Below, one piece after another: positions 1 to 64,000 of a stretch of DNA of 64,000 nucleotides. Source of the stretch: Planoprotostelium fungivorum (lineage: Eukaryota > Evosea > Variosea > Cavosteliida > Cavosteliaceae); the NCBI GenBank assembly GCA_003024175.1, contig MDYQ01000063.1, positions 1 through 64,000 of the forward strand, given 5' to 3'. The notes beneath the pieces were generated by a model. It worked only from the letters and a program-made list of their open reading frames with translations, was not told the origin of the DNA and ran no database searches. The position numbers and the translations under genes were made by a program. Numbering within the stretch: the first letter of the stretch is position 1; each line of letters starts with the position of its first letter.

Positions 1-540
1 CATGGTCTATCGAGATCGCAGACCAATTTGTTCTTCTGCGATGTACATGTAAATGCAAAAGAAAAGACTGCATCTAATTGAGATCTCGATAACTCACTGT
101 GCATAAGAAGCAGGGTGCCTCTAATTTTCGTTTTTTAATCATGTCTCTGTGTGCCTCTGTTCGTGTTGATGAGGCGAGGACTACTCTCGAAAAACTGGTG
201 TTCTTCGCAACGCGGGTTTTCTGAGAATTACGTAAACCGTGTGTGACACCAACGATATCCTGATTATTGTCTAATGTGTCCCATCGTGCAATCGTGGCGC
301 ATGCGATGGACCATACGATAGAGCGGAGATAACCAATGAATGAAAAGAGTTCGGAGGGTACAAGACGATACCATGAAAATTACGCGGTGTAGAGAAAATC
401 GGTAATAACGTATTTCTGAGCAAAATTGACAGCATCACCCCCCTAAATGTAGTTTTTTCGATCTATTACTCGCTACTGATAAACATTTCGAAATCCATGT
501 CTATTTAGCCGTTCTTTCAAATTGAAATAGCTATTTCTAC
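1..540. other. No gene recognised
   Basis: No convincing coding exon, RNA gene or repeat was seen on either strand. The stretch is AT-rich near 400-540. It may hold the 3' exons or 3' flank of the minus-strand Cys/His-rich gene that begins at 541, but no exon could be fixed. Confidence 0.4.
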
Positions 541-744
541 CTCTTTGCATCTTCTGCGGTCCTCTGGATTCTTGTGATAAGGACTCATGCATTTCTGGTA
601 GAGGGAGTTCGGATCGAGCTCAATGTGTTCTGCGCAGTACTGAGGTGCGGGGCCAATGTACTCTTTCAGAGCTGCATTTCGACACTGGCATTTCCTCTTT
701 CGGTTGTATCCTATGCATTGTACGGCTCCCTTATCGACTTCGAC
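541..744 (-). CDS. Exon of a small Cys/His-rich (probable zinc-binding) protein
   Basis: The reading frame is open from a CAG acceptor at 745 to a GTAGAAATAG donor at 540. It encodes about 68 residues with ordered metal-ligand-like spacing: CIGYNRKRKCQC, then YCAEHIELDP, then LYQKCMSPYH and RRRCKEV. The Cys-x-Cys, Cys-x2-His and later Cys residues suggest a zinc-binding module, perhaps related to the C3Hc3H type found in KANSL2/INO80D proteins. That assignment is from pattern only. The exon is flanked by plausible splice sites, so further exons are expected on both sides, but I could not place them. A TATAAAA-containing stretch lies upstream near 830. Function unknown. Confidence 0.45.
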
Positions 745-967
745 CTGAGATGCAAATGAGCCATTTTGGGTGATTTAGGTGCACACTAACTGTCCCCAAC
801 AAATCACGTCCATGTGTATTCATGTTTTTATACGCGGATCACTCTCTCAACATGATCACTCAAACGCACTGAAAACATCCTCAATTCATCTGTTCATCGT
901 GTTGTTTTATGTCATCTTTGAAGTTTTGCTTGCTCGGGGATTATACAACCAAAGTACACATCATTTT

Positions 968-1270
968 TTATCGTCGTCTCTGTTTCATGATCTCCTTCAT
1001 CTTCATTTCGAGGATATCGCTTAGGGATCTCCTCTGGGACAATCTCTGCCTTAGAACTCTTTGAAATAGCTGCTCCGTGTATCTCCTCAGTATCTCTCTC
1101 CTCATGCTGTTCGACATGGCCATCTCTGACATGAAACCTCCCTCTAAGTCAAAGCGAGGTGCGTTCCGCTTGGCGACCACTCCATTCAAAACGTTGATAC
1201 TGCCCAGAACATCACCAGCTGCCACGACCGATGCGATGAGAAAGATGAGAAAGAGTCCTCTGGCCTTCAT
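968..1270 (-). CDS. Small secreted protein, single exon
   Basis: A 100-residue single-exon frame starts at an ATG (1268-1270). It begins with a hydrophobic signal peptide (about residues 4-19, LFLIFLIASVVAAG). The mature part is basic and predicted helical, rich in Arg, Met and Glu (MRREILRRYTEQLF and later KMKEIMKQRRR), and has no cysteines. I do not recognise a family. The signal peptide and a composition unlike the overlapping opposite-strand frame support a real gene. It lies between the Cys/His exon and phosphatidylserine decarboxylase, all on the minus strand. Confidence 0.5.
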   Translation of the reverse strand: MKARGLFLIFLIASVVAAGDVLGSINVLNGVVAKRNAPRFDLEGGFMSEMAMSNSMRREILRRYTEQLFQRVLRQRLSQRRSLSDILEMKMKEIMKQRRR

Positions 1271-1464
1271 GTCTATGTGTTTCGATCGAGGGTGTGCTCG
1301 ACGGCGTTCGTTTCGTTTTGTGAATCACACGACAGCCGCAGCCTCCAAGCTCGCGGAAACCACCATCCTGCGTATGGAAGACCTCTGCCCTACACATCCG
1401 ACGCGCCTCCACCCGACGGATTCCACTCTTCCTTTTATTCTCCATCTACAACCCGCCCTTCCAT

Positions 1465-3259
1465 TCACTTGCCCACCTTGACATCCTTCAAGTTCAACTC
1501 TCTCGCTTGGTCTCTCAGCTGTCCGATGGGCTGGCCCATCTGAATCTTCTGTCCAGTTTGTACCATGAAATCGAATTCCGGGCTCTCGAAGATTAAGACG
1601 ATGGTGGATCCCATGTGAAAGAAGCCGAGGCAGTCACCCTTCTTCGCATTCACGTCGTCATAGTGACGATCGTAGTGCTTGTCTTTCAGTTTGGGGCGGA
1701 CGTTCGTTTTGACGTCCTGATGGAGTGAGACGATGATCGTGATGATGAGGGTGACAGTGGTGGATGGAACGTGTCGTGAGATGGAGGATGGTGATGATGA
1801 TGATCTCCACATCGTGATGTCCATGATGATGATGACGATGGTGAAAGACATAACACTCACGTCAAATTCCAATTTGATTGAACCGACGTTGGTCGCACCG
1901 ACTGGTGTGTAAGAGAAGAATCCGTGGGGCCACTCTCCGGTAAGAACAACCCTCTCGTTCAATGCAAAGAGTCCCTGCACCCTTGACACTACGGCGGGGG
2001 CGACGGGAAACAAATGTCCTGGCGTCATTTAACGTCCGTCTACAACGTTGTAGATGGAAAATAAATACCCGGGAAATGTCTACGGTCTGTGATCTTCCAC
2101 TCTGTCGGGGAGTGGAAACCATGGTAATCACCGGGGGCTAAGTATATGACGCAGTGGTACAGTTTCTTCTTCACTGAGTTGGGATCTACATCTAAAGCTC
2201 TCCTCTCTTTACGCAGCCTGTGTAAATCTTCTCCAAAGAAATCTGACAGTTCATAGGTGATTCCCTTGATCTACAACGCGTCAGAAACGAAGAGAGGACG
2301 GATGAGTGAAGGTGGAATAAAATGAAATAAATACCTGCTCTACCGTATCTTCTTGGATCTCGCCAAAGTGGAGGATCTTACCGTCGGCGGGAGAGACGAC
2401 GTCCGCGTTGTAGACGGGTCTGACCCCTGGTTTCAGCTTGCGGGTGAAAAATTGGCCGAATGTCTCGAACGATTCGATGGGCCTCTCTGACTCATCCATG
2501 TTGCATCCGTACATCTTGGCAAACGTTCCAAAAACGAATCCTATACAGATGAGTCCAGAACCGATGACATGGATCATCTCATACAGAAAAACATGTGAAC
2601 GTTTTGAATGGAAAAGATAGTGAGAGATGAGAATAAGACTGTGGATGGAGTCGACTGACCTCTGAGAGATTCTGGGACATAAATTCGGGTCATGTTTCCC
2701 CACCAACTGGAGATCAAACCCAAAGGCAATCTCTTGTACAGGGAGAGCTGCACGGTATCAGACATTTGAGACGATCTACAACGTGCCACTCACCGTGGAT
2801 TCGGAGTAGACTGCCACCTTCTTCTCTTGTTCTTGATGATACTCGTAATCGTTCAGAGCTTTCCTATTCCTCTCTTCTTTTTTCAATTTATCTTCCATGC
2901 TTGGAGTCAGCTTGGTCGTCACGTAAAAAACGACGAGGGCGACACCTATAGAAGTATATGAGAGAGTGAAGAGGGATGAGAAGGAGGCGATGGACGGAGA
3001 GAGATTCACCTATGACGAGGTAGTAGCGATACTTGTTCTTCTCAGAAGCACTGGCTCGAAAATCTCTCTGTTCTTGTCTCGCATCTGCCTTCTTCTGTCT
3101 GGCCTTGAATCGGTCGACTGGCACTTCAGAGTTGAAGCGATTGAACGTCAATCGTGGAGTGAAGATGTCATTGCATCGATTGAAAGGGGAACGTGACGTG
3201 AAACTCGTGGGCGTCGTTAACAGGGGAAGCTTCCCTCTCAATCGACTGATGTGAAGCAT
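1465..3259 (-). CDS. PSD1: Phosphatidylserine decarboxylase, mitochondrial type
   Basis: This pyruvoyl-dependent enzyme converts phosphatidylserine to phosphatidylethanolamine in the mitochondrial inner membrane. At least six exons are visible. A basic, Ser/Thr-rich N-terminus looks like a targeting peptide. A membrane segment follows ([12 protein letters not shown]). The catalytic region carries [25 protein letters not shown], then the substrate-site stretch [10 protein letters not shown] and [23 protein letters not shown]. The self-cleavage and pyruvoyl site is near the C-terminus as HMGST, a variant of the usual LGST; cleavage is between Gly and Ser in the family. An intron between FPG and HLFPVAP carries the palindrome at 2039-2054. 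The ATG at 3259 lies about 110 bp from the divergent deubiquitinase start, so the two probably share a promoter. Confidence 0.9.
2039..2054. repeat. Introner-type palindrome, PSD intron
   Basis: Perfect TCTACAACGTTGTAGA. On the gene's strand the intron reads GTATTTATTTTCCATC followed by the palindrome and a CCAG acceptor, so it also has the T-rich block seen in other copies. Confidence 0.88.
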
Positions 3260-3371
3260 GGTGATCCTGACTTCTCTTTTTCAGGTTGGGAGAATTTCCA
3301 AGTTGTAGACGAGTTTCATTACATTGAGAACGTTTCGCTGCAGTTCTCAGTTTGTGTCCTCTGTCGAGTTC

Positions 3372-6161
3372 ATGGTAACATCATCGACAGAAGAGAGAGC
3401 GACTGCTCCTACGCAGAAGAGCTTTCAGAGCGTGGCTGAGAAACTCAAGAACAGTCAAGGAAATGACATCTTGGATCGCAGAATAATCTTCAAGAGAGCA
3501 CAGAAGGAGGACCAGTCCACCTCGATTCTGAGAGCCAAGTACAAGCCGATCAATGCGAAGTCGACAGTGACAGAGGGAACGACCAATGGCAAGGGAAAGG
3601 CGTCCAATGGTGATGTCAAGCGTAAGGCCGAGGATGATTCTCATGGAGATGATGTGGTTGAGCCACAGTATTCTCTGTTTCCCCTTGAAGACATCAAGAA
3701 AATGATCCAATGGACAAAGGTGATGTGCGTTGCATCGAATATTCGTTGACAGGGATGCAGATCTTACGCGCTGGACCTGGTCTCGACAACATGGGGAACA
3801 CTTGCTTTCTCAATTCAGTCATCCAATGTCTGACATACACTCCCCCTCTGGCCAACTTTCTTATGTCCAGGAAACATTCTCAATCGTGCAAGATCAATGG
3901 TTTCTGCATGTTCTGTGTTCTAGAGAAGCATATCATTCGAGTCTTCCAGAACACGAAACAGAGTTCCATCACTCCTCAATCCATCGTCACCAACTTGAGA
4001 AGTGAGTCATTGTCACCTCTCATCATCCATCATTATCGTAAGATGATCCATGTCACCGTCCATCCTCTACATCGACTTGTCACCTTCAATTCATTCCTGT
4101 TCAGGCTTGAGCAAACAGTTCAAACTGGGCAGACAAGAGGATTCTCACGAATTTCTCCGTTACGTCCTCGAGGGCATGCAGAAGTCTTCCCTCCACGGTC
4201 TACAAGCCACCATCGGGTAATTTCCTCGAAATTTCTACGTCGACAGAGTCCGAACCTTTCTCAGAAAAGTCGATGGAAAGATCGCAGAAACGAGCATCGT
4301 CCACAGGATATTCGGTGGTTACCTGCAGAGTCAAGTGAAGTGCACCGTCTGTCAGTACAAGTCCAACACATTCGATCCATTTTTAGATCTCAGCTTGGAG
4401 ATCAAAAACTGCGTCTCTTTAGAAAAAGCTCTCCACGCTTTCACTAGCATCGAAGTGCTCAACGGAGCCAACAAGTACAAATGCTCCAAGTGGGTGTCCG
4501 TCTACAACGTTGTAGATTGACGTCGATAGGTGCATGAAATACGTAGACGCCCACAAGCGATTCACCATACGCAAAATCCCCCACGTTCTCACCATCCAGC
4601 TCAAGCGTTTCACCTTCCAGGGATCTTTTGGCGGGAAAATCCAGAAGCCAGTCAGCTACCCAGAGACCTTAGACATGAAGCCATATTTAGATCCGAGGTG
4701 TGTGGCCGAGTCAGGCTCTTGCCAGTACAAACTGTACGCTGTTTTGGTTCACAGTGGAGAATCCACGAGGTCCGGTCACTATTTCGCTTACGTGAAGAGT
4801 CCGGCGGGAATATGGAACCTCATGAACGATTCTCAGGTGAATTTCGATGGAATTTCATCCGTCTACAACGGTGTAGATTGACTCCGTCAGGTCCAGCAGA
4901 TCAACGCGTCGAGGGTTTTAGAACAGAAGGCTTACATCTTGTTCTACGTGAAAGACACTTCGAACGACAATGCAAAGAATGCACCTCTCGACAATCTCTC
5001 TACCATCAAGAAGAAGGGAAAGAACGACAATCTACAACGAGCCCAGATGGAGGAGAAGAAGAAGAGAGAAGAGAAGACCCAATTGGACAATGCAAGCGTT
5101 GTAGAGAAGGAAGTCAAATTTTCCAGCTTGGAAACACCCAGGCCAAAGGTGCAAGTGGAGGATGAAGAAGGCTTCCAACTCTTTTCAAAGAAGAAGAGCA
5201 AGGTGGAAAAGAGGTGAAATTCGATCTACAACTCACCACTTGTCGATCTACAACCCGCCATTGATACGGAGACAGTCATCTCACGACGAACGGAAGTGCA
5301 CCATCTACAACGAGCCAAAAGGATTCCGCTAATACGGAAAATAACGGAATATCGAACGACAACGGCAACGCGACAGAGAAGAAGAAGGAACCTACAACGA
5401 AAGAAGGAGAGGCAGAGAAGGGAAGAGAGAAGAAGAAGAGAGTCATCGAAGTTGTCTGGGGAGACGAAGAAGGAGAGAAGATGGAGAGGAATCACGAGAG
5501 GGAGAAGAAGTACCCAAAGTTGACGGGAGAGTTGAAGCAAGTCCTCACCGTGAAGAGGAACACTCTCTTCGGAACGGATGGTGATTTATTTCATTTTATT
5601 CTCCATCTACAAACGCAGCCACATCATTCGTCGTCTATTTTATTTCATTTTATTTACCATCTACAGTGGCGACGTGGGACGGTGAAATTTCGAGGGAAGA
5701 AGACCAGATCTTGTCTACAGAGAGGGAGACCGTCTACAACCGCAAGAGACACGCCGACGACATCGAATACGACAAGGGAAGGGTAAAGAAGGTCAAGACG
5801 AAGAAGGAGGTGAACAGTCGGTTTTAAGGTTTAATTCTGACGGGGATAGGAACTGGACTACAACATCTTCCAGAAGGAAGTGAACAAGAGGCTGACGGGG
5901 AAGAAGAGCATCTTTGTACCTCCACACAAGGCACTAAAGAAAGGTGAGTTGTAGATGGACAATAAAATAGAATAAAATATGAGGATGGAGGACTGACGAC
6001 GGTCAGGCAAGAGTTTTGGCGGGAAGAACGGACAAGGAAAGAGTTTCGGCGGGAAGAACGGACAAGGCAAGAATTTTGGCGGGAAGAACGGACACCCACA
6101 GAAGAAGCCTTTCAACAACAACCAACAGAAGTTCAAGAAGGGAAAGAAACAAGACAATTGA
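3372..6161 (+). CDS. Ubiquitin carboxyl-terminal hydrolase, USP36/USP42-like
   Basis: A cysteine-protease deubiquitinase of the UCH/USP family. The Cys box reads GLDNMGNTCFLNSVIQCL, followed by QEDSHEFLRYVLEGM. Next come a zinc-ribbon-like region (KCTVCQYKS with a later KYKCSKC) and the His box SGHYFAYVKSP. The order and spacing match USP36/42 and plant UBP16-type enzymes. The C-terminal tail is long and basic (Lys/Glu/Arg-rich). It ends in three near-perfect copies of GKSFGGKNGQ followed by a Lys-rich tail, suggesting nucleolar or nucleic-acid targeting as known for USP36. I chose ATG 3372 because upstream in-frame codons lack ATG. Introns at about 4495-4530, 4838-4890, 5581-5667 and 5943-6006 contain the CATCTACAAC element. 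Confidence 0.88.
4501..4516. repeat. Introner-type palindrome, deubiquitinase intron
   Basis: Perfect TCTACAACGTTGTAGA in a 38-nt-class intron (GTGGGTGTCCG..TCGATAG). A one-base variant is in the intron at 4862-4877 of the same gene. Confidence 0.85.
5581..5667 (+). repeat. Two T-rich element copies in one deubiquitinase intron
   Basis: The intron holds TTTATTTCATTTTATTCTCC followed by ATCTACAAAC, then a second TTTATTTCATTTTATTTACC followed by ATCTACAG that supplies the acceptor. The exon resumes VATWDGEISREEDQ. Confidence 0.85.
5943..6006 (-). repeat. Element in reverse orientation, deubiquitinase intron
   Basis: A plus-strand intron GTGAGTTGTAGATGGACAAT followed by AAAATAGAATAAAAT. This is the reverse complement of the T-rich/CATCTACAAC unit found at 5581 in the same gene. 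Confidence 0.82.
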
Positions 6162-6251
6162 GACGATGCATCATCATCATCGACATGCGGGACCTATCAG
6201 TGAAACTCTCGTTGTAGACGTGAATAAATCCGGAGAGAATTATTTTCGCTT

Positions 6252-9200
6252 TTATCTCTTCTGGCGTCTCTCTCTGAAAAATCGAAACGCTTTCAATGCA
6301 AATTTTTCCAATACAAAGGCCACACTGACCACGATAGGAAAGAGGGTGAGTATCTGCGTTTCATCATTCTCCATCTCCCATCACATCACTCACTTGAATC
6401 ATAAAGTAGTGACTGTTGTCCGTATCATCCACTTGTCCGTTCAATAGCGTGAGACCAAACAGACACAAGAGACAGATCGTCTCCAGCAATTGTCCCCTCT
6501 TCGTTACAAACGGTGAAAACTGTAAGTGAAGGGCGATGGAGATCATCAGCAGCGTCCTCATGACGGTGGCCGACCTGAACGAGTGAGACATAGAAGGAGA
6601 TCCATCGAGCGACGCACCATTTCTCATCGATAATGAACACGTAAGCGATGGCTAAGATCAATCTGCGGGCCATATAGACGGTCTCCCAATATCTAAACAC
6701 CTCTCAGTCTTTCTCTCATTCTCCTCTCACTTTGTCTCTTCTCGGTAGCATCCATCGACTACGGTCAATACGTCTCTCCGCACACTCGATCGCGTTCCTC
6801 TCAGCTTGTATCTGATTCATCTTCAATTCGATCGAAATGGACGAATGCACGAACCGTAACAAGAGGAGAACGAGAGGAGATGGAATGAGAAAGACCGCCG
6901 ATCCTACGATCAATGGTATTCTCCACGGACGATCGCATTGGATGTTCCCCGCGTTGTACAAGACCTTTCCCGATGATTCCACCTACTTCTCTTCATCTGT
7001 GTCCGTGACGTTCAATTCGTTCACCTCTACGCAGAAGAGCAATTTGAGACAAGTCGATACGACCCCGCTGTACACCAACAGAGAGGCCGTGACGAGAGCG
7101 GCCGTGCATCGACCCATGAGGTTCCTCTTGTCATCTCCTCGATCCTCTTCCTCTTCCGTTCGTTCGGGCATGATGAGGAATTCGTACGATTCCCCTGTCC
7201 TTTCCTTCTTCTCCTTATATTTCTGACGGGCGTATAGAATCGAGCAGGCGATGAATAAGAGGAAGAGAGTGGACAGTGGAACGTAAAGAGACGTCAACTG
7301 CATCTCCACATAGTCCAGCTGACCGACGCAGATCCCTCTGAACGTACCGGACGTAGCCGTTGGATTGAGAAGTATGGAAGCCAAGATGCCGACCACTTGA
7401 TCTCTCTGTCCTTGCCCGACTACGATTCAATGTAAATCGATGTGTATGAGGATCATAACGATGATGATCGACTCACTCAACAGAGGAACAGTCTGGATGA
7501 AATAAGACGTGCTCTTCCATATCGAACCGTCTCCGATGGGTATGACAACGAGAACGGCCAAGTAGGCGAGAGGAATGAGAGATAAGAGGACGATCCACTG
7601 CGGTTTGCAGTAAGACGTGGGCACACACGAGGAAGTGAAGAAGCCCAGAGTGTGGTCGGAGGAGCAGGCGCCACAGAGGACACCCTCTCGATCTCCCTGA
7701 CAGGAGTCGTTCCAATCGTGTGGATCTCTCTTGCAGTAGTTGCTAGGACAGACGAGGCATTGTAGATCGTCTCGATCGTTCGTGCCACACCAATATTTTC
7801 CTCTCGCCTGATCGATAAATCAAAAGATATTTCTATTTCTTTACAGAATTCATGATACATCATCATACTCTGAAGAGTTTCATAGATATGAAAGGATTGA
7901 AAGGATGAATCATTGAATAACATAACTGTATCGATCGATTTAAAATTTTAATTCATACTATGACAGAAGATAAGAGGATGATGAACCGAACCTGAGGCGT
8001 GAAACCGGAGAGACATTCTGCACCAGACGGACACTTTTTACAATCTGTTCCAGACGTCTCGTTACCTCTCATCGCTCCCCTCCCTACTCCCTTCAGTCTC
8101 TTCGTTCTCCATCGTCTCACCGATGATAAATCTTCCGTTCTCGCACGGCTTACAACTCCAACTCAAGACATCCGTCGCATCGAATAGATTCAGATATCTC
8201 TCGTCAGGACAAGTGATGCTGTTGTTGTTTGCAGTGTGCGATCCCGCCAACATGACTACATTGTGATCGGATGTGTTATACTGCGTCTCGCTCCTTACAT
8301 GGATGACATTGTCTCTCATCTGCTCTCGTTGGTCAGATACGTTCGTAGAATGGATATCACATCGATGGTGCTCTGCTTCATGGAAGAGGAAATGGCAGAG
8401 CCGTGGGGCGAATCGTTGTCCGTCATGGTACAATTGTGTATGTTGACTTGGTTTTGAGATCCGTAGAGAATGAGGGCTCCCCCGCTCTGGTCTGAATTGT
8501 AAGAGATGTCGCTGTTGGTGATCGAGACTCGTGTATTTCTGACCGAAACGGAAATCGCTTGATTGCAATCGCACATCCTATCGTTCTCGTCATCATCGGT
8601 CGAGTCGAACGCTCGATCGTGTGATGAAACGCTTCTTCATCTGATGTGATCGTGTGATGAAACGCTTCTTCATCTGATGTGATCGTGTGATGAAATATCT
8701 CATCTGATGTGATCGTGTGATGAAATATCTCATCTGATGTGATCGTGTGATGAAATATCTCATCTGATGTGATCGATCGTGGTCACCTGATCAGATCCAT
8801 CACGATGGACAATCGACTTCCAAAGAAGACGATGCCTCCCGCGGAGCGATGTGAGAAGGAGCTATTTCTGATGTCCAAACCACAGTAGAAGGCGTTGACG
8901 GTGAGTGCGGCATCAAATTGCGCCACGTTCGAATCGAACCACCGATTGTCATCCAAGATAATTCGAGGCGCAGTTGACATCATCAGAAATTGGAGCTGTA
9001 GCTCCATCGCGGAGAAATCGTTATCGGTGATGTGTAGGTATCGATCTCCCTTCCACACATCGTGATATGCGTATTGAAGGATGATGGATGGTATGACATT
9101 ACATCTGAACGTATCGTTGGCTCCCGGCGCTCCTATCTCGTTCTGATCCATTCAGAATTTCACGTGCATGAATTTCACCTTGAGTATAACCACTGCACCG

Positions 9201-10401
9201 ATGTGATTGTGGCTGACATCGAGGCAGAATCGACTGTTCTTTCTACTGATGAGAGACAAGTTGTTTATGGCGTTCGACCGAATTACGATGGACAAGGTAG
9301 AATCTCCCTCCCTCGCTTCATTCGATACCCTCAAATTTAACGTGTCCATTTGATTTGCCTCGAAGAAGAAGAAAGGAGATGAATTGAAACGGTTCGACAC
9401 ATCTTCCCAATTGACGGTGAAGAATGTGATGTTGTTGTTCGTCACGTTCAGATCTGGCATCTGTGACCGAACGCTGCCAAGTTCGATGCGAGGAATCTCG
9501 TTTTCACCGAGGTAAATGTGAACATTGTTCTGCATCGCCTCTGTAGGTTGATTGATGTCTTGCTCCCACGTAATAGACAGGAGATCGTCTGCAGGAGGAA
9601 AGAGTTGTTGAGATGAGAAAGAGGAGTGCGTGTTGTTGATGATGTCCACCGTGGTCATCGCAAAGAGGGGAGTGGTGAGAAAGAGTTGAATGGTGTAGTT
9701 TGGAAGTAAAAAGTTGTCCGTGAAGGTGATGGATCGAGTGTCGTTGGATGACCCCGGTTGGCTGTAGACGGTGATGTTGGATGAGTCGATGATGTTGTTG
9801 CTGATCGTGGCGGTGGATTCGGACATGTGACAGATGATGTTGGTCTGTCGAAGGACGGAATGAGTGATGGTGAGGTTTACCACCTCGTCTGAAGGCTTTT
9901 GATGTCATCAGAAGACGTTAAAGAGGGGAGATTTACCGCGCCAAATAAGGAATCAATGAGAGATGACGATGTGATCTGAACATCGGAGCAGAAGAAGACT
10001 GGGGCTACGATACAGCTCCGCATGATGATGTTGTCCCAGTTTAGCGTATTGGTTACACTGTCGCACATTGATCGAAGTTTTCGGTTTTGGGGGCAGTGGA
10101 TGATCGGTGGCTAATTCACATTAGAAGATATCACTATCTATCGCGACATTCCGGACACGAAAGAGTTCTCATTCACCTCTCCTGTGCCCGTCCATCGCAT
10201 TCGTGCTGGCACCAGGCCTGGCGCTTGATACTCTCCTGGTGATAGACACAGTGAGAGACGTGTTGCATTAACTGTTATTGTCTTGCAAGGCTGGGAGGCA
10301 GATCCGCAGGAAGGTGAATCTGTTCCATTAAGAGCGTCAATGTAGAGATCGCAGGATATGCTGACGTGAAGGATAGACAGCCATATGAAGAGATTGAACA
10401 T
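6252..10401 (-). CDS. Large beta-helix ectodomain protein with C-terminal multi-pass membrane region
   Basis: The ATG at 10401 opens a signal peptide (MFNLFIWLSILHVSIS) followed by DLYIDALNGTD..C, the usual start of right-handed beta-helix ectodomains. A long Asn/Ser/Thr-rich region follows with repeated short turns (for example VSITNSDISYNSDQSGGALIL), many N-glycosylation sequons, and a Cys-rich stalk (LVCPSNYCKRD and GVLCGACSSDHT). At least seven hydrophobic segments come next, including IVLLSLIPLAYLAVLVVIPI, LSTLFLLFIACSIL, ALVTASLLVYSGVV, PLIVGSAVFLIPSPLVLLLL and LFPIVVSVAFVLEKF, ending in a basic tail (FFRERRQKR). The multi-exon gene is convergent with the deubiquitinase, 90 bp away. Likely a plasma-membrane sensor or adhesion protein. 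The architecture resembles the kinase receptor at 22-28.6 kb with a different effector end. Confidence 0.7.
8615..8774. repeat. Intronic minisatellite, 30-33 bp units
   Basis: About five tandem units lie inside an intron of the beta-helix membrane gene. Two 33-bp units begin GATCGTGTGATGAAACGCTT. They are followed by three 30-bp units in which AACGCTTCTT is replaced by AATATCT. It is purely intronic and the units are nearly identical, implying recent expansion. Confidence 0.9.
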
Positions 10402-10532
10402 CCGCCTCAATGCCTCTTCTGATCGGCTTGTGTCAGAAAATCTTCACACGACGAGAATCACGAAAATCGATTTACAACCCCTCCCACGATCAACATCATC
10501 CACGACCATGATGTTGATCATTCTCTTTCTCT

Positions 10533-12819
10533 TCATTTCAAGTCTTCAATCAGAGTGTTCCCGTTCTCCTCCGTGAAATATCGATAGATCTTATTCGACA
10601 GACTCGGACCGATCTTCCTCCCCCCCTTCTCCACATCCGCCAGAACCTCTCCACCCCCTCCATCCTGTTCTCATCAATTCTCCCCTCTTCTTCATCCATC
10701 TTCTCATCACCTCATACGCTCTCATCAGATGCCCCAGAGATGGATAAACTCTCGCGATGGCCTTTGCTGTCTGAACGGCCAAGCCTGGGATCTGCACCAA
10801 TTGGGCCACCCAGGCGGGCTCGTCTCTCAGTCGAATGACGGAACCCAAGTGAAAATTAGAGGAGGTCTCTTCTTCTGGTGGGAGAGAGAAGATCTTTGTC
10901 ATGTTGTAGATGTACTCGAAGGTGGTGTCCACGCCGCCGGTCGTGTGTACGTGGGCTTCGGCTTCGATTTGGAGCCAGATGAAGGACTGAGAGGATGAGA
11001 GAAGGAAGATGGAAGTGTCGTGGTGTCTCGCAGTGATGATGATGTTGATGATGTTGATGATGTTGATGATGTTGATGATGTTGATGATGATGATGATGAT
11101 GTTGATGTTGATGATGTTGATGATGTTGATGTTGATGATGTTGATGGTGATGATTGCGATGGGTGAGAGTATAGATGATGTAAACACCTTTTCGATCTCT
11201 GCTTTACCGATGATGACAACTCCTTCCTCTTCCTCCGTGATATTTCTCAGAGCCTTACTCCCTTGTCTCTGCTCGTGACTGTCTACATTCAGAAGATGTC
11301 GACATTTCATCTCCCACCTCAGAGCTCTGTTGATTCCTTCGATGAGATAGATGACCTTACGCCCCTCCTGGTTATTACGTACTTTACGTACGAACTCGTG
11401 AAATTTCGAGGTCTTGAGCAGGTTGACGTAAACATCTCCCGTTAGAAAGACAAGCACTTTGTCAATCATTCTGTGAGGAGTGAGATTTCACTGAAATGTC
11501 ATCGTCACCGGACGCTGTTTGGATCGTTCGGTGAAGCGACCTCCCACTCGATGCTATTGCATATCTCTCTCGTACTCGTCTCTGTGTTGCAGCCCACTTC
11601 AGTCGTTATTCTCTGTAATATCGTCTGTTCATTTCCATCAGTCTCGTTGTAGATGGAAAATGGGTGGATATTTCACGTGCATTCGTCATGTATCATGATG
11701 ATGAGATATCTCGTGTGATATCGTGGAGAGAGACTCACGGCACCACTCTTCGTCTGAGATATTCTTGAATCGATCTTCATCTTCACAAGGGCCATCAGTT
11801 CCTCTGGTGTTCGTTTCCTGTTGTTCTCTTTCTCTCTCTCCTTCTCTTCGTTCTTTCTCTGTTTCTCTCTCTCCCTCTCTTCACTCTTCTTCTTCTTCTC
11901 TTCTTCTCTCCTCTTCTTTTCCTCCTCCTTTTTCTTCTTTTCTTTATCCTTCTCTTCTTCTTTCTTTCTCTTTTCTTCAAACTTCCTCTTTACTTCTCTC
12001 TCTACCTCTCTCTCTACCTCACTACGCTCCTGCCCGAAATATTGAGCCGTTTTACAACGTTGTAGATTCACCTTTTCCTCCTGGCGGGCTAATTTTCGTC
12101 TATCAGGTTCTTCCTCAGAGGGTCTCTTCTTCCTTCTCTTCTCACTCTCTTGTGTGTCACGTGATTGTGAATTTTCTTTTCTGCTCTTCTTGTCTTTTTT
12201 CGGTGGTTCGATGTCTTCTTCTTCGATCTTCTTTTTTCTCCCATTTGTAGCCGCGGTCACACCATCTGTTTTCGATTCAGATACGTCATTTTGAGATGCA
12301 TGATGTGAGGAGAAGATGAGATAAAGAGCGCACCGAAATCGACACATGAATGGTCGTCGTCTGAGTGATCGATGGGTGACACGGAGAGGAGTTGGGAGAA
12401 TGATCGAAGTTCTTCGAATGACGTATCTTCGTCTTTCTTAGGGGGTGAGGGTTCATCATCACTGCTGATGAGAGTGACACAGACGGGTGGAGGTTTGATC
12501 GTGACAGGGACAACAGTAGATGTCGATGTTTTGGGTGGGATGATAACCTTTTCTTCTTCTTGCTTCTTCGGTACTTCGTGCTCTTTTGTATCGCGTATAG
12601 GGAAGTGTATTTCACTAGGTTGAGAAGATGCTCGTTTCTGATATGATTTCAATGATGAACAGGGTTGAGACTGACCTTTGGAGACGGTAATTTCGTCTTC
12701 TTTGATGGTTCTGATGTCTTCTTATCAATGGCTCTCAACCATGCAGGTTTACTTAAATCAAAATCGTCTTCGTCTTCGCCTTCTTCATCACTACTGATTA
12801 GATTCAATACCCCAGACAT
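10533..12819 (-). CDS. EME1: EME1-like subunit of the MUS81 structure-specific endonuclease
   Basis: EME1 pairs with MUS81 to cleave branched recombination intermediates. ATG 12819 gives MSGVLNLISSDEEGEDEDDF, an acidic start. Ser/Pro- and Lys/Glu-rich regions follow, including a very charged coiled-coil-like block (11790-12040). The ERCC4-like fold shows VIYLIEGINRALR, then FIWLQIEAEAHVHTTGGV and FLGSVIRLRDEPAWVAQLVQIPGLAVQTAKAIARVYPS. The C-terminal helix-hairpin-helix has IGPSLSNKIYRYFTEENG. This is the EME1 order; the family's EME1 side lacks nuclease activity. An intron holds a 9-bp microsatellite (11035-11156), another the palindrome variant at 12051. The final exon is separated from the previous one by an intron near 10600. 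E2F-like sequences lie just upstream. Confidence 0.8.
11035..11156. repeat. GATGATGTT microsatellite in EME1 intron
   Basis: An imperfect run of GATGATGTT/GATGTT units lies in an EME1 intron. Read through, it would code for an Asn/Ile run, but donor and acceptor sites flank it and EME1 homology resumes on both sides. Confidence 0.9.
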
Positions 12820-12851
12820 GCAAATGGGCCGTTGTGATGATGTGATGATGC

Positions 12852-12884
12852 TTTTCCGCGAAATAGGTAAATAAAATGGCGGGA
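12852..12884. promoter_or_regulatory. E2F-like sites upstream of EME1
   Basis: TTTTCCGCGAAA (12852-12863) and ATGGCGGGA (12876-12884, i.e. TCCCGCCAT on the minus strand) lie 33-65 bp upstream of the EME1 ATG. They resemble the E2F/DP consensus TTTSSCGC. Motif only; no binding evidence. Confidence 0.35.
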
Positions 12885-12918
12885 GCTTCGTTCAAAACAA
12901 CCCGCGAAATTCAAACAA

Positions 12919-13575
12919 TCATTTCCCTCGATTTATCAATGCTTTCGTCAACTTCGACGTCTTGCTTCGACTGCCTCTAAACTTCACTTTCTCGATGACC
13001 ATCTGTCTCTCTCTTTCATCCAAGTGAAAAGGTTGTTGAAGGATTTCTGTGGCGAGTTCAAATTGATTGACGGCTACGGCCCAGAAGAATGCGTTGGATC
13101 GCCCTCGGGGGGGTAAGCCGTTGAAGTAGGCTCGAACGGCCTTTCGTTTGCCCAGAGACCAGGCGGAGGCGACAGCGACGGCGATGTCATCTGACTCCAA
13201 ACGGATGTGTGGATGTCGAACCAGTTCGGTGACGATGCCATCATGGCCTTGACAGAGCGCGATGGCTAATGGGACTTTCATGCGTTGACCGTTGACGTCG
13301 ACCCTTGGCAGAGATAGAAGTCTTCGGGTGGCTTTCAAGTTTCCCTTCATAGCCATATGGAAGAGAGGATTCTTCGACGGTAGAGATGATTGCACCGACC
13401 AGCTCATGTTGTGATACCATTGTTGACAGACGAGCATGCATTGCAACCAGTCACTTGATTCTGTGATGAAGCCGAAGATGTGGAAGAGGATGTCATCTTG
13501 AAGGATGGCACAATGAGGTACCTCCATCGGGTGAACCTTGTGACTGAGAGAGAAGTAGGAGAAGAAAGACCTCAT
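12919..13575 (-). CDS. F-box protein with ankyrin-like repeats
   Basis: A single-exon frame of about 218 residues starts at ATG 13575 (MRSFFSYFSLSH). Upstream in-frame codons lack ATG. The F-box-like helix region is CAILQDDILFHIFGFITESS then WLQCMLVCQQWYHNM. Ankyrin-like repeats follow, for example LFHMAMKGNLKATRRLLSLP, VPLAIALCQGHDGIVTELV and FWAVAVNQFELATEIL. The tail is basic. F-box proteins recruit substrates to SCF ubiquitin ligases; the target is unknown. It is divergent from CABIN1 across a roughly 320-bp promoter region. Confidence 0.72.
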   Translation of the reverse strand: MRSFFSYFSLSHKVHPMEVPHCAILQDDILFHIFGFITESSDWLQCMLVCQQWYHNMSWSVQSSLPSKNPLFHMAMKGNLKATRRLLSLPRVDVNGQRMKVPLAIALCQGHDGIVTELVRHPHIRLESDDIAVAVASAWSLGKRKAVRAYFNGLPPRGRSNAFFWAVAVNQFELATEILQQPFHLDERERQMVIEKVKFRGSRSKTSKLTKALINRGK

Positions 13576-13808
13576 GGCTGTCGATTGTTGTCTCTGAAAT
13601 ATACTGAGTGTTGCCCTCTGAAAAAACTCGAGGATGGATTGATTGGGCCCATTCCGGTAAAACACTGAGCTTGAGAGACACCTTCATGCCTCCTGCGATA
13701 ATCATCGCCATAGATAGAGATGGGAAGTTAGAGAGGGTTCTGTGAATTTGTGAGGTTGATTCAGGTGCTGTTGTCCGGTGCTGGAGATGTGGCTCGTCCA
13801 AAAAAAAA

Positions 13809-13817
13809 GGCGCCAAA
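13809..13817. promoter_or_regulatory. E2F-like GGCGCCAAA between F-box gene and CABIN1
   Basis: GGCGCCAAA (TTTGGCGCC on the other strand) lies about 75 bp upstream of the CABIN1 ATG, next to a run of eight or more A. It matches the E2F/DP core. Motif only. Confidence 0.4.
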
Positions 13818-13892
13818 TCCCGGTTCAACTCGGAAGTTGAAGCGGTGGTGATCTCATACGATATTGAACTCATGATCTGAGGGACGAACAAA

Positions 13893-16800
13893 ATGGTGAA
13901 GCATTCTAATTGATAATACCTTGAAATCTGAAGTTAACGATCAAACAGTTCAGCTTTCGCACCATCAATTCGAACACGAAGGTGTCCAATGCGACGACAG
14001 ATCTTCGTCTCCAGAAAGAGGCGAAGGTGATATTTGAATGTATCCATTAATTAATGTGACACAAATGCTAGGAAGCGGCCAATACGGCTGCTTATGAGAA
14101 GGGTCTCGATTTTCAGAGAAAGAAGAAATGGACCGAAGCATTGGATGCTTTCCAGAAACTCCTGTCTGAACCTCTTCTCAAAGATATCGACGAGGTGATT
14201 CACAACAATTTCATCATTTAACATCGAATTTTATTGACGATACGGCACAGGATGAGCCCTTATCCTTGGGAGACCCCTCAGTCATGCTCAAGTATCTTAC
14301 ACTGAAGAACATTGGAACCATCCAAGAGCATAGAAACAACACAGAAGAGGCCTTGGAATATTACCTCAATGCTGCTCGAATCGATGACTCCGATCCATCT
14401 CTCTGGTGAGATCATCAATCATCTCACCCATTTTCATGCATCGTCGTTATGTCCCATCTTTAACGTTAGAATACACACATGAACAGTAGATCAACAACCG
14501 TCTATCATCATTTCTCAGAAAGGAAAATGAAACTTGTGATAGGTACCACATCGGTCTGCAAGCGAGAGAGAGTGGAAATTATTCTCTGGCCAGACAATCC
14601 CTAGAGAGAACTCTCATGATACAACCACGCCATTGGCTAGCATTCGATCAACTCATCGAAGTACTGTACATCATCGAAGACTATGTACAGGTGAGTAAAA
14701 CTCCACGGAAATATCATTGATCGTTGTAGATGCAACTCTTGTGTCAGATGGCCTTACAATTGGATCCCAATTATTCGCGCGGGAAAAAAATCATCTCCGC
14801 CCTGGAAGATCAGACCTTGGATATCACACAAGACGATGTTTTGGCGGGGAAGAGAAGTTTCGATGAGATTTCAGACACGGGCATCAGCAAGAAGGCCATC
14901 GAATCGAGACAGAAGAGGAGGAAGACATTGGAACAGGTAACACATGATAACACGATATCGAGTGAGATAACTGACATCAATGCAGGTGGAAACGGAAACA
15001 TCGATTCGTACGGAGCACAGGAATTTGGGCGATTTGACTTGGGCTCAGTTGGCAGCTCTACTGTGCAAGGTGAATATTCCGTGAAAATCGTGTGAAATTT
15101 CTTGGAACTGAGAGGAAGAGGCTTATTCTGATCGGACTTCCACGAATGACAGTCGGTTACCCCTCCATGCACCGTTGGAGATCGAAATCAAGCATAGGAG
15201 GTGACTGATGTGGCACGTTGTAGATCGACTCAAATATTGTAGACGCCTCACGGGGGATACCATCGACTTGGTCAGCCCGGTGAGTGGACGAAATTTCATA
15301 GAAAATTCTGACGGACGACACAGGCCGAGACGCCGAAAGGTCCAACTACAACGAGCCAGACCACAACTCCAATGGAAATCGTCGAGCCAACTTCTACCTT
15401 AGAAGGAACAGAAGAAGCAAAGAAGAAAGAAGAAGGGAAAGAAGATTCTGCCGCACCTCCCAAGGCCAGAAAAGGTACCACCCCGTTTCAATGCGACTGT
15501 CTCATATACAACGACAGGTGCCAAGGGTAAGCAGCCCGTCAACAAGAGAACCTCCGGAAGACTCCGCGTAACTTCCGATCCTTCCTCGGAATCTCCGGTG
15601 GAAGCCTTTCTGAATCACATGATCCACTTCACTTTCATCGAAGACGAAACAGAGGCCAACAAATCGGAAGACGAAGAGAGTGAAGAGACAAAGGGACCGC
15701 ACGACGTCGACCGACCCACCATACCTCCCCTGTTGGAACACAAGCAGGTGAAATCTCGTGGAGAATCCGTGGGATGATGGAGAACAGGTGGGAAAGTTCA
15801 TGACGGAGATGTCGACGCTGAGAGTGGGTGTCGTGTGGTGGACCGAACGTTTCCTCGAACAATTCTTCTCCCAAAACAGTGGAAAATATCGCTGGCCCCT
15901 CCACTTCATCAAGGTAAACCATCATTCTCCCACATCTCACATGTGTACAGAAAATCATTGAACTATCGAACCACTTGTCACACAGCGTGAAGCACAAGAA
16001 GGCACCCAGGTACTATTTAGACGTGGCCGAGATGCTGGGTGATACGAATCGATGGGAGCTATCACGCTCGCACGTCGATCAACTGATGGAAGCCGTCGCG
16101 AGCGGTCCTCTAGACATCGAGGGAGAGATTGAAGTCGATCAGCCCAACTCGAAGGACAGAGAGTGAGTCGTTCATCTACAACGAGCCGTGAGGTTGACGG
16201 AGGCAGGGGGGTGAGGAGATTCTACGCTCGATTGTATTGGATGAAAGCGAAGGCCGAGAAGGCTAGAAATGAACCAGAAGAAGCGAGGTACTATCTCAAT
16301 CAGTGCCGGATGATATTGACCGGAGAGGCGAAATTACCCGAAACCGAGGTGAAAATTCGTGTGAAGTTCGAAATATCGTTCGGAAAATTTCGGGAAATTT
16401 CTTACGTGAGGTAGGGGGGGAACGATGCCGCGGTTGTTTGGACATTCGTTCGGCCCGGAGAAAAAAGCCCGACGAAGCCATCTACAACGAGCCTGCCCGA
16501 AATGTCCCAGAATCTCTCCATCACCCTCTGTCACGTAGACAAGCCTGAATTGAGGACGATATCTGTACCCTCTATCGATTCTCTCCTTCGACCTCTCGAA
16601 CAGAGTGAAGAGAGAGAAGAAGTGAAGAAGTTGATTGCTGAGGCCAAGTGGAACAAGATCATCTTTCTATTGGGAGATCAATCCAAGGTGGGTGTTTTAT
16701 TTCATTTTATTGTTTTGGGGAGCTGATGCGTCTCGTTGTAGACGATCAGGATCAAATTGTGTTCTCCGAACCGTCAAGTTCAGACGGATGCATTACAGAC

Positions 16801-19800
16801 CGTCGTCGCTCTACAACGAGCCTATTCCGCTCTGAATAACCCCATCGCCGCCTTCGAGGTGAAACATCCGATACAATTCTCCGATACAATTACCCGATAT
16901 CCTCTCGCTCATTGTTGTAGATGGCGGATCTCATCCTCTATGGCCTGTGGAACGTCTTATCCTCTGAACCCAGATTGAACATCGATGGGGAGGGACAGAG
17001 ACCCACCGCTTCTCTCATCTTGGATCAACTGCACATCATACGCCTCACCGTCGAAGAGAAAAACGAGTGAAATTTCATTCGATTTTCTCTCGAATATCTC
17101 ACCCCATCAGGGACGGACTCTTCACTCACACTCTGAAATCGAACACTTGCACTTCCATCTTGAAGACGTTGACGCAGTGGATCAATCGATCTCTCACGGC
17201 CAACAGTAAGAAGGCGGCTGATCCCTCCACTTCAAAGTACTGCATGCTCTTCTACCTTCTACTCAACCGTCCGGAAGTGTGCGAGATCGATGGATTCAAG
17301 GTGAATTTCGAGTTACATACGGAGGTAATGGAGGGAGCAGAGACAAGCGAAGAGAGAGGAGAGGAATTACAATTATCTCTTCACGACCCACAAGTATCTG
17401 GGAGCGGTACAATTGTGTCCGAAATCACAAGATTATCTCAGATTCATCGTGCAAGAGGTGATGGCGAGTTGTAGATGGGTCTGATTGACCCGTTGTAGAT
17501 GGAGAGGATCCGTAATTACGCAGAGGAGAACGAGTCCGACGAAAACGAGGTGACCGTCTCCCGATGTCTCGTTGTAGATTGACGTTCCTCAGGAAGAGAA
17601 TGGAAACGACATGGAAGAATTGAACGCTGCCGGTTTGAATCGAGAATTGTGTCAGTGTTACTACTGTCTCTTTCGCATTCGAGACACAACGGTGAGTGGG
17701 AGAGGGCAGAGACATTGGATGGTAACGCTGGAAACAGGCGAACGAGGCACATTGTCCTAAAGAGTCCCTGGCCAACATACAAGCCAAGGATGCCACTGGA
17801 AAGACGAAAGATCCGACATTAGAGGTGATGACGATCATGATCGTGATGATCATCATGATGAAGAGGGGATGTTGATGATGATCAGATGTTCAAATCGAAT
17901 CCATTGATGTTATCTTACCTCTTAACTTTTGTGACGAAACACGTCGATCGACTCTACAAAAAAGTCGTCGAAAAGGTGAACTACATCTTTACCTCTCACG
18001 TCTGAAACGTCTCGTTGTAGATCTCACCCATCTTCGACCAACCACCCGATCACCTCCTGTACGCACGGAGTGCAGTTCTCCAGTACATCGAGACCGGAAT
18101 TTTCCCAGAAAACATCTCGAAACTTCCTCCACCGGCCGACGCCGACACCTCCTTTGATTTTGTCTATCCGAAGATCTACAACCGGTGGGAATATTTTGAA
18201 ATGACGTCACGCCACGTCATACACGTTTCGTATTGATGAAAATGGTAGGAACAGCTTGGCCTCGAAGAGCAGTGACACACCGACAGATCTGTTTAAGACG
18301 TCACAGAATCTGCTGACCGGTCTATTTATGGAACCGAATCGAAGCGAGACGTGGTATCAGCTGGTGAAATTTCACGGAGATATCGTGGAAATTTCTGAGA
18401 AAGAGTAGGGATTGACGTACAGATACATTTGGGACGCTCTGTTAGATTCGGACACGCCAGAAAATCCAGTGGGAAGCATACTCGAGATCGAAAATAACAA
18501 CGGTATTTATTCTCATTGATTCTCCATCTACAACACTGACGTCGACAGCCTTACCCAATTCGAAGGTCACTCCCGCCCAGGTGAAATTTTCAAAATTCAA
18601 AAAGTGAACGAAGACAGGTGAAGGAGATGACCGACGCGTTCTTCAAGAAGGCAAATCTCTCATTCAACCGTGCCGTCGAGTTGGACGACACGAAGACGGA
18701 AGCCAGTTTAGAGTCATCCATGCTGGCTTACTCTCACCTACGATTCCTCAGAGCTGATTTCAATCAACAGCAACTCGAAAGAAAGAACAACGGGGCGGTG
18801 AGATGTCTCTTTTCATCTTCCCACTCAAATCATGACGTCGTATTGTGACTCGAGGGTGAATCGTCTCCTGACTCGTTGTAGACGAGAGACGAATTACACA
18901 GGGCGGCGATAGAATGGTTGAAGGATTATCGAGTCAAGGTGAGATCGTTCGTCTATAACGTTGTAAATCGAGTCAGGTTATGGACGTCGTGACGAATTTC
19001 ATGAAATTAGAGAAGAAATCGAAACCGAGCGATCCTTCTTCGTGGATCTGCCCGACTTTTCGAGGAAAATGTCTGGAAAAGTTGAACCGCATAGACAAGG
19101 GTGCCGATCTCGTCAACAACAATCTGAGGGTGAGATCATTCTACAACGAGCCGAATTCGAAAGAAATAAAATTATTTCATATCTAACTGGGACGCAGGCG
19201 TTACGATTCTACCAGCGAGCCAGCCAGAAAGAAGACGAACAAGCGGGAGGGAAAACAAACGAAGCCGAGCCACACTACCGCCTCCACTCGAAACGTCTCG
19301 AACTACTCCAAGTGTGTCTCGTTGTAGATCCATTCTCCTCACACGTTCAGGATTCAGCCTACGACGTAGAACTATTGAGCAGAGAAGAAGACCTCTTCAA
19401 TAAGAACAAAGATTGGAATGGTATGTCGGGCGATCAGAAGAGGAGGGAGCTCATCACAGATTGCATCTTGTCTCTCGAGCAGTGTCAGAGGCTGCAGAGA
19501 GACTACGCACACAAACATTCGTACAAGCTTTGTCTATACTACAAGAAGAAGGGAGATGTGATGAAGGCAGTGGATGAGATGGAAAAATTATTTCACAAGA
19601 AGACGGGGTCGGGATTATCGAAGGTGGCTCGTTGTAGATGGAAGATTCGTAGAAGATTCACGGAATCAGGTCGAAGGAGAGTCCACTCTGGATCGTGGCG
19701 GGAAATTGCGATATTACGTGGAGAGGTGAATTTCTCGGAATTTTCGTCGCATTCGCGGCTCATTCGCATCTTTCAGATACCTCAAGCTCTTCGTCAAGCT

Positions 19801-20509
19801 ACTCGAAGAGACGGAAAATTCGCAGAGACTTCACGAGATCGCAGTCAAGGTCAAACCTGATCTAAAGAGGTACCTCTCGCTCTACGAACCCTTCTTACGT
19901 ACGTTACGCAAGGAGATCAACACCCTGATGTGAGACTACCACCCTTATCCTACTGAAATTTCCAGGAAATTCGAGGCGGGAGAGAGGAATGTCGACAAGA
20001 TGTCTTCGTTGTTGAGATTGGCTCACTTGGCTTATAATGAAGTCAGGCCCACGGGAAAATCGAAAATCGGGAGCGTTGTAGATACGCCGGACAATCGAGA
20101 GGCCACGAAGAATATGCTCTGCGTGAGTGGACGTTCGTCTACAACGTTGTAGATCGTGTAATTCGAATTAGGATGCATATCGAATGGAGAAACCAGATGC
20201 GAAGGGAGAGGATCTATTGATGGAGGCCATCACTTATGCTGAGGCCAAGTTCAAGAGACCACCGGGGAAGCGAGCCAAGGTGGGATCATCATCGTCTTCA
20301 TCATGATGATCTATTCTTCTATGTCCTCTTTGTCTTCTCCATCACGTTTCGAAATCTTTTCGATATGATGATGCGCGAATGAGACGGATGATGTGATTGT
20401 GATGAAGAAGTTGAAGAGAGATCAGGTATCAGAGACACCTGTTGCACCTACAACGATCCCTCCTGCTGCCCCGGCGGCTCCTGCAGCTGTGGATAACAAG
20501 TCAGAATAA
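13893..20509 (+). CDS. CABIN1: CABIN1/Hir3-like TPR subunit of the HIRA histone chaperone complex
   Basis: CABIN1 (yeast Hir3) is a TPR scaffold of the HIRA complex, which deposits histone H3.3-H4 independently of replication together with ASF1. The N-terminus matches the family: RTINSNTKV, AAYEKGLDFQRKKKWTEALD, DPSVMLKYLTLKNIG, EEALEYYLNAARIDDSDPSL and WYHIGLQARESGNYSLARQS, then HWLAFDQLIEVLYIIEDY. About twenty short introns split a long helical-repeat protein that ends with a Pro/Ala-rich tail and TAA at 20507. The ATG at 13893 is followed at once by a GTGAAG donor, so the first exon would carry only the start codon; this is inferred from the frame that starts KVSNATTDLRLQK. Many introns hold the CATCTACAAC element, for example at 20138. 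Confidence 0.82.
20138..20153. repeat. Introner-type palindrome in CABIN1 intron
   Basis: Perfect TCTACAACGTTGTAGA inside a short intron that starts GTGAGTGGACG and ends AATTAG. Confidence 0.85.
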
Positions 20510-20664
20510 AATCACTCCGAGCTCATCATTTGTTCACCTCATTATCATCATCGAACGTGCGATATTCGAATGTAAATGTATTTCATTTCATTTTATTCTC
20601 AATCGGGAAAGTCCGAACTTTGTCCCTAAAGAAACCGAAATCCGCACTGGCAACACACAACATC

Positions 20665-21967
20665 ATGGACGACAACATAGAGATCGCTTATTCGAAGGCG
20701 ATCGAAGACGGAAAGATCAACGGAGCCATCATCTGTGCCACAAACACTTCAGGATCTTTCAGCTACAATCTGGCCACGGGACGGAGAACATTGCTGTCGG
20801 GAGAGAAGAAAGCACAAGCTTTGGATGATATCTTAACTCTGGCTTCGGCGACCAAGATCGTCACTTCCATCGCCGCATTGCAATGTGTAGAAGATGGACT
20901 TTTATCTCTCGATGGAGACCTATCCAAGTTCGCACCCGAACTCGTAAACAGACAGGTCCTCACTGGTTTCACAGAAGATGGTGCTCCTGTGCTGCAATCA
21001 TCAGATCGACCCATTACGTTAGAGATGCTTCTCACGCATTCTTCTGGTCTCACCTACGACTTTATGAGCCCTCTGATCATGAAATGGCGAGGTCAATCTG
21101 ATCCTCTTACCCAAGAGGGACACGTCAAGAGATCCGTAGAGGATGCTTTCTCCTATCCCCTTGTCTTTCAGGTAAACTTGGATCATTTCGTTTGAAGTGT
21201 TCTTAGGAAACCACAGCCCGGTACCAGCTGGTCTTACGGACCAAGCCTCGATTGGGCCGGTCGCATTGTCAAGAGAGCCACAGGTAATCATCGCCTCGTC
21301 TCACACCTCACACTCTTCAGGAAAAACTCTCACAAAACACCTTCAGAGTCGAGTCTTCGGACCTCTTGGCATCACAGACGCCTCATTCTATCCCGTCCAA
21401 CCAGATCATCTTTCCCCTCGTCTGGTCGATCTCAACCCCGATGATCCAGACTGTGTCGGGCGAGCGGTATTGGGTGGCGGGGGTGACCACGTGAAGAGAA
21501 ACAAGGGAGACTTTGGAGGGCACGGCCTGCTGATGACCGCCCCCGATTACCTCAAGATCTTGCATTCTCTCTTAGCCAACGACAGCAAGCTTCTCAAGCC
21601 TTCCACCGTGGACGACCTCTTTCGACACCATCTGAGCCCGGATGCAACGATCGGACATCGTGAAGCATTACTCGGCCCACTCGGTCCTTTCATCCGCATC
21701 GGAGTCGATCCCGAGACACCGTGTGGTTTCTCAATGGGAGGTCTCATCACCTTTAAAGATGTCGAAGGATGGTATGGAGAGGGTACCATGAGCTGGGGAG
21801 GAGGATTGACTCTGACTTGATTCGCCGACAGGAAGAACGGGTTGTGTGGCGTGGGAGCCGTTCAAGCATCTCTCAAACCTTTCGATGGACAAGCCGTGGC
21901 AAGTTTGAAGCAGACCTTTAGGAAAGACATCTACAGAAAGTATAACGAATGGAAGGAGAGGCAATGA
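20665..21967 (+). CDS. Beta-lactamase-fold serine hydrolase with in-frame TGA at a Trp position
   Basis: Class C beta-lactamase/esterase-type protein. Visible motifs are SATK (SxxK nucleophile motif, in LASATKIVTSIAALQ), HSSGLTYDF, and SYGPSLDWAG (Tyr-x-x/S region), followed by HGLLMTAPDYLKILHSLL and the C-terminal GTMSWGGG. Introns near 21173-21206 and 21283-21321 are clear. The frame then meets TGA at 21818-21820, where homologues have Trp (WxxDRxxG), and continues open as FADRKNGLCGVGAVQ to a TGA at 21965. No GT..AG intron removes this codon neatly. It is therefore either a recent nonsense mutation, a sequencing error, or read-through. Likely a cytosolic esterase or peptidase-like hydrolase; the substrate is unknown. 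Confidence 0.75.
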
Positions 21968-22029
21968 TAAAGATGATGTGATTATGTCGTGTGATTAGTG
22001 CGATGATGAATGAACACGCTTTATCTGAT

Positions 22030-25000
22030 TTACATTCTCTGTCCAATTCTCTTGATGTTGGACATTCTAATTTCTTTCTTTCGCAACATGGGCTGGTAGA
22101 TATCACCTCCTTCTTCGTCAATTTCTTCCTCTTCTTTGAAGGAAGAGTGCTGGGAGACGTCATCGTCCATGAACTGACAGTCCATGATGGCGATGATCTC
22201 CTTGAAAGTTGGTCTCTTCTCTGGATCCTGATTCACAAGATATCAGAATACATTGGCGATATGGTGATCCATCGATCACGATGATGAGATAATGACGTGA
22301 TGAGATGATGTCGATCGTGATGATGAGGTGATGATTGACTCACTGTGACCCAGCATGCATTCATCAACTGTGCACTCTCAGATCTTACATTCTCAGTGGG
22401 AAGACGTAGATCCATGGTAGTGACGCCCACGGCAACTTCCAATAGACTCTTCTCCACGAAGGGCTCCTCGATATTCATGATCTCCCAGATGGTGACTCTG
22501 CATTCATCAGTCTCACCCAACGAAGAGATACGAATCACCCGAAGCTCCAAACTACATTTGAATCAGCGATTGATGAGGGAAAAGTCTACGATCGTGATGG
22601 TGATGGATCGAGAGGATGAGATGAGATGAAATGGACACTCACTGTCTGATTTCGTGGAGTAGATCTGATAGCGGATCGATTCGGGAGCCATCCTGAAATG
22701 TGTCATCGATGTGATAGATGATGATGTGTCATCGATGTGATAGGTGATGATGTGTCACCATTTGATGGGTCCTACGTTACTTGTCGTCTTGGACACCTGA
22801 TCAACGTCATCATCATCCATCATCATCCATCATCACGATGACACACCTGTCCCACTTCTTGTTGCTGTCGACTCATACCAAAGTCACTGATCTTCGGCTC
22901 CAAACTCATATTCAACAATACATTCCTACATCTTCATCAATCTACACTCCCCCGAGAGAAATTCGATTGTAGATGGATGATCTATAGAGATCTCCACGAT
23001 CTCGTCACCTGGCGGCCAGATCTCTGTGAACGATGTTCTCTGAATGGAGATGGAACATTCCGTGAGCGATGCCACGGATCATACGTAACTGTACGTTCCA
23101 ATCGACCGTGGAGCGGTGAGTACGTAACCAGCTGTCGAGGGAGCCTCCTTCACAGAATTCTGTTACCGTGTGAAAGAATGTCTCTTTTGAAGTCGAGTTG
23201 TAGATGAAGAATAGATGATGATGAATGGGTCACCTGTGACTAGACTGAAAGGTTGAGGGGGGATGCATGTACCTGTTTTCGTCATAAAACTCTCAGAAAA
23301 ATCGAATTTTGCATCTACAAACCTAAAAAGACCACGACGTTCTGCTTCACGTCAATTTTGAAATCTCGCAGAAAACTCACCGGGTGGGATCTCAAATTCT
23401 GCAACAAGTTCATCTCTTCCACAAATTCCTTCAATTGCTCCGGACTGACTCCCTATGACGTCATCAATCCCACGGATTCTCCACGAAATTCACCTGTGAC
23501 AACAGTTGTTTCACCGCCACGTTGGCCTCCCTCCATCGTGCGCGATATACCACACCGAATGCTCCCTGACCGATCCATTTCTTATTCTCGATCTCGTTGT
23601 AATCGATCTGTGGGTAACGTCAGATTACAACGAGACGTACGTAGAACACGTACGACGGTGCTCTTGATGTTAGAGAGGTTGAGGTTCTTGAGATTCTGTT
23701 CGAATTCTCTCTGGTCTCTCTTCTTCGCCCATTTTCGATAGATGATTACACCTGATGTGGTATCAGCATCACGATTGAATCGATTCATTTTCAGTCACAA
23801 ATAAATTACGAAAGATAAATTTGTTTTCATAGAGAGACATAAAACATGAAATATGAAAAAGATTTATATTGAAATGGAAAGAGAATCAATTATAGATGTC
23901 GATCAGATGAGAGGACACACCAATGATGCTCAGAACGAGAACTGCCGCGAGCGATCCCACCACCGCACCTACTCTACGTCACGTGACGTCCCAAATATTT
24001 GGGACTCACCTGCAATGACTGCAGGGTTCATCTTGTCGGCTATGTAGATGATGTTGCTCTCTCTGATGCACTGCGACGAATTTCCGCTGGTATTCGCCAC
24101 GAAGGTCTGAGGGCAAGATATCTTATCCGTCGACAGTCCGTCGACATTTCCGATGGGTGCGTACACCTGGTGATGACGTCATCGTGATGTCATATTACGT
24201 CGTATGACATCATACCTTCTGATCACTGGAGAGAGAGGAGGAAGAGAAGGTGACGGTGGGGATGGTGGTGTCGGTGGTTTCCATGGAAACGGCGTTACCC
24301 TTCGGAGCGGTATTGGAGTCGAAGGAAGTGGAGGAGACGATGCTGTCACCTTTAGGTTCAGTCAGTTGGGAGGTCATTCGACATGTGATCGTGATGATCA
24401 TCACGATGATGATGAAGATCACGATGGTGATGATCAACATGATGTTCAACATGATGACGATGATGGACATCACGCGCAGAGTGATGATGAGATGAGCTCA
24501 TCACCTCCGATGGAGATCGCACCTCCCGAGGTGGCGGCCGAATTCTTCTTGAATTTCGAATCGGTGATGAGCAACAATGATCCATCCTGGGCACTCGATG
24601 ACGTCACGGCTCCACCCACGTCCGCCGAGTTTTCATCGAATTCTACGTTCTTCAACACCGTGGCCGGAAGCGTAACGTCCCTCGACAGCTTGTTTACCTG
24701 TTGACGTAAGACGAGATTTCGGTGAAATTTCGCCTCACTCTCTTAGGCACGATGAGGTATAAGGCTCCACCGGAGGTCGCATTGTTGCCGGAAAAATTCG
24801 AATCGATTATTCCAACGACACCTTGTACGTACACACCGCCTCCATTTTTCGCAGAATTTTTGCGGAAAGTGTTATCGTACAGCTGCGTACGGCGGCCCGA
24901 CACGATGTTGATGGCACCACCTGAAATGTCAGTGAAAATTCGAATTACGTAGCTCACCGTCACCGTTGGTCGCAATGTTTTGAGACCACACAGTCTGGTT

Positions 25001-28000
25001 GATGGTCAACTTCGTGTCACCCTGCAAGAAGAGAGCGCCACCATCAGCCTCCGCGTTATTCTCCACGATTGTACAACTGCATTATGTCACGAAAATTCCA
25101 ATGAAATCTCCCACTTGTAGATGGACATGACAGATGAAGCGTTGAGGAACATGCTGCCTCCCGTGGCTGCGGTATTGAGGCCGAAATAACTGTCTGTGAT
25201 TCTCATCTGATCGATTCGGTTCTGCGTCCGCATAACACCACCGAAGAAGAGGGCGCTGGAAATTGTGAGCGTTGTAGATGAAGAATAAAATAGAATAAAT
25301 CGACGGGACTCACTGGTTCGATTCGAAACGAGTCCTTTCGATGACGACGGAATCCATGTTGTTCAGAAACATGGCACCTCCTATCTACAATCAGCCACTC
25401 CCGACCCTCCACCACCCACCGTTCTCAGCATAGTTGTTCGACACGTCACTATCTCTCAACACGAGACTGGCTCTGTATCCATTATCGGGCGATACGTAAA
25501 CGGCTCCTCCCAGGAAGGAATTACAACGAGCCAGAGTACAATTCTGAAGGGTCACCCTCGCTTTACCTGTCATGACGATGCCCGAGCCAATGAGAGAAGA
25601 TGCTCCATCGATGATCGTGTCTGTCATCGTGAAGTTGGTGATGTCGGCTGATGTCTGAGATTTCAGTGAGATCTCGTAGAAAACTCGGTGAAAACTCGTG
25701 GAGATATCACCTGGATGGCCACGGCACCACCTTGTATGACGACGTTGTTCAGTCTCATCTGACATCTTTCCACGGAAAATTCATCCGATTTGAGTTCCAA
25801 TCGGATTCCGGCTGGTGATGTGAGTACGTTAGGTGAAATTTCGTGGAGTGATCACCTCCTTCTACGTCGGCCTTGTTGTTCTCCAGTATGTTGTCGATGA
25901 AGATAACTTTTCTCACTCTGCCTGCGAAATCGATGGCGCCACCTGATTGTGCCTGTACACGTCAGCCACAACTTTTCGCGGAGTTTTCACCGAATTGTTC
26001 GAGAAAATGCAGTTGGATACGATGGCTTCTCCTGCGTCCACAGCTTCGATGAAAACACCTCCACCGTCTAAAGCCGAATTTTCGGTGAAATTACAATGGA
26101 GTATCTGATTGTGTCAGAAGTCATCGAATTCTCGTCGAAATTTCACTTGGATTCCAGTGATGCTCTTTGGGCCGAGATAGATAGCCCCTCCCTGCAGCGA
26201 GCTGGTGCGTGAGAAGGAAGAGTTACGTACCTGAAATTTATCAGAATCTTCTCGTATCTTTCCGAGACATTTCTCACCGTGAACGATCCCACGGTAGAAG
26301 AAGGGCCCAGGGTGAGGCAGCCTCCTGACCTGACGAAATCTCGAGTCGAAAAACCGTCGCACATCATTCCTTCGACCTGAAATTTCCGTCAGTTTTTTAC
26401 ATCGTTTCATTCGAATAAAACTCACATCGACTGGGTCCCAACCTCCTGAGAGAGACACCGCCGTATCTGAACCGGTAGAAAAAATGTTGTCGACCATGGA
26501 CAGAGAACCGTTCTACAACGAGTCAATGTCGTGACAGTGACATCACACGAGCTATCTCACCAACTGAAGGGCATAGATGGCACCACCTCCGTTGTTCACG
26601 AAGGAATTGCGGTGCACGAATATTTGTGCCCCTTGGTTGTCGTCGATCGAAATACACGTGGATTTTCCCTGGATGATATTGTCGTGTATCTCATTGTCCG
26701 TGATGTTGACGCGATTGACGGCTGGTTGTAGATTAGACTTTTTCTTGGAAATTGTCGGACTCACCTCCGGATAAATCGACGATACCACCCCGTTGGTCCG
26801 GAAGAATATCGAAACGATTTCCCCGGATCTTATTTCCGACGAACTACAACGTGTCAATCGAGACAGAAGAAACGACTTTGATAGAAACGTGATGAACGAT
26901 GATCATGAGTGATCGTTGATGATGTCGTGAACGATGATCAGTGATGATGTCAAAGATGATCATGTGATGATGATGATGATGAGACATCACATCGAAAGAA
27001 GTGAGAAGTGATGCCGCCGTCGTCTTCAACACCCCAGAAAATCCTGACAGGTTGTAGAACCGACAATTCGACAATACGAGGGGATAAGAGATACCCGTGG
27101 GCTCCCCTGGCTCAGAGAATGGAACGTAAGAAAGAGAGATGAACGGATCATAGCTGTCTCCCGTAACCGAATCTACCGTGATATTGCGGAAAATCATCTG
27201 TTTCTATCAGAAATCTCGCGGAAATTTCGATGGAATCTCGATGAGATTTCATTACCGGGGTGGGCTGATGGCCGGATGTCAGGTTGTAGACGGTGTTGTT
27301 CGAGCTGATCATCTTGTAGCGGTAGAGGCTGATGGGAGGCTTGTTGAGGGTGTTGGTTAGCCTACGCAATACGACATTCTCTACGACAAGCTTTCCCATG
27401 GAAAGACTGAACAACTGTCTCCGATCAATATCGAGCTTGATCTATAAATAGCACCTCGAGGATGTTGTTGTATGTGGAATCTTCCACGGAAATCTCTGTG
27501 AAATAGATGTTGGGGTTGGCTTGTTCCCTCACGGTTAATGCGTAACCGAATTGACAGTGAGAGACGTGCGCTCTATATAGATTCAGAATAAAATGAAATA
27601 AATCATCACGCTGATATGTAAGAGTAGAATGGACATCGACGTCACCTTCTCAGCTCGATGTTCCAAGAGGTGACACCGTACACCGTGAAGAGACCACCGA
27701 AAGAGGTATTTCTGACGGTGACGTCGTAGAGTCGAAAGTCATAGTATCCACCGTTGATGATGGTGGTGACGGTGCCGATGTTGGTGCTATTGACCAAGGT
27801 GATATTGGAGGCTTGGACGATGGATCCACTCTTTCCTTCTGAATAGATCAAATTTTGTGAATTTACCTGTCATCACATCATCAGATCTGATGTTTGTCCA
27901 TCTGCATCATTCTGGTTGTGATGATGGAAATCACCTTGTTCACGAATGTGATGTTGTTGACAAAGATTCCCTTATCAAAGTTGATATCCCGAAAGAAGAT

Positions 28001-28640
28001 GGATCCATTGTTTTGGTTCATGTAAGATGGCCAATAGTTGGCTTTACATTGTTCGTGACGAGAAGCGATGGAGACGCTGTCGGAGACGTGGGTCTGACCG
28101 GATGCCGTGTACATGAAGACCAGATCGAAACAGATGGTGCCCTCCCAGACGATGTTCTTCACCACATTAGTCGTCACAACGGCGTCAGGGTTGTAGATGT
28201 AGATCCCCCAACCGTCTGAAGAGAGGGAATCTCTGATGTGCAGGTCTTGTATGATGACGGATGTCTGATGTGCCACTGTAATCATTCCATTGATTCGCAC
28301 TGGACCTGTCTGCCCATCGGCTGTAGATGTAAACTTCTATCGAGAGAAAGACCAGTGTGGCCTCACACCTCTCTTGACGGTTGTCTTTGATGGTGTTGAA
28401 TCTCCTCCCAACGTGAATCCTTTACCATCGGGAGGTGTATAATCACCACTAGATAGAACCAATATCACCTCATTCGGGTTCTTGGCATATGCCTGCCGCC
28501 ACGCTGTAATGATACGATCAAAATGGTGTCTCGAACGATCATTCACCCTTCGTGAGGTCGTCTCCAGGTTTGACTGGCCACGGATCTCCAAAGACGAGTG
28601 GAAGAAGACAAATGAGCAGCAATGCAGCCGCCGATCTCAT
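22030..28640 (-). CDS. Receptor tyrosine kinase with Pmp-like beta-helix ectodomain
   Basis: ATG 28640 opens a signal peptide (MRSAAALLLICLLPLVFG). About 1,100 residues of beta-helix repeats follow, including chlamydial Pmp-like GGA and FxxN signatures: FKKNSAATSGGAISIGGD, FRKNSAKNGGGVYVQG and SNFSGNNATSGGALYL. A membrane segment (GAVVGSLAAVLVLSIIGV, near 23920-23970) precedes a basic juxtamembrane helix (YRKWAKKRDQREFEQNLKN). The kinase has WIGQGAFGVVYRARW, VAVKQLL, NIVHRDLAAR, ISDFGMSR, MAPESI, SDIWSFG and DPEKRPTFKEI. The HRDLAAR loop is typical of true tyrosine kinases. The gene has dozens of short introns and ends convergent with the hydrolase gene, 62 bp away. Predicted plasma-membrane receptor; ligand unknown. 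Confidence 0.82.
22684..22770. repeat. CATCGATGTGAT repeats in receptor kinase intron
   Basis: Two to three units of CATCGATGTGATAG.TGATG lie in an intron between kinase exons. It is a simple intronic tandem repeat. Confidence 0.7.
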
Positions 28641-28969
28641 TGCTTTGTTTTGACTGCCAAACGTGTCATTGTAGCGTGAACTCTTACGTCTGTCGTATGT
28701 CAAGCGGTAGGTGTGTCATCTGTTTACCTCAAAGAAGACGAGAAGAGAAAGGTTATCGGGCTGGTCGAGGGAGTACAGCCAAGAGTGTCTTCGTCATCAC
28801 ATTTGGACAAAAAGAGGAGGATTGATTGTGTACTCTACCTGATGACGACGAGAATAATTTTAGTGGAGTCTTGAACAATCACAACACCAGCGAGTCTCTG
28901 AATCTCATTAGCTGATCGTGAAGACGGTCCAGATAAAGTAATAATGGGGAAGATACAAAAGACAAAAAT
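28641..28969. other. Intergenic: receptor kinase 5' flank and tRNA 3' flank
   Basis: No gene recognised. This stretch contains the upstream region of the minus-strand receptor kinase and the downstream side of tRNA-Ser, with a run of T on the minus strand at 28965-28969 acting as a Pol III terminator. Confidence 0.5.
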
Positions 28970-29051
28970 CGACACCTACAGGACTCGAACCTGTGCTCCC
29001 GAAGGAAGTAGATTTCTAGTCTACCGCCATAACCAACTCGGCCAAGGTGTC
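28970..29051 (-). tRNA. tRNA-Ser (AGA), copy 1
   Basis: An 82-nt class II tRNA. The acceptor stem is GACACCT/AGGTGTC with G73, the anticodon stem-loop is GTAGA-CTAGAAA-TCTAC giving anticodon AGA, the variable arm is long (CTTCCTTCGGGAGC), and the T-arm is ACAGGTTCGAGTCCTGT. There is no intron. A T-run follows the 3' end. It is identical to the copies at 39861 and 50534. Confidence 0.95.
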
Positions 29052-29592
29052 AGATGCTATCAATTTCATTACCAGCTATATTTACATGACATATGAGCTA
29101 CGCCACAGGATAACTGTAAACGTGAACGGTTTTGTGGATGTATCTGCAGTGGGTACATATAGTCTCAACAAGTAGATATCGTGGACACTCTCCAATTCTT
29201 TGCAACGTGGTAGGCATTCGATTTTATATTATACGTATTGTGACACGAAGATGACATCTTTCTCTCCATCAGAAGCTTCCACCTCTGCAATTCGCACCTC
29301 TTCAATCTCTTCATCCCCTCTTCATTGCCAAATAGAGACGATCGAGTCATTTTTCTGCGTCTCAACTGCAACCGTTGCTTTCGCACGGATCTCCTTCTCC
29401 TTCACAGATTTATCTCACTCTCCCACAAACTCACACGGTCACATCGGCTCACAACGTTTATAGAACATATACGTTCTTGTTGGTGGGACGTTCTTCCTTG
29501 AAGGAGAATCTTGTCAGTCGGTTTCGCGCTTGATCATTTTTACAACGCTTCGCATCGGATAACATCAGGGGCCATCCTGAGAGGAGAAGACC
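29052..29592. other. Intergenic, possible small minus-strand gene
   Basis: No firm gene. On the minus strand an ATG-started 35-residue frame (about 29460-29567) contains ARNRLTRFSFKEERPTNKN. Downstream minus-strand stretches with acidic coding potential (EEIEEVRIAEVEASDGEKD, near 29225-29300) could be later exons of one small divergent gene. The splice pattern could not be settled. Confidence 0.25.
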
Positions 29593-32500
29593 ATGTCTTC
29601 CTATGAAGACGAGTGGTTGTATGTCGATGAGTCAGCCACCAGTTTCGTGGTCACACGGAGCGAGATCTTACTTGATCTCAGTTTCGTGGCCTATGCGGTG
29701 ATTGAGAGCAGGAAGATTGGGAGTTGATGGAATGCAGGTGTATTATATAGACATCAAAGAGGGGATATCACCCACGAAAACGGTTTTCAGAAGGTATACC
29801 CAGTTTCAAAATCTAGACCAACAGGTGAGAAGTTATACGAATATCTTCACATCAATTGATTTGTCCATCACTGAAAATGGATGTCGATGCATCATGTTCC
29901 TCTACATGTTGTACGCCATTCTGATCCTTCTGAAATAGTTGCGAAGACACTTTCCGAATTACAAATTACCTTGGCTTCCCAGGAAGCAGATCATTAAATC
30001 AGGTGTCGCGCCCAATGTGATCGAAGATCGAAAGAAACTCCTCCAAAAGTATCTCAAACAGATGGAACAACATCAAGACATCATCTCTTCTGATCTATTT
30101 CGAAAATGGCTCGCACCATCGAACAACGTAAGTATCATCACCGCCATTCGATGCCATCTCGATCTCACCTCGAACGACAGCCAAAGTTTGTAAGTTTAGA
30201 CAACGTGAGAAAGACAGGTTGGATGATTAAAGAGGGTCATTTCGTAAAGTCATGGAAGAGAAGGTGATCCCATCGCCGTCAACACCATCTCATCCTCTCA
30301 TCAGATGGTTCGTTCTGAGTCGTAACCTGTTGATCTACTACAAGTCCCCCGAGGTGATACCCTCTATAAGTGTTCGTGTCAAAGTGACATCTTTCAGGAT
30401 GCAGAACCCATTGGAATCATACCTCTATTGGACAGTCTCATCTCCGAGATCACTCATCAGGGCCGGAAGAATTGCCTCCGAGTTGTTCCGAAATCCGTCT
30501 TGGTGCCTCCGTTCATCTTGTCCGTGGAGGACGAGGTGACCGTCTACAACGTTGTAGATAGATTGACGTTTTCAGATCGATTTTCAGATCTGGAGGCATC
30601 AGATCATGGAAGCTACCAACGACAAATCCAACTTGGCCATTCTAAAGCGGCTCCTGACCGAGAGGTGAGTCGTCTATCTTTCATTACGCCTCGTTACGTC
30701 TGTCTACAACGACTCGCAGGACGTTGACGAACGCTAAGAATGGAATCATCGAGCAGAAGTACAGAGAAGAGATGAAAGCCGAGAAGAAAGAGAGACAACT
30801 GAAGTCAACTGCCAGCGCGGGAGAGCTCCTCAGCAGTCCCTCTCAGTTCAAGATGAGAGGCTCGGCCGATGCAGTGACAAGAACGGAAGTGAGAAATCGA
30901 TGAAAATTCCATCTACAACGACTGACGTGAGATCAGACCCTCCGCGCCCGAACGGTGAGCCATCGAAATTCTCCGGAAATTCCGGAGAAATATCACGGAG
31001 AAACGGAAGATCGGATCAACTGAAATTTCACAGAACGACATTCTGACACCGGTTGCGGGTCGAAGAACGGCGAACACTTCACCCATCATCAAACCATCCA
31101 ATTCAACTCCCATCACCTTCCGCCGCGGCGTAGCTCCTTCCAAGATCTCGAACAATTCCATCGACATCTCCGTGAGTTCTCCACGAAATTTCTCTCATGA
31201 CGGCCCAGGGTACGTCACCGGTGTTCAACATACGGTTGAGCACGGCGAGGTCGTCGAGCCAGGACCAATATTTTGAGACGAAGGTGAGCTCGTCGTTCCC
31301 AACGCAGAGAGAGAGAGCGAGGACTCTCAATTTTTCCGGTGCTCAGAACGGAATGCCCATAAGAGACCAATCCGTAGAGGAGAATCTGGAAGAGAGGTGA
31401 GCGTTGTAGATCGACTCGAAAATTTTCCGCCATTTTTTCAGAGAAGATTCCATCTACAACGAGACGGTGTTGATTTACGTGCAGAGTTCCCGCCATCAAG
31501 CAGAAAGTGCACAAGGAGATGCAATCTTATCTGGATGACATAAGAGAGATGATGTTACAATATAAGAATCACCCCGTGCCTCCTTACGACAAAGGCTACA
31601 AAGTATTAGACGATCTGATCAACGGTGTGTCGACGTCGAAATTTCCCAGAAGATTCTAAGGGTAACAGTGAGCACGCGAATGGTGAATTACCTCCAGGCG
31701 GAAGAGTATCGACCCATGGAGCTGGAGGTGAGGCACAAAAGATTGGGCCACGCGGCAGAGGGTGTTCAGCAGGCACAGATCTCGCAGGAGACATGTAACA
31801 AGTACGTCAACGAAGTCAAAAATCTATTCAGCTATAATTCGTATATGAATGAGGTGAGGCGAAAGAGTTGGATATTGTATATCTATATGTCATCATAGAG
31901 AGATAACGGACGAGTATATCGTCTTATGTATTTAAGATTTGAACCGCTGTGATCTATTGTTCATGAAAAAATCTCTTCTCATGAAGTGATAAACAAGATA
32001 AGACACAATCATCGTATCAAAGAACAAAAGAAGCATATCACCTCGATCAATCATCGTTGATCGTGATAGGTCTCCCTCTTACTCTTCATCTTCTCTCCGT
32101 GGTGCAGACTCGTCGACACATGGCTATACCAGAAACAAGACAACGCACTCGAAGACCGAAGGAGGAAAGCTTCTCTACCCAAGAACGTCAGAGGTAAGAT
32201 ATCTCACGCGACATCATCTCATCCACATCAGAGATGACGAAAGTGAGATCGAGGATCTTCCGATCTAGATCTCTCGACGATCTCAAATCTTTCTTTGTTC
32301 CTGCGAAAGAAGAGAACGCCGTCAGCGAGGTAGGAATGCGTACGATACGTATCGCGTCTACACCGTTGTAGATGGATGACGGAGGCAGGTACCTCCCGAG
32401 GATGATGACGAAGAGATGTTAGAGAGAAAAGTGACGTGTAGAATCTGTGAAGAGGATATCAGATTTGATCACATCAAGATCCATTCAAAGTATTGTAGTA

Positions 32501-35268
32501 AGGTGGGTCTCATTCAAATGAGACGTCTCGATTGATTGGGACAGATCAACGACCCCGCGTTACTCGAGATGCCGGTGGAGGGTGGGTGATCACGTGATCG
32601 TTGTAGATTGACGGACGTAGACCAATTGACTGCCGTCGGGTTTCGAATGCAAGAAGCCATGCAGAAGACCATCGCAGAGTCTGTACAAGTGTGTTCATGA
32701 ACATTTCATCCTTCATGATGTCATTGTCATCACATCACATCGTGATGATCATCTATCACACATCATGAAGATCATCTATCACACATCATGAAGATCATCC
32801 GACACATCACGATGATCATCATTCACATCGTGATGACCATCCGACACATCACGATGATCATCTGACATGTCAACAGGAAGCGAGAGGTAAGACGACAGTC
32901 TCTAGCCTCCGAGGTGAATCTGGGTTCCGAGGACACCGTCGAAACATCTCTGCCGCGGCAGTCTCAATGAAACACGACCCAGAGACGAAGAAATTGGCCA
33001 AAGAACCATATTGGGACCCCGGAATGGAGACCATCAAGCTCGTAAAGATCGCGGAATCGTGAGTGAAATTTCGATTTGGGACGGGGAGGCGGGAACTGAG
33101 ATTTGGGACAGGGCGGCGTGTCTGGCTCACAACTCGATGGCTTCGATTCACACCTGTAATTCTCTCTTGCAGCAGGCGGCGGATCTCTTGCAATCACTGG
33201 CGGACAACGCCACAGCCCACACTTTCGCCGTTCGAATCTACCAACTGGTATATCATCTTATTCTCCGTCTACAACCCGCCAATTCCATCTCGATGACGTC
33301 ATCACATCCTGACGCGTTGTAGATCGATGATAAGATGAGGATGTTGAGAGAGGAACACGATCTCATGAATCGAAAAGCTACGCCGGGTGTAAACTTGTGG
33401 ACGTTCATCTCTGTTCTAACAAAAAACAAACCGAACAAAAACAATTCGATCACCTCACCAGAGGAGACGGTGAGTCGTTCGATCTACAACGAGACCGACG
33501 GTGTACAGCCACCGCAGAAGAAATCCGAGGGAAATATCAGTGACTACGAGATGCTGAAGCCGATCAGTCGTGGAGCTTTTGGGAGGGTTTATCTGGCTAG
33601 AAGGAAGAGAACAGGGGACCTCTATGCCATGAAGGTGAAACATATTCCACTCGTTCGTTTCTTCCACCATTGAAAATATTACGAAATTTCGAGTTGAAAG
33701 AATGATGCAAACGATCTTCGCATCAATCCACAATTTGAAATTTTTTCAAAAGTAGACGAGATAAAAATTTATAAATGATTAAATAAAAAACAGGTTCTGA
33801 AGAAATCAGACATGGTGAGAAAGAACATGGTCGATCACGTGATCGCAGAGAGGAACATTCTAGCCCAGACGAAAAATCCATTCGTCGTCAAATTATTCTA
33901 CGCCTTCCAATCTGAGGTGATACCTCATCTACACCGTTGTAGACGCTCACCCTCCCAGACCAATCTCTTTCTCGTCATGGAATTCTGCAACGGTGGTGAC
34001 GTGTGCTCCCTCTTACGCAATCGCGGAAATTTCGACGAAAACATGACGAGGATCTACATCGCGCAGACTGTCCTGGCTTTAGAGTATCTACACTCGAGCG
34101 GCGTCGTCCACAGAGATCTAAAGCCAGAGAACATGTTGATCGATCACAGAGGTCACGTGAAGCTGACTGACTTTGGACTCAGCCGAGTCGGCATATTAGA
34201 CTCGAAAGGTGATCCATCTACAACGTTGTAGATGGAGTTGAAAACATTTCAGAAAATCACGAAGAAGAGGAAGAAGAGAGTTCGAACGAGGACCTCAGCG
34301 ATGGACTGTACAATGAATCCGCGAAATTTCCGTCAAATCCATCACCCTTCTTACGTGGCAGCTGGTCGGACGATTTCGATCCCCCGAGCCGGAAAAATTC
34401 CGGTGGTACGTTGAGAGAAGCAGTAGCCGTGCGGAAGCTATCGAATGCATCGAGGCCCGGCAGTCAGAAATCAGAAAAGAAGAAGAAGAAGAAGAGCACA
34501 GGATCGAGAGATAGAAAGAACAAGGTAGTCGGGACGCCGGGTGAGTCTTAAGAGGGGGAGCGTTGTAGACTGAATAATTCAGATTATCTGTCGCCGGAGA
34601 TATTGTTGGGAACGGGGCACGGCTATCCGGTGGATTGGTGGGCGTTGGGTGTCATCATGTTCGAGGTGTGTATCTACAACGTTGTAGACGAACCGTTGGC
34701 TGATTCATCCAGTTCATCACGGGAGTGCCTCCGTTCAACGATGAGACGCCCGAGCAGATCTTCCAGAACATTCTCAAGAGAGGTACCGTTCTACAACCTG
34801 CCATCTTCAATTCTGACTCGTTGTAGATATACCGTGGCCAGACATCGATGAGATGTCACACGATGCAAAAGACGTCATCGACCGCCTCTTAACCTCTAAC
34901 CCCTCCGATCGAATCGGTGCACGCGGTGAGATTTTCCCGGAAATTCCCACCCCCACCCCCCTCACCCTGCCTCAGGCATCAAGCAGATCAAGAGCCACCC
35001 CTTCTTCTCCTCTACACACTGGGACACCCTCTTAACTGCACCCATGGACGACACGTTCGTGCCGAAACCAGCAGATTCCACGGACACAAAGTACTTTTAC
35101 GACCGCAACGTCCTCTATTCACCCAACGTGGACCCTCTGGCTGACCCTTCACAATCTCAAGGCAGTTTCGCAGAGTCTTACATCGAAGAGAAGGCAGAGA
35201 TGGAGTTTCAGAACTTCAGCTTCAAGAACCTGTCGAGTCTGAGCGACGTGAATGATGGTCTGGCCTGA
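29593..35268 (+). CDS. PX-PH-zinc finger AGC-family protein kinase (IREH1/MAST/Rim15-like)
   Basis: Domains in order. A PX domain has [21 protein letters not shown] and then [16 protein letters not shown] domain has [17 protein letters not shown] and [16 protein letters not shown] Ser/Thr-rich linker leads to a zinc finger, [20 protein letters not shown], like that of plant IRE kinases. The AGC kinase shows [60 protein letters not shown] and [11 protein letters not shown] roughly 110-residue insert lies between DFG and GTPDYLSPE, as in MAST, Greatwall and Rim15. The protein ends with an AGC tail ([11 protein letters not shown]) and [12 protein letters not shown] and PH suggest recruitment to phosphoinositide membranes. 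Many introns carry the palindrome (30543, 34217, 34673). The ATG at 29593 is the first that leads into PX. Confidence 0.82.
30543..30558. repeat. Introner-type palindrome, kinase intron
   Basis: Perfect TCTACAACGTTGTAGA in a short intron (GTGACCG..TTTTCAG) inside the PH domain. Confidence 0.85.
32713..32870. repeat. ATCATC/GATGATCAT repeats in kinase intron
   Basis: About six degenerate units of ACACATCATGAAGATCATC or ACATCACGATGATCATC fill an intron of the PX/PH kinase gene. Confidence 0.8.
33249..33320. repeat. Intron bounded by TCTACAAC and GTTGTAGA
   Basis: In the kinase gene an intron runs GTATATCATCTTATTCTCCG, TCTACAACCCGCC, about 35 nt, then CTGACGCGTTGTAG|AT. The two half-palindromes are separated, like terminal inverted repeats, and the right one provides the AG acceptor. 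Confidence 0.75.
34215..34234. repeat. Full 20-bp introner-type palindrome, kinase intron
   Basis: Perfect CATCTACAACGTTGTAGATG just 5 nt after the GTGATC donor; the intron ends AACATTTCAG. Confidence 0.88.
34673..34688. repeat. Introner-type palindrome, kinase intron
   Basis: Perfect TCTACAACGTTGTAGA, 5-6 nt after the donor GTGTGTA; the intron ends TCATCCAG. Confidence 0.85.
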
Positions 35269-35761
35269 ATGTAGAAATTTGCATATACATGTGTTGAGAG
35301 CACGCGATTTTGTTGGAATAAACGAAGGAGAGTCCGAGCGTCTCATCAACTCAAAACACGCTCATCATCATCGTGATGTGGTGGGTGATGAACACTCTCA
35401 TTTGAGAGTGTGTGATGCATCGATTCCGTCTCTGTGTCCATGTGTCGTGGCACGTTGTAGTTTGTCAACGAGAGTAGGCACGTCAGGCTTCGGGGCTGGA
35501 GGGAACAATGACCTCCCACGACAAAGACGAGAATAACTCCCAACCTCTATGAGAAGACACGAACTTGTCCACTTTCTTCCCAACTTCTGTCTTTCAGTCA
35601 TCGGGCTGAATGAGCCAGCTTCTCCCCGTTGCTTGAAGGATAGAGGAACGTTAAACCTTAAAACCCGTCGGGTGATTGACTCTGTCGGGGCATTTTTGCG
35701 TGCAACTGAACCGACAGAATCCCGAAGATTTAGAATAGGAAGCGGGCATCCCATCGACAGC
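35269..35761. other. Intergenic between kinase and glycoprotein genes
   Basis: No gene recognised. It should contain the kinase 3' UTR and the promoter of the glycoprotein gene. One short GTTGTAG half-element-like string is present near 35455. Confidence 0.4.
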
Positions 35762-37869
35762 ATGTGGAGGAAGACACTCCTCATCGCGGTGTGTGTCTAT
35801 ATCGCTTTCGCTTCTCCATCTACCTCGTGTCGATTAAGAGAATGCAATGGAGGGAACATCAATAATGTGAGTATTAGATTGGATATCAGGTGCTGACATT
35901 TAGAAGCGAGAGTGTTGGAATTGTACAGCGGGTATAACGAGCCCAAATAATGAATCGACCATCATCATATCGGACTGTGATTCGCGAGTGACATTGGATG
36001 AGCTCAACGTTACAGTATCACAGATTATTATCACGAGATGGTGAGGTTTACCGCCGCATTCACATCTTTCCTGACCTGTATATCATCAGCCATGTCGTAT
36101 CTTCAACTTTAAAGGCAAAGACAATTCATGTACAGTCAAGTTACCTCGTATTATCATCCAACGCTTCTCTTCTGCTGCCTAGCATGACTGTACAAGATTC
36201 CACCATCGATTTCACGTCATATAGAGGGCATTTCAACGTCACAAATTCTTTCAGTCTGTCCAATTCGACACTTCACACCAACGAATCCATTCTGGTCTCC
36301 TTCAAGAGAGTCAACATCACCGACATCACACTGCACGGCCAATGGACATTCGACTGTTATCGATCGACATCCTGCTACCTCCAACAAGCGACGGCCGATT
36401 CTCTAACTCTCATGGGGCTGTGGAGGGAGCTCGATCACATATCGTCCGAAAACTTCACATCATCCGGTACCATCTTCCTCTCTGAAAGGCCATCATCGTG
36501 GAACGTCTCCATCTTGAACGTGAAAGACGTCATCTACCAGCATGGAGGCAGGATCGATCTACCGAGCCACGCCAACATCACCCTCCAGCGCCTCATCCTC
36601 TACAATATCTCTTCGAATTACACGGGAGATTTTGTCGCCTTGTCCGGCGGCACCATCCGCGATCAAGTCGATGTCATCATGCCTCAATGCTCCTGCGGTG
36701 GTTTCACGTCTCAATGGGAGGGACCAGACCTGCACGTACGTTACGCACCCAAGCCACCCCGCTTCTCTTACCTCTACGCCGACGAAGAAGACACACCCCT
36801 CACCCTAGTCTTAGACGACTACCCCTGTCAGATCTGCATCCCTCCATCCAACTTCACGCTCCAACTCGTCGACGGAGAATATTCCGGGAAAATCATTCCC
36901 TTCAACTTGAACTCGAAGACCGTCACGGTCGGCCTCACCATCGACGACCTCTGCGAGGTTCGCAACGTGAGCATCCTCTTTACCATCCAATGGCTCACCG
37001 GTGGCTCTTACTCGAGCGTCCGCCACGTCAATCTACTACCGAGAGATCTCGCCCTGGGCAACACGTTTCCGTGGCTGAGATTCGACGACCCACACAATTG
37101 GATGGGATTCAACGACTCGTTGGGCAACGTGACGTACATGTGGAACTCTCAATACTTTCACAATCGAAGCGTCTGCTCTTCACAACCGACCGGTTTCATC
37201 TTTCAATACGGCCGCAGCTACGATGGCGGAGTTTCCGTCGGAATCTCCGAGGGCCGATTCGAATTTCCCTCGCCGAAGCCGACGTCCTGCTATTCTCCGG
37301 TCACGCCGGCGAACGTGGCAGTGAGCTACGTGAAGGGAGACGTTGCCTTCCACACCCCGTTCGTCTCTCCAACGAAGGGTCTCTTACCGGTCAGAGTGCA
37401 CACACCGCATGAGTCCCTCAACTTCAAAGAGGGCACCTCAGTCTTCTCACCCAACACGAATTTCTCGGTGGATTATTCACCGGTCTCGTGTGACTGCTCT
37501 CTCGGCAACTCTTCGCAGTTAAAGACGAGCCTGGCCCTCTACATGATCGACAAGGACACGAACCAAGTCTTATCTTTCCGTTTAGACAATTACGACCGAG
37601 CCTCCATTCCATACGGCAACTACCGAGTGTGGGCCACCGGCATCTGCTATTACTCGAGACTAGACATCGCCGTCGGGTCCACCATCCGCATGAAGGACGT
37701 CTCATTAGAGAGCCCACCGGATAGAACATGGGTCATCGCCGTCGCAGTTCTCGTGCCCATTGTCGTCTTAGGCGTCGTCGCTTATCTCGTTTCGAGGCTG
37801 TGGAGGAGTAGGAGGAGAAAAACGAAAACGTATCACAACACGTTAGACGAAGGAGAGAGGAATTTTTGA
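35762..37869 (+). CDS. Type I membrane glycoprotein, lineage-specific
   Basis: Signal peptide (WRKTLLIAVCVYIAFASPSTS) from ATG 35762, two short introns (about 35869-35902 and 36040-36091), then a long uninterrupted exon. The roughly 640-residue ectodomain is Ser/Thr/Asn-rich, with more than 20 N-glycosylation sequons and scattered Cys pairs (QCSCGG, YPCQICIPP, VSCDCSL). The N-terminal half looks like irregular beta-solenoid sequence (VQSSYLVLSSNASLLLPSMT), similar in feel to the beta-helix receptors. One membrane segment (WVIAVAVLVPIVVLGVVAYL) is followed by a short basic tail (RLWRSRRRKTKTYHNTLDEG). No family recognised. Probably a cell-surface adhesion or coat protein. Confidence 0.75.
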
Positions 37870-38116
37870 ACATATAAAACGAGTCGAAGAGTTTGTTGAA
37901 TTGAGATGGAGGAGAGGAGAGAGAAAATCGGTGTGAAGAGGATGAGCATGAGACATGATGTGGAAGTGATAGAAACACATGGTTGTGAAATTCCGCAGAC
38001 GAGAACATTTGTTGGAGAAAAAATGTCGACACCGCGTCTGCTGTGTGGTCCACACAATCACAGTATCCCGCATCGGGTTAGACACAGGAGACCCGTATAC
38101 GTTATAAGACAACGAG

Positions 38117-38934
38117 ATGACGTCTCCGAATAAGAGGAAAGAGGTAGATCTGATGAAGCTGTGAGTATCGATCTTGTGTGATACCATAGACAAGATGAGC
38201 CATATAGAGAACCACTTTTGTATTCAGGATCAGAGGTACTGATGGGTTTAATAGCATGATGAGCGATTACGAAGTTCATATGCCAGGAGATTGCGTCACT
38301 GAATTCTCGGTGAAGTTCAAAGGCCCCAAAGACAGTGAGATTGCTCCTCTCTCCTCCTCGCTCAATTCAGTCAGGTCCATATGAAAATGGAACGTGGAGG
38401 GTTCGTGTGGAGCTACCACCTGCATATCCATACAAATCACCTTCTATCGGGTTCTCCAATCGTATCTTCCATCCAAACGTAGACTTCTCGTGAGGATCAT
38501 TCCATCACATTCACTCGATTGACAAGACAAACAGTTCTGGATCCGTCTGTTTAGACGTCATCAATCAAACTTGGAGCCCCATGTTTGGTGACTTCCATCA
38601 ACAGAATCAATCGATTGATTCCATCCAGATCTCATCAACATCTTTGAAAGTTTTCTCCCTCAACTGCTTCTATACCCAAATCCAACGGATCCTCTCAACG
38701 GTGAAGCCGCTGCACTTCTTCTCAAAGAGCCAGAAAAGTACAAGGAGAGGGTCAAAGGTGAGACGTCACCATGATCTGTTCGTCTCACGCCAACCATTTA
38801 TAGAATGTGTGAATAAGTATGCATCATCGAACGAACCAGAAGACCACGTATCGGAGGGAGAGGGCAGTGATGAGAGTGAGCTGAGTGCCTACTCTGAGGG
38901 AGAAGATGATGAGATGGATGACTTTGAAGACTGA
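38117..38934 (+). CDS. UBE2H: Ubiquitin-conjugating enzyme E2 H-like
   Basis: Class III-like E2 that partners with the GID/CTLH E3 complex in yeast (Ubc8) and animals. ATG 38117 gives [15 protein letters not shown]. The UBC fold follows in several exons: [20 protein letters not shown], then [20 protein letters not shown]. The catalytic-Cys segment is [17 protein letters not shown], then [38 protein letters not shown] and [11 protein letters not shown]. The acidic Ser/Glu/Asp tail ([13 protein letters not shown]) is also typical of UBE2H. The catalytic Cys is preserved. Confidence 0.9.
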
Positions 38935-39244
38935 GATTCTTGTTGTTTCAATTGTGAATAAAATCAAGTTGTGAATGATATCATCATGTTCGATGACATG
39001 AGAAACGTGAGTCGTGGATGGCCTGACTGTTCGAGCTATCGGCTACAAGATGGAGTGCAGAGGAATCATCAAGTGATCCAGAGGAATCGAAGTCTGTGGA
39101 GGTCGTCCCCATGCTCCGATCAACTCGATCATTCATTATCCTCGGCCCCTAAAAAGATGACAAGAGCCCCCCGAGGAAAATCACACTGAATCAGTGTATT
39201 TTTTTAACTGTCTCTTGCAGCAGCTCCAACAATCTATGATCCGC
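38935..39244. other. Intergenic, no gene recognised
   Basis: 3' flank of UBE2H with an AATAAAATC poly(A)-like signal near 38957. No convincing coding exon seen. Confidence 0.4.
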
Positions 39245-39487
39245 GAAGAGCGACCCAACCGCTGTATTCAAGACGGACGTTCATCGCTGAGTGTAGCTAT
39301 TGAGAACGAGCCGAAGACCGACGTGAGAGACTCTTCCTTCCTCTCCGTCTGATCTGATCTTTCCACAGACACGGAGGCTCGTGGTTCATATTCCAACAGA
39401 AGCTCAAGATCCATTCTCTGCTGAAGTCGAAGATCTTCAAGACGGTTCGATCCTTCTCCTCCTGTTCAAACAGTCAAGCACTCTCTG
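39245..39487 (+). pseudogene. Duplicated fragment of the coiled-coil gene at 61.8-62.4 kb
   Basis: 243 bp match the reverse complement of about 62072-62309 with only scattered differences. The match runs from AAGAGCGACCCAAC to CAAGCACTCTCTG and includes the source gene's short intron (GTGAGAGACTCTTCC..CACAG). Because the intron is kept, this is a DNA-level copy, not a retrocopy. A 1-bp deletion (GTTCATCGC for GTTCCATCGC) and a small insertion in the intron are visible. The copy has no start or 3' half and is therefore a non-functional fragment. Confidence 0.9.
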
Positions 39488-39860
39488 GATGCTGTGGTTT
39501 CTTTATCGATGTTGAACCGGATTCGCTCTTGCATAGGTCGGCGAATTGCTCATCAGTCTCCTCATGAAATCTCTCGGTGGTTAGAGAGATTTAATTCAAC
39601 TGTAATTCAGATTGTTCTACGCGGGGAGCCGCGGAGGCTTGCATTCTGGCGACGTAGTCTTGAGCCTCTTTCAGCCGCCGTTCAATTTCGTTGATCGTGC
39701 TGACTGTGGATGGCTCTACGATCGTTCTCAAAGGAGATCTCTCTGTATCGCACTTGTTTGTAGAATTATTCGTGCAGCTGCTCAAGAAGACACTTGAGTG
39801 TCATCTTCAAATAGAAAAAACTTTGTTACAACACTCTCTTTGAAGGCGCGCTCACAACAG
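39488..39860. other. Intergenic, weak minus-strand coding signal
   Basis: The minus strand has an open stretch at 39591-39785 with a coiled-coil-like segment (INEIERRLKEAQDYVARMQ) but no ATG before it. It may be an orphan exon or another copied gene fragment. Confidence 0.3.
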
Positions 39861-39942
39861 GACACCTTGGCCGAGTTGGTTATGGCGGTAGACTAGAAAT
39901 CTACTTCCTTCGGGAGCACAGGTTCGAGTCCTGTAGGTGTCG
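39861..39942 (+). tRNA. tRNA-Ser (AGA), copy 2
   Basis: 82 nt, identical in sequence to copies 1 and 3, with a TTTTT Pol III terminator at 39944-39948. Same class II structure and AGA anticodon. Confidence 0.95.
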
Positions 39943-40067
39943 ATTTTTGTCTCACTAGACTCTTCCTATCACTTTTGCCACCATCATCATGCATCACGAT
40001 CAGCTAACGATCACGTCCCATCCATTCCATGCACTACAACGTAATCCGATTTATTCTCTCCTATCGA

Positions 40068-43000
40068 TCACTTTTGCTTTCCGGGGTGTCTAAACTCCTT
40101 CAAGTGATCTGGATTCCTCCTGTAACAGTTGGCACCGTAAGGACACATCTTCTTAGGCCTCCAGTCCTCTCCCTCTCCATCGTTCTGAATGGAGAAGTCT
40201 CTCGCCGCCTCTTTCTTCTTCACTGGTTCTTCTGTTGTTGACACATCAGCACTCTCATCGACCGAAGATCATGGCCAGAGGTGAAGATGGATGACACGAT
40301 GATCGCGATGATGAAGACCGCTCACCCTGACTGAATTCGCTGATTTCATCATCTGGTATGACGACCTCCTACACCCTCGTCGGCACTCGTTCTACAACGC
40401 TCCAAACTCACCTGCAGTGGCTTCTTACTGGTTGCAGATTTTTTGGCGGGAACTTCATCATCCTACCACTCGTCATTCATCTACAACGAGACCGTTCTCA
40501 CGTCTTTCTTCTTTGAAGCGGCCTTCTCTTTCGCGGGTTTCTTCGATTCTTCATCGACTTTTCTCTTCTTCGTGGCGGGAGCACTCGAGCTGGGCTACAT
40601 CGAGTCAGGGTCGGGTGTGGGGGCACAAACAATTGAGACCCTCACCTTCTCTCCTGTCGTGGCGTAGTCCTTCAATAGATCGACTAGATCTCCCTTCTTG
40701 TGTGTAGATTTAAAGGGAATATCAAATTTTCCAAGCAGCGTCTTCAGTTCAGCCACAGTGTACTTTTTCACCTGTAGTGAATGGGAATTGGCACGTTGTA
40801 GATGGGTGTCACCTTCTCTGCGTCGATTAATTCTTCGATCTTGACTTCGTCGACGGATTTCTTCGCGTCTTCTGGTGATTTCCTCTTCGCAGTCTTCTTC
40901 TCTGGCGGCGCATAATCTTTCAAATTTGAATTTCAAAATTTGGCGGGAAAATCGTCTCACCCTCTGGAAAGACACTGGACGCAAAATCTTCGATGGCCTC
41001 ATCAAACTGAAATTTCGTTCAATTTTCGACGAAATTTCACCGAACGTTCACCTTCGCCATACCCTCTTCGTCTGGCGTTACGTAATCCGAAATTTCCTCG
41101 ATCTTCTCCCTCTCCAACGCGATCGCTTGCAACGCCGCATAATGTTTCTGCAGCGCTGAAGCCTCGTTAGTCCATCTACAACGTTGTAGATCCTCACCGG
41201 GATTTTCAAAGTTTCGACTGTCGAACTTGATGCGGAGGCATTTTACAATCTTCTTAGCCTTTGCTATCTGCTGCTCGTCTGCCGTCTTGAAATCTTCCGT
41301 TCCAGTGATGTCACGGATGTCTTCCGCCCACGGTAAGAAGACCATGTGAAATCTACGCGAAATTTCAGCTTCCCACGATCACCATCCATCGCGTGAATTA
41401 CCCGGGGGGAGACACTTGTACACCCTCTTCATCTTCGATCTCTTCTTGTGGTACCAAGGCAACAAAAGAAGGTGAAGTCGTTATCCTGAGTGAGTAACGA
41501 CACACGGCGATCTTGTCTCTGCTCTTCATTCTGTCCAAGAGGGCTGCGAACGTGACCGTACTGCCCTTCGTTGCCTGGGAGAGTGAGCGTTGTAGACGGT
41601 CGCGTTCGAACGAAATGGCTCACGTGTTCGTCGGGGTAAATGAAAGAGGACGTCTTGTAATTCTGCCACACTTTAAGTGCGCTCTTGTCTTTGAAGCCCA
41701 ATAATTTGAGCCCCACCATACCAGCCACCTGCCATCCGTTGAGAAATTTCGTGATCACATTCCATCTACAACGCGCCACCTTGATCTTCTGCATGTCTTC
41801 CTTATCGAAGATGATCCTCTCTCCTCCGTAGTGGAAGCCGCTTCTCATCTGAGAGTCTAATAATAGAGTTCCCGTGTCCTCGCAGACCCATTTGGTGGCA
41901 GATCGCACGGATTCGTTCGTTCTCGAGTCCAACCAGATGAAGGAAGTCTTCTTTGAGGCGGAGATGAGAGAATATCTGTTGGAATGTTCACATGATTATG
42001 ATGTGATTCCGTGTTGTGATGATGTTGATCACGATGTTCGTCATGTTGATGTTGATGATGTGATTCCATGTTGTGATGATATTGATCATGATGTTCGTCA
42101 TGTTGATGTTGATGATGTGATGATGTCGAAGACGATGACGATGTGATGAACAACTCACATCTTAACTGATATCTCTACATCGGGAGCGAGAGAGAAGGGG
42201 AGAGAAGAGATGGGTCTCTTCTTGAACTCCTTCCTCCTCACTCGGCTCTTCAACTCTTCGAATTTGTCAGACGCATCAAAGTTGATGGCCGCTCCGTCTT
42301 CATCTTCATCAAAGGTGATGATGCTCTGTCAAACATCAGATGATTGAAATGTAAAGTTGAAACGTTTCATCTGATGAAACACGAGAAGGGTGAAGCGAGA
42401 GTGACACGAAGAGCGATTCACGGTTCGTGATGAGAAAATTTCAAAATTCAAAACGACACGACGATCATCCGTGATCATGAAAAAACGAATCGTTCGGATT
42501 CTCACTTGGTAGAAGACAGAAGGATCAAACTTCTTCTCTGGCTTATTCATGGAGAATAACTCGATGTCTATACCGAGATCCGACAGATCACGAGCTCTCT
42601 GTGAGCTACGCTCACGGCATGCATCGTCATTACCATTGGGATCATCTTCGTTGGTGAAGAGGAAGATACGACGGTGGCCCACTTTCGTTCGGCTGTGGAG
42701 GAATCAGTATGGGCGAGTGATGATATCATCACTTTGCGGAGAAAATGGTCGAGCACGTCCATAAGGCATCCGAGAAGGTGAAGTTCTTGTGAGTACTTCC
42801 TACGGTCTGATCGAATTTATCGCCGGCTGGAATGATTTAGACGTGAAGGATGGTGATGTGGCGTACCGATGATACTCTCGCAATCGAGAATGACTTGAGC
42901 GTCTGGATTGTCTAAATCGTGAAAGATGTACACTCCTTCGAATTCGTTGGTGTTCTTCTTCTTTTTCTAATGAGTCGTCAGCCATCGGGATGAATCACAC

Positions 43001-43286
43001 GACGATATGCGTGAAGACTCACCGTTCCATACAAACAGATTCCTACGAGGTCAGAGTCTGACGATATGATCTTATCGGTCAGAGTGGCCATAGCACATTT
43101 GATGGCGTTGTGAAAAGGTATCTCCCCCGCCTCGTTCTTCACGAACATAGCCGGCGTAGAATCGATCAGGAAGATGATGGCATCCTTAGTCGTGTAGAAT
43201 TTATCGGCCTCTGTATCTTCTCCCGCTCTTTCTTCATCTTCTTCTGCGAAGATGTTGTCCCAGAAGTTCTCTGCAGCTGCCGCCAT
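40068..43286 (-). CDS. XRCC6: Ku70 (XRCC6) with SAP domain and C-terminal PBZ zinc finger
   Basis: Ku70 with Ku80 binds DNA ends in non-homologous end joining. ATG 43286 gives MAAAAENFWDNIFAEEDEE. The von Willebrand-like domain has DAIIFLIDSTPAMF. The Ku core has FIWLDSRTNESVRSATKWV, SGFHYGGERIIFDKED, GMVGLKLLGFKDKSALKVW, FVALVPQEE and FHMVFLPWAEDIRDI. The C-terminal arm leads to a SAP domain, YTVAELKTLLGKFDIPFKST. After a Lys-rich linker the last exon encodes CPYGANCYRRNPDHLKEFRH, a C2H2-type PBZ finger that binds poly(ADP-ribose). Dictyostelium Ku70 is known to carry a PBZ. Introns hold the palindrome (41175) and a 54-bp tandem repeat. Divergent from ASF1 across 93 bp with a strong E2F-like site. 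Confidence 0.92.
41175..41190. repeat. Introner-type palindrome, Ku70 intron
   Basis: Perfect TCTACAACGTTGTAGA close to the donor (GTGAGGA on the minus strand) of a short Ku70 intron. Confidence 0.85.
42000..42125. repeat. 54-bp tandem repeat in Ku70 intron
   Basis: Two near-identical units containing GATGTGATTCC.TGTTGTGATG and GATGTTCGTCATGTTGATGT lie within a Ku70 intron. Confidence 0.85.
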
Positions 43287-43321
43287 GATCGGCTGTAATG
43301 TGTGAGCCGTTGTAATTTACC

Positions 43322-43334
43322 TTTCCCGCCAAAA
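43322..43334. promoter_or_regulatory. E2F/DP-like site TTTCCCGCCAAAA in Ku70-ASF1 bidirectional promoter
   Basis: A perfect match to the classical E2F consensus in the 93-bp gap between the Ku70 and ASF1 start codons. Its position suggests co-regulation of both genes in S phase. Motif only. Confidence 0.55.
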
Positions 43335-43379
43335 TCCTGTAAGAGATTCAAACATTACCATCAAGCAGTCATCAGAAAT

Positions 43380-44163
43380 ATGAATGCAGTGATTGTTCAT
43401 CGAGTGGGTGTCGTCTGTAACAATCCGAGTCGATGGTGGGATCCTCTTCAATTCGAGATATGTTACGAATGTTATAAAGATCTGGAAGAGGGTGAGATGC
43501 TGGAAGACATCACTGAGGGTTGTCAAATGACATTCTGTTTAGATTTGGAATGGAAGATCACCTACATCTCTTCAGGATTCTCAGATTGTGATCAGGTAAT
43601 TGAGATTCATCAGACTGTTCCACACAGCTAACTGATTTGCACAGATTTTAGACAGTGTTTTAGTCGGCCCCATCACGACAGGTGTCAGCAGCTTCATCTT
43701 GGAGGTGATTACGACTCATCGGCATCCGAGTCCTCTTTCATCACCATCACGATCACACCCCACCAACATGAGACGAAAGAAGAATCTCACTCAGTTGACG
43801 ACATCGATCAGGCCAACAGTCCAGATCCGCTTCAAATCCCCCAAGATGAGATATTGGGCGTCACAGTGATGCTGGTTTCTTGCTCGTACAAGGAGAGAGA
43901 ATTCATACGAGTCGGCTATTACGTAAGCAACGGTGAGTCTCATCTTCTGCCGCACCTTCCTCTCTCCTCCATCGCCTCCTCCCATCTCTAACCCATCTCG
44001 AACCGATCTCTGGCTCCATCGCATGTCAACTTACACCACTTTAGATTACGACAACGAAGAACTGAAGATGCAACCACCAGAAATTCCAGCCATCGATCGA
44101 ATTTTGAGAACGATTGTGGCTGATCAGCCCCGAATCACTCATTTTGCCATCGGATGGGATTGA
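43380..44163 (+). CDS. ASF1: ASF1 histone H3-H4 chaperone
   Basis: ASF1 binds H3-H4 dimers and hands them to HIRA and CAF-1. ATG 43380 gives [20 protein letters not shown], then [16 protein letters not shown]. After an intron the frame continues [73 protein letters not shown] and [18 protein letters not shown], and stops at 44161. Spacing matches the whole conserved ASF1 core with little or no acidic tail. Residues lining the H3 groove in other ASF1 proteins (the VGPI and VGYYV strands) are conserved. Five short exons. A functional partner (CABIN1) lies 23 kb away. Confidence 0.92.
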
Positions 44164-44550
44164 GAAGTGATTTCTTTCACAAAAGTCTACCGAGGAGGAA
44201 GGCCTTGAGAAAATAAAGAGGCCATGGGGCTGCCATGTACAGAACATCGTCCTCTCATCTTTGTTCATCATCTTACGGCTCGGAAAGACATTGTAAACAA
44301 TCACGCGAACGTTTCCCTCAGAAGCATGCTGAGATTGCACGATTGTGATATCGCGGAGACGACACGATAGAGGGGAGGTCATGGAGGGTGTTGTCCAGCC
44401 CAGGGGCGGGAGATGTAACTTTTTTAGCCGCATGTCACAAATAGAAATGTTTGACGAATGGGAGGCACCAGCCAGTGTCAAACGAAAATGCATCTCACCT
44501 TTCGATCCAAGCCAGGGCTGTTGAATATTCATTCTTCAACAGCCGCCGCG
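44164..44550. other. Intergenic: promoter of the first thaumatin-like gene
   Basis: No gene recognised. Just before the next gene is GAATATTCATTCTTCAACAG, whose TTCTTCAACAGCCGCC part also stands before the third copy of the cluster, so the core promoter/5' UTR was duplicated with the gene. Confidence 0.45.
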
Positions 44551-45072
44551 ATGAACAGCCGCATCGCCCTTCTTCTCCTCGCCACCATCGTCCTCTCTTC
44601 CGCTTCTTCTCTCACTCTCGTCAACAACTGTGGCTATACCATCAGTGTGTGTGGACGCTACCTTGGCCACGTCTTTGACATGCCAGCTCACACCAGACGC
44701 GGTGAGACATATGGAACATCCGATGCGACATCGATGCTCATCCTCCTCACAGGTGTCGCTGCTTCTGGTAACCCTCCATACAACCAATGCGGTAGTGTTC
44801 AGGCTGAGTGTGAGTCTTTCGCTACCTTTAGACATCAGCCCTGATTGCATCATGCAGTCAACTTCAACGGCTGGGGCAACCAGGACTGCTATGATCTCTC
44901 TGAGGTAGCGGTTAAGTTCCGTGGTGCACCCGTCACCATCTTTGGACAGAATGGAGGCCCCACCGTCCGTTGCAAGGGCACCCCCTGCTCCGATGCTTAC
45001 CAGTGGTCCAGCGATGACAAGAAGAATCACTGCGTCAGAACTGGAGGAAACTACGTCCTGCAGTGGTGTTAA
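44551..45072 (+). CDS. Small secreted thaumatin-like protein, copy A
   Basis: ATG 44551 starts a signal peptide (MNSRIALLLLATIVLSSASS). The mature protein starts LTLVNNCGYTISVCGRYLGH and continues through two short introns to GWGNQDCYDLSEVAVKFRGA, VTIFGQNGGPTVRCKGTPCS and DAYQWSSDD..NHCVRTGGNY ending LQWC. The order VNNCGYT, then a short DCYDLS, CS/CPDAY and a C-terminal Cys resembles a reduced thaumatin/PR5 fold. About 130 residues, smaller than plant thaumatins. Likely secreted, perhaps antimicrobial or glucan-binding. Confidence 0.72.
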
Positions 45073-45174
45073 ATTGCCTCGATATTACACGAACCATTGT
45101 CTATAAAATTACGATATACTGCTGGCGTCCTCTGCAGTTACAAAGAAACAGAGGAATCTCTTCATCCTTTGGAG

Positions 45175-45344
45175 CCGAATTGATCAAGTTCCGGGGTGCA
45201 CCCGTCGCCATCTTTGGACGAAACGGAGGACCTACTGTACACTGCAGCGGCTCTCCTTGTGGTGATGCCTACCAGTGGTCCAGTGGTGACAAGGAGAACC
45301 ACTGTGTTGGAACTGGAGGCAACTACATCGTCCAGTGGTGCTAA
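45175..45344 (+). pseudogene. Truncated thaumatin-like copy B
   Basis: Contains only the last exon of the family: LIKFRGAPVAIFGRNGGPTV, SPCGDAYQWSSGD, GTGGNYIVQWC and a TAA. Signal peptide and first exons are missing, and the upstream 100 bp do not match copies A or C. The remaining exon is intact, so it could be recent, or could be an alternative 3' exon of copy A. Confidence 0.7.
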
Positions 45345-45889
45345 ATGCTCGGTCATGGTCACATGGTCCATCTACAAAATTCCTCGATCACACCACGAGA
45401 TTGAACTATCAGGGTAAAATCTAGAACGGATGCACCGCAGTGATCTGATTCATCGGATGACTCGATGTCCATCGGACTTTCACATCTCTTCAGAACATTC
45501 GTATGACGAGCGTGTGGGATGATTGAGCTCAACAAAGGAGGACATTTCCTGCCCAGCTGAGAAAATTTGTCCTTTCGCTGTCACCGTTCACGTCAAATTC
45601 TTTTGACTCTTCTATCAGACTTCCGCCCTTCTGTCTCAAGACATCGAAGATCCACCATCAACACTATGAGGAATTAGGAGGTTTCTATCCCTGTGAATCA
45701 AGAGGAGAGAAGAGCGCATATTGTATGCAGTTCACGTGAGAGATCACAAACCAGATGTATTGTCCCCTGTCAGAATAAGCGAGTGACAAACGGAGGAGCC
45801 ATCACTGCCTTCAGAATACGGCGCTTACTCTTCCAGGCGGGTGAGCCCGAAGTTGAGCCCCAACTGAACATTCTTCAACAGCCGCCACA
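45345..45889. other. Intergenic in thaumatin-like cluster
   Basis: No gene recognised. The last 20 nt (TTCTTCAACAGCCGCC) repeat the 5' flank of copy A. Confidence 0.4.
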
Positions 45890-46406
45890 ATGAACAGCCG
45901 CATCGCCCTTCTTCTCCTGGCCACCATCGTCCTCTCTTCTGCTTCTTCTCTCACTCTTGTCAACAACTGTGGCTATACCATCAGTGTGTGTGGACGCTAC
46001 CTTGGCCACGTCTTTGACATGCCCGCTTACACCAGACGCGGTGAGACATCACATGCAATGTGACACGACACTCATCTTCTTTATAGGTGTAGACGCTTCT
46101 GGTAACCCTCCATACAACCAATGCGGTAGTGTTCAGGCTGAGTGTGAGTCTTTCGCTACCTTTAGACATCAGCCCTGATTGCATCATGCAGTCAACTTCA
46201 ACGGCTGGGGCAACCAGGACTGTTACGATCTCTCTGAGGTGGCTGTTCGATTCGCTGGTGCACCCGTCACCATCTTTGGACAGAACGGAGGACCTACTGT
46301 ACACTGCAGCGGCTCTCCCTGCGGTGATGCCTACAATTACCCCAGTGACAACAGCAAGAACCACTGCGTTGGAACTGGAGGCAACTACGTTGTCCAGTGG
46401 TGCTAA
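45890..46406 (+). CDS. Small secreted thaumatin-like protein, copy C
   Basis: ATG 45890 gives the same signal peptide and first exon as copy A, with nearly identical nucleotides through the second intron. The last exon differs more: VAVRFAGAPVTIFGQNGGPT, SPCGDAYNYPSDN and GTGGNYVVQWC. A complete gene with the same two introns. It arose by a recent tandem duplication; sequence in the C-terminal exon is closer to fragment B for part of its length (GPTVHCSGSPCGDAY), suggesting gene conversion. Likely extracellular. Confidence 0.72.
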
Positions 46407-46649
46407 GTCTTCTACGCAAGCAGTATCAGCCAAACCCTGATATATAAATTATATATAATCACGAATTATGTTGGTTATGTCATCATCACCTCTCTCGTCA
46501 CACACTTTACCTTGTGTGGAATCTAAAGATTCCGTTATGTCCCTTCTATGTTGATCTCACACATCAGAAGTCATGAATGAGATCACACATTCCATCATCG
46601 AGTTCAGTACATTGAACCAACGTGACATCTCTATATTGAGAAGAAACAT

Positions 46650-48495
46650 TTATTCTTGGGCAATGGTGGTCCAACCTGACCGCTGCTTGTTCTTCTTCGA
46701 CCAACTGAAAAGAGTCAGAACACTTCGACATCACATCCATCTCACAGCTCCAACAGCTGGCATTTGTCCTTGTCTCTGCTGGTAGGTAAGAGTGTCTCGA
46801 TGATGTGATAGACGAAATCGGGCTTGTCTTCGGTGAGAGCTACATCCATCAGTCCATCACATCAACATCACATCATCATCTTTTTGGATGTAATCATCGA
46901 TCGCGATCATCACGAGAGACATTACCTTTGTCTCTCCTGACGAAATCGAAGGCAACATCTGCGTTACGCTGATGTCTCAACTCCAACTTCAAGGTGTCCG
47001 GGCTGGTGGACTTGAAGATGAGGAGAGATCGCTTGGATTTCCTGACGTATTGATATTCCTCGCACACGATCGAATTGTTGGGCTCTTGCATCACCCACAC
47101 GAGGTTCTCTACGTAGACGAAATCTTTCTTCTCCATCCATCGAACGGCCTGCTCGCCATCAGATTCAGAGTGAGATCATCAGATGTGACATCATTAGAGA
47201 TTGCATCATTAGAGATGGGATCACAAGGAGATGAAGATGGATGAGTCGTGTCACCTGAGGTAAAATCTCCTTTTCAACCCAGAGGAAGATGTAACCATGC
47301 TTGATGACAGAACCGATGTTGAGCTTCTCAAGTTGTTGACAAGTGACATAGCCCGGACCTATAGAAGATGAGTAAGAGGAGATAGATTGGCACAGACGAA
47401 CCTTCTCTTCCAGGAACCTGCCAGGGAGGATCGATGAGAACACCCTGCAAATGAGATCAGATGTGATTGAAAGATGTGTCATCTCACGATGAAAGAGTTG
47501 TTCTTGAGCGATTTGAAGTCGAACTTTAAGATGTCGGTCTGCATGTGTTTCGTGTTGGCCATCTCTTCTTTGACCTGCGAAACTCATCGGCATGCGATGA
47601 TGGTTTTCGCGCGGGCTCACGAGAGAAGGATCTACGTATGGCTCGACAGTCTTGGCCCACGGTTGAGGCATGGGAAGAGGGGGAATCCTGGTGAAGGTTG
47701 TCTCGCACGGATCGATGTATTTCGTCTGCGATGCACATCAGATCGAGTCACAGGTGAAGATGGATGGGTGATGATGTACCTTCTTACGGATGGTGAAGAC
47801 GAAACCATCATCAGATTGTAACTCGAGGAAGGATGATTGGACGGGGCGAGAGTTGGAGGATCTGGCAGTCGAGCGGCGGGCTTTACGGTCGCTGCCTTCA
47901 TCGTCATCTCTGAAGAAGCTCTCCTGAGAGTATCGTGAGATGATATGACGAGAGGGCGAGTGATCACCTCATCGCCGACCTCATCTTCATCATCATCGTA
48001 AGCAAAGTCTAACTCTCCCATCAACTCATTGATATCAACGTCATCTTCGTCGAGGATGTTGTCTCTGACGTCTCCCTTGTTGAGCATTCCAATAGAGAAA
48101 GAAGAAGTCTCCTTGAAGAGTGTCTCCAGCTGAAATGCACTGTCAATCGATTGTACAGAGCAATGTATGTGGAATCACCTGGTCTTGATCCAGGGTGGTC
48201 TCTTTCGGCTCATCGGTGGTCTCTTGCTCTTCCTTTGTCGATGAAGTAGATGAATCTCTCTGCTGCTGTTGGATTTTCTCGAGGGCTTCGAATTTCTTCA
48301 TAATCATCTCGGGTGTCTCACTATCATCCGTATAACCAACCCAGAGAGCAGCGCTAAAGAGGATCAGAAAATGTGCATCTCATACACTTGGACATTCAAC
48401 ATTACCTCATCTGTTTGTGTGGGGCCGCCTTACGGCGACTACGGGAACTCTGAGAGAAGATCAGAAGATGATAGACGCAACATGGACCTCACCAT
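46650..48495 (-). CDS. MT-A70 family adenine methyltransferase
   Basis: A SAM-dependent N6-adenine methyltransferase with the catalytic DPPW motif (GVLIDPPWQVPG; codons at 47421-47432). The C-terminal half shows YIFLWVEKEILPQV, FVYVENLVWVMQEPNNSI, RSLLIFKS, LELRHQRNADVAFDFVRR and the end QRSGWTTIAQE. The N-terminal part has SAALWVGYTDDSETPEMIMK, a Gln/Ser linker and an acidic block (INELMGELDFAYDDDEDE). DPPW implies an active enzyme (as in METTL3, METTL4 or ciliate MTA1) rather than METTL14. I cannot say whether the substrate is RNA or DNA. The start at 48495 is inferred: ATG directly followed by a GTGAGG donor, then SSRSRRKAAPHKQM. E2F-like sites lie just upstream. Confidence 0.78.
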
Positions 48496-48503
48496 GTTCT
48501 CTC

Positions 48504-48568
48504 TTTTTGGCGCGCTCTCGTGTGATGCTCTACAATTTTAATTTTTTAAAGAAAGACATTTGGCGCCA
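48504..48568. promoter_or_regulatory. E2F-like TTTGGCGC sites upstream of MT-A70 gene
   Basis: TTTTTGGCGCGC (48504-48515) and TTTGGCGCCA (48559-48568) lie 10-75 bp upstream of the inferred ATG at 48495. Motif only. Confidence 0.45.
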
Positions 48569-48784
48569 TTTTTTTCTCTTCCACAACCTCCCTTGTCAAT
48601 ACACAAACGATGCACCTCCTTCAACGAATGAAAATCCAAACGATTCGTTTTATCGAACTCTCTCTGCCTTGAAAACTTGCCGAGCCCATCATGTCTAATG
48701 TTGGACGTTTTAAATTGCAAAAATGAAACTCTCAATACCATTGCCCTCCGTTCATATCGCCTGCTCTCCTCAGTTTCTTCATCT

Positions 48785-50377
48785 CTACTCTCGATCACCA
48801 GACACGAGCACGCCGTCCACGATGATCTTTGTCCTCTTCTTCATCCTGGAGAACGAGCGACAGATGACCATGTTCTCGATCGACTCGGAGGTGCTCCACA
48901 GTGCCGGTGTGACCCAGATGACTTCGAGGTGTTCTAATGTCACCAGTTTCTCTAATGAGATGGGCCGAGATATCCACAAGAGGGTGATGCGTCTCAAGTT
49001 GGGCATTTTGGCCAAGGTGTTGATGTAGAGGTGAACCTTTGTCGTGTGAGAAAGATGATGTGAGGAAGATGATGTTGATGTGTGATGCGGTTGATATTGT
49101 GAGTGTTTTCGTATGAAACGTTGTCGGTGGTGTAATTGATCTTTATGGCGCTGGTGTCAATGATGATGTCGATGCTGTTGAAGATGTTCGGGATGAAGAG
49201 ATGATTGATGATGCATGACGATCGTCCCACCTGATCGACCAACGTGATCTCTGTCAACTGTGGCAGCTTCAAAAGGGGCTCCAAGTCTAATTCTTTCGGT
49301 CCTGGCCAGAAGTGTATCTGTCTCAGGTTCTTAAGCCCTCCCAGGATCTCCACCCCGGTCTGGCTCATGCCTCCGTCCAATAGAAACGACTGCAGAGTCT
49401 CAATCTCAGCCACAGGTCTCAAATATTCGTCGTCAAATTCGTGCCACGTGAAGTAGAGAGACAGAGTGAGCCGCACGAGGGGTAGTCTTCTTATGGCCCA
49501 CAAGTCTGGAACTTCCGTGTAAGAGATGTTCAGTTCGGTGAGACATGAGAGATCGGCGAGAGGTGCCATGTGCATCTTCCATTCGGTGTTGAAGATGGAT
49601 GATGTGCGGGAACACTCCAATTGGAGGGACTTCAAGCGAGATTGATTCAGTGTGATCAACGGAAGAGTCTGAATGTGTGAGGAATGGAGATGGATGGGTC
49701 TCACTCGATCGGGCTCATGAAGATTCAAGAGGGTGAGATGTTCGAGAGAGTCCATGTTTTGGAGAAAATTGAGAGGTTGTTTCGAGTGTTGAGAGAAGTC
49801 GATCTTTAGACCTAACATGGAATGGATGAGTCACAATGTTGGAATGGGTACATCAGATGGTGAACAGAATTTGTGTGACTCACCTCTGAGATTCTCCCAT
49901 TTCTCATGATAAAGTTGTTGAAGAGCTCTCGTATTACCAAACATGGCTGATATTCCATCGATTGAAATAGAGATTCTAAAAGGGATCAATCAGTAAAAAT
50001 GAAGTAGACATGTATATTACCTTGGCCACGGAAGTAATCTTCTCATCTTTTCCAGATACCTCTTCAGATTGCGAACTTGAAGCCACCGATCGCGAGCTAG
50101 ATTGTAACTGACAACCATTTGATACATGGTAGTGCATGTACCGCTGATCGCTGCGTCAATATGATGGAGGACGTCTAAACATTTAGAAGATCATTCACCT
50201 GGCCAGCCAAGCGACTTCAGATTCTACATCCAAAATCAACAACAAGAGGTCGAGTGGAAGAGATAATAGGAGACAACCATCACACGGATCCTCTTCGATC
50301 GTCACACCCTCCCTCTTCGCTTCCGCTGTTGTGCTCGCCTTGCCGCTCAGACCCAGACGAGAGAACACGGCTCGCAT
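48785..50377 (-). CDS. F-box/leucine-rich repeat protein
   Basis: ATG 50377 (upstream in-frame codons lack ATG). After a basic N-terminus comes an F-box-like segment (LLLSLPLDLLLLILDVESEV, then NLARDRWLQVRNLKRYLEK). Leucine-rich repeats follow across several exons: SLEHLTLLNLHEPD, LPLITLNQSRLKSLQLE, LSCLTELNISYTEVPDLW, IETLQSFLLDGGMSQTGVEI, LGGLKNLRQIHFWPG, LPQLTEITLVDQVG and LEKLVTLEHLEVIWVTPALW. Likely a substrate-recognition subunit of an SCF ubiquitin ligase. An intron near 49030-49220 is A/T-rich and partly open. Confidence 0.68.
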
Positions 50378-50533
50378 GCGTCTTCGTTTGCCAAGAAGGG
50401 AACGTAAAACCCTGTAGAAACGATCTACAACTTCTTTATGTCCGACACAATGCTCCACATCATTTCCCTCGTTTCCACAAAGTTCGTTGCGAACTTACAC
50501 AAAGGGAGCAAAAGGACCAGGTTGGGCAAAAAT

Positions 50534-50615
50534 CGACACCTACAGGACTCGAACCTGTGCTCCCGAAGGAAGTAGATTTCTAGTCTACCGCCATAACCAA
50601 CTCGGCCAAGGTGTC
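50534..50615 (-). tRNA. tRNA-Ser (AGA), copy 3
   Basis: 82 nt, identical to the copies at 28970 and 39861, with a minus-strand T-run immediately 3' (plus-strand AAAAA at 50528-50532). It sits in the 5' flank of the F-box/LRR gene. Confidence 0.95.
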
Positions 50616-50913
50616 TTGTTGTAATATTCGTTTGTTTATTGAGGAAATTCATATACTGCTGCACTTCGGTAGGATGTACCCTCCTTATCATATACCGCAG
50701 CGACTCTCACGTATCATTCATCATCGCACTGGACGATTGCAGTGAACGACACTTCTCTTATTTTTGAAAACAAAGAACTCACACCTTGTGGGATGTCATC
50801 GGGTGATATTTACCTTGATGGCGATTGTATGACGTCATCATCGTATCATCTTCCGGCTGGTTTGTTAGTGCTGCACATCACAAAATCTACAGACAACACA
50901 CAAGTTCAACAAC

Positions 50914-51758
50914 ATGGCATCCAATCTGATCACGTTTTGGTGGGGAAGCGGCTCACCCTACGCATGGAGAGTTCAGATCCTTCTCGGTGAGAAGGAGTTG
51001 CAGTACCAATCCAACCTCCTCTCATTCGCCAATGGAGACACAAGGACACCCGAATTCAGACAGCTCACCCCTCGTGGCAAGGTCAGTTATAGATCTATAA
51101 GCGATCGATCGAATCATGTATGTATGTATGACTGATGTTCCGTTAGATCCCAGTCCTTCGCGACGGCGACGTGGTTGTCTATGAGTCCATGGCCATCCTG
51201 CAGTACCTTGAGGAGAAGTATGGAAAGCTCGGACCTAAGGAGGGTGCCGCTCGTGCTCTCGTCTTGACCAGAGCCCAAGTGAGTCGAAGAGATGGAGAAA
51301 TGGAGAAGCTGAATGATGTGAACAGGAGGCTCTCAACTACATTGCCGACGGCGCCACCAAAGTCGCAGGCTTCTGCTGGATGGGAAGAGGAGACAAGGCA
51401 GCCGTCACCGAGCAAGCCAAGGCTCTCTTGGAGGAGTTGAAGAGGTGAGTTGATGAAAATCATCGAATGACGTCGAATCAATCATTCTCATTTCAACTTC
51501 AGATGGGAACAGATCTTCCAGACTTCTTCTTTCGCCGCAGGAGAAGACTTCAGCGTCGCCGATGCCGTCTTGATTCCCTCTCTCTTGTCCTTCGATCGCT
51601 CTGGAGTCAAGTTTGACGCTCACGGTCTGCCCAAGCTCCAAGAGTACGTCGAGAGAATCCGCACGAGAAAGAGTGTCGCCGACAGCGTTCCCCCTCACTG
51701 GAAGGAGACTGCAGGAAACACCAAGATCGCCGACTTCCTCGCTGAAGTGGCCAAGTAA
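50914..51758 (+). CDS. Glutathione S-transferase
   Basis: Soluble GST conjugating glutathione to electrophiles. ATG 50914 gives MASNLITFWWGSGSPYAWRV, a thioredoxin-like N-domain with Ser in the likely activating position (GSGSPYAW). It continues TPRGKIPVLRDGDVVVYESM, AILQYLEEKYG, the cis-Pro loop (KIPVL) and the ES glutathione-binding pair. The all-helical C-domain follows over three further exons: EALNYIADGATKVAGFCW, FAAGEDFSVADAVLIPSLLS (N-capping SVADA) and LQEYVERIRTRKSVADSVP. About 220 residues, the normal length. Three short introns. Confidence 0.88.
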
Positions 51759-51911
51759 ACAATGAATCGATCGTAGACGGAAGCTCATCTGTTCGTCGTG
51801 ATAGATGGACACTTGCGGTTGTGCATGTAATGATGTTCGTGGTGTGTGAGATGAACGTTAAAAATCGAATTTAAACTTGGGGTTTGTCCACGTGACTTGA
51901 ACAGATTAGAG

Positions 51912-53676
51912 ATGCGATTCCTCTTGCCATGCATTGCGATCTGTCTGTCCTTCTATCTGACGTATAAGGGAGACGCGGGTCTCAGATACTTTCGTAATCT
52001 CTTTTCCACTCGTGAAGCTCATCACATCGAAGGTGATCGATCATCTGAGCTCCCCCTAATTATTTTCAGTTCAGAGGGAATTATCTGATATACCTTCCAA
52101 ATATCTGCCGTGTGATGGAAATCATCTATACACCGAATCGAGCTGTCGTCAGATGTGAGGAGATAGACACACAGATCGACAGACTGAACCTCTTTTAGGT
52201 GTCTCTCTTCTGCTTTGAAAACACTTCAGGCAGAGAAACCATTGGATTGGCTGGTCGACGAGATATCATGTCACTCTTGTCCCCATCACAATCGGTTGAG
52301 AGATCCTCTATTCAGTTTCGTGAAGAGCCAGCATGAGATGTGGATGTCAGTCCACAGCGAAGAGGTAAATATACATAATGTCTATTCAGAACACCGCCAC
52401 TCACCTTATCCATCAGCGATCAGAGGACAAAACTGCTGTGCAAGTGGGTGAGTTGTGTCATCCCCGGGGCCGATCTCAATGTTGATGTGATCATTTAGAC
52501 AAAAAGTCGATCAATTGGGGAAAGATATTAGACGCAGGGACTGGTGTCTACTCTTTCAAATGGTTGAGGTGACCCGATCTCTTTGGTTCATGACGATCTG
52601 TGGTGGCTGATGCAGATTCACAGGTGGTTCTCATCCGAGATGGTAGTTGGAATAACGGCCAGCTCAGCCATGAGAGAGTCTATCGAACAGAATGCGTTGG
52701 AATACATCAGGTGATCTACATCATCATTGCATCATGGACCATCACTGATCTGCCTTCTGTAGACCGCAAGACAAACTCGTAGTCGGCAATTGGATGAACG
52801 GAAAGAAGATGGAAGAGTTGAATGGCATCCAATTCGATTTCGTCCTCGCTGATTACCTCATCGGTGCAATGGAAGCTTTCTCTCCATTCGGTCAAGACGA
52901 TTTCTTTGAAAAGGTGACGATCTACAACGTTGTAGACGGAGAAAATCCGATGATTTCTACAGGTCAAGCCGTACGTCAAGTCGAGGTTGTACGTTGTGGG
53001 TATGGAGCCATATGGTGTCCCAAATGATTGGGCCGCGGGAGAGAGTGTATATCACGCGAGAGAAGGTAGAGATGGAGAGACGATGGCCATGGAGATCGCG
53101 ATGAACATCATGCGATTGAGAGATGTCATCATCATGCTGGTCGGGGAGAGATACTACAGGTGACTCCAAAGACAATCTCAATTCGGCGCATCTTCACCCA
53201 AGATCTTCTCGCCCATCGATCGCGATCGTCATCCATCATCCATCGTCATCACTCCATCGTCATCTGACGCACTTTAAGAGAGTATCCATCCGAATGGATC
53301 GTCAAGAGTCTCCAACGACACGGCTACATCGTCGATGAAGTGAGGCTCTTCCCCATCAACTGGGGCAAGAAAGCCCTATTGGGTCAGCTCGAACTGTCTC
53401 TCAACAAACTGCGGACGTATGCAAAGTCAAAGTTCATGGTCACCGAAGGCGCCACGATGAGTTTGATCGAGAGCATGGAGAGGCAGATAGAAGAGATGAG
53501 GATACTTTTAGAGGTGGTTTCTGCTTCATCGGTTGTAGCTGAAGCGTGGGCAGGCAAGTGCGGTGGTGGAGAACCACGGAGTCTGTTTCGGCATGGACTG
53601 GGTGAGGGATGTGGAATGATGTGGAATGACATCATGAAAGGTGGTGGTAGCACATCTGAACGGGACGAAGAGTTAG
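51912..53676 (+). CDS. Putative class I SAM-dependent methyltransferase with N-terminal membrane anchor
   Basis: ATG 51912 gives a hydrophobic start (MRFLLPCIAICLSFYLTYKG), a signal anchor or signal peptide. After a linker with Cys/His (SCHSCPHHNRLRD) comes SAM-binding motif I, WGKILDAGTGVYSFKWL, then VVGITASSAMRESIEQNALE, KLVVGNWMNGKKMEEL and FDFVLADYLIGAMEAFSPFG. Later segments include YVVGMEPYGVPNDWAAGESV, LRDVIIMLVGERYYREYPSE, LQRHGYIVDEVRLFPINWGK and VVENHGVCFGMDW. Several introns; one holds the palindrome at 52921. The first two introns were not fixed with certainty. Substrate unknown. Confidence 0.6.
52921..52936. repeat. Introner-type palindrome, methyltransferase intron
   Basis: Perfect TCTACAACGTTGTAGA 7 nt after the donor GTGACGA; the intron ends TTTCTACAG. 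Confidence 0.85.
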
Positions 53677-53911
53677 GCGCTCGAATAAAGAAGAGAGTAA
53701 CGAGATGGATGCTTCCGTTGGTCTTTGGAAGCCTGCGACTTACACATGTCTCCGTTTGTAACTTGTAGGAGGAACAAACCGAAATTTCGTGATAATTTCG
53801 AGCAATTCTAGTCACTGTGACAGCTGTAGACGACAGAGATAGGATGACCCAGTCACATAAGTCGTAAATGATTGATTCAAGCCAAAATCCATTTTCAACC
53901 AACACCAACAC

Positions 53912-55965
53912 ATGGACGTCCTACCGCAACCCTACATCTTCATCACTTCCATACTCATCCTCTTTGTGGCCTTCATTCTTAACGCAAGCAGGCTCAAACA
54001 CAATGTGAGTATAAGCTCTTTCAGCATGTGATGCGACGCTGACGTGCGCTAGGCTAAAATACCATTTGTAGGAGCGACCGGACCATTTACCGCATGGCTA
54101 GCGCCTTACCTCTTTCTCACAAGAGCTAGAGAAACTGTTCTATCTGCATACAAGAAGGTGGTGGTTGATGGTGTCTCGCAAGCCTCACACCTCTCCAGCA
54201 CAAAACCTTTCAAGTCCCTGATATGAAGAGGCGCTATGTCATTCTGACCGATCAGAAGATGATCGAGGAGTACAGAAGGTTCCCCGACGAAGTTGCCAAC
54301 TTCATGCCAGCCATGGAGGAGGCATTCGAATTCCGATTCACGATTGGGGACGATGTGCTGAACAACATGTGGCACACTGAAGTCATCCGAGGGAAGCTCA
54401 CTCGTTCGATACCGGGTACATGAGGATTCTCTATGCTTTAACTTTCTCCATGTGATCTGATATCATCATCATATCGGCACCTCTTTCGTGCGTCATGTCT
54501 GAAACAGAGCAGCCCTCTTTGGTGAAGTCACGGACGAGATTCGGGTCAGTTTCGCGTCTCACATCCCCGCCGAAACCGGTGGCGATTGGGTAGCCGTACC
54601 CGCCCTCGATACCATGATGCAGATCGTGTCTCAAATATCGAATCGTATCTTCGTAGGTGTTCCATTGTGTGAGTCCATCGTTCGTTCGGTCCATCACATC
54701 AGATTGCCACCGTCACCGATTGACATTGTCAGGTCGAAATGAAGAATGGAAGAAACTCAACATCGAATACACGACCGAGATCGGAATGGGAGCTCTCTTT
54801 CTAGGATTCTTTCCTGCTTTTCTTCGCCCGTGAGTCCTCCCATCACGATCGCATGATGTGTTCCCGTCCATCATCTCGTTCTGAATTTCGATCAGTTATG
54901 CCGTCAGACTACTCCCCGCCCTGAAGAACAGTGAGATGCTGGGTCAGAAACTGTTGCAACCGCTGGTAGAACAGCGAATGAGAGATCTGGAGGAAGGGTC
55001 GGGTGAGAGACCGAACGACCTTCTCCAATGGCTGTTGGAGCACGCACGGGAACACGCACCGGAAGACTACAACTTGAGAATGATCACACTGAGGATGTTG
55101 TCCGTCAATTTCGGGGCGATCCACACCTCCAGCATGGTGAGTCTCTGTCATCATCATCTATCGTCATCATCATCAACTTTCATCACCGCACGTTTTTTAA
55201 GACATCGTGTCATCATCACAAAGACTCAACCTCTCGTCAGAGTTTCACTCAAGCTCTCTACACTTTGGGAACCCGTCCCGATTGGGCAGAAGCCATGAGA
55301 CAAGAAGTCCTGCAAGTTACCTCTGAACACGGCTGGTCGAAACAGTCGATGAGTCGCATGAGGAAGCTGGATTCTTTTCTGAAGGAATCACAACGCGTGA
55401 ACGGAATCATCGCCCTCACCATGGACAGGAAGGTGATGAGAGAAGAGGGCGTCACCTTCTCTGATGGAACGCACGTGCCTCACGGACATCACATTGGTGA
55501 GATCGTCACAAGATCGGATGTTGATGATGTGAAGGTGTCGCGAGTGCGGCGATTCACATGGATCCAGAGATATACGAAAACCCCGAAGAGTTCAAACCCT
55601 TCCGTTTCGCAGACTTACGCGATGAAGAAGGTGATCCAAGTCACACGATGGTGCATGAGCTGAAGAACAACAGGAGAGGGAGCGAAGCATCAGATGGTCG
55701 CCACGAGCACGGAATACTTCCCCTTTGGACACGGAAAACACGCATGGTGAGACATCATGTCTTCTCGCACGTCTGATCGACTCGCAGCCCCGGCCGTTTC
55801 TTCGCTGCGAACGAGTTGAAGGCCATGTTGGCTCACGTTCTATTGACTTACGACGTGAAGACAGAAGGAGGAGTGAGGCCAGATAACCTGTGGTTCTCTA
55901 TTCATTGTATTCCCAATCGATCTGCCAAGATTATGTTCAAGAGAAAGAAGGAAGAGGCGCGATGA
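53912..55965 (+). CDS. Cytochrome P450, fungal-like
   Basis: ATG 53912 gives an N-terminal membrane anchor (YIFITSILILFVAFILNA) then KIPFVGATGPFTAW. The I-helix segment is VNFGAIHTSSM, resembling the xAIHTTS form of fungal ent-kaurene-oxidase-like P450s. The K-helix ExxR is in FLKESQRVNGI, and the PERF-like segment is FKPFRFADL. The heme-binding loop is FPFGHGKHACPGRFFA with the axial Cys. The protein ends FKRKKEEAR at TGA 55963. About ten short exons. Predicted ER-bound mono-oxygenase; substrate unknown, perhaps a terpenoid or lipid. Confidence 0.88.
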
Positions 55966-56167
55966 TGACGTGTGTCACTGTAAACCACTTATAAAATATA
56001 CGAAGGTTTAAAATGTACCTCTTGTCGATGCACGAGGCGTGAAACTGAAAAGTGTCTGACGATCTAAAGTGTACAAGAAAGACACCGACGCCAAACAACC
56101 TGCACTCTGAATCGTATCCGTCACATCCTCTCAACGATTCTACTTATTTTATCACATGGATCATGCC

Positions 56168-57322
56168 TTATAGAAGGACAAGATGTAGTCCCTCAGTCCA
56201 ACCGAATTCGACGGTTTCCACCCCAATTTCCTCGCGTTCTTTCCTCTCACGCGCGAGTTGCTGCCCAGCGCATGAGTCACCATTCCATCTCCCTCCTCGG
56301 CCACGGCTTCAACAGGGTCCCACGGCGTGATGCCCTGTACGTACGTAAGTACGCACGGAGATCTCGACGAAATGTGTCACCTTGAGTCCCTGGGCCTCCG
56401 CGATGTGTTGTGCGATGTCTTTAAAGTTGCTCTCGCCCGATTCTGCAAAGAGGAAGATGGAGCTGTCAATGTCAGACTGTATAGCGGTTGCGTAGAGTTC
56501 GGCCACATCTTCTACGTGCACGGTGGACCACACGTTGAGTCCATCACCCACGTGAACGCCAGCCCCCCGCCTGCGATGATGGTGAGAGGTGGAGACGATG
56601 ATGCAGATGCAGATGCAGATGGATGTCGTTTGATATGAACGCACTTTTTGGATTGGCGGACGAGAACTGGGAGTTGAACAGACTCTTTCGCGAGGCCGGT
56701 GCCGACGCCGTAAATGAGACAAGGGCAGATGACGATGGCCTTGACGTTCTTCTTATCTGCCTCGCTCAAGACGAATCTGTCGATGCCAACACGGGCTTCC
56801 TTGTCTGTCGCACCGTTTAGACATACACGTCGATGTGATTCGTCATTCACCTGAATGAACTTTGAAACCCTCCGTATCGTCATCAGAATAGATGGCTTCG
56901 GAGTACTTTCCGTTGGCTGCGTCTGATATGATGCTGCTCCCACTCGTGTGGATCAACTTCTTTCCAGTTCCTTGTAGAGATTCGATCAGCAACTCGGCCA
57001 CCTTCCTGTTGTCCGCGTCGGCCGTGTTGATGACGGCATCCACCTGGTGAAAATCAGTGTCAATGTGTTACGTTGAAAACACCACACACCTTCTTTGCCG
57101 TTGAGATGATGAGGTCGTGGTCTTCCAAAGAGCCCAATACGGGCTCGACTCCGAGTTTAGACAGTGCATCGGCTTTGTCTTGTGTTCTGACTAGTCCTAA
57201 AATCTATTACAGAGGTCAGTGCATGGTGTTCAGGTGGACGGTACCTGATGTCCGTCTTTGAGAAGACGGTTGACGACACTTCCTCCAATGTAACCCGTAG
57301 CTCCTGTGACAAAGATTCTCAT
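56168..57322 (-). CDS. NAD(P)-dependent epimerase/dehydratase-like Rossmann protein
   Basis: ATG 57322 gives MRIFVTGATGYIGGSVVNRL, with the GxxGxxG nucleotide-binding loop. It continues LGLVRTQDKADALSKLGVEP, GSLEDHDLI, VDAVINTADADNRKVAELLI, LIHTSGSSIISDAANGKYSE and IVICPCLIYGVGTGLAKESV, then VWSTVHVEDVAELYATAIQS, which carries the HVEDVA motif of atypical extended short-chain dehydrogenases. The active-site Tyr of the YxxxK motif is not evident. Seven or so short exons, convergent with the P450. Probably a cytosolic oxidoreductase of the NmrA/SDR5-like group. Confidence 0.82.
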
Positions 57323-57641
57323 TGTGTTTGTTATTAGCGTTGTTCGATCTTTGTTGTGGTCTGCTTCTGCTTTGTATTGTGTGTTGTTGGCACTGATGTC
57401 GTGGGTGATGACGAGTGTAAACGGGTTCGCGACATCTTGCGACTCAAATATTTTCTACAGCTCTCCTCTTGTAGGCTCATCTATGAGAATGATGGAGAAC
57501 GAATAATGTCTATGTCTGTGATGGTTTGGAGGTGAATCCGAAGAAAAGGTTGGCGCATCTCTTCCAGGTAAAAGCGTTGTAGATGTACACGTTCAGCGAA
57601 TGACGAAAATGAAGGCGGGAGAACGAACAAATAACATCATC

Positions 57642-59312
57642 ATGCCAAAGAGGAAAGAAGATGACATCAGCAAGCTCACAGTGGCTGCTCTGAAAGAACT
57701 GCTGACAGAGAAGGGTCTCTCAACGAAGGGAAAGAAAGACGAACTCGTTGCTCGATTGAAGAACGGAAAGGAGGAAGAGGTGGACTCAGAAGAGAACGAA
57801 TCGAAAGAGGAAGAGGATGATGAAGAAGAAGAGGAAGAGGAGCCGAAAGCGAAGAAGGTGTGATGTATGTTGTCTTCGACGTCATCTGATTTCACATCTT
57901 CAGGCCAAAGTAGAGAAACCAAACAAAGAGACTACCTATCCTCCTACTGATTTCACCAAACCAGCGAAGAGAAGGTACATACATTACACATCTATTCACG
58001 ATCTGATCCAATCAGCACCGACATCAAGATCGTCAGTTGGAACGTTGCCGGTTGGGCCTCTGTCATGAAGAAGGGATTCTCTGATTACCTCGACAATGAA
58101 GATCCAGACATCATTTGTGTTCAAGAGACAAAGATCAAACCTTCAGCGGTAGCAGTTCATTATAAAAATTCGTGTCTCTGACATAATTCAGGTGAAAGAA
58201 TTTGCAAATTATCCTCACTCTCATTTCATCGATGGTGAGACGCCGGGATATGCAGGAGTGGGGTGAGACTTTTAAAAGAAAATTTGACTGATTCTTCATA
58301 GCATCATCAGCAAACACAAGCCCATTCGATGGATCGATGGCATCAACCATAAGACACACGATAAAGAAGGTGGGTGAATTATGTCACAACGATATCACAA
58401 AGTCATACCTCCTCTCACATCATCACATCGTCTCATCTGCCATCAGGTAGATGCATCACAGCCGAATTTGAAAAATTCTATCTCGTCAACACTTACATTC
58501 CAAACTCGGGGAGGAAATTAGTTCGCTTGTCCGCCAGAGAAGACTGGGACGTTGAGTTCATGAGATTTATTTCAGATTTAGAGAAGGAGAAACCTGTCGT
58601 GTGGACGGGAGATTTGAACGTGAGTCGGCTCGTTGTAGATGGATGGTAATGTAGAGGCAGGTGGCTCACTTGGAGATTGATCTCAAAAATCCAAAACCGA
58701 ACGTGAGTGTGATGGATAAACCTTCATCTCATCGGACATCATCTCATCGTCCACATCCGACATCGCAGACGTCATGAAAAACGAATGCCGCCATCATCGT
58801 GACGACATCATCATCACGATTCTGAAACACGGCAGAAAAACAAGACTGCCGGTTTCACCGATGCCGAGAGAGCAGGAATGACAAAGATGCTCGATTCTGG
58901 TTTCGTCGATGCCTTCAGACACTTTTATCCGGAACAAAAGGAGGCGTACACCTTCTGGAGCTTCATGGGAGGTGCGAGGAAGAAGAATGTCGGATGGTGA
59001 GTCGTTCGATATTCCAATCTAATCGTGTATTTTATTTATTTTATTCTACTCTGGCACGTGATGATCGGTCGTGATGACATGGCTGATCGTTACTCAGGAG
59101 ATTGGATTACTTCATCGTGTCTAAAAAGTTGGTGTCTCATCTGGGTGACTGTTACATGAGAACTCACATCCACGGTTCTGAGTGAGAAGATCATCATCGC
59201 GCGACGTCTCCATCTAATGACGCTCAGTCACTGTCCTCTGGTCCTCCATTTTGACTTTGAAAAAGAGTCCTCTGCTCAAACGAAGACAACTACCATTGTC
59301 ACTCAGAACTAG
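57642..59312 (+). CDS. APEX1: AP endonuclease (APE1/ExoIII family) with N-terminal SAP domain
   Basis: Base-excision-repair enzyme that cleaves 5' of abasic sites. ATG 57642 gives MPKRKEDDISKLTVAALKEL; in-frame ATGs at 57600 and 57609 would add 11-14 residues. The N-terminal SAP motif, LTVAALKELLTEKGLSTKGK, is followed by a Glu-rich linker. The catalytic domain has IKIVSWNVAGW, DPDIICVQETKI (metal-binding Glu), YLVNTYIPNSG, VVWTGDLNVAH (GDxN), YTFWSFMGGARKKNVGWRLD and HIHGSDHCPLVL (catalytic SDH). Essentially all catalytic residues of APE1 are visible. At least seven exons. A SAP fusion is known in plant ARP. A GGCGGGA motif lies at 57611-57619. Confidence 0.9.
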
Positions 59313-59315
59313 ACT

Positions 59316-60274
59316 TTATTTTTCCCCCAATAAAAAGGAGCTCTCGTTGGCATCATGATTCGCCATCTGTGAATGTCTATACTTTGACGGTGGAGGTTGG
59401 CTGTAACCCGTGTCTCTCTGGACCGATGGATTGGCTACAGACGGAAGAGGAGCTGAATACGCGTAGTGATGGCGAGGTCGACCTGCGATGAAGGCAAAGA
59501 TGGAACACCCGCAGAAACAGAAGGTGAGGACGGTGAACATGAAACCGACGAGTCCGGCTCCCATGTAACTGGTGAAGGATGAGAATGTGATTCTACATTG
59601 TGATGATGATTACCTCAGAACACTGGTCTTCTGTCCTGCAAAATCACAGAAAGATAATCGAGAAGAGTCGTCTGTGTCTTCTCTCGTCATGCTGAAGTGA
59701 AGATCGAGGGTATCATTATCGTGTGTGGCAAAGTTGAAGAAGAGGGAGCCACGACACACGGGCCGCGAGAAAGTCTTCACCGTTGAATTGAACGTCTTTA
59801 CAGTCACATCAGAGAGGTGTCTAAGGTCATCTGTGAGTGATGGTCGATGCTGATTAACATACGTTTTGGTTTTGTTCGTGTCGCTTAACCGTAGATCTAG
59901 AGGAGAGGACAAATTATTTAGGATGTGAAAAGACATGATGGTACCGAGGGACTCCCTGCTGAGATCGATGCGGTACCAGCCATTCCATGCAGATGTCACA
60001 TTCTTCAGATCGTAAATGTTTTCACCATCATGAGAAGGTAGTAGTGTGTAAACTGATTCGAATCAGGATCCGAAAGACCGTTCGACTCACGATCGGAATA
60101 TCTCTCATTGATCAGTTCAGATGTGTGAATGATGGCTCTTGATATCTGGATGGGAACTATGATGGTCGTCAATGCAAAGGCGAAGGCCAAAATGAAGAAG
60201 ACGATTCCGATGATTCTCAGAGGCGTGAGCCACGTTTTGAGCCTAATGGTGTCAATGTCTATCGCAATCCTCAT
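59316..60274 (-). CDS. Two-transmembrane protein of unknown function
   Basis: ATG 60274 starts a short cytosolic N-terminus and TM1 (IIGIVFFILAFAFALTTIIV). An extracytosolic domain of about 200 residues follows: LLPSHDGENIYDLKNVTSAW, WYRIDLSRESLGTIMSFHIL, DTDDSSRLSFCDFAG and several N-glycosylation sequons. TM2 is GLVGFMFTVLTFCFCGCSIF, then a Pro/Ser/Tyr-rich tail (YAYSAPLPS, QPPPSKYRHSQ) ending FLLGEK. Three exons; the first intron is GTGAGTCGAACGG..GAATCAG. No family recognised. Convergent with APE1, with only 3 bp between stop codons. Confidence 0.65.
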
Positions 60275-60693
60275 TCATTCACTCTGCCGAGACCATCAAG
60301 TCGATTGATTCGGTTTCGCGATCTTCTGCTGACATCGGAAGAACTTGTCATCTCATCTTCTACACAGACGGGTGACCCACACAGACACGAATGTAAATGC
60401 CCTTTGAAGACGTTAAAAACGAAGATCTTTCGTAAATGAAACACCCACCTCAAGTCGCACCGCGAAAAGCCTGGAGACACCGGTAGAAATAAGACATGGC
60501 GTCCTACATGATGAGCCTCAATTTGTCTATAACTCACGGTATGAATCACGGGGAGGTTCATCGAATCGTGTATTCAGCCTGATCAAAATATTGTCTACAC
60601 AAATCGGCGATGATAACACCCGAGGGATTTCCGAAATCGCATCCCGCTTCCTGGCCGCAATTTCGCTCCGCAGCGCAAACGAAGAGAGGCAAC
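60275..60693. other. Divergent promoter region
   Basis: No gene recognised; it separates the two-TM gene (minus) from the EthD gene (plus). A minus-strand open frame at 60271-60561 has no recognisable features. Confidence 0.35.
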
Positions 60694-61160
60694 ATGAGCG
60701 AGACCACTGAGAAGATCCTCAAGCTGACCATCTTTCACACCGAAACAAAGACCTGACCGAAGAGGAATATCAAGAACATTGGAGCAAAGTGCATGCCAAG
60801 TTGGCGGCACCGTGGTTGGCTCCCAATGGCATTCTAAAGTACATTATTGTGAGTATTCACCGCAGGATCATCACCAGAATGACAATGAGAAAGTATCACA
60901 CACCATCATCCGAGAGAGACAAGATCAAAGAGATGGCGGAGAAGGCAAAGTGGGACGTGTTAGACCACGATGGACACGTGGAGCTGTGGATAAAGAGCCT
61001 CGATGATGTTAAGAGAGCAGTCCAGGATGCTGGCTACCTGACAGACATCTTTCCCGACGAGCACAAGATGTTAGACAAGAGTCGAACGCAGGTCACCATC
61101 GGCTGGCAAGAGGTCAAGATGATCGACGGGAAGATCGTCGATCAGATCAACACGTATTGA
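60694..61160 (+). CDS. EthD-domain protein with an apparent 1-nt frameshift
   Basis: Dimeric alpha-beta-barrel EthD family, about 140 residues. ATG 60694 gives MSETTEKILKLTIFHT. The family then continues in another frame as RNKDLTEEEYQEHWSKVHAK, then LAAPWLAPNGILKYII. After an intron (GTGAGTATTC..GAGAAAG) it continues YHTPSSERDKIKEMAEKAKW, HVELWIKSLDDVKRAVQDAG and VTIGWQEVKMIDGKIVDQIN. The switch falls between HT and RNK (around 60740-60752) and no GT..AG intron lies there. So there is a 1-nt indel, either real or a sequence error. Function in eukaryotes is poorly known. Confidence 0.72.
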
Positions 61161-61229
61161 TGCGCTCACAATGTCGTTGTGTGACGATGATAAAAAACGA
61201 GTCTATGTCTAAAACACAATCTATTGCTT

Positions 61230-61690
61230 CCTCACGGCCCGGATATGGTTGTCGTTACATTCGAGACTAACAGAAGAGATCCGTTGATTGAGATTGGAAC
61301 TCCACCAGCATTGGAAGGGTGAATAGAATAGGGATTGTAACACTGTCCGACGGTGGGAGTTTGGAGCGAAGGTGATTCACTGATATCGATCGATGGTCCA
61401 CACAAACCACGCGCTGCAGCGAGATCAATCATGAACGGTGATGGTAGTATTCACTGTAGAATGATCGATACGTCAGGTTCGGTAGAACGATCGACGTCGA
61501 ACTAGTGCTCCAAAGCTATGTTGTTGAGAGTTACACTCTGAAGCCACGTTATGTTGTTCAAAGCGATGGGATACGTCGCCAAATTGTTGTGTGACAGATC
61601 ATTGGTGGTCAAAACTCGTCAAGTTCAAAGTCGTGATTGTCGAGGGGAATATCCACTGTAAGTTCAGCTTTGTGAGCTGAGTAAATTGAA
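61230..61690 (-). pseudogene. Decayed leucine-rich-repeat gene fragment
   Basis: The minus strand holds LTKLNLQWIFPSTITTLNLT and, in another frame, DLSHNNLATYPIALNNITWL and SVTLNNIALEH, which are leucine-rich-repeat units. A third open stretch (61232-61432) has LAAARGLCGPSIDISESPSL. Frames are interrupted by stops and no start is visible, so this looks like the remnant of an LRR ectodomain gene. Confidence 0.5.
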
Positions 61691-61815
61691 TATCTGCGGA
61701 CGTGAACAAAGTACTCCGATCAAATGAACGTGGCGTATCGTATCAAAGTGAATCGTCTCGTTGTACATTCGATTGCATTTATCTTCGTGGTGTTACGTCG
61801 CGTTCAGCTCCTTCC

Positions 61816-62449
61816 TCATCGATCGGCTCTCTTGTTGCTTCTCTCCTTGGCTGCCTTTCTGATCTCGGCTTCCTTCTTCATCCTCTCGACCTCAGCTTGC
61901 TGGACCTCTTCCACTCTGTTGAAGGCTTCACCCCTGTCGTCCTTGTAGAGTCGATAGAATCGCATGGGCAGTACCCAATCATACCAGTCTGGAGGAACTT
62001 GGAATCCATCAGATGGAAAGATGAAGAGGTGAAGCTCACCTTGTTTGTCTGTGCCATGATAGACCCACGAGCAGAGAGTGCTTGACTGTTTGAACAGGAG
62101 GAGAAGGATCGAACCGTCTTGAAGATCTTCGACTTCAGCAGAGAATGGATCTTGAGCTTCTGTTGGAATATGAACCACGAGCCTCCGTGTCTGTGGAAAG
62201 ATCAGCGGAGGGGAAGGAAGAGTCTCTCACGTCGGTCTTCGGCTCGTTCTCAATAGCTACACTCAGCGATGGAACGTCCGTCTTGAATACAGCAGTTGGG
62301 TCGCTCTTCTTGAGAAAGTCTCTCAGCTTTAGTATGGTGTCGTTCAAGATCCGATTCCGTTGGAGACGTCTCTCTCTGTCGTTATCGTTCATGTTCTTCT
62401 CCTCAATTGCGGACATGGTTCTCGATTCGATTTTAGAATACTTGCCCAT
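61816..62449 (-). CDS. Small coiled-coil protein, source of the copied fragment
   Basis: ATG 62449 gives MGKYSKIESRTMSAIEEK. Next come helices (RILNDTILKLRDFLKKSDPT), LSVAIENEPKTD, a short intron (GTGAGAGACTC..TTTCCACAG), then RRLVVHIPTEAQDPFSAEVE, LQDGSILLLLFKQSSTLCSW, HLFIFPSDGFQVPPDWYDWV, RFYRLYKDDRGEAFNRVEEV and a final charged helix (AEVERMKKEAEIRKAAKERS). About 195 residues. No family recognised. Part of it is duplicated at 39245-39487. Confidence 0.6.
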
Positions 62450-62664
62450 CTCGAGTGTTGATGATGTTGGTGTGTCTGTCTCTTCCTCTTCTTCCAAATG
62501 CGAATTCGCCGAACCAATTTTCACTGAACGGTCGAAAATGGAAGACACTGGACTATTACGAAATTCGCCATCATTCTATCTCATCGTCTAAAGATGACCT
62601 CTCAGACGTGTCATCCCATCAACACACGACGGCACATCCACCTTCATCGCGATGAGAGAAACAC

Positions 62665-64000
62665 TTATGTCTTTATCGGGCTGAACGTCTTCACTTTGAC
62701 GTCTAATTCTCTCTTGGCTTTTCGTATGGCCTTGAGCCAGTCTTTCTTCTCCTTGTCCCCTCCAGTGCTGATGGTCCAGTTCTTCATGCAGCGGGCGTAG
62801 TGCCCCCGTGAATTCACTTTCTTCTCTTCCAAGACGGGGAGACGCATGGCCACCATCTGGAAGCAATTTGTGATGGACAGGACGGGCTGCAGGCTCTTTT
62901 GGTCTGGTCTTGGAGTTGGGATGATGATGAAAAGATGATGGATGTCGTGATGTCGATGTGGGATGATGTTCTTCTCGATGATGTTGATGGTGTCCACACT
63001 GATGTTCGGGGATGATGATGTTCATGATGTTCATGTTCGTGATGTGGTTTCTGATGATAACGATGATCGGAATCGAATCCATGAAGAGAAGAAGGAATGG
63101 CAGGTTGTAGAATCTCACCGTAAACCGTTTCCTCCAGATCTGGATTATCGAACACAAACAGATTCGACAGATCGAAAATGAATGCCGCCTTCTTCCTGGG
63201 TGTCTGATCGATCATCACCAACAGATCGTTGAACAAGTACGCGAAGAATTCTACGAAATTTCAGTACGAAGCATCACTGGATGTACGTAGAGTACGTATG
63301 ATATCTCTCGTGATATCTCTTCTTCACCTGTCGAGCCCTCCTCGGTGTGTCTTACAATTTTTCCTTCGCGAATAAATGTTCGATGTGCCTGAACGAAATT
63401 GCTCTCCGGAACCTGTCACGTCGTCAGCCTCGTTGTAGATGAATAACTGTCTCATTGTAGATGGATAAACTTTTCGTTGTAGATGGGCAAATATTTTCTA
63501 GATAAACGTGGATTTCTCGTTGTATATCGATAAATAACCATCTTCGATATATGCGTAGATGTCTCGTTGTAGATGGATCATTCTTCTCACCTGACCGGTT
63601 GGTATGGGAGACACTGGAAAATTCGCCAGATTTTCCACGAAATCCGGCAGTAATTGTGTGGCCGTTGTAGATACCTGAAGCTCAGGCAGCATCGACGCGA
63701 TCTCGATCACCTGTCGACGTCAGATTTTCGCGGAAAATTCCATCTACAATACCTTCTGTCTCGCTTCGGCCTCGATTTTCGATTGGTTGATGGAGCCGAC
63801 CAAGCCGATGAACTCTTGACAAAAGTTCATGAGAGGGTTCGTGTTGCTGTCCTGTCTGGCTCTCTGCGTTGCTGTTGTTGACTATAAAATGTCAGAAAAA
63901 TTCATTTCTATTTCGGTCTTTTTGTAGAAGACATGTAAATCTTCATTTTTTTGAAGAGAGGATGATTATGGAATGATGAACGTGAAGGATATGAGATGGA
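62665..64000 (-). CDS. RhoGEF (Dbl) with PH domain, 3' part
   Basis: The gene runs off the end of the window, so only its C-terminal part is seen. The end of the DH domain is NPLMNFCQEFIGLVGSINQS then EAEARQKVIEIASML. The PH domain follows with AHRTFIREGKIVRH, EFFAYLFNDLLVMIDQTPRK, AAFIFDLSNLFVFDNPDLEE, QPVLSITNCFQMVAMRLP and EKKDWLKAIRKAKREL, stopping at 62665. DH-PH proteins activate Rho-family GTPases. Several introns, rich in GTTGTAGATG half-elements (for example at about 63430-63580), are very short exon-spacers. Confidence 0.7.
63429..63580. repeat. Cluster of GTTGTAGATGG half-elements
   Basis: At least four copies of (T)CGTTGTAGATGGA/TA or close variants lie within about 150 bp, in one RhoGEF intron. 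The spacing (about 25-60 bp) suggests tandem or nested insertion of the element. Confidence 0.8.

What the first reader, a model, noticed from the sequence alone, without database searches (positions are those of the whole stretch)
2039..63580. A mobile introner-like family built on CATCTACAACGTTGTAGATG
Eight perfect copies of TCTACAACGTTGTAGA (2039, 4501, 20138, 30543, 34217, 34673, 41175, 52921), five one- or two-base variants (4862, 12051, 18953, 32357, 33928) and dozens of half copies occur in the window. The full copies I could place all fall inside GT..AG introns of unrelated genes: PSD, USP, CABIN1, the PX/PH kinase, Ku70 and the methyltransferase. Chance expectation for a 16-mer in 64 kb is far below one. 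The presence in non-homologous introns fits introners, which are units that spread and create introns (known in Micromonas, some fungi and other protists).
Basis: partly seen in the sequence, partly recalled or inferred. Interest (0 to 1): 0.88.

Follow-up and report, generated by a model that had tools for sequence, protein, structure and literature searches.

The report
Mirror-image DNA sites in tiny introns
In the amoeba Protostelium aurantium, many unrelated genes carry the same short mirror-image DNA word inside their smallest introns, and its pattern of change looks more like a protein-docking site under selection than like a jumping intron.

Summary
In detail: 8 exact and 5 near copies in the window, 0.18 expected, and 681 exact copies in the 36.9-Mb assembly of Protostelium aurantium. 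All 13 window copies lie in predicted 38-59-nt GT-AG introns. In a 264-kb sample, 38 of 38 core copies stayed in predicted introns when the motif was masked before gene prediction; none lay in 146 kb of exons or 18 kb of convergent/divergent intergenic DNA.

The introner reading is only partly supported. Similarity stops at a 24-bp palindrome, short of the splice sites: two inverted half-sites at one fixed spacing. Arm positions hardly vary, two central positions vary freely, and copies with two weak halves are too rare. Lone half-sites occur in both orientations. This fits a selected dimeric DNA-binding site better than an RNA hairpin or decaying transposon. Full sites are missing from longer introns (0 of 134), which is unexplained. 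Short introns without the motif are also enriched in other perfect palindromes.

The parts
2019..2068 (-). 50-nt intron in phosphatidylserine decarboxylase gene with exact palindrome (2039-2054)
4490..4529 (+). 40-nt intron in USP gene with exact palindrome (4501-4516)
4837..4890 (+). 54-nt intron in USP gene with one-mismatch palindrome (4862-4877; change at central position 10)
12030..12071 (-). 42-nt intron with one-mismatch copy (12051-12066)
18939..18976 (+).
20123..20171 (+). 49-nt intron with exact palindrome (20138-20153)
30536..30575 (+). 40-nt intron in PX/PH/protein kinase gene with exact palindrome (30543-30558); spliced out in PROFUN_08087
32330..32388 (+). 59-nt intron in the same kinase gene with one-mismatch copy (32357-32372; central position 7); spliced out in PROFUN_08087
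33917..33958 (+). 42-nt intron inside the kinase domain, one-mismatch copy (33928-33943; central position 7); spliced out in PROFUN_08087
34209..34252 (+). 44-nt intron, kinase gene, exact palindrome (34217-34232) inside a perfect 24-bp palindrome TCCA..TGGA; spliced out in PROFUN_08087
34666..34712 (+). 47-nt intron, kinase gene, exact palindrome (34673-34688); spliced out in PROFUN_08087
41156..41197 (-). 42-nt intron in Ku70 gene with exact palindrome (41175-41190)
52914..52962 (+).
16163..16206 (+). example of a single half-site (TCTACAACGAGCC, sense) in a 44-nt intron
19312..19350 (+). example of a single half-site in the antisense orientation (GTTGTAGA) in a 39-nt intron
23969..24009 (-). 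41-nt intron without the motif but with another perfect zero-spacer palindrome, GTCCCAAAT|ATTTGGGAC

Best explanation
The element is a dyad-symmetric DNA binding site, consensus TCCRTCTACAnCGnTGTAGAYGGA: two inverted half-sites (TCCRTCTACAACG) at one fixed spacing. It is most likely bound as DNA by a homodimer or paired factor and kept in very short introns (34-60 nt in 37 of 38 sample copies) of a subset of genes by ongoing selection on binding strength. Single half-sites (TCCATCTACAACNNGYCA, either orientation) are weaker or heteromeric versions. The introns score as ordinary spliceosomal introns; the 16-bp core starts 4-15 nt after the 5' splice site and ends 12-28 nt before the 3' end. SHOWN: sequence, counts, predicted intron location, fixed spacing, constraint pattern, half-site compensation, orientation independence, normal splice scores. 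INFERRED: that a protein binds it, that it acts on DNA, and that it acts in gene expression (intragenic regulation, or slowing polymerase to help splicing of tiny introns). The protein and the effect are unknown.
For: Arms at spacing 4: 1800 copies (control 7); spacings 5-20 together: 228 (control 161); inside-out order: 1. In the 264-kb sample spacing 4 has 40 copies and every other spacing 0-30 has at most 2. Constraint: about 28% of half-sites differ from A at the free position (768 + 2x40 of 2978), about 6% change per central CG position (96+119 copies) and about 1.5% per arm position (the other 319 of 534 one-mismatch copies; control 14). Compensation: both halves non-A at position 7 in 40 copies, 121 expected (A/A 681, 762 expected); both G at the flanking position in 54, 85 expected. 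Lone half-sites keep A at position 7 (55 of 56); lone extended half-sites in predicted introns are 29 sense and 38 antisense. Conserved footprint has edges at 24 bp. Splice scores of motif introns are normal. Uneven between genes: 30 of 67 genes with >=6 short introns have none, 18.7 expected; adjacent short introns both carry it 19 times in 389 pairs, 9.4 expected.
Against: A usual transcription-factor site should also occur in promoters and long introns. Of 600 confident introns, 24 of 466 under 60 nt but 0 of 134 of 60-150 nt hold a full site. In the 18 genes with >=2 motif short introns (a choice that itself favours short introns), full sites are in 25 of 313 introns <=52 nt, 4 of 108 of 53-80 nt, 0 of 55 longer ones (7.3 kb), and 0 in 7.3 kb of 250-bp flanks; half-sites are in 70, 19 and 3 of those introns and 4 times in the flanks. 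No binding protein is identified, no expression data were available, and gene models are from my own gene finder. Some motif-free genes look conserved, such as one that reads like a histidyl-tRNA synthetase (my reading), so no clear target class emerged.
Confidence: 0.52

Rival explanations
1. Introner-like family: each motif intron was created by insertion of a mobile unit of about 40 nt whose inverted-repeat core is the palindrome (TIR-TIR), recognised by a transposase.
For: Intron-only location of full sites in the sample (38 of 38); no length increase over other introns; present in many unrelated genes and clustered within genes; absent from introns of 60-150 nt (0 of 134); slight, non-significant leaning to AG|G sites (23 of 81 v 77 of 392, p=0.10).
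Against: Similarity ends at 24 bp, short of the splice sites, whereas the published criterion asks that it begin near both intron ends (PMC9860276, passages). Flanks are unrelated while the core is nearly invariant, so even decay after insertion does not fit. Half-site compensation and lone half-sites in both orientations are not expected of inert copies. Direct-repeat excess at the borders is weak: sum>=4 in 6 of 23 full, 6 of 29 sense-half and 4 of 21 antisense-half introns against 13% of 526 others.
Confidence: 0.2
2. Short introns are in general built round perfect zero-spacer palindromes (a DNA-level mechanism of intron birth or maintenance); this motif is only the largest family.
For: In 346 introns <=50 nt lacking the motif, perfect palindromes with arm>=7 number 10 against 0.8 and arm>=8 number 6 against 0.24. 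For arm>=5 the excess is essentially at spacer 0 (43 v 13.9; spacer 1: 20 v 14.6; spacers 2-16 together 118 v 107.5). Sequences are diverse.
Against: Other DNA shows smaller excesses on small counts: arm>=7 is 1 v 0.8 in introns of 51-80 nt, 3 v 1.1 in 81-150 nt, 3 v 1.4 in exon pieces, 4 v 1.0 in intergenic pieces. Palindromes with one mismatched pair in the inner positions are little or not in excess, so no clear trail of decaying palindromes is seen. Several recur as words known (recalled) as dimer sites, TGACGTCA and CACGTG, which fits binding sites as well.
Confidence: 0.16
3. RNA hairpin: the palindrome folds in the pre-mRNA and helps splicing of tiny introns.
For: 6-10 bp stem with an NCGN loop; motif introns fold better than shuffles (mean z -0.86, n=72), and short introns without the motif do so slightly (z -0.22, n=346; exons +0.07, n=400).
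Against: At the outer pair, G-C is rare (54 of 1357) and A.C mismatches are as common as G.U wobbles (10 v 12 of 38), the reverse of what a stem needs. Of 8 near copies (1-2 mismatches) in the sample only one (L023, near 8948) has a compensated arm pair. Inverted repeats with spacers 3-8 in other short introns are at expectation (52 v 53 for arm>=5, summed). Lone half-sites occur in both orientations and lack the second arm. Splice signals are not weaker.
Confidence: 0.07
4. Chance, low-complexity sequence or assembly artefact.
For: None found.
Against: 0.18 expected in the window; reversed pattern 0 genome-wide; listed places spread over many contigs; five introns confirmed by the public protein.
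Confidence: 0.01

Closest known systems
Introners (survey PMC9860276; passages seen)
   Same: Repeated sequence in introns of many unrelated genes; bias to genes; inverted-repeat symmetry in part of the families
   Different: There similarity must begin near both intron ends and families were found by all-against-all BLAST at 1e-5; here only a 16-24-bp core is shared, which such a search would probably miss (my inference)
Internally symmetrical stwintrons and cropped introns of Hypoxylaceae (PMC8469720; passages seen)
   Same: Introns with inverted symmetry about a short central palindrome, no flanking tandem duplications
   Different: There 45-55-nt inverted repeats span the intron and copies are alike over their length; here introns are about 42 nt and symmetry beyond the core does not exceed cross-intron controls
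Amoebophrya introner elements (PMC7789003; passages seen)
   Same: Short inverted-repeat (8-20 nt) motifs in introns, splice sites at variable distance from the motif, no general transposase
   Different: There mostly non-canonical introns, repeats pair the two intron ends and direct repeats overlap the borders; here GT-AG introns with a normal branch-point score and an internal core
NRG element of insect OXPHOS genes (PMC2241641; passages seen)
   Same: A palindromic DNA element found mostly inside introns of a gene set, sometimes several copies per gene
   Different: [quoted passage not shown] here 24 bp, in introns along the gene, about 1,500 copies, no gene class found
bZIP/bHLH/Myb-type dimer sites (recalled, not tested)
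   Same: Dyad half-sites at fixed spacing; CAACG resembles a Myb core (recalled)
   Different: No protein identified; full sites absent from the gene flanks examined

Membership tests
Introner | Intron-intron similarity reaching near both splice sites | tested here: not met
   Information content falls to low values outside the 24-bp core
Introner | Occurs in introns of many non-homologous genes | tested here: met
   38 of 38 sample copies in predicted introns; four gene families confirmed by Pfam
Introner | Target-site duplications or terminal inverted repeats of the intron | tested here: inconclusive
   Weak border-repeat excess; inverted repeats are internal, not terminal
Introner | Presence/absence of the whole intron among related strains | not testable with these tools
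   No related genome held
Dimeric DNA-binding site | Two inverted half-sites at fixed spacing | tested here: met
   Spacing 4: 1800 (control 7); spacings 5-20 together: 228 (control 161)
Dimeric DNA-binding site | Position-specific constraint with compensation between halves | tested here: met
Dimeric DNA-binding site | Independence of transcription orientation | tested here: met
   Extended half-only sites: 29 sense and 38 antisense in predicted introns, of 83 in all (15 in predicted exons, 1 intergenic)
Dimeric DNA-binding site | Also present in promoters or long introns | tested here: not met
   Full sites: 0 of 134 confident introns of 60-150 nt, 0 in 18 kb convergent/divergent DNA, 0 in 7.3 kb of flanks of 18 motif-rich genes. 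Half 8-mers do occur there: 11 in the 18 kb, 4 in the flanks
Dimeric DNA-binding site | A protein that binds it | not testable with these tools
   Needs experiment
RNA hairpin element | Compensatory base-pair changes; spacer tolerance | tested here: not met
   one compensated near copy of 8
Known structured RNA (Rfam) | Match to a curated family at gathering score | tested here: not met
   Only three tRNA matches in the window, none at motif introns

The most novel reading that the evidence does not exclude
The shortest introns of this amoeba are a class of protein-docking DNA: introns of about 40 nt are kept, or even born, because they carry perfect dyad sites, with TCTACAnCGnTGTAGA as the largest of many families. 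Gene bodies would thus be read at DNA level through their tiniest introns, while promoters and long introns are not used this way.
Probability: 0.27. Interest if true: 0.9.

Novelty: new variant of a known kind. Interest (0 to 1): 0.7.

Why it matters
Tiny introns are usually taken to be little more than splice signals. A seemingly selected 24-bp DNA site, repeated about 1,500 times and in the sample found only in introns, nearly all of them of about 40 nt, gives such introns a candidate content and a reason to persist. It also warns that repeated motifs in introns need not be introners: a strict core with unrelated flanks and half-site compensation separates the two readings. The claim is directly testable in a culturable amoeba (culturability recalled).

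Tried and rejected
Paralogous or allelic copies of a motif region for presence/absence: a 6.5-kb search found only itself and eight short weak matches, so no pair to compare. Weak splice signals helped by the motif: no significant difference in 5', branch or 3' scores; an earlier cruder branch count (0.39 v 0.68) did not hold up with a fitted motif. Symmetry linking 5' splice site and branch point: not above cross-intron control. Intron density as predictor of motif share: no (rho -0.15, p 0.19, 77 genes). Protosplice differences: not significant (p 0.05-0.13). Decaying palindromes: inner mismatches not clearly enriched. Sequence words in papers (572 papers hold at least one of four words; none of the 20 listed held the 14-mer, and by title they looked unrelated). 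The listings showed no paper on this motif; I saw listings and, for five papers, passages only. The paper on this genome was not found (a DOI given from memory was not held).

Caveats: the gene finder is home-made and self-trained on 264 kb. For the masked control motif words were removed from the noncoding training set only, and training began from the earlier labels. 12 of the 20 extra regions were placed on contigs known to carry the motif; in the 8 placed blind (L017-L024) there were 7 core copies, 4 in L020 and 3 in L024. Near-copies are rarer in the sample (2 one-mismatch to 38 perfect) than genome-wide (534 to 1489), and the position of the genome-wide mismatches is known only for the centre. 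Half 8-mers are not confined to introns: 90 in gaps <=60 nt (4.81 per kb), 37 in exons (0.25 per kb), 11 in convergent/divergent DNA (about 0.6 per kb). Spacings 7 and 17 were read off the 50 listed of 228 places (16 and 11). Pfam was run on 5 proteins or parts only, one of which (a 79-aa piece) had no match. Predicted gene chains may fuse neighbours: the kinase chain includes the next gene.
Full report
WHAT AND WHERE. The window is part of a 36.86-Mb, 471-contig assembly. A protein encoded at 35992-37866 matches PROFUN_08088 of Planoprotostelium fungivorum at 100% identity over 99% of its length. That genome is taken to be Protostelium aurantium (PMC10639083, passages), a variosean amoeba. 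The 16-mer TCTACAACGTTGTAGA is present as described: 8 exact and 5 near copies against 0.18 expected, and 681 exact copies genome-wide with 0 for the reversed control. With the two central variable positions opened (TCTACANCGNTGTAGA) there are 1489, control 1. The window is several times richer than the genome average.

INTRONS. I wrote a self-trained gene finder and ran it on the window plus twenty 10-kb regions (264 kb). It gave 600 confident introns of at most 150 nt, median 44 nt, with a clear CTGAY branch point. Of 38 core copies, 26 lie in same-strand gaps of at most 60 nt, which are 7% of the sequence. The other 12 lie in longer same-strand gaps (4 of 61-150, 5 of 151-400, 3 over 400 nt). 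None lies in 145,895 bp of strong exons or in 18,141 bp of convergent and divergent intergenic DNA. To reduce circularity I removed motif words from the noncoding training set and replaced the motif by filler before prediction: 38 of 38 positions were still called intron (introns are 32.5% of the sequence), 37 of them in introns of 34-60 nt and one of 80 nt. For the kinase gene the public protein PROFUN_08087 skips all five motif introns exactly. The motif introns have normal 5', branch and 3' scores.

NOT A COPIED INTRON. The conserved footprint is TCCRTCTACAnCGnTGTAGAYGGA; beyond 4 nt outside the 16-mer the signal drops to background or to what looks like splice-site signal (38 copies). Lone half-sites have the form TCCATCTACAACNNGYCA with no conserved flanks (178 copies). 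Motif introns are as short as others (median 43 v 44 nt; 22 of 23 <=50 nt). Had 16 nt been added to ordinary introns, 2.7% would be that short. So the motif and the short intron go together, but only the core is shared.

CONSTRAINT. Arms TCTACA/TGTAGA at spacing 4 occur 1800 times (control 7); spacings 5 to 20 together 228 times (control 161); the inside-out order once. At the free position about 28% of half-sites differ from A, at each central CG position about 6%, at each arm position about 1.5% (minus; an upper bound, since some are chance). Copies with both halves non-A number 40 where independence predicts 121; A/A is 681 against 762. At the flanking position A/A is 731, A/G 572 and G/G 54, where 762, 510 and 85 are expected. 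At least one strong half is thus favoured. Lone halves are strict (A at position 7 in 55 of 56). Of 83 lone extended halves, 29 are sense and 38 antisense in predicted introns, 15 in predicted exons and 1 intergenic. Among the longer spacings 16 of the 50 listed are spacing 7 and 11 are spacing 17; most of the latter read as two half-elements head to head.

DNA, NOT RNA. In a stem, G-C at the outer pair should be at least as good as A.C. It is rare genome-wide (54 of 1357) and absent among 38 sample copies, while A.C (10) is about as common as G.U (12). Lone halves lack the second arm and ignore strand. Inverted repeats with hairpin-sized spacers (3-8) in other short introns are at expectation (52 v 53, summed). 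On the other side: motif introns fold better than shuffles (z -0.86), as any palindrome would, other short introns do so slightly (z -0.22), and one of eight near copies has a compensated arm pair.

DISTRIBUTION. Genes differ: 30 of 67 genes with at least six short introns have none (18.7 expected) and neighbouring introns tend to share the motif (19 v 9.4 of 389 pairs). In the window the kinase chain (fused with the next gene) has 12 of 33 short introns with a half or full site, the Ku70 chain 6 of 14 and the PSD chain 3 of 6, while several other chains have none. By length, full sites are in 24 of 466 confident introns under 60 nt and 0 of 134 of 60-150 nt; any motif word is in 80 and 16 of them. 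In 18 motif-rich genes, chosen for motif in short introns, full sites occur in 25 of 313 introns <=52 nt, 4 of 108 of 53-80 nt, 0 of 55 longer ones, and in none of the 250-bp flanks; four half-sites lie in the flanks. This is the strongest point against an ordinary transcription-factor site.

WIDER PATTERN. Short introns lacking this motif also hold too many perfect palindromes: arm>=7, 10 v 0.8; arm>=8, 6 v 0.24 in 346 introns <=50 nt. Introns of 51-80 nt show none in excess; introns of 81-150 nt, exon and intergenic pieces show smaller excesses on small counts (3 v 1.1, 3 v 1.4 and 4 v 1.0 at arm>=7). The excess is essentially at spacer 0 (43 v 13.9 for arm>=5; spacer 1, 20 v 14.6; spacers 2-16, 118 v 107.5). 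The sequences are diverse; some recur, such as TGACGTCA and CACGTG, which are rarer in introns over 52 nt, while GAAATTTC and TTCGAA are as frequent in introns of 53-80 nt. Palindromes with one inner mismatched pair are little or not enriched, so these too look like kept sites rather than decaying relics.

JUDGEMENT. The best account is a selected dyad DNA site in tiny introns (0.52). An introner origin is possible (0.20) if the sites are also needed after insertion. The link to intron length is unexplained and is the most interesting part.

Noticed in passing
window 28970-29051 (-), 39861-39942 (+), 50534-50615 (-): Three tRNA genes identical over 82 nt, and all followed by ATTTTTG, but in otherwise unrelated flanks: dispersed identical tRNA copies.
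   Followed up: partly
window 23969-24009 and 38588-38628; L007 4296-4344: Long perfect palindromes in motif-free short introns (GTCCCAAATATTTGGGAC, GAATCAATCGATTGATTC, GTGTCGACACGTGTCGACAC), part of a general excess of zero-spacer palindromes in introns <=50 nt.
   Followed up: yes
L018 3223-3333: Interstitial CCCTAAA telomere-type array inside a predicted gene that looks retroelement-like (my reading).
   Followed up: no
window 1717-1860 (-) and other longer introns: Same-strand gaps of 61-150 nt are rich in CATCATCATC/GATGATGATG and AATAAAAT/ATTTTATT words (1.9 and 1.29 per kb, against 0.59 and 0.37 in gaps <=60 nt), a different composition from the shortest introns.
   Followed up: partly
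L005 1-4414 (-): A gene that reads like telomerase reverse transcriptase (my reading of the predicted protein) has 6 of 27 short introns with the motif, 3 of them full palindromes.
   Followed up: no
window, several introns; e.g. 40917-40960 (-): TTCCCGCC/GGCGGGAA (an E2F-like word, recalled) is over-represented in introns against Markov expectation (10 v 0.1) but also occurs 32 times in the exon set.
   Followed up: no
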